A stretch of 26,105 nt of DNA from Spirogloea muscicola. Taxonomy: Eukaryota > Streptophyta > Zygnematophyceae > Spirogloeales > Spirogloeaceae. Below the pieces are notes generated by a model. The model saw only the letters and a list, made by a program, of their open reading frames with translations, was not told where the DNA came from and ran no database searches. A program made the translations under genes and the position numbers. Shown piece after piece: positions 1 to 26,105 of this stretch (position 1 is its first letter; each line of letters starts with the position of its first letter). The DNA lies in assembly GCA_009602725.1 (NCBI GenBank), contig WELB01000085.1, positions 284,256 to 310,360 of the forward strand. Reading direction: 5' to 3'.

Positions 1-604
1 TCCCTCCGCTCCCCCCCTCCCCGCCCGCCGCTCCTGGCTACGTAGGCGCCCCTCCCTTTTGCGTCCGCCCGGATCCCCCCGCGGCCGGTACCAAATCTCC
101 GCCCGCCGCCCCCGCACGGCCCACGGAAAAGCGCGTGCCGGCCGGCCACTCTCCGCGCGCCACGTTTGTCACGTGCACCACGGGGAGAAGCTTCTGCCGC
201 CGCCACCCCCCGCCCAAACGTCACGCACGTGCTGCCGCCCTGGCTTCTGCGCCACGTGGCGTGGCCGCCCACCCCCCCCCCACTCGACTCAGCTGCGGCC
301 CGACGGCGGCGGGGGCCCCGGCTCCGTGGGTCGGCTGGCGGACGTCGGGGGGCCGCTACCTGCAGAGGAGGGCGGCGGCTATCCTTTCTTGTTGACGCCG
401 TGGGGCCACCGTCTGCTGCACCAGCGTAGCTGTGCTCGGTCCTCCTCGGTGCGCGGGCTTTCTCGGAGTCCAGTGCCCCCGCTCCTTTCTCCCTGCCGCG
501 CTGGCACCTTCTGTGCATCTTCGTGCTGGTCGTGCCCTGGCTGTGCCCGCCCTCTGGCTCGAGGCGGGGGGCAACAATCCCCTGGGCTGGCCTCTCCCAG
601 TTCT
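1..604. other. GC-rich segment without a recognisable gene
   Basis: Very GC-rich, with C and G homopolymer runs, in the style of the first exons and 5' UTRs of the other genes here. Open frames exist on both strands, but their proline, arginine and alanine composition is what GC-rich noise gives, and none resembles a known protein. It may be the 5' end of a gene lying to the left on the minus strand. Confidence 0.4.
170..258. promoter_or_regulatory. Cluster of three G-boxes in a GC-rich segment
   Basis: The palindrome CACGTG occurs at 170-175, 226-231 and 253-258, and an ACGTCA (TGACGT on the other strand) lies at 218-223. CACGTG and TGACGT are the classic binding cores of plant bZIP and bHLH factors. 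Three exact copies in under 100 bases inside a C-rich CpG-dense stretch suggest a promoter or first-exon region. I could not identify which gene it would serve: no recognisable protein follows on the plus strand, and a minus-strand gene would lie outside the window. Confidence 0.45.
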
Positions 605-2072
605 GAGCTAGCGCTTATGGCCCCTTCGTAGTTTGGCCCCTTCGCACCTTGTCAACTCTTTTCGGGCTGGCTTATCACAGCCCTTGCCCCCACTGGGAGA
701 GCCACTTTCTCACAGTAGGAAGAGTTCTTTCCCTCCCACAATCCATCCTCCCCAAGCTCTTAGTAAGCGCTTTTTGGCCCCTTCGGACCTTGTCAATCTT
801 TCCGGGCTGGCTGTTCACAGCCCTTGCCCACCTTTCGGGAGAGCCACTAACAGCCACCGCCCTCTCCTGGAAGCGTCCTTAGTTTGGGAGAGCCACTTCT
901 CTCACAGTTGTGAGTTTCAGCGCTTTCCGGCTCCATCCAAAGGCTCCATCGGAAAGTGCCCATCCTTTTCGGGCTGGCTCATCACAGCCCTCGCCCCCTT
1001 TGCAAGGGTCCCCTTTCCTCTGGCCTCTCACAGCCACCGCCTCCCCTGAAGCATTCTTCTCCCTCCACTCCTCTCACAGCCATTGCTAGGCTGGCCAATC
1101 ACAGCTATCGCCCTCTACTGGAGGACCATTCTGTTGTGTTGCATTGGAGAGTCGTTTCTTTTCTGCTACCTTTCCCCGACATGCGGCTGCAGACTAGGTA
1201 TTGCTGAGCAGTACGCCTCACTTGTGTCTACACTATCCGGCTCCTTCGGACCTTGTTCGTTCTTTTGTGGGCTGGCTTTTCACAGCCCTCAGTAACCCCT
1301 AGTCAGCAGCCGATGGAGGTGCGCTCGTTCCGTTGGAAGCCACTGCTTTTCCCGTTATCTCCTCGAATGGGTGCAGAGTCGAGCACCCACTCGTTGTAGC
1401 CACTTGTATAGCTACGTGGTTGGTGCCTCTTGGCCCTTGTAGACCTTGTCCAAAATTCGTGGGCTGGCCTCTCACTTCCATCGCCCCCTCCAGTAGAACC
1501 ACTTCTCCTCTCTGGGTGTTCTCACAGCCACGTTCATTTGGACGTCCACTGTTCTTGGGCTGGCCTTCACAGCACGCCCCAATAGGAAAGGCTTCCTTCC
1601 TTTTCACAGTCATTTCCAATCTTTGAAATAGCTCCTTAGGGCTGGCCTTCACAGCCATTGTCCCCATTGGCACAGCCTCCTTCAGTGGTGCTGCACTGGC
1701 GTGTCTGATCTGCCGCATGCCACAAACTGCGCCGCACGCCTGGAACAGGGCTGACCTTCCTTAGCATGTCTTTGGCACTACTAGCTTCGTGTCACTGTTT
1801 CGTTTATTAATCAGGCACGAAAATATGGAACTTCACCCAATGCCAGCTAAAACGGTCTTCAATGCTGACTACAGGCTACCGGATCGCTAAAGAAGTCTCC
1901 GCCCTGCTCTTGTGAGCCCTCGTTTGCGCGTGCTGCATGACTATCTCTTTCTTTTTATTGCCGCTGACCTCACTCTCTTTTCTCGCGACCCCCTCAAAGG
2001 GCAACTTCAAATGGCTGTATGGCTGGCTCTCACAGCCGCTGACTACTATGAAAGCCCAGTCGTCGTCTACTA

Positions 2073-2395
2073 CAGTAAAACCTGTCTAAGATTATGCGGT
2101 CGGGAGGTTTGTATAACGATACACAGGATATAATGGTACAAAGGTCGCACGGCCGTCGCACGGCCGTCGCACGATCGCACGCCGTCGCACGGTCCGCCGC
2201 ACGGTCCGTCCATAGAGAATGCGTGTTATTGAGAGATATCCATAGGTATAAGCTTATATTTTGAGAAAAACATATGAAGTATGGAAATATAGAGGATTAT
2301 AAGCTTACGCCACTAAACCGACTCGGTTTGCCAGAATATGATAACGTTATACAGGATATAAGCTAATGGAGGATAATCTTAGACAGGTTTTACTG
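2073..2395. mobile_element. Pogo/Emigrant-like (Tc1-mariner) MITE
   Basis: A 323-bp element with perfect 23-bp terminal inverted repeats beginning CAGTAAAACCTGTCTAAG (left 2073-2095, right 2373-2395). It is flanked on each side by the dinucleotide TA (2071-2072 and 2396-2397), the target duplication of Tc1/mariner elements. The start CAGTAAAACCT is as I recall it for the Emigrant/Lemi1 pogo-like family of plants, so this is most likely a non-autonomous pogo-derived MITE. There is no transposase frame. The interior holds a GC-rich short tandem array (about 2145-2212) and AT-rich subterminal words such as 'ggatata' on both sides. Perfect repeat ends suggest a recent insertion. Confidence 0.92.
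2145..2212. repeat. GC-rich tandem array inside the MITE
   Basis: Six or so imperfect copies of a word like 'gtcgcacggcc' lie head to tail, in sharp contrast with the AT-rich rest of the element. It is either a minisatellite that expanded within the MITE or a captured sequence. Confidence 0.75.
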
Positions 2396-3020
2396 TACAT
2401 TGACCTCAGCACACTTGATGGATTTCAGGCGCACTTGCATAAGGCCAGGCCAAACCTCTCCTGCAGCCTCCTAGGTATTGCAAGATCGCCATGTGGATCG
2501 TCGTTGAGTCTCGTTGAGTCAAATGTGTCCTCCTTTGCATAGGGTTTCCCATCCAGCCCTTGCTCTAGCTTTTGCCTGAAAATGTAGCGGGCTTATTTGG
2601 CGCCCCTTTCACTGCATGTGCATCGAGCACGAGGCAACTCTAAGAAAGAGGGCGAGGGCTGTGAAAGACAGCCCTCAAAAAGAAGAAGTCGCACTTTTTT
2701 TTAAAACGAGAGCTGCATACTTCTCTGGGCTGGCCAATCACAGCCATCGCCCTCTACTGGAAGCGTCTTTCTTCTGCAAAGAGCCAGCCCACAAAGCAAT
2801 GACCGCCCACATAAGAGCCACTTGGAGGCGTTTCCAACGGGGGCTTCCCCTAGTGTCCACTCATTCTGGGCTAGCGTTGAGCACAGCCACCACCTCCGTT
2901 TGGAAGAGCTTCTCTCCTCCTGGCCACTAGACTAGACTTTAAGAAAGCGCTGCCATGTTGACTGGTGGCTGGGAAAGGCGGCCAGCCCAAAGGAATGGAC
3001 TAGACTTTGCACTAGACTTT

Positions 3021-3086
3021 GCCTGAACAATGTATTGGCTTGAATTAGCCTCCCTATCGTTCCATGCGCTCCGCGCGCCTTCTCTC
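3021..3086 (+). repeat. Module B repeat, copy 1
   Basis: Runs from 'gcctgaacaatgtattggct' through 'gcgctccgcgcgcc' to 'ttctctc'. Close copies lie at 9939-10003 and 22291-22388, and a reverse, more diverged copy at 7841-7897. It borders the hairpin repeats at 10010 and lies near them elsewhere, so it is probably a part of the same composite element. Confidence 0.8.
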
Positions 3087-3359
3087 TGGCCTGAGAGCAA
3101 ACGAAGTTGCATCGACGGACTGTGGTCGAGTTTTAGAGTGATGACAACGTCACGATTCGAGAACGAAGCAGCCGTTAGTGGTCACCCTTGCGCATCCACG
3201 CCATTGCAGGCGTAGACGAGCGCGCTGGCCGAGGCGCCGCGCCATCGCCCGGCCTTGGACGCGGCGGCGGCGGCAGGCGGCGGCGGGGCGGCGGCCGGCA
3301 ACGAGGGGGGCTCTGGCTCAGACCCACCAGCGCCGCCCGCTGCAGTGGCAGCGGCGGCG

Positions 3360-6300
3360 ATGGCGGGGACAGCCTCCAAGAGCTCGTCCAAGAAGAAGCG
3401 CAGCAGCAGCATTTGGGCAAAGACCACGAAGAAGAGCAGCAAGAAGGGCGGTGGCAAGTCCGGCGGCGCCGGCGGCCACGGCCGCAGCAGCGCCGCTGCC
3501 GACGGCCGGGGGCCCGACGGCGCCGAGCTGGTGCCGGTCGTGTACGCGCCCGCGCACGACCACCACGCCGAGGAGGCCGACATGCTGCTCTCGNCCCCGG
3601 GTGGCGGCCCTGCCCTTGGTGCCTCTGCCGAAGGCAGCCTCCTTCTCTCGTCCCGCTTCTCAGGGTCGTCAGGAATGGCACAGAAAACTGTGCCATTCCT
3701 ATTGTATTCCTCCTTAATGTTTCTCTTAAATCAGTTGGCACGTACTCTGTCCCTGTAATTATGCGCTCCATCATGTAGGGTGCCGTAGACTTGCACCATT
3801 GTACAAATTCTCTCGTTATGACCTCTCTCTCGGAGCTGCGACCTTGCTGGAACTTCCCTGAGCGGAGAATAGGAGATTGTTTGTAGAGGAACTGCTTGAG
3901 TAATCTGTTCTCGTCTGTGCTCTGGCCAATCGTCTGTGCTTTGGCCACTGAGCTCAATCTGGCGCCGCGCCAGCTGACTCCTTCTTGCAGCTACTGTCCT
4001 GCAGGAGCAGAAGTGGCTCATCAGCGTCATCTGCATGGTTCCCGTCTATACCCTCTCCGCTGTAAGTCCTTCTCAGGCGTAACTTTTACATGTGAATTAT
4101 GAATCAACAGTCCCCAGCTTCTCCTTGCCAATCAAGGATAGTTAGGAATTTAGCTGCTCCATTACGGCTGGCCATCTATGTGCGTGCTGCTGAGTAGCCA
4201 TGAGGCTTGCAACATATTCACGTATCAAGCTACATACGCAAACCTAACAACAGCCTCTGGTTTCATGAGTTTGCATTGACTCCTGTGGATCTAGTACATC
4301 CAATTGTTAATCAAAGACTTCATGACTTGTGTGTGCACTGACGGCTGGGAAATAGAGGCTGAAGGCAGCTAGACGTTCACTAAGAGAATGACCAAGTCAA
4401 TTGCCTTTTGATGGGCACAGTTTTTTTCTCTCTGGAGGCCAGAACTCACCATGGTCTGCGATAGTGTGCGAAATTGCTACGAGGCCTATACGATTTATTC
4501 TTTTGGGTCATACCTTATTGCCTGCTTGGGTAAGCTGCCAGTCCTGATTGCAAGGACCACTTCCTGTGGGATCTCACTTTTGGTTTCTGCATGTCACATG
4601 GCTAACTGAAACCACATGTCACATGGCTAAAAATTCCCACCAGTGATGGGGAAGCTACACCTTCTTGCAGAACGATGGATCGCAGACCCACCTCTGAGCG
4701 CTACTATGTTATGCTTTCAAGGAAGTGTATGTCATCTGCTGATCTCAGTGACCTTCAGTCAGCAACTTAATTTGTCCTGTGTATTGTCAGGTGGGGAGGA
4801 GAGGGTGATAGAGAAGCTGGAAGGTCAAGGGGTTGTGCTGGGTTCCCACCAGACACCCTTACTCAAATCTAGGCAAAGCTCCATAAGGGGCGAAGAATTG
4901 TATCCATATACACCACTGAAAGACTCGTTGGAAGACCCACCACGGACCTGGGCTCACCCGCTCCTTCTCAAGTTTCTTGTGGAGCCCTGGTTGCTTGGTT
5001 CTCACTTTTATCAGAAGGTCAAATTCGGCATTGTCCAATATGTAAGCCCACACTGAGCCACTCTTGTGCTCCAGGCTTACCCAGGAGATTGTAAAACATG
5101 ATCTAGAGCAGGCATATGGTCTGATATCTTTTCTTATCACATGTTGATTAAGTGCGTGTGAGTCTTTGACTTCAACTCTCCTTTCTGGTGAAAATAGCTG
5201 GGTTGCTGTGAGTTGCTGCACCATGCCCTTAAGAGTCACTTCAGTTGTTATTTTCATTGAAGTCACTTGGCTAGAAGTATCTGAAAGAATTTCCATGATT
5301 GTTGCAGATGATTGTGAAGCTGCTCTTTGCCTTGCTGGCACTTCTGCTTGACGCCTTTGGCCTGTATAGAGATGGTGAACTTAATGTACATAAGGGGTAT
5401 GAAGTCATTTTCCAGGCATTTTGGCACAATGCAGAGGGTTGCGCAGGACATTTCTTTCTGCAGCTTCATGGGCTCCTGTACTGAGCAATGTTATCCCGAG
5501 ACTTGTGCTAATTTTTACCTCCTATGCTTTCTTTGAATGCCAGGTATGTGTACCTCGCATTGATTCTTAATTTCAGCCAGGCGTGGGCATTGTATTGCCT
5601 GTACCAGTTCTACACAGCTACAAAGGAGTACCTAGCACCAATCCGCCCGTGGCCCAAGTTCCTGTGCATCAAGGCTATCATATTTGTTACCTGGTGGCAG
5701 GGGTTTTTGCTCAATATCCTCTTCTCCTTGGGGGCCGTTCGCCCTCCTGACTCAGATCTTGCTGGTGGAAAATTTCAGACAAGCCTTCAGGACTTCATCA
5801 TCTGCATTGAGGTAAGGACTTAGCTTCCTAGTGCCCATGTACAGCTCGATGTTACTCAGGTACGAAGCTTTATCCGCACATAAAAGCTGTGCCACCAAGC
5901 AAGCGGAGTACATTGTCTTGCTGTCTGTCAGAAGCCACCAGAACTACCACATGCTTCAGATATTGCTTGCTTCTGGATGAACACGCCCTGGGCTAAGTGG
6001 GCTCTGCTGATGAGCTTGAGATTTGCGTGGATGTCAGATGTGCATTGCAGGGATAGCCCATGTATATGTCTTCCCTGCTGCGCCTTATCAAGAGGTGGAA
6101 GGCAGTGAGATTAGCAGGGACGTCTCCGTGCTCGCCGATCTGGCAGCTGGCGACGTGCCGCCAGAACCAGGGGAAATCATGGAAAGTGAAAGGCAGGGAC
6201 TTCTGCGCTACCTTCCACCTGGCGGACAACGAACTGCCACCAGCCTTTCTGCCAGTGTGCAGGACATATTGTTCAATGGCAGCGAGCACGTGAGCAAAGT

Positions 6301-6851
6301 TGCTGTGTCAAAACCCAGAGCACAGGACTGCATCTGCAACTCATATGCCGTACATAATGAGCAGAAGACTTGTCACATTGTTAACTGCGAGCAAGCATCA
6401 CCAAGATAATGAGTGCAAGTCGTGGTACAGCATGCACTCCCAAGAGTTGCCCTCGCAATGCCTACAGTTGCAAGCAGTTTTATCACAGCAAGACCTTGGC
6501 TTGTCGTTAAATTTGACAATGTCTTCAGGCTGCGGGTTGCAGGTTGTGCGGGATGTGCGGCATACTGTGTCACAGGTTGTGGAGCCTATGGAGCGGGGCT
6601 TCAACCTCTTCAGCGCCGGGCTGGAGAGCATCCAGGGGCAGCTAGGCCGGGTCTACCCTTGGGGAGGGACTGCGGTAACAGAGGAGAAGCCCATCACCAA
6701 GGACGACAGCTGGCTGCCGTCAACTGGCCAGGGCCAGTCGTCGCAGACAGACGAGCCGGTAGGCAGCGTGAGCGACAGCGGCTTACGAAAAGGCCGAAGG
6801 CACTTTGGGAGTGTCAGTGATGCCCTGGAGAGAGGCCAGGGGCGGAGATGA
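3360..6851 (+). CDS. TMEM184/LAZ1-like DUF300 membrane protein (Ostalpha family), incomplete in assembly
   Basis: Exons: 3360-~3593, [missing exon], 4005-4061, 4421-4529, 4791-5041, 5308-5396, 5544-5811, 6038-6289, 6543-6851; every junction from 4005 onward is GT-AG and phase-compatible, giving 444 residues. Membrane segments in order: 'LISVICMVPVYTLSAFFSLW', 'YTIYSFGSYLIACLGG', 'IVKLLFALLALLLDAFGLY', 'YLALILNFSQAWALYCLYQF', 'IIFVTWWQGFLLNILF', and 'LQDFIICIEMCIAGIAHVYV'. The NFSQ and LQDFIICIE motifs and the VVRDVRHTVSQVVEPMERG tail are typical of plant LAZ1 proteins. LAZ1 proteins are reported to act at the vacuolar membrane in vacuole integrity and brassinosteroid signalling, and were found through suppression of a cell-death mutant; that role here is inference. 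The start is the first ATG in a Lys/Ser/Gly-rich leader. The first membrane-helix exon is not found between the single n at 3594 and 4005, so either it was lost in the gap or the gene is damaged. Confidence 0.9.
3594..3594. other. Single-base assembly gap in exon 1 of the LAZ1-like gene
   Basis: One n directly after the codons for 'EADMLLS'. The leader reads well up to this point. After it the plus strand no longer looks like this protein, and the expected first transmembrane helix does not appear before 4005. The n probably stands for a gap of unknown size rather than for one ambiguous base. Confidence 0.7.
3671..3700. repeat. Perfect 13-bp inverted repeat with AAAA loop
   Basis: AGGAATGGCACAG at 3671-3683 pairs perfectly with CTGTGCCATTCCT at 3688-3700 around an AAAA loop. 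It lies in the segment between the gap and the next LAZ1 exon. It could be a cruciform, a foldback artefact or a mobile-element end; no T-run follows that would make it a terminator. Confidence 0.8.
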
Positions 6852-7990
6852 CTATGCGCACAACATGCCAAGGTGTGCTAGTGCACGCTACATGAGATCC
6901 CAGCGCGACACTTGCTGTTGGACAGGACCTTGGGGTCCCTGGGTCGTCTCAAGGCAGAGGCCTTGTGCTTAGAGGTCAAGTTCCAACATTTTGTAGGCCT
7001 TCTGTGCTCCCATGGCTCACATACTTGTGACCCTGAGGTGGCAGCAACCCGTAATCTTCTGTCTGTCTCCAGTGAGGCCGTCGTGGACATTGTAGAGAGA
7101 CAAACTGGGCTGTCATAACTGAGATGGGGCAAGCAGGTACAGACATTACAAATTTTTGACTTGGACATGACAATGGGCTGTCATTATAAGCCTTTCAAAA
7201 AGATTTGATTGTGGTGCTGCATACAGGCAGGTCATTGGGTGCCTGCACAAGTGAAGCCTAATTCGATCACAGTGGGCCTCTCAGCCATGGTTTCTACTGA
7301 GGATGCTTCACGGACAAGCTCTTGAGCTTCTAATGACGCGAATGTCACTTGCGGGTACTCAAATCGCAGCTGGCCATACTTGGGGCATAATAAAAGTACA
7401 TTTGCTGGTGACAAGGAGGCGACCGAGATGCTGCGAGACCAGAGAAGGCGCGCATGAAATAAAGGAAGGCTAATTTAAGTGAACACACCGTGCAGATCGA
7501 AGGCTAGTGCAGAGAAGGGGCTACACAAACCCTGAAGGGCCTAAGTTGCTATACAACCAATGTTTGGAAGTTCAGGTGTTTGTATGTCAGAACAAAAGCC
7601 CTTGTTTGAGACCGTGCCGGAGAAGGGCTGTCATGCCAAAAACCAGCTCACTTGTAGTGATCTTAACAGATTGGAAAGTTGATCGTAGGAAATGCGGCTT
7701 GACGGATGCGTGGCAGAGGCAAGGCACCTCAACAGGCATGGGAACACGCTTCCTCAAGACGGAGTACAGGCGCAACCTGCAGCCATAGCATGCGCCAGCT
7801 TGGAGCTTGCGCAGGAGATGGCAACCAAAAGAATGAGAAAGAGAAGGTGCACGGTGCGCATGACATGAGAGGGAGGCCAAAGCAAGCCGGTACACTGTTT
7901 GTAAGAAGAACGAAGTAAAATCTGAGAGGGGCTAAGGTAAGAATCCTGAAAAGACAACCGAAGGGGGGATCCGCGTACCCATGAGTGAGC
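6852..7990. other. 3' flank of the LAZ1-like gene, no gene seen
   Basis: Neither strand yields a recognisable protein or plausible exon chain. An AATAAA lies at 7458-7463, about 600 bases after the stop codon, and might serve polyadenylation, but nothing else supports it. A reverse copy of module B (7841-7897) marks the approach to the next repeat cluster. Confidence 0.5.
7841..7897 (-). repeat. Module B repeat, diverged reverse copy
   Basis: The reverse complement resembles the copies at 3021, 9939 and 22291: a 'ggcttg...ggcctcc' word, then 'catgcgc' and 'cttctc'. It is the most diverged of the four. Confidence 0.6.
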
Positions 7991-9764
7991 ACATAAATGT
8001 CTTTGAAAGTAAATTTTTCTGGTCTGGCCTCTATTAGCCACCGCCCTCTCCTGGAAGCGTCCTTTCTTCTAGTATGGGGCGCTGGATCAAGACGGAAGGC
8101 GTCCACTGAAGGGGCTGCCGCTGGTGGCCCATCTTATCTCGCTCGCTTGCTCACTTGGCGCCAGTCTGTTTGCCCTGTACATTACTGGTGGAGTGCATGC
8201 TCGGGAGCAGGCAGCGAAAGGCCTTGCTTTTCTGGGAAATCTGGGCTGTCGAAGTTGGACGAAGGGCCCCTTTCTCTGCAGGATAACTAAAAGGAACTCG
8301 TAGTGGTGGGACCTTGACCACAACTCTGTGATTTCTAGGGTGGTTCCATCCGCTATGACTGCACTGAGGTGTTGATCAGGGTGGACCTTGCATCCTCACA
8401 TCTGCTGATGGGCCACCCAGCTGTATCCAAGCAGACGGCACAGCCACAGCAACGGTAACCACACAGCTGATTCGCAGCGTCCGCGATATTCCTCACCGAG
8501 CCCATCCGGACTGGCCACCTACAGCCATTCCCTTTGAGTCACTCGCCTTTCATACCCTCACGCTTGGCTGTAATCCGGCCTGATCATCCCCGCGACAAAA
8601 TGCGTGGCCAATTATTGCAGGGTCTGCCAGTCCCCTGCTACTTCCCCCAGGGTGCCAGACCCCTTCAGGAGGCCTTCTCCTTCTCCATCCTTTCCCCCCC
8701 TCTAGTATGTCCAATCTGCATGATCAATAGTGATTATTGAGCATCCACTTGCAAAAGTTAGGGAGAGTAGTTTCGTGTTCCTTTTGCGCTTTCCAACCGT
8801 TTCAAACTTGTCCATTCCTTTCGGCTGGCATCTCACAGACACTTCCTTACACTGGAAGAGCTGTTTCTTCTGCCGAGGAAGAGTCACTTCGCAGCCCTCG
8901 CCCCATTCTGCTTCACCCCAAAGGCTGTGAAAGCAGAAGTAGCTATTTCAAAGGGAGCGAGAAATGGCTAAGAAAGAGAGTAAGCTCATCCCAAAAGGAA
9001 TGGAGTGAGTATCAGTGATGGAGGGCCTGATGAGTGGCCAAGTACAAAGTCAAGCACATTGACAGATGTACATCAAACGGCAGTTGACAAGCCCTTGTGC
9101 CACCAGCTCAGGCTCGACCAGCTTTCTGGTGCAAAATATGAACCTCAGCTCGCTGCAGAGAGGCTGACACACACGACAAAAGGGGCGAGGGCTGTGAAAG
9201 GCCAGGCCGACCGATCGAGGAGCAGTCACACCACGCAGCTACGCAAGTGGCTACTACAGAGGAGCGGCTCCCGCCTGGCCGTCCCATCGACAACCTTTCT
9301 CCCAAGCGCGCGGTCCTCGCGGTCTTGTCTGGTCGTCCCCATCAAGATATGAAGGCCTCCCCCTTCTTGGACCTTGTCCGCCACTTGGTGGAAGAGCACA
9401 GTGCCAATAGAAGAAAGAAATAGAGGGCGGTTGGTCCTTCCATTCTATTCTGGGCTCGCCAGTCACAGCCACACTGGAAGAGTCTCTTCCTCCTTAGTGC
9501 TTCGCCTGGCCCCCTTCTTCTTGGGCTTCTTGTACTCTGCTTATTCTTTTTTGGGCTGGCTGTTCCAGCCCCTATCCTCAATGGGCGAGCTCTTTCTTCC
9601 TCGTGCTCTCGTTCCACAGCCGTCACGTCCCATCGTAAGAGTCCCTCTCCAAAGTTTCATGTCTCCCCATTTGTGCTTCCTTTGGAAGCTTGGAGAATTA
9701 ATGAGCACACACTCGCAGCAGTCATGGAGTGTATCTCCATTTGTGGGCCGGCTCTTCACAGGCC

Positions 9765-9905
9765 AGGGGACCCACTTCCAGGAGCCCAGCATCTCTGATC
9801 TGCGGCTGCTTAGCAGGGGTTACTGAGTGTCTCGTAGCAGCTTTGTTTTTGTTACTTAGCGCTTCCCCTGGCCCCCTTCTCGTACTCTGTTCATTCTTTT
9901 TCGTA
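9765..9905 (+). repeat. Dispersed repeat block, inverted partner of 22660-22815
   Basis: From 'ccaggggacccacttccagg' through 'tgcggctgcttagcaggggt' to 'ctggcccccttctcgt', this matches the reverse complement of 22660-22815 with scattered changes and a small length difference near 9840-9860. The copies lie about 13 kb apart in opposite orientation. Confidence 0.82.
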
Positions 9906-9938
9906 TTATGTAGCATTGTTTAGTCTGCACTCGACTCT

Positions 9939-10003
9939 GCCTGAACAATGTATTGGCTTGAATTGGCCTCCCTTTCAATTCATGCGCCCCGCGCGCCTTC
10001 TCT
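9939..10003 (+). repeat. Module B repeat, copy 2
   Basis: Starts 'gcctgaacaatgtattggct' and runs through 'catgcgccccgcgcgcc'. It is nearly identical to 22291-22388 except for the T-rich insertion there, and is followed at once by a hairpin-family copy at 10011. Confidence 0.82.
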
Positions 10004-10379
10004 CTCTTTCGGGCTGGTTGTTCCAGCCCCTATTCTCAATGGGCGAGCACTTTCTTCACAGCCCTCGCCCCCCCTTCCTTCCCCAATCGGGAGAAGGAAA
10101 GCATTCTCGTCGGGGGGCCAGCAAGCAAGGGGGCGGGCCCCGCAGAGTGGGGGCCCATCGGCGCCGTCCGATGCAGCCGAGGATCTTGAGGCCGCGGGGT
10201 CAACCGGGGCGCCACGGGGGAGGGCGGCGCCCGGGGGGGAAATTGAGGTGACCCCGGCCCCCGGGGCGCGGCTCCCCCTCCCTCCCCGCCCGCGGTCACG
10301 GGTACCATACAACCCCCTCGCCCCGCCGCGGTTCCCCCCCTCCGCCCGCCCCGCGCCCGGCACCGGCCCCTGGCCATCA

Positions 10380-10639
10380 NNNNNNNNNNNNNNNNNNNNN
10401 NNNNNNNNNNNNNNNNNNNNNNNNNNNNNNNNNNNNNNNNNNNNNNNNNNNNNNNNNNNNNNNNNNNNNNNNNNNNNNNNNNNNNNNNNNNNNNNNNNNN
10501 NNNNNNNNNNNNNNNNNNNNNNNNNNNNNNNNNNNNNNNNNNNNNNNNNNNNNNNNNNNNNNNNNNNNNNNNNNNNNNNNNNNNNNNNNNNNNNNNNNNN
10601 NNNNNNNNNNNNNNNNNNNNNNNNNNNNNNNNNNNNNNN
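10380..10639. other. Assembly gap (260 n)
   Basis: A run of 260 n in an extremely GC-rich region. The true length is unknown. The 5' end of the GT31 gene, with its start codon and signal anchor, must lie in or before it. Long open frames that appear to read through the gap are artefacts. Confidence 0.95.
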
Positions 10640-12733
10640 GACGGCGGCGGCAACGGCGGCGGCGGCGGCGACCGCCGCCGCCAGCGCCCGGCCGTGCTGG
10701 CCATCGTCGGCGTCAACACGTGCCACGACTGCGGGCAGCGCCGCGCCGTGCTGCGCAGCACCTGGTTCCCGGCCACTGCGCACGACCTCCGCAGGTGCGT
10801 CATCCACAACCCCCACCGCCAATGCCGCCAGCATTGGCCATGGCTGCGCCAGCGGCGGCCGCTATCACGGCCTCAGCGCCATCGGCGTCGTCGCAACCCT
10901 GCGCGTGCAGCCTGCAGGAGCGCACGGGCCTGGCGCTGCGGTTCGTGATCGGGCACAGCACGAGCCCCGAGAAGGAGGCGGAGGTGATGCAGGAGCTGGC
11001 GATCCACCAGGACTTCCTCGTCCTCGCGCACAAGGAGGGGTACCACCATCTGAGCCAGAAGACGTGAGCGCGCGCCGCCCCCATGGCCATGCCCAGGCCT
11101 CGCCCTCGGCGCCTCCGCCGGCAGTTGGGTGGCGTTGTGCCACAAGCCCGGCAATGGCAATGGCCAGCCCAATCGGCGCACGCGCTCTCTGTCCTCGCGG
11201 CATCTGGGCGAGCATGTCAGCCGGAGCCCTAGTGCCAACCAATCTGCCTAATGACTCACCTCCCGCAAGGCTGCGCCGGCTCCAGTGCTCCTAAGGCTCA
11301 TCTTAGTGCCTGATGTCGTGGTGGTGCCCAGCTATCTGTACTTCAAGACCGCAATTGAGGCCTACGACGCGGACTTCTATGTCAAGATGGACGATGACAT
11401 CTACGTTCGCCCAGGTCAGCATCCGCCAACCCCCGCCCCAGGCTCTGCTGGTACACGATGGGTCTGTAGAGTGTCTATCACTGGGAATGCACTAGACTTT
11501 GCTGACAGGTCATCAGCGTGTTTGGCTCGGCAGACCGTCTGGCAAGGGCCTTGGGCGTGGAGCGCAGCTCGCCACGCACGTACATAGGCTGCTTCAAGAA
11601 GGGCATCGTCATCAACGACACAGACCACAAATGGTACGTTGTCAATGTCCTCCGATCCTGGACACGCATTCCGCACATCTAGCGCCAGCAGCTTGATGAC
11701 TCTGGACTGAAGGAGCAATCTGGCGCACTCACTGTTGTTGAGCCGCCGCGGCGCCCGGCCCCTGATGCAGGTACGAGCCGGCCAACTGGCTAATTGGCAG
11801 CGAGTATTTCCTCCACGCCTGGGGCCCCATTTACGGCCTCTCTAAGGAGCTTGTGGAGCACCTTGCACTCATTCCTCTGACAAGGTGCGTCAGCCTCACC
11901 AGGACAGAGTCGCGTCCAGAGTTTCTGTGACCAGAGTGGACGCAAAGTGAGAGATTGCACAAGATCTAAACCAGGACAGAGTCGCGTCCAGAGTTGCTGT
12001 GACCAGAGTGGACGCAGAGAGAGAGGTTGCTGTGACCTAGCATGGGAAGGCTGCTGGTCTCTGAGTTGGATGCTGGTCGCTCACGCTGCGAGCCACCTTG
12101 GCAGCTTGCGTCTCCTCAACAACGAGGACGTCACTGTGGGCGCGTGGATGCTCGGCCTCGATGTCACATACGAGGACGACCGCCGCTTCTGCGAGACCAA
12201 GTGCTCAGATAAATCTGTGGCGGTCTGGGACCTTCCCTGGTGGTCAGGTCAGTTGGTACCCCTTTCTTGCTTAAGGCCATGCACCACTTCTGGCAACAGA
12301 GGACCTGGCGCCAAACCAATGCATACTGTATCTGTGTCCATGTTGTCGTCAAAGTAACAGGCTGTCATCATAAGCAATGGGAAGCCTTTGGCAGCTATTG
12401 CCTCGCCAAATTTGCTCATAGTGATGGTGGAGCTCCTACTTGTGGCCTGCTTTGTGTCACCTCATCTTTGGAATGTTTGAGATGCATGGTGATTGCTGTC
12501 TGTATATATGAATATTCAGAAGCGAAGTGAAGCTTATGCCACAACCCTCCACCCCCTTCCACCACACGTAACATATGGCAGGACTTTACGAGCCTGAGAA
12601 GAACATCCCCCGGCTGCACAGCGAAAACCTCTGCTCGCAGAGTCCTACCGCATCCATGGAGTACAATGGCGACCATCGGCCTCCACTATTTACCCCATAC
12701 CGCGTCATTAATGCAGGGCAAGAACAGAGGTGA
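10640..12733 (+). CDS. GT31 beta-1,3-galactosyltransferase, 5'-partial
   Basis: Exons: 10640-10794 (continues into the gap), 10911-11063, 11332-11414, 11534-11633, 11771-11884, 12105-12247, 12582-12733; all junctions are GT-AG and in phase, giving 299 residues to the TGA. The family transfers galactose from UDP-galactose onto glycans of glycoproteins such as arabinogalactan proteins in the Golgi lumen. Visible motifs in order: 'AVLAIVGVNTCHDCGQRRAV' with 'LRSTWFP', 'LALRFVIGHS', the metal-binding DDD motif in 'FYVKMDDDIYVRPDRLA', 'YIGCFKKG', 'EYFLHAWGPIYGLSKE', and the catalytic-loop 'NNEDVTVGAWMLGLDV' followed by a cysteine pair ('FCETKCSD'). There is no galectin domain in the visible part. 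The short C-terminus and these motifs resemble the smaller plant GT31 subgroup (Arabidopsis B3GALT12-14 type). The acceptor of the 11534 exon was chosen by phase and protein match over a nearer-looking cag at 11509. The exact sugar linkage cannot be inferred. Confidence 0.9.
11898..12027. repeat. Tandem duplication with hairpins inside a GT31 intron
   Basis: A unit starting 'accaggacagagtcgcgtcc' occurs at 11898 and again at 11970, a 72-bp period with few changes. In each copy GCGTCCA (11912-11918; 11984-11990) pairs with TGGACGC (11937-11943; 12009-12015). It lies wholly within the 11885-12104 intron. Confidence 0.85.
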
Positions 12734-13305
12734 CATTGGCAGGCTGTGTTCCGCATGCTCTTAGCTGGCCGCCACAGCGTCCCCATCGTCAGCTCCCTCT
12801 AAGGAGAGCCCTGACGGTGTGATTCTTTAGGTGCTGCACACACAAATTTTGCAGCGCTCATTGCCGACTGGGCAGAGATGTGTCACAAATGATTGATGAT
12901 TGTTAGATGCTCTGGTTAATGGACAGCTGGCTGCTTTGCTGTGGCCGATTTAATATGTCTTTCTCTTGAATCTCAAAGTAGCAATTGGTGCCCAAGGAGC
13001 TGGGCACTGATTAAGGGGGAAGGCTACAGATGTCTCAAGGACTGATCTTGCAGCCGGCTGAAGTGACATAAGGATACGCAACTTGAAAACCTGACTCCAG
13101 GCCAGCAGGGCCATATCAGTCACGTGTGCGGACCTTCCTGTATGTGTAGGTAGGTGATCTAGTCGATCTAGCACTGGCGAAAATTGTTGTGGGGAAGCAA
13201 GAATGCCCCAGTCCAGCCCCTGGCCCATCTCCCCTGTGAGGTGTGATGCGCAAGCTCCAGCGCCTCAGCATGCGAGTGATAGGCAAGGGACCGGGTGGCA
13301 CCTTG
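12734..13305. other. Intergenic stretch between convergent genes
   Basis: The stop codons of the GT31 gene (+) and the STELLO-like gene (-) face each other across 572 bases. Both 3' UTRs must lie here. I see no exon-like sequence, no member of the hairpin repeat family and no clear polyadenylation signal. Confidence 0.6.
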
Positions 13306-16300
13306 TCACAAGGTTGGATCCCCACGGGCTATGACGTTAAGCCATTCGAGGTTCTCGACCGAAGTCTTCAGCTTCCACGGGTGTAGACCATGTGCTTTAA
13401 GTGTCCAGAATTTCTGAGGTGGCGGGAAGCGGTCCACACCCCACAAGTAGATCACATTTTCCAAGGCATCGGGATCCCATTCAGAGAAGGGATCGCAAAA
13501 GAGAAAAAGGTTGGCAAGTGCGATCTGCCACAAACAAGTGGGTGATAGTTAGATTGCTTACCAAGCCCTAAGCTGGGTTCTGGAAAACCAGTCAATGCAA
13601 ACGGAACACATGGATCGGCCTTCAGACATCACCTCACTCCAAATCCCACGCTTGAGGAAGATAGGTATCAGCTCTGACAAAAGCTGGGTGTGTCGCTGGG
13701 GGACATAGTACATGTCTGCGATGGACTTGCCATAGACGTACTGGCTTGGCGCCACGTGCTTTTCGAAGGTCGAGTTGAGCTCTGTCCCCACATCGGCGAA
13801 AAGTAGTTCCATTGCATCTCTAAATTGGTCCCAGAGGGAGAAATCAGTGAAATTGTTTGTCCGATCCCTTCGGTCAACTGCAAACCATTTGTTAGAGTAG
13901 AAAGGAATTCCCACCAGGCCTCTTGCAGCAAGATCCCTCTGGAGCGGCTTCTGGTACCAGATCTTGGACTTGTCTGCTCCAAGCAAGGTCCAGTAATTGA
14001 GTGCCACATCGTCATTGATGTACATGAAGCCTGCCGCCCATGGGTAGCGCTTGAAAATGTCTGGAAGGTTGCGGTAAGCAGCCCAACCTTGCCACCCCTG
14101 CTCGACCTGAACAAATGAAACCGGAGATCGTTTGTGTGTCAATCATGCAGACATGTTTGAGTGTCGCACTGCTACCACAAAGCCGAAGTCATAGGGTCAC
14201 ATTAGTTGCCTGCTTGTCACAAGCTCTGCATGCAATCCCTTCAAGCTGTATGTGCATCTTATACTCCACCCATGGCAACTAACCGGAGTAGCTTAGAAAA
14301 CTCACCAGCTCCACACCCATGCTTTCTGCCTCGAGGACTGTGGCTGCCTCAAGGTACTCAGTCTGGACCACCACCGTTTCAAATATTCGTGAATAGACCA
14401 GCCTTAGCCAGAGCAGGTTGTTCTTGAAGTAGGGCCAATTGTAGTTGACAATCAGAACAACGTCCCGGAAGTGGGCCCTGAGTCTTCTGACATGGTCGTC
14501 AGCCAGCGGCCCTGGCACCTTGCCAGGCCTCTCTACCCAGTCCTTTGCCTAGGAGTCATGGCAGACCAATGGCCATAGTGACAAGCTGGCACTTTATTTG
14601 AGGGTTGATATTAGTGCTCAGTGAGTCCTAGGACCCTACGCTCTATACTTCCAACCAACTAACATCTGGACATCTGGCATCAATTCTTCTTTGGGATCTG
14701 GGGTTTAGCATGTACAAGGCATCTGACCAAATTAGATGCAACAAGAGCAGAGCTGTCAATCTAGCCTTTATTTCTGACGTCCAACTGCAAGATAGTCCAC
14801 AAGAGCAGCCTGCCTGAGTATCTCACATGCTGCCGAGCAGTCTGCAAGGGTATGATGTCCAAGTAGCTGGAGGGAAGATCCTTGCTTGAGTACTGAACTT
14901 GCTCCGGCTCAATCCCCAGTGCATCTGGATGTAGCACCACCTTTGGCGGTCTGTATCCAACAGCAATGAGGTCTTGAAGCCACGCGGCCGTCAGCTCAGC
15001 ATCCTTCTGCTCCCAGTAGCCCTCCGCTGCCATCGCATTGCTGCACTGAGCCCGTCATGAGCTAGTTACACATTTGTGCTGTCTCACCAAGTCACACCAT
15101 GACTGGCTGTAGCACACATTTGTACACTAGCTCAACGTACCAGCCGGATACTGGCATATCCATTGCTTGGACTAACACACGTAGTGGAGGACAATATGAG
15201 TGGTTGACAGCTCTGCTCATATATAAATGCTAATTTGAAGTAAGTAGCAGGCATCACAGCTGGTCATCCTCTTCTAGAATGCCCAACCTGAGGTCCAGTA
15301 TGCGGGAGAAGACGTGATCCTTTGTTGACTCCCATTCGGTCAAGAAATTTACCAAAGCCCTTGCATCCTCGTACATTGCTCTCTCTTCCACAAAGTCCTT
15401 GAAGTAGTCGTGAGCATTTCGATCCTGGTCAGGCACCCCAGCATAGCCAGAATTTTCAAGTTGACACAACAATTTAGGGCCTGCTGTGCTGTTATTGTAC
15501 GACGTTGAGCTTGCTCAGCATCCGTGCTACCTTTACCTCCTTGGCGATTTCCATTGCGACGATGCCTCGTACTTGCAACCAATCCAATCTATGCTCAACT
15601 CTTCTGCACAAGCGCACCTGATAGACTGACGGTTTGTGGAATGACAAGTGTCCCCCAACATCCCAGAGTAGACGCTGCGCCCAGTATCCTCGCCAGATGT
15701 CGCACACCCGAAATGACGTTGTCATCGGGATCAGCATGCCCCACAATGCGTCCCTGCATGCCAGGGCCAGACATCAACTCTTGTGAGAGTAACTTGTGAA
15801 AGTCCCATTTGAGCTTCAAGGGCCTTCATAGCAGTGTTCTGCAAGTTTATGAGAGGAACAGCTGTTCACTGAAGGCCTCATAGCAGATCGGAGCCCCGAA
15901 CCTCACATTTCACCTGCTTGGTCCTCTCCTGACACCCAATGCAGGCAAGCAGCAACTGAGCAGAGCTGACCCTCTTCAGTCAGAGGCTGTTCTTCTTCTC
16001 TCACCTGTGAAAGAGAGTATTCTGAGAGTTGAAAGGGCACATCGTCCCGTGTGGTAGGGCGACCGTAGGGGCATCTTCGTCAAAATGCACCCTTATCAGC
16101 TGGCCCCTGCGGTATATAAACTATGATTAGCAGCAATACTGGTTAACACGCTCGCCATAGCAACAGCTGGTTATGGCAGCCCAGTGGTCTGAAGTCCTGC
16201 ACAAGCGCAGGACAAGAAGCCTATAGCCTGAAATCTAAGCCAGGGTACGCACTCTGTGACTCGCGTCAGGCGAAAGATGGCGTCCACGTCGGGATCCCCA

Positions 16301-18022
16301 TTTGCCAGGCCTTGCTGGATGAGCGGTCGTATTGACACATTTGCACGGAATGCTGCCTCCTGTGCATTGTTAGCTGCAGCAGTGACATGAGCAGAGGATT
16401 TGTCAGGTGCCGCACAATTGGGACTTGATGACTACAGGGCAATTCCATGCAACATTGACTTGAATGAATGCGTCACGTCAATGGCTCGCTTCAGAAAAAG
16501 GTTCCCCCACCAATCGATCAGCTCATACCGATCGCATCAAGCGGGTAACCGCGTGGCCACATGGTGGGCTGCCCAAAGTGAATGTAGGGGTTGACGACCC
16601 TGTTCCTGCTCTGTCTATACATGAGCAGCTGCTCCGTGTTGGTCATGTCGAGGTGGAAAGCATCCTCCAGGCTGCCGATCGTGAGCTCGTTGTCGTCGTC
16701 CGTCTCGTAGATCATCTGTGCTCCGTGCTGCTCAAAGTTCGGCGCAGCAGTGACAAGGGCATTGTCAGCCTAAGCACGCTGCCACAGCACCCAGGCACGA
16801 CGCACCTGCCAAGACGCTGGCCTGTCGTTGCTGCACAAGAAGCAGGCCTTAGTGAGAAGGTTCCGCGAGCGTGCCTGGATGGCATAGAGGTAGCCCAGGG
16901 ACTTGCGCGCGTAGCTCTTGTATGGCAAGAGGTCATGGATGCGATAGCCCAGCGTCTTCTGCTGCTCCACGCCCAGAAAGACGGCACCTTCCAGCTGCCA
17001 ATCCGCAGGCGTCTTGGTATCGCCCACGACAACCAGATTCCAGCCCTGTAAGAAAGGCCAGCCTAATGCTAGTCATGTTTCGATCATACAAAGGGACAAT
17101 CCTTTCAGGCCCTCGCTCTGCTTAAGCTTGCAAAACATAGAGCAAGCTGCCCTTCTGCAGTCAGCCAGAAGCGTACTGATGCACCGTAGTTGGGACCAAT
17201 CCTGTAGTGCTGCGTGCTTGTTGTACCTCGAGAGCCACAAGGGCGCGAACGGACGGGGTTGGCGGGTTGATGGTTGTCACCACCACCCACTTGTCGCCGA
17301 CAGTGGCGCCAGGCCGCTGGAGCGACTCGACTGCATCCCAGGCCACCTCCGGCACCGGCTCCTGGCATCACTCGCCCGCACAGTCAGCTGCTGCATCGCC
17401 TTTCTCGTGCGCGTCCTCATCTAAGGTGACACATGGCTCGTCAGGAGCAGGGCTATCGGGCATTCAAGCAGAGCTGCCGTCTTGGCCAATCGATTGCAGG
17501 CTTCGTTTCAAGGTGTGTCTGTATCTGCCTGAGGCTCTGGACGCTTGGACCACATGCAAGGAGGGGCTGCCAGGCGCCATGGTGCAGTGAGAGGAGACGG
17601 CTCACTGCGGGGGGCCGCTGCGGCCGGTCGTAAGGCGAGGGGAAGGCCACCAGCGGCTCAGCGGAGGGGTACACGTCGGGCTCGACGCTGGTATGCAAGT
17701 GTGGAACGTTGGAGTAGGAGAGGCTGCGGAAGAGGCTGCCGGAGCGCAGGAGCTCCAGCGAGAAGAGGACGAGCATGAGGCCGACGACGCAGGCAGCCAG
17801 CGCCGTGGGGCTGAGGCCCCTGACGGCGGCCCACAGATCGCCGGAGGGCTTCTGGCTTGGCGGCCGGCTGCGGGCCGCGACGGCCAGGAGGCTGTCCTCC
17901 TCGGCGGCAGCCGCCTGCGCGGCCTCGTCGTCCGCGTCGTGGCGCCCTTCCTCCAGCTCCAGCGCCAGCAACGCCTTGTGCTCGTGCTCGCCGTCGCCGT
18001 TGCGGCTCTCCGGCGCCGTCAT
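13306..18022 (-). CDS. STELLO-like Golgi glycosyltransferase (DUF288), 12 exons, complete
   Basis: Exons in transcript order: 18022-17606, 17361-17227, 17045-16875, 16727-16529, 16373-16253, 16106-16005, 15753-15618, 15424-15288, 15040-14827, 14548-14306, 14106-13633, 13524-13306; total 2568 nt, 855 residues. It is a type II membrane protein: acidic cytosolic leader, one helix at about 73-92 ('TALAACVVGLMLVLFSLELL'), then a long lumenal part. The DUF288 region starts at 'KWVVVTTINPPT' and holds a DDD (about 251-253) in 'IYETDDDNEL', 'VVNPYIHFGQPTMWPRG', and 'IWRGYWAQRLLWDVGG'. A second glycosyltransferase-like domain carries DD (about 657-658) in 'MYINDDVALNYW', and the tail has 'HPWKL...ARGDPTL'. 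Arabidopsis STELLO1/2 act in the Golgi and help assemble and deliver cellulose synthase complexes; the same role here is inference. Intron 16728-16874 begins GC rather than GT. The 14548 start (after ctag) could instead be 14542. The start is the first ATG, just below the gap at 18083. Confidence 0.93.
16728..16874 (-). other. GC-AG intron in the STELLO-like gene
   Basis: On the minus strand the exon ends ...ATC CAG and the next base pair is GC (gcacgc). The intron ends gagcag before CAC GGA GCA. Joining gives 'YAIQHGAQMIYETDDD', which follows the family sequence without a break. No GT donor at this place keeps the conserved residues. GC-AG introns are a known minor class spliced by the major spliceosome. 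Confidence 0.8.
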
Positions 18023-18059
18023 GGCGCCAGCCAGCCGGAGCCCGGGGCCGACGGTGCCC

Positions 18060-18095
18060 CCGCCGCCGCCGCCGCCGCCGCCNGGAGGGGGGGGG
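18060..18095. repeat. CCG run, gap base and G homopolymer in the STELLO 5' UTR
   Basis: A run of CCG triplets leads to the single n at 18083, followed by a run of G. It lies 40-75 bases upstream of the STELLO start codon on the minus strand. The repeat number around the n is unlikely to be right. Confidence 0.75.
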
Positions 18096-18209
18096 GGTCC
18101 GCCGAGAGCTCGCTCCGCGTTGCCCGGGGGTACAAACCGGGCTCCGCACCGCCGGACTCCCTCTTTCGGAAACTGAGAGAGACAGCTTCTCTGCCAGGAC
18201 TGATGGTAA

Positions 18210-18255
18210 GTAAGACAACAGACCTCTCTGTCTCTGTTTCTCTCTGTCTCTTGTC
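18210..18255. repeat. TC-rich microsatellite upstream of the STELLO-like gene
   Basis: Repeated 'ctctgtctctgtttctctct' type sequence about 200 bases above the start codon; it reads as a GA-rich tract in the transcript direction. GA/CT tracts are common in plant promoters and 5' UTRs, but no function can be shown here. Confidence 0.6.
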
Positions 18256-18289
18256 ATGGCATGGGTACTGGCACGGCCCCGCCCACACT

Positions 18290-19100
18290 GCGCCTTGTAC
18301 CTTCCTGTGGGCTGGCCTCTCACATGGATTTCGGAGTTTCGGATATGCGGCTCCTCACTCGTAGTTCTTGAGATGAAGAGAAGTGAACCACTTCTCTCCC
18401 AATGAGGGCAAGGGCTGTGAAAAGCCAGCCCGAAGAGAATTGACAAAGGGTCAAAGGGGCCACAATGGCGGAGGGGCCTGAAAATGCTATGTCAGAACGG
18501 CTGGGGGAGAGATAGCGCTTTCTGGCTTGGGGATAGTTTTCCGGCAGCTAGTCTGGCGGATCTGCGGCTCCTCACTCGTAACTACTAAGTGATCCATCCT
18601 CCCCCTGTGCTGACATGACATCTTCAGGCCCCTCTGTAGCTGCTGAACGCTTGTCGGCCCCTCCGACCCTTGTCAATTCTTTTTGGGCTGGCTTATCACA
18701 GCCCTTGCCCCCATTTGGAGTGCCACTTCTCTCTTTCTGGCCCCTTTGTAGTCTGGCCCCTTCGAACCTTGTCAAGTCTTCGTTCGGGCTGGCTTATCAC
18801 AGCCCTTGCCCCCATTGGGAGAGCCACTTCTCGAACACCCATTGCCTCACTCTGGAAGAGCTGTTTCTTTGTATGCATCTGGCTGCCTCTTTACAGCGGC
18901 TCTGTGATTTTCAGCAGCCGCATTCTTCTTTGTCCCGCTTGCCCCCTCCACTCGCCGCCACCGTCTCGGCCCCGTGCCTCGGCGTCGCGCCTCGGCGTCC
19001 GCAGACGCCGCCGCCGTCAGGCCTCGTCCCTCATCACTTTGACCGTGTCCGCGCTTTTCGGGCTGCCTTCCACAGCCACCGCCTCCGGGTATAAAGAGCA
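18290..19100. repeat. Repeat cluster 3 (GGGCTGG hairpin family)
   Basis: Hairpin-family copies lie near 18309, 18684, 18786 and 19059 (+), with a reverse copy at 18404-18432. The two copies at 18684 and 18786 are almost identical over the word, its upstream 'ccttgtcaa' and its downstream 'cttgcccccatt', a period of about 100 bases. A 'tgcggctcctcactcgta' word occurs twice (about 18344 and 18561). No gene is seen. Confidence 0.8.
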
Positions 19101-20069
19101 TGACAACAAGATAACAACACATCGAAAAATGACCAGCAGTCTCCTTGTCTCCTCTCAGCACAGCTCAGAGCAGAGCAAGTCAAGGCATGTGAACGCCCAA
19201 GCACAATCACAAGGAAGGGCAATGTAATCATGTAACTCTGCAGGTGACCTTAAATGCCAATGCAGAGCTTCTTATGACCACCACTTTGTGTCTGCGTGTA
19301 GGTGTAGTGGCCTCCTAAGCATGCTTGAAAAAGTGGCTGTTGTGTTGTACATAACTACCTGAGCATCTGGGAGGGTGCAGCCCTGCTACAATAGCGCCTA
19401 AATATCGTATAGAAGGAAAAGACGCAAGCCCATCCAGCACAATCACCTAGTGCTCCCACACGCCACTCGCCCTTGCCGTTGTCAATGTGATGTCAAGGAA
19501 CTCTGCTGGCGTGCATCACCATGCGCTGGCTTGACGTCCTGGTGTCTGCCTGGGCGTTTTGCTCCAGATTGTCATTGATACTTCTGCGACCTGCGACAAG
19601 CATGCACTTTCATTGACAGATCCAGTTGGTCTATGGCCCTCAATAAGCAGGCTAAAGAAGTTGTTCCTTTTACAAGATCTAACCAGCTCGTCACATGGAC
19701 ATGCGAAAGTTACTGAGAGCAGCAGTCATGTAGCTTTGTCATAAGAGAACGATCAAGACATCATATCTATCCAAGTGACCTTCTGCTGCAGCATGCAATA
19801 CCTTAACAAGCATGACACTCACTGTCAGGCCAAGGGAAGGGTATGCTGCTTCAATACAAGAAGACGCTGTAGATGTGCGCATCCCTGCACCAAGCAATAA
19901 AATAAAGAAGTGGTCATGTAAGTACTAGCACAAGTAGTGACGACTCAAGTTACTGTCTCAACCGCGCAAATGTATCTCTAGATATTTCATCATGTTTCTA
20001 GATTAGGTATACTGCTATGACTAGATGATAACTCAATCTCACAGCTAATTGAGCTCACATTTGCTGATG
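19101..20069. other. 3' flank of the PAC3 gene, no gene seen
   Basis: Mixed-composition sequence free of the hairpin repeats. It should contain the PAC3 3' UTR at its right end. Short open frames on either strand show no recognisable domain or exon chain. Confidence 0.5.
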
Positions 20070-21709
20070 TCACCAGGCTCTGTTGTCCATGACCACAGCA
20101 GTAATGCTCTTAAGGGTCTCCTGACAGATGTCACAAGATGGTGCTCTTCTTGAGTGCTAGCTAAGGAGATTCGTGCTGTACATATCATACACATCTCTGA
20201 CAGAAAACATGTTGACAACGGGGATGTTGGCTGCTGCAAAGAAGCCTCACAGAAACTCAATCTCTAATACCTGAATATATAGCAGACTGTCCCTTCTAGA
20301 GTGGCCAGCAGGTGTCTTAGAGTGGCCAGCAGGTGTCTCATATATACATGTTCAAGACCGACGCATGCGTGATCACAGGAGGACCAAGGATGAGACAAGG
20401 ATTGCATCTCACGGTAGAGTGATTCTTCAAGCCAAGGCAGAGAACCAGCGGCTTGGTACAGCCTGACTTGCTGAGGGTGTAAATCAGCCAACAGGTGTAA
20501 GCTGCTTGCGCATCGTCTCTTTTGCCAAAGCTCTTCCCTCGTAGGTGCTATGATTCAGGGCCAGGTTTTGTATAAGACCACGCATACATGTACATGCACA
20601 GAGAAGAATGCAGATGGTGGAGATAGGCTCTGACCCAATCAGCTCTCCCAAATTCCTGATGCAGGCCTCTAACAAAGGCTGCAGTGCACAGATTGGCAGC
20701 AATTAGGGTGCAGTGCACACGCAGCAGCTTAGGCACAGCTGAGTATGAGGAGTGCAAGCACTTCATTGTTTCTGACTAGCTTAAGCTCGTGTCAAGATGG
20801 ACGATGGCTTGTCCACATGTTGGGGCATTGAGCGAGCCAAAGTGCCGTAGGCGATGCCTGGACACAGGAGGACGCCAAATATGGAGAAGGGTGTCTAGGG
20901 CAGACCTCATCGCGCCTTCCCATTAGTGTTGTGACTGTGTATGTGATGGCTCCCCCATAGCTCTGCTCTTGGCTGCAATTCAAAGCTTGGTATCGGAACA
21001 AGGGATGCCAAACTCGAGAGCATGTGTCGGAATATGATGGGGGTTTTCTCAAGAAATGTATCAAGAACGAGATGTTGTGACAATTCTAGAAGTTATAAAT
21101 TGGGCTGTGACAGTTTCTGAGGGTCATGCATGTAGGGCGCCTTGACCTGCAAAATCTTTGAAACTGCAGCTAGACTGAACTTCTGCAGGGGCACTCGATG
21201 CGAGTCTCACCGTGCATGGAGGATGGTACCGAGCTTCCTCAGCTGGGTTGCTATGACCTGGACAGAAGCCACTGTTGTGGTTAGCCAATGGTGAAGAAGG
21301 TGAGGCGACTCTTACAGGTATCATCACTCCTTCTTGGGCGGCATATATAGGGAATCCATGCTGAGGCTTTCCAATAACAAGAGCCTGGAAACGGGACAAA
21401 CGCAAAGCCCACCAGGATACGGTCGCTGTAACTGCATGTCACAAAGTCCGTGTCTTCACCCTGCGAGACCGACAAGCTTCCTTGTCAGGCAAGTCCTTGG
21501 AGACCTTGGCTCGGGTTGTGCACTGAAGTCCAGTGCTTTGGCCGGCAGTGGCCCAGTGCACGAACAGCGTGCAGAGCACCGCCGTCTCATGGGGAGAGCT
21601 CTGACTCTGACGAGCTATGGAGCAGGCAGGCAGCGCCGCCGAGGACTCGGGGAAAGGCCCTGACCTGGATCACAGCTGAGAACTGCGTGGTGGCGACTGG
21701 GAATGACAT
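20070..21709 (-). CDS. Proteasome assembly chaperone 3 (PAC3/PSMG3) homologue, 7 exons, complete
   Basis: Exons in transcript order: 21709-21665, 21460-21413, 21384-21316, 20962-20906, 20678-20635, 20470-20413, 20120-20070; 372 nt, 123 residues, close to the usual PAC3 length of about 120-125. PAC3 pairs with PAC4 and guides assembly of the alpha ring of the 20S proteasome in the cytosol, then leaves. The protein reads 'MSFPVATTQFSAVIQ', 'GEDTDFVTCSYSDRIL', 'ALVIGKPQHGF...EGVMIP', 'YTVTTLMGRRDE', 'PLLEACIRNLGELIG', 'KPLVLCLGLKNHS' and 'ETLKSITAVV'; the strand-turn pattern 'GRRDEPLL.AC..NL' and 'LVL.LGLK.HS.ETL' is what plant PAC3 shows. All junctions are GT-AG and in phase. The intron between exons 2 and 3 would be only 28 nt (21385-21412). 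The start is the ATG nearest the family start; the GC-rich frame above it is taken as 5' UTR. Confidence 0.85.
20299..20338. repeat. Tandem duplication in a PAC3 intron
   Basis: The 20-bp word 'agagtggccagcaggtgtct' occurs twice head to tail with at most a change at the junction. It lies in the last PAC3 intron and looks like simple slippage. Confidence 0.8.
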
Positions 21710-21884
21710 GGGCCCCCTGCGCTCGCCACGATGCTGAGCGAGCGTTTGAGCCTCTGGCAGCCGCGTCCGCCGCAGTCCCGGAAGCACCACCGGCTGGCCG
21801 CTGCATGCGGAGAGGACTCCAGGCACGGGGCTTCCCGCCGCCTCCACCACCGGCAGCGTGCGAGTTACCGGCAGGGTCGCTTAT

Positions 21885-21955
21885 GGAGGCGGCGGCGGCG
21901 GTGGCGGCGGCAGCGGCGGCGCTGGAAGCAGCGACGGCGGCGGCGGCAGAGCTGA
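21885..21955. repeat. GGC/GCA triplet-rich tract upstream of PAC3
   Basis: A run of ggc, gcg and gca triplets on the plus strand, about 180-250 bases above the PAC3 start codon. It would form a GCC-rich 5' UTR or promoter in the transcript direction. Translation gives poly-Ala, poly-Gly or poly-Arg according to frame and is not evidence of a protein. Confidence 0.65.
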
Positions 21956-22290
21956 GTGGGCCTGGCGGGGATACGGCTGCAACATTTATCGAGCGGCTGT
22001 AGAAGCCAGCCAAGTGCATTCAGAGGTTCGTGACTATATCAGCGAAAAGCTTTGTAAGAATTGCTTGTCGGACTTTTTCGGGCTGGCTGTTCACAGCCCT
22101 CGCCCCGCTGTTTTTCATCATTTAGCGACCTCTATGTGCTGACTCGAGGTTACTGAGCGGGGCTGGGCAGCAGGTGATGTGCATCCGTCAATGTGTTGGG
22201 CTGGCCCCTCGTGCACTATGGGCCTTCGTACTTGGCCACTCAGGCCCTCCGTCACTTAATAGACACTCCATTCCTTTTGCTGCACTCGAT

Positions 22291-22388
22291 TCTGCCTGAA
22301 CAATGTATTGGCTTGATTTTTTTTTGTTTTTGTTTTTGTTTTTGAATTGGCCTCCCTTTCAATTCATGCGCCCCGCGCGCCTTCTCTC
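22291..22388 (+). repeat. Module B repeat, copy 3, with T-rich insertion
   Basis: Matches 9939-10003, but between 'ggcttga' and 'gaattggcc' it carries nine T followed by three GTTTTT units and a G (22317-22344). Outside the insertion the two copies are almost identical. Confidence 0.85.
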
Positions 22389-22472
22389 CCTTTTGGGAAA
22401 CCACGTTCTCTAATATCAGCAGAGCCACGCCACGGGCGACTTGGAAGGCGGGGGAAGTTTCGTGTATTTGAA

Positions 22473-22622
22473 ACAAACGAAGGCCAAAGGCCAAGTACAA
22501 AAGGCAAGCACATCTAAAGACCTACATAATCTACAGCAAATTGACCCGCTCAATAACCACGGGTCAAAACATAAAGGTCGAGGATGCCTGAATGCTAGAT
22601 GTCAGATACGAAGCCCTTCTGC
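22473..22622 (+). repeat. Direct repeat, copy 1 (partner at 23188-23353)
   Basis: Shares with the second copy 'acaaacgaaggccaaa', 'gcaagcacatctaaagacct', 'agcaaattgacccgctca', 'accacgggtcaaaacataaa' and 'agatgtcagatacgaagccc'. The copies differ by a few substitutions and short indels, and lie about 715 bases apart in the same orientation. Confidence 0.9.
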
Positions 22623-22659
22623 CCATTGAGGATAGGGGCTGGACAAGCCAGCCCAAAAA

Positions 22660-22815
22660 AGAATGAACAAAGAACGAGAAGGGGGCCAGAGGAAGCCAGA
22701 GGAAGCGCTAAGAAACCAAAGCACACAAAGAAAGAAAGCAGCTACAAATTACTCAGTAACCCCTGCTAAGCAGCCGCAAATCAGAGAGGCTAGGGTCCTG
22801 GAAGTGGGTCCCCTG
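22660..22815 (-). repeat. Dispersed repeat block, inverted partner of 9765-9905
   Basis: Reverse complement of the block described at 9765-9905, including 'gggtcccctgg', 'cccctgctaagcagccgca' and 'gaagggggccag'. This copy carries a small duplication ('gaagccagag' twice near 22690). Confidence 0.82.
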
Positions 22816-22829
22816 GACAGAGCCCGAGG

Positions 22830-23075
22830 CAGCAGCGAGGGCAACCAGAGCTCGGCGGGGGGAGGCCCTCCGGCCGTCCGGGGGCGCACGGGCTAACCCG
22901 GGTATCCGGGTTGATGGGCCACGGCGCCGTGGAGCAACCGGGTTGGCTCCACGCCCGTCGGCCGATGCGCGTCGGTAGGGCCGACGCCAGGTGCTCCGGT
23001 TAGCCGAGCCGGGTCGGTCAGGACCCTCCAGAGGCGAAGGCGGTTACCCGAGCCGGGCGTCGGCAGCCCGTCGAA
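22830..23075. other. GC-rich island with internal repeats and palindromes
   Basis: Much richer in GC than its flanks, which are repeat-family sequence. It contains the facing words 'aacccgg' and 'ccgggtt' (about 22893-22910), the palindrome 'cacggcgccgtg' (about 22920), and a direct repeat 'ggttagccgagccgggt' / 'ggttacccgagccgggc' about 45 bases apart. No coding or RNA gene family is recognised. Confidence 0.6.
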
Positions 23076-23187
23076 TGAAGAAGTGGCACTCCAAATGGGG
23101 GCAAGGGCTGTGATAAGCCAGCCCAAAAAGAATTGACAAGGGCTCGGAGGGGCCGACAAGCGTTTTGCAGCTACAAAAGAAATTTTC

Positions 23188-23353
23188 GTGTATTTCAAAC
23201 AAACGAAGGCCAAATGGCCGAGTACAGATGCAAGCACATCTAAAGACCTACATACTCTACAGCAAATTGACCCGCTCAGTAACCACGGGTCAAAACATAA
23301 AGGTCGCTAATCGATGCCTGAATACTAGATGTCAGATACGAAGCCCTTCTGCC
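23188..23353 (+). repeat. Direct repeat, copy 2 (partner at 22473-22622)
   Basis: Second copy of the pair. After 'gaagcccttctgcca' it continues into a 'cagctttctggtgcaagag' segment that is also found near 9117-9135, so the element extends further than the first copy shows. Confidence 0.9.
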
Positions 23354-23736
23354 ACCAACTAGAGCTCGGCCAGCTTTCTGGTGCAAGAGGGGCCTGAAGA
23401 TGAATGGAAGGAGGGAAGACAAATCACAAAAGCAAAAAGAGGACAAACCCTGCCGCCGCCCGCGCCAGTGGGCGGCAGGACCCACCTAACCCGCCCCCCC
23501 GCCGCCTCGCAGCCACTGCAGCAGCCATAGCGTGCTGGCGCCCCACACTGCGTGTCCTCCCGTCAGCACCACGGCCTCCGCCTCCACGCCTTCGCTTGCG
23601 CCCCATGCCGCCGCCGCTGCGCCCTCCCCTGCCGCTCTGAACCCGTCCTCCCAGTGCTGCAGTCCCTCTGTGCCGGCCGCTGCCCCGATTCGCAGCCGTC
23701 GTGGTGGCACAGCAGGCCTGGAGTTGCGTGCCGAAC

Positions 23737-24721
23737 ATGGGCTTCCTTGACGGGCTGCCGGCGGTGTCATCCCACCCACTGGTGTGGTTCGTGATTGCCA
23801 TCAACGTCCTACCGTTGGTGGCGCTGGCGGCCACCCTGCTACTTCACGTGTTCTGGGCCATCTGGCCTTCCTGCGGCCCGGACTCGTCGGAGCTCAAGGA
23901 CGAGGAGTCCTACTACAGGATCCTCGACCCCGTCCAGACACAGAGCAGCCAGCCCATATTCCTCTTCCATAACCCTGCCGCGGGACTCCATCTGCACCAG
24001 GTATGCAACGTGCCATGGATGGCAATTCGCTTGAGAGCTTCATGTTTCCATGCGCTTCTGCTTGCAACAATCAGACTTCTTCAGTACACGAAGCAAGGCC
24101 GCGTCAAGAGGTCCAGAAGAGGATTTTCCATCGCAGACAGACTTAGCGGCTCTACTTGGACCCATCTTTTAAGGCGGCCAGCATAGGTCCATCTCTTTTT
24201 AAGCATACAGCACCAGTGCCAGTTTGTAGAAGTCATTGAGGCAGTGGTGAACGCCGTCATTGAGAGAGGCCTCACAATGACACTGCTTACTCACTAGTGG
24301 TCTCCAGGATGACACATAGCATATCAAGCATGGCAGAGTGACACGGTATTGGCCTGCAATGTGAGTAGCTGTGGCATCTGACAATCTGTGCAACACTTGT
24401 AACATGCTTGCTGAATCTTTGTAAAAGGACCTTGAGAAAGGAGCTATTACTGACAACCTTGTCACGGAGGACCGCAAGGGCCTCGGGGAGGCTCCTGAGG
24501 CGCCATACCAGGAAATAATGGAGCAACGGGTCTCGGACAACAGTGGCTGTGCCTGGGGTGCACGAGGGGCAGGTGCTGTGCTTGTTGTCATGCCACCTTC
24601 GCAAAGAGTGCCCGCGGAGAGATCGGAGCTGCTTCAGTATCTCAAAGCTGTGAGCCAGGGAGCTGCGGCTCCTGTCGCTGCAAGCGATGGTCAAACGCTC
24701 GCCCAGCCGCTGCTGAGATGA
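23737..24721 (+). CDS. Hypothetical small single-pass membrane protein, two-exon model
   Basis: Exon 1 (23737-24000, 88 codons) starts at ATG in a GC-rich region and ends at CAG before gtatgc. It has one strong hydrophobic helix, residues about 24-49 ('HPLVWFVIAINVLPLVALAA' onward), then an acidic stretch 'SSELKDEESYYRILDPVQ'. The possible exon 2 (24428-24721) starts after 'tttgtaaaag', is in phase and has an in-frame stop just before it; it is Glu/Asp/Lys-rich at first ('EAPYQEIMEQRVSDNS') and ends 'SDGQTLAQPLLR'. Joined, this gives about 185 residues. I do not recognise the family. The second exon is weak: its acceptor is poor, and the opposite strand is also open across part of it, reading 'DPLLHYFLVWRLRSLPEALA'. 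Exon 1 may instead continue into other exons beyond. Confidence 0.4.
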
Positions 24722-25430
24722 CGGCCATCTTGCTACTGGCTGCGTGGCGAGCTATGCAGCCTGGGACTGGCTGCTCCTGGCAGCTCTGTAGAGCAGATGC
24801 AACTCACGAGGAATGTGTAGCAGTGGTACTGTACAGCATGCAGGCAGAGAGCACAGAGGGGACACCCAGATAATGCTGGACAGCTTCTCTAGCTCACTGA
24901 TGCACCTGTATTCCACAAGCACCATGTCTCTAACATGAGTGTCACAAATATAAGTGCACACCCAGCTTTGTTTCGACCAAGATGCTCAGGCCTTGTTCAT
25001 GCCCCTTGGTCGGCACCATCTCATGTCTGAGAGCAGAATGATTGCCATGTCACATGCTCATCCTGCTTGCCACAGGCAGCAGGCTCCAAGAGGGTGCAGG
25101 TAATTCCTGCTTTCCGATTGCACGGGTCGAGGTTTGGAGGTAGGACATGGCCTGTCCCTTCTCTCGACGATCTGAGAGGATGTGCACTTCGGAGAATAGG
25201 CCATAGGCAGAAGAAGCTGGCCTCATTACTCAGTCACCAGTGTCCTCTGGGGCCGCATTCCTCGAGTGCTCAGCCGCATAATGGCTGCATACATTTCTGT
25301 GCCCTCCTCTGCTGCCGCCATCCTGCGCAACATCATCTGTACAGAACGTCTTGGGAGGGCCACACACAGCCACGTGCTTGCTTTGGAGCTTGCTTCCTCC
25401 TCGGTGCCGCAATTTCAAGGCGCAATTAAA
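24722..25430. other. Stretch between the hypothetical gene and the LTR
   Basis: If the element of the LTR at 25449 is intact, its 5' untranslated region and gag would run leftward from here on the minus strand, but no gag or pol domain is readable. A small exon-like piece with acag before and gtaatt after lies at 25077-25100; it cannot be tied to a gene. The element is probably truncated, non-autonomous or too decayed. Confidence 0.4.
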
Positions 25431-25446
25431 TGGTCGAAGCCCACCA
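25431..25446 (-). promoter_or_regulatory. Primer-binding site of the retrotransposon
   Basis: Read on the minus strand, two bases after the LTR end comes TGGTGGGCTTCGACCA, whose complement ends in CCA like the 3' end of a tRNA. A TGG-started site just after the 5' LTR is the mark of reverse-transcribed elements. The priming tRNA is not identified. The base that would pair with tRNA position 61 does not fit the invariant C, so the true match may be only the first 8-12 bases. Confidence 0.7.
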
Positions 25447-25448
25447 GG

Positions 25449-26104
25449 TGTAACGCTGTGGATCGCCAAGCCCGGGCTGCCGGCGGCGCAAGGAAAAGCG
25501 GGAGGCATTGGGATGGGGCCGCAACGGTAAAACTGAGCAACGGTTACTGCAGGGGCAAGGGTCCAGGGGTCCGAGGTTGGGTGAAGAACTCACCCCCTCT
25601 CCCATCTCGGGTGCCCCCTTTATAGCCCGACGGACTGCGAGCCCGGCCATACGGGCCCGGGTGGGATGTTCGGCACCCAGTCTCTCGTTGATGACCCGTC
25701 CACGACCTGTCGACGGCTATCAACGGCTACCACCGACAATCTACCCGTCACTCGCAGCTGACGGTCACTACCCCCAGGCTATCGTCAGCCGTCTATCATC
25801 CCCGTCAATACTAACGGCTAACAATGCCGTCAAGGCAGTCTACAGCGCTGCCACCTCCCGTCGCCGTTCCAGCGCCAGCACCATGCTGTCTCGCGTGTCA
25901 CGACTCCGGGTTGCGCCGCTCTCAGCTCTATATCAAAGCCACGCTGCCCAGCCTGGTGAAATTGTCCGTCTCCAGGCATCTGTCAAGCCTTTCCTGCGGC
26001 ACTGACAGTCAATTTATTTATCAGCCGGATGAGGTATCTAATCTCCAGGCATCTGTCAATACATTACAGCTGCATTGACATTCCAGCCATGTAAATTCGT
26101 TACA
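25449..26104 (-). mobile_element. Long terminal repeat of an LTR retrotransposon
   Basis: A 656-bp unit ending in the exact 6-bp inverted pair TGTAAC (25449-25454) and GTTACA (26099-26104), which contain the TG...CA that LTRs have. The orientation is minus, because the primer-binding site lies at the 25449 side and a TATAAA promoter box (25624-25619) points the same way. The U3 part is thus about 26104-25600. It holds a direct repeat of 'ctccaggcatctgtcaa' (25970-25986 and 26043-26059) and several 'acggct' words, as enhancer repeats often do. Because the primer-binding site lies next to it, this is a 5' LTR, not a solo LTR. The other LTR and the target duplication are not seen; the window ends one base after the element. 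Confidence 0.8.
25619..25624 (-). promoter_or_regulatory. TATA box of the LTR
   Basis: CTATAAAGGGGG on the minus strand, about two thirds of the way through the LTR. It would place the transcription start (start of R) near 25590 and leave an R-U5 of about 140 bases. Confidence 0.6.
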
Positions 26105-26105
26105 A

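Follow-up and report, generated by a model that had tools for sequence, protein, structure and literature searches.

The R2 group of non-LTR retrotransposons (R2, R4, NeSL/Utopia, HERO, CRE) is described as mostly site-specific. UnaL2 is a stringent LINE with a stem-loop in its 3' tail, and stringent LINEs such as zebrafish ZfL2 belong to the L2 clade and are of the APE type. Helitrons code for Rep/helicase and have a 3' hairpin just before a CTRR end. In published reports, HERO and some other members of the R2 group are described as lacking a single fixed target (PMC3636483, PMC4640811), and the CCHC knuckle of the group, situated between reverse transcriptase and endonuclease, has the form CX2-3C-X7-8-H-X4-C (PMC5678591). 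It is also described that the LINE protein of ZfL2 recognises the stem generally and the loop specifically (PMC4176376), that a 3' stem-loop common to a LINE and a SINE is a known case (PMC6510757), and that Zepp and Zepp-like LINEs of green algae insert into older copies and form arrays of mostly 5'-truncated 3' ends (PMC8226300).

Results

Hairpin words in the window

We have analysed a stretch of 26,105 nucleotides from Spirogloea muscicola (contig WELB01000085.1, positions 284,256 to 310,360), referred to below as the window. A preliminary description had reported about 29 copies of a hairpin word, in both orientations, in four clusters (605-3100, 8010-10110, 18290-19100 and 22040-23400). 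Both orientations were seen, and the count agrees with the 27 places found in the clusters when up to one substitution per arm is allowed. This relaxed pattern matched 38 places in the window; considering that 30 shuffles of the window gave 15.8 on average (maximum 24), the 11 matches outside the clusters are about the chance level. The exact word GGGCTGG-N(4-8)-CAGCC occurs at 14 places (both strands, palindromic double calls merged), against a mean of 0.11 and a maximum of 1 in 100 dinucleotide shuffles of the window. All 14 lie inside the clusters, although these cover 26% of the window, and none was found outside them on either strand of the whole window. By blastn, 2,275 of the 2,379 window bases that match the LINE library are also inside the clusters, and a reversed coding-region library, used as a control, gave no match in the window.

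The remnants are collected in Table 1. The hairpins at 1639, 2727 and 22080 were left without a family assignment in the blastn comparison with the LINE library. Two of the Z ends (18529-18735 and 18754-18831) have the same orientation, one just behind the other.

Table 1. LINE remnants and hairpin words in the window
Feature	Position	Strand	Evidence	Details
Z-family LINE 3' end, hairpin 664-682	633-707	+	blastn 85.5% to Z copy; exact word	
Z-family LINE 3' end, hairpin 804-822	768-848	+	blastn 80.7%	
W-family hairpin remnant	843-871	+	blastn 89.7% to W2, E = 8.6e-4	
Z-family LINE 3' end, hairpin 971-989	962-1002	+	blastn 82.9%	
W-family hairpin remnant	1020-1051	+	blastn 87.9% to W2, E = 8.6e-4	
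W-family hairpin remnant	1089-1124	+	blastn 83.3% to W2, E = 8.6e-4	
X-like LINE tail, hairpin 1269-1287	1246-1288	+	blastn 86.0% to X3	
Exact hairpin word, without library match	1639-1656	+	word search, blastn	
Exact hairpin word, no family given	2727-2745	+	2721-2769 = library piece 83.7%	
W-family hairpin remnant	8014-8055	+	blastn 85.7% to W2	
Y-family LINE remnant, two pieces	8995-9170	-	blastn 79.8%, 83.0% to Y1	tblastn to Y protein 56.5% over 46 aa
X-family LINE 3' end, hairpin 9553-9570	9493-9599	+	blastn 80.4% to X2	
Young X2 LINE 3' end, hairpin 10011-10028	9761-10057	+	blastn 99.3% (9761-9903), 98.2% (10003-10057)	ORF end ..GTHFQEPSISDLRLLSRGY, stop ends 9826; split by other DNA at 9904-10002
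Z-family LINE 3' end, hairpin 18413-18431	18396-18461	-	blastn 89.4%	
Z-family LINE 3' end, hairpin 18685-18703, tail	18529-18735	+	blastn 87.0%	ORF end ..SLADLRLLTRNY, stop ends 18588, then 96 nt to hairpin
Second Z 3' end, hairpin 18786-18804	18754-18831	+	blastn 86.1%	
Exact hairpin word, no family given	22080-22098	+	22064-22105 = library piece 83.3%	
Y-family LINE remnant, two pieces	22123-22276	+	blastn 85.7%, 78.9% to Y1	ORF end ..SDLYVLTRGY, stop ends 22156
Y-family LINE remnant, ORF end ..DLYVLTRGY (stop)	22458-22620	-	22458-22623 = library piece 88.1%	minus-strand ORF end at 22550
Young X1 LINE 3' end, hairpin 22636-22654	22621-22842	-	99.55% over 222 bp to X1	ORF end ..SLSDLRLLSRGY (stop), then 98 nt to hairpin; 5'-truncated, without last 14 nt of X1 reference
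Z-family LINE 3' end, hairpin 23106-23124, tail	23077-23176	-	blastn 90.0%	
Y-family LINE remnant, ORF end ..ASISDLYVLTRGY (stop)	23177-23387	-	tblastn to Y protein 77.8% over 36 aa	

Conservation of the stem and copies in the genome

The hairpin stem is more conserved than the loop and the free flank, as the preliminary description had proposed. Among copies that were searched for with one flank, the hairpin being left out of the search (27 and 36 copies, with one Z copy as reference; those located by the upstream flank may include families other than Z), the stem arms are 92-99% identical, the loop 79% and the free flank 73-74%. The flank used for locating the copies reaches 84-90%, a value favoured by the search itself. 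This conservation and the clustering in the window speak for a structural or protein-binding element that is held between genes by a host function, such as a boundary, matrix attachment or replication. We consider a host function very improbable, since LINE insertion with fixed 3' ends accounts for the copies, a stem common to several families accounts for the conservation, and young copies are 99.55% identical over all 222 bp and not in the stem alone.

Across the genome, a near-identical hairpin pattern had 25,792 matches, in which near-palindromic copies are counted on both strands and thus twice, against 10 for the reversed pattern. Exact 24-mers were found 1,730 times for a tail word and 41 times for a reverse transcriptase word, with 0 for the reversed controls. 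Judged by its 5.8S rRNA, the genome appears to belong to the green lineage. The 222-bp X1 block (22621-22842) is present in at least 36 other places, with 40 of 7,949 candidates scored, and 20 retrieved loci carry it at 99.55%.

The retrieved copies have one 3' terminus in common and differ in their flanks; of 80 retrieved 3' ends whose orientation was known, 73 showed the shared terminus (an exact match in 58, a single difference in 13, two in one copy and three in another). Since the flanks differ from copy to copy, there is not one fixed target. A 5' truncation point was readable within the retrieved stretch in eight copies, each time a different one, and target duplications are irregular, with a clean 9-bp duplication in one of these eight (L024). 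In the sampled loci and the window, the copy depth along X rises from 0-1 in the first 3,600 nt to 34 in the last 60.

Architecture of the 3' tail

When the order of ORF end and hairpin was read in long sampled loci and in the window, families X, Z and W showed, from the ORF end on, a spacer of usually 76-113 nt, then the hairpin and, after about 32 nt more, a TTC/TTTC tail. Several ORF ends had no hairpin within 700 nt, or had one much farther off. Across the families the stem is nearly invariant, and the loop and the downstream tail differ.

These tails bear on two suggestions of the preliminary description. The hairpin near the 3' end is reminiscent of Helitron-like or MITE fragments, and we give this reading practically no credence: the coding region is that of a reverse transcriptase, and the 3' end lies about 32 nt past the hairpin in a TTC/TTTC tail, which rules out a Helitron identity. 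As for SINEs, short copies could have borrowed the LINE tail hairpin and been moved in trans by the LINE enzyme. Many window copies match over 30-100 bp only, and a stem-loop common to LINE and SINE 3' ends is on record (PMC6510757). This is nevertheless improbable, because LINE ORF ends lie in front of the hairpin in copies of families X, Z and W, those in the window included, and the 5' ends differ between X copies. Moreover, Rfam gave 0 matches in the window at the gathering threshold, and therefore no tRNA, 5S or 7SL/SRP head there. As far as the window was tested, the results speak against SINEs.

The preliminary description had proposed to look for covariation in the stem. In an alignment of 26 sequences, hand-picked from 89 extracted copies that had all been found by exact word, the main stem showed no sequence variation; we make no covariation claim for it because its sequence does not vary, partly owing to the way in which the copies were selected. 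A second small helix (columns 47-49/55-57) had five cells changed on both sides, with 9 of 500 shuffles as high, and was rejected as a weak signal, a version slid by +3 columns scoring as high or higher. The X2 tail folds with z -4.4 and a predicted outer helix, which found no support across families. For one Z tail and two W-type tails, folding did not exceed the level of shuffled sequences (z -0.2 to -1.0).

Coding region and element protein

Open frames in long genomic relatives span about 1,270-1,360 aa, with 1,350 aa in L038 and L039, 1,338 aa in L040, and 1,267 and 1,350 aa in further relatives. Other frames of at least 300 aa in L038, L039 and L040 overlap the long one, and in L040 such a frame starts before it and ends inside it. 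The reverse transcriptase matches RVT_1 of Pfam (E = 8.4e-16). Among proteins of solved structure, those of R2 come closest to it (5.9e-10 to 2e-9), with LINE-1 ORF2 behind (1.9e-4), the R2-type assignment being one by similarity to solved proteins and not by a tree. The APE endonuclease (Exo_endo_phos) gave no Pfam match at E up to 1. Judged from the sequence, the elements have a single long ORF without a separate APE endonuclease. A Zepp-type element, with L1-type reverse transcriptase and APE, was rejected because Exo_endo_phos had no match and LINE-1 ranked below R2 in the comparison with solved proteins.

Near the N-terminus, where elements of the R2 group carry zinc fingers and Myb, two C2H2-like motifs were seen by eye, one of them with a Pfam E of about 0.1. 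In the C-terminal part, the C, C, H and C of a cysteine/histidine knuckle are invariant in four fuller proteins. Its spacing, CX1C-X11/12-H-X3-C, differs from the CX2-3C-X7-8-H-X4-C published for the R2 group (PMC5678591). The predicted order of structural elements in a candidate PD-(D/E)XK region fits such a domain in a low-confidence model (mean pLDDT 49). D104 and D119 of this region (region numbering) are invariant in seven sequences, and its best Foldseek match is R2 (8iby_C, E = 0.043). Neither this model nor one of the reverse transcriptase with the C-terminus (pLDDT 38) is reliable enough to decide the fold. Relatives were not confirmed in viral contigs, and none was found in phage records.

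Insertion junctions

Insertions into other copies occur. Among the 80 ends, 73 junctions were read (all except L046, L051, L068, L084, L091, L099 and L100). Five of the 73 fall within a hairpin loop that belongs to another copy (L016, L027, L044, L067 and L076; for L016 the listed match is its tail run, and the loop flank was read by eye), and one further junction lies in the stem of another copy (L098). The flank starts inside the 3' region of another copy in 22 of 73 cases (two of them, L014 and L030, could instead reflect repetition of the tail of the element itself), compared with 496 of 4,000 random fragments (p = 6e-5).

These numbers would suit a hairpin that is the preferred landing site of these LINEs, with clusters growing by self-nesting as in Zepp elements. 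We regard this as rather unlikely. Of the eight 5-kb background loci, taken at arbitrary coordinates, three are all N (L010, L012, L013), so that the random fragments come from five loci, one of them (L002) being 36% N. With the repeat-rich locus L006 as the sole background (197 of 739) the excess disappears (p = 0.58), and when fixed junctions were counted in a matched way, the loop had 6 and a neighbouring T-run 4. The loop idea itself arose from two of the first 20 junctions, and the later batch added three of 53. In the 73 junctions, no targeting of the hairpin or of LINE-rich DNA stood out above the local background.

Discussion

We have identified the hairpin copies, with high confidence, as the 3' ends of R2-like non-LTR retrotransposons with a single ORF, which belong to at least three related families (X, Z and W) and have left thousands of short fragments in the genome. 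A fixed 3' end, different flanks, 5' truncation, a reverse transcriptase domain, long open frames and nested insertions were observed directly. The hairpin word is a real feature and not a new kind of element. The earlier view of a dispersed family with a conserved structural element, distinct from a satellite, holds, the copies being LINE 3' ends. The preliminary description had set against it that the copies could be pieces of one long transposon with a stem no more conserved than the rest; they are indeed pieces of long transposons, of several families and not one, and the stem is the more conserved part. Three exact hairpin words had no occurrence in the literature searched, and such an element was not named for green algae in the titles and abstract beginnings surveyed.

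In terms of mechanism, the stop codon of the ORF would be followed in the element RNA by usually 76-113 nt and then by the hairpin GGGCUGG-loop-CAGCC(C), and the RNA would finish with about 32 nt and a short pyrimidine tail. By analogy with other LINEs, the element protein most likely recognises the hairpin. It would then nick the target and reverse-transcribe from the tail inwards, presumably by target priming. Copying would usually stop early, and therefore most insertions would keep only the 3' end, the last tens to hundreds of bases. Such insertions would accumulate between genes and also inside older copies, giving hairpin clusters in both orientations without a common 5' end. We infer the endonuclease type, as well as selection against insertions in genes.

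On the one hand, these families resemble the R2 group in the single ORF, in a central reverse transcriptase nearest to R2 among solved proteins, and in 5' truncation, a fixed 3' end and irregular target duplications, and perhaps also in the C2H2-like motifs near the N-terminus and in the C-terminal knuckle with a candidate PD-(D/E)XK domain. On the other hand, their flanks vary, as is described for HERO and some other members too, and the spacing of the knuckle differs. A stem-loop in the 3' tail is also found in stringent LINEs such as ZfL2, which differ in belonging to the L2 clade, whereas the families here are R2-like. If recognition is analogous, general recognition of the stem and specific recognition of the loop would fit the shared stem with differing loops.

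Insertion into older copies and the predominance of 3' ends are shared with Zepp, which is L1-type and forms one cluster per chromosome, whereas the elements here are R2-like and dispersed over many contigs. One could imagine that the nearly invariant hairpin serves as an RNA handle for the enzymes of these families, possibly for each other's, and as DNA forms part of a preferred landing site, self-nesting making dispersed, gene-sparing islands of tails; an R2-type element would then have evolved a strategy like that of Zepp. We hold this to be unlikely.

In genome annotation it is advisable to mask these tails, which should not be taken for regulatory elements. Having one stem in common but different loops, the families lend themselves to tests of how such enzymes choose their RNA. 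A very abundant word of the genome is explained as the footprint of R2-like LINEs, and the near-identical long copies point to recent activity of these elements.

Distribution of the hairpin word

The preliminary description had reported about 29 copies of a hairpin word, GGGCTGG-loop-CAGCC(C), in four clusters of the window (605-3100, 8010-10110, 18290-19100 and 22040-23400), and our counts agree with it. All 14 places with an exact GGGCTGG-N(4-8)-CAGCC word lie within the clusters, and 0.11 places were expected in the window (mean of 100 dinucleotide shuffles). When one substitution per arm was permitted, 27 places were counted in the clusters, near the 29 of that description, and 11 outside, the latter being about the chance level. 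In the genome (153 Mb, 471 contigs), the pattern GGGCTGGN{4,9}CAGCCC gave 12,969 forward and 12,823 reverse matches, the separate places being fewer because near-palindromic copies are counted on both strands; the reversed control pattern gave 4 and 6.

Shared 3' terminus and truncated copies

In a search with window positions 22040-23420, the 222-bp block at 22621-22842 recurred at at least 36 other places among the best 40 of 7,949 candidates scored. It was present in 20 of 20 fetched loci at 99.55% identity, and none of the 20 carried an exact copy. In the reading direction of the hairpin, these loci have a common 3' terminus, formed by the hairpin, CCTATCCTCAATGGGCGAGCCCTTTC and then mostly a short TTC/TTTC run. 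The DNA beyond this run differs from locus to locus, and for eight of the 20 the upstream similarity is lost inside the fetched stretch, at a different point in each. With 60 more 3' ends fetched by ORF position (80 in all), the terminus word was found in known orientation with at most three differences in 73 and exactly in 58. A fixed 3' end, a repeat tail and scattered 5' ends are the signature of target-primed reverse transcription in LINEs. These copies probably arose in this way.

Over 13 fetched loci (L001-L013) and the window, the depth of X copies along the 4,117-nt element was 0-1 for its first 3,600 nt, rose to about 10 between 320 and 120 nt before the end and reached 34 in the final 60 nt. 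The slope is the informative part, since five of these loci were picked for hairpin clusters and three are all N, which biases the absolute values. Exact 24-mers occurred genome-wide 1,730 times for a tail sequence versus 41 for the reverse transcriptase (RT) of the same element (reversed controls, 0), a ratio that may be inflated if sister families share the tail 24-mer. A 26-mer of the Z tail occurred 1,108 times.

Families and their remnants in the window

ORF endings and the next hairpin were scanned in the window and in fetched loci of at least 1,500 bases, and the GGGCTGG hairpin was common to three families, X, Z and W (Table). Other matches showed longer stop-to-hairpin distances of 184 nt (an interrupted window copy), 317 and 461 nt, and some ORF ends had no hairpin within 700 nt. 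The protein of a fourth family, Y, is 44-46% identical to that of X over the aligned part. The 3' end of Y is unlike those of X, Z and W: its hairpin is TGGCCACACATGGCC-like and it closes with a sequence of the CATTTTC type.

Table. LINE families and their ORF ends in the window (ORF-end scan)
Family	ORF end	Hairpin past stop	Frames	Window, +	Window, minus strand
X	..DLRLLSRGY-stop	mostly 76-113 nt		9826	22753
Z	..DLRLLTRNY-stop or TRTY-stop	96-97 nt in most copies		18588	
W	..DLHLLTRGY-stop	4, 42, 80 and 100 nt			
Y	..DLYVLTRGY-stop		1,267 and 1,350 aa	22156	22550 and 23276

A library of LINE 3' ends and coding parts matched 2,379 window bases (E up to 1e-3). All but 104 of these (2,275) fall within the four clusters. 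The reversed coding parts of the library, a control without the short 3'-end pieces, gave no window matches. The young copies, at 9761-10057 and 22621-22842, are 98-99.6% identical to X elements, and most other window copies are about 78-94% identical to the library.

The sole match outside the clusters, 25643-25746, is 76.6% identical to DNA that precedes a W ORF end in locus L040 and may be a different repeat. Two direct repeats (22455-22620 and 23181-23346; 97% alike over a 77-bp core), each containing a Y-family ORF end, flank one X1 tail and one Z tail. Another repeat, ending CCGCGCGCCTTCTCTCT or similar and perhaps a further retroelement tail, lies at 3008-3087, 9926-10005 and 22281-22389 and also in locus L035; a repeat of this type interrupts the young X2 copy within its T-run at 9904-10002. 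A short element at 2073-2397 is bounded by the inverted sequence CAGTAAAACCTGTCTAAGATTAT, with TA on either side, and resembles a pogo/Tigger-type MITE. At 11898-12030 lies a pair of 61-bp direct repeats, 93% alike, with starts 72 bp apart.

Conservation of the stem

The hairpin had also been described as the most conserved part of the repeat, and this was borne out: in copies located by one flank only, the stem arms are 92-99% identical, compared with 79% for the loop and 73-74% for the other flank. The simplest reason is conservation between families, because related families share the stem and differ in the loop and downstream tail. By analogy with stringent LINEs, for which the abstract of PMC4176376 describes demonstrated binding of the tail stem-loop by the LINE protein, the stem may be a handle for the element's own reverse transcriptase.

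Nesting of copies

Among the X flanks, 22 of 73 start within the 3' region of another copy, and five insertions lie in the hairpin loop of another copy. Of random background fragments, drawn from five loci only, 496 of 4,000 start in a LINE 3' region (p = 6e-5); against the richest background locus alone (197/739) there was no excess (p = 0.58). The matched junction count was six for the loop and four for the T-run. Thus, insertion into older copies occurs, and neither a preference for them beyond the richest-locus background nor one for the hairpin over the T-run was demonstrated. Green-algal Zepp LINEs also nest and build arrays of 3' ends, according to passages of PMC8226300, but they are L1-type, whereas the present elements are R2-like.

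In a small sample, targets of Y may differ from those of X. A start in a library 3' region was seen for one of 18 Y flanks (L118-L135) and for 22 of 73 X flanks (Fisher p = 0.035), and the GC content of the flanks has a median of 0.62 for Y and 0.56 for X (p = 0.04).

Unusual copies

Loci L038 (71-5523) and L039 (minus strand) share a 5.45-kb unit, 99.98% identical, whose 5' end repeats the 3' end of the same LINE in inverted orientation over 945-947 bp, so that hairpins of opposite orientation stand at both termini. In L039, the 5' flank of the unit recurs inverted on the 3' side (85.6%, 104 columns), which may reflect either a genuine inverted duplication or an error in the assembly. X copies in L040 (1116-1484), L107 and L108 have an apparently common 172-bp leader directly after another LINE tail, matched over differing lengths (167, 132 and 430 bp), as if transcripts had started in the tail of the upstream copy. 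In L115, the end of an X-type ORF and a LINE tail, at about 1300-1500, adjoin a 5.8S rRNA gene with N at the junction, possibly an rDNA insertion or an assembly join.

Coding region and relationship to R2

The long frame upstream of the X 3' end has 1,350 aa in L038 and L039 and 1,338 aa in L040. When the final 400 aa of the L034 frame served as query, 13 of the matches listed had open frames of 1,324-1,363 aa (104 of 21,098 first-look candidates scored). The element protein contains an RVT_1 domain (E = 8.4e-16). A search with a profile built from four sequences ranked R2 retrotransposon proteins first among solved relatives (5.9e-10), with R2 chain 8gh6 only at 1e-3 and other reverse transcriptases and LINE-1 ORF2 at 1e-4 or weaker. 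C-terminal to the RT, the residues C, C, H and C are conserved, as is an acidic region. The predicted order of secondary structure there is that expected of a restriction-like endonuclease; the model is poor, however, and its top Foldseek match, R2, is weak (E = 0.043), so that the restriction-like type is a candidate assignment.

As passages of PMC3636483 and PMC4640811 describe them, R2-group elements are LINEs with one ORF, in which a PD-(D/E)XK-like endonuclease comes after the RT, and are mostly site-specific, HERO and some others excepted. On the one hand, the present elements resemble this group in the similarity of their RT, the layout of the ORF, the precise 3' end and the truncated 5' ends. 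On the other hand, their knuckle spacing differs from that published for it. We file them as R2-like, as further members of an already known kind of retrotransposon.
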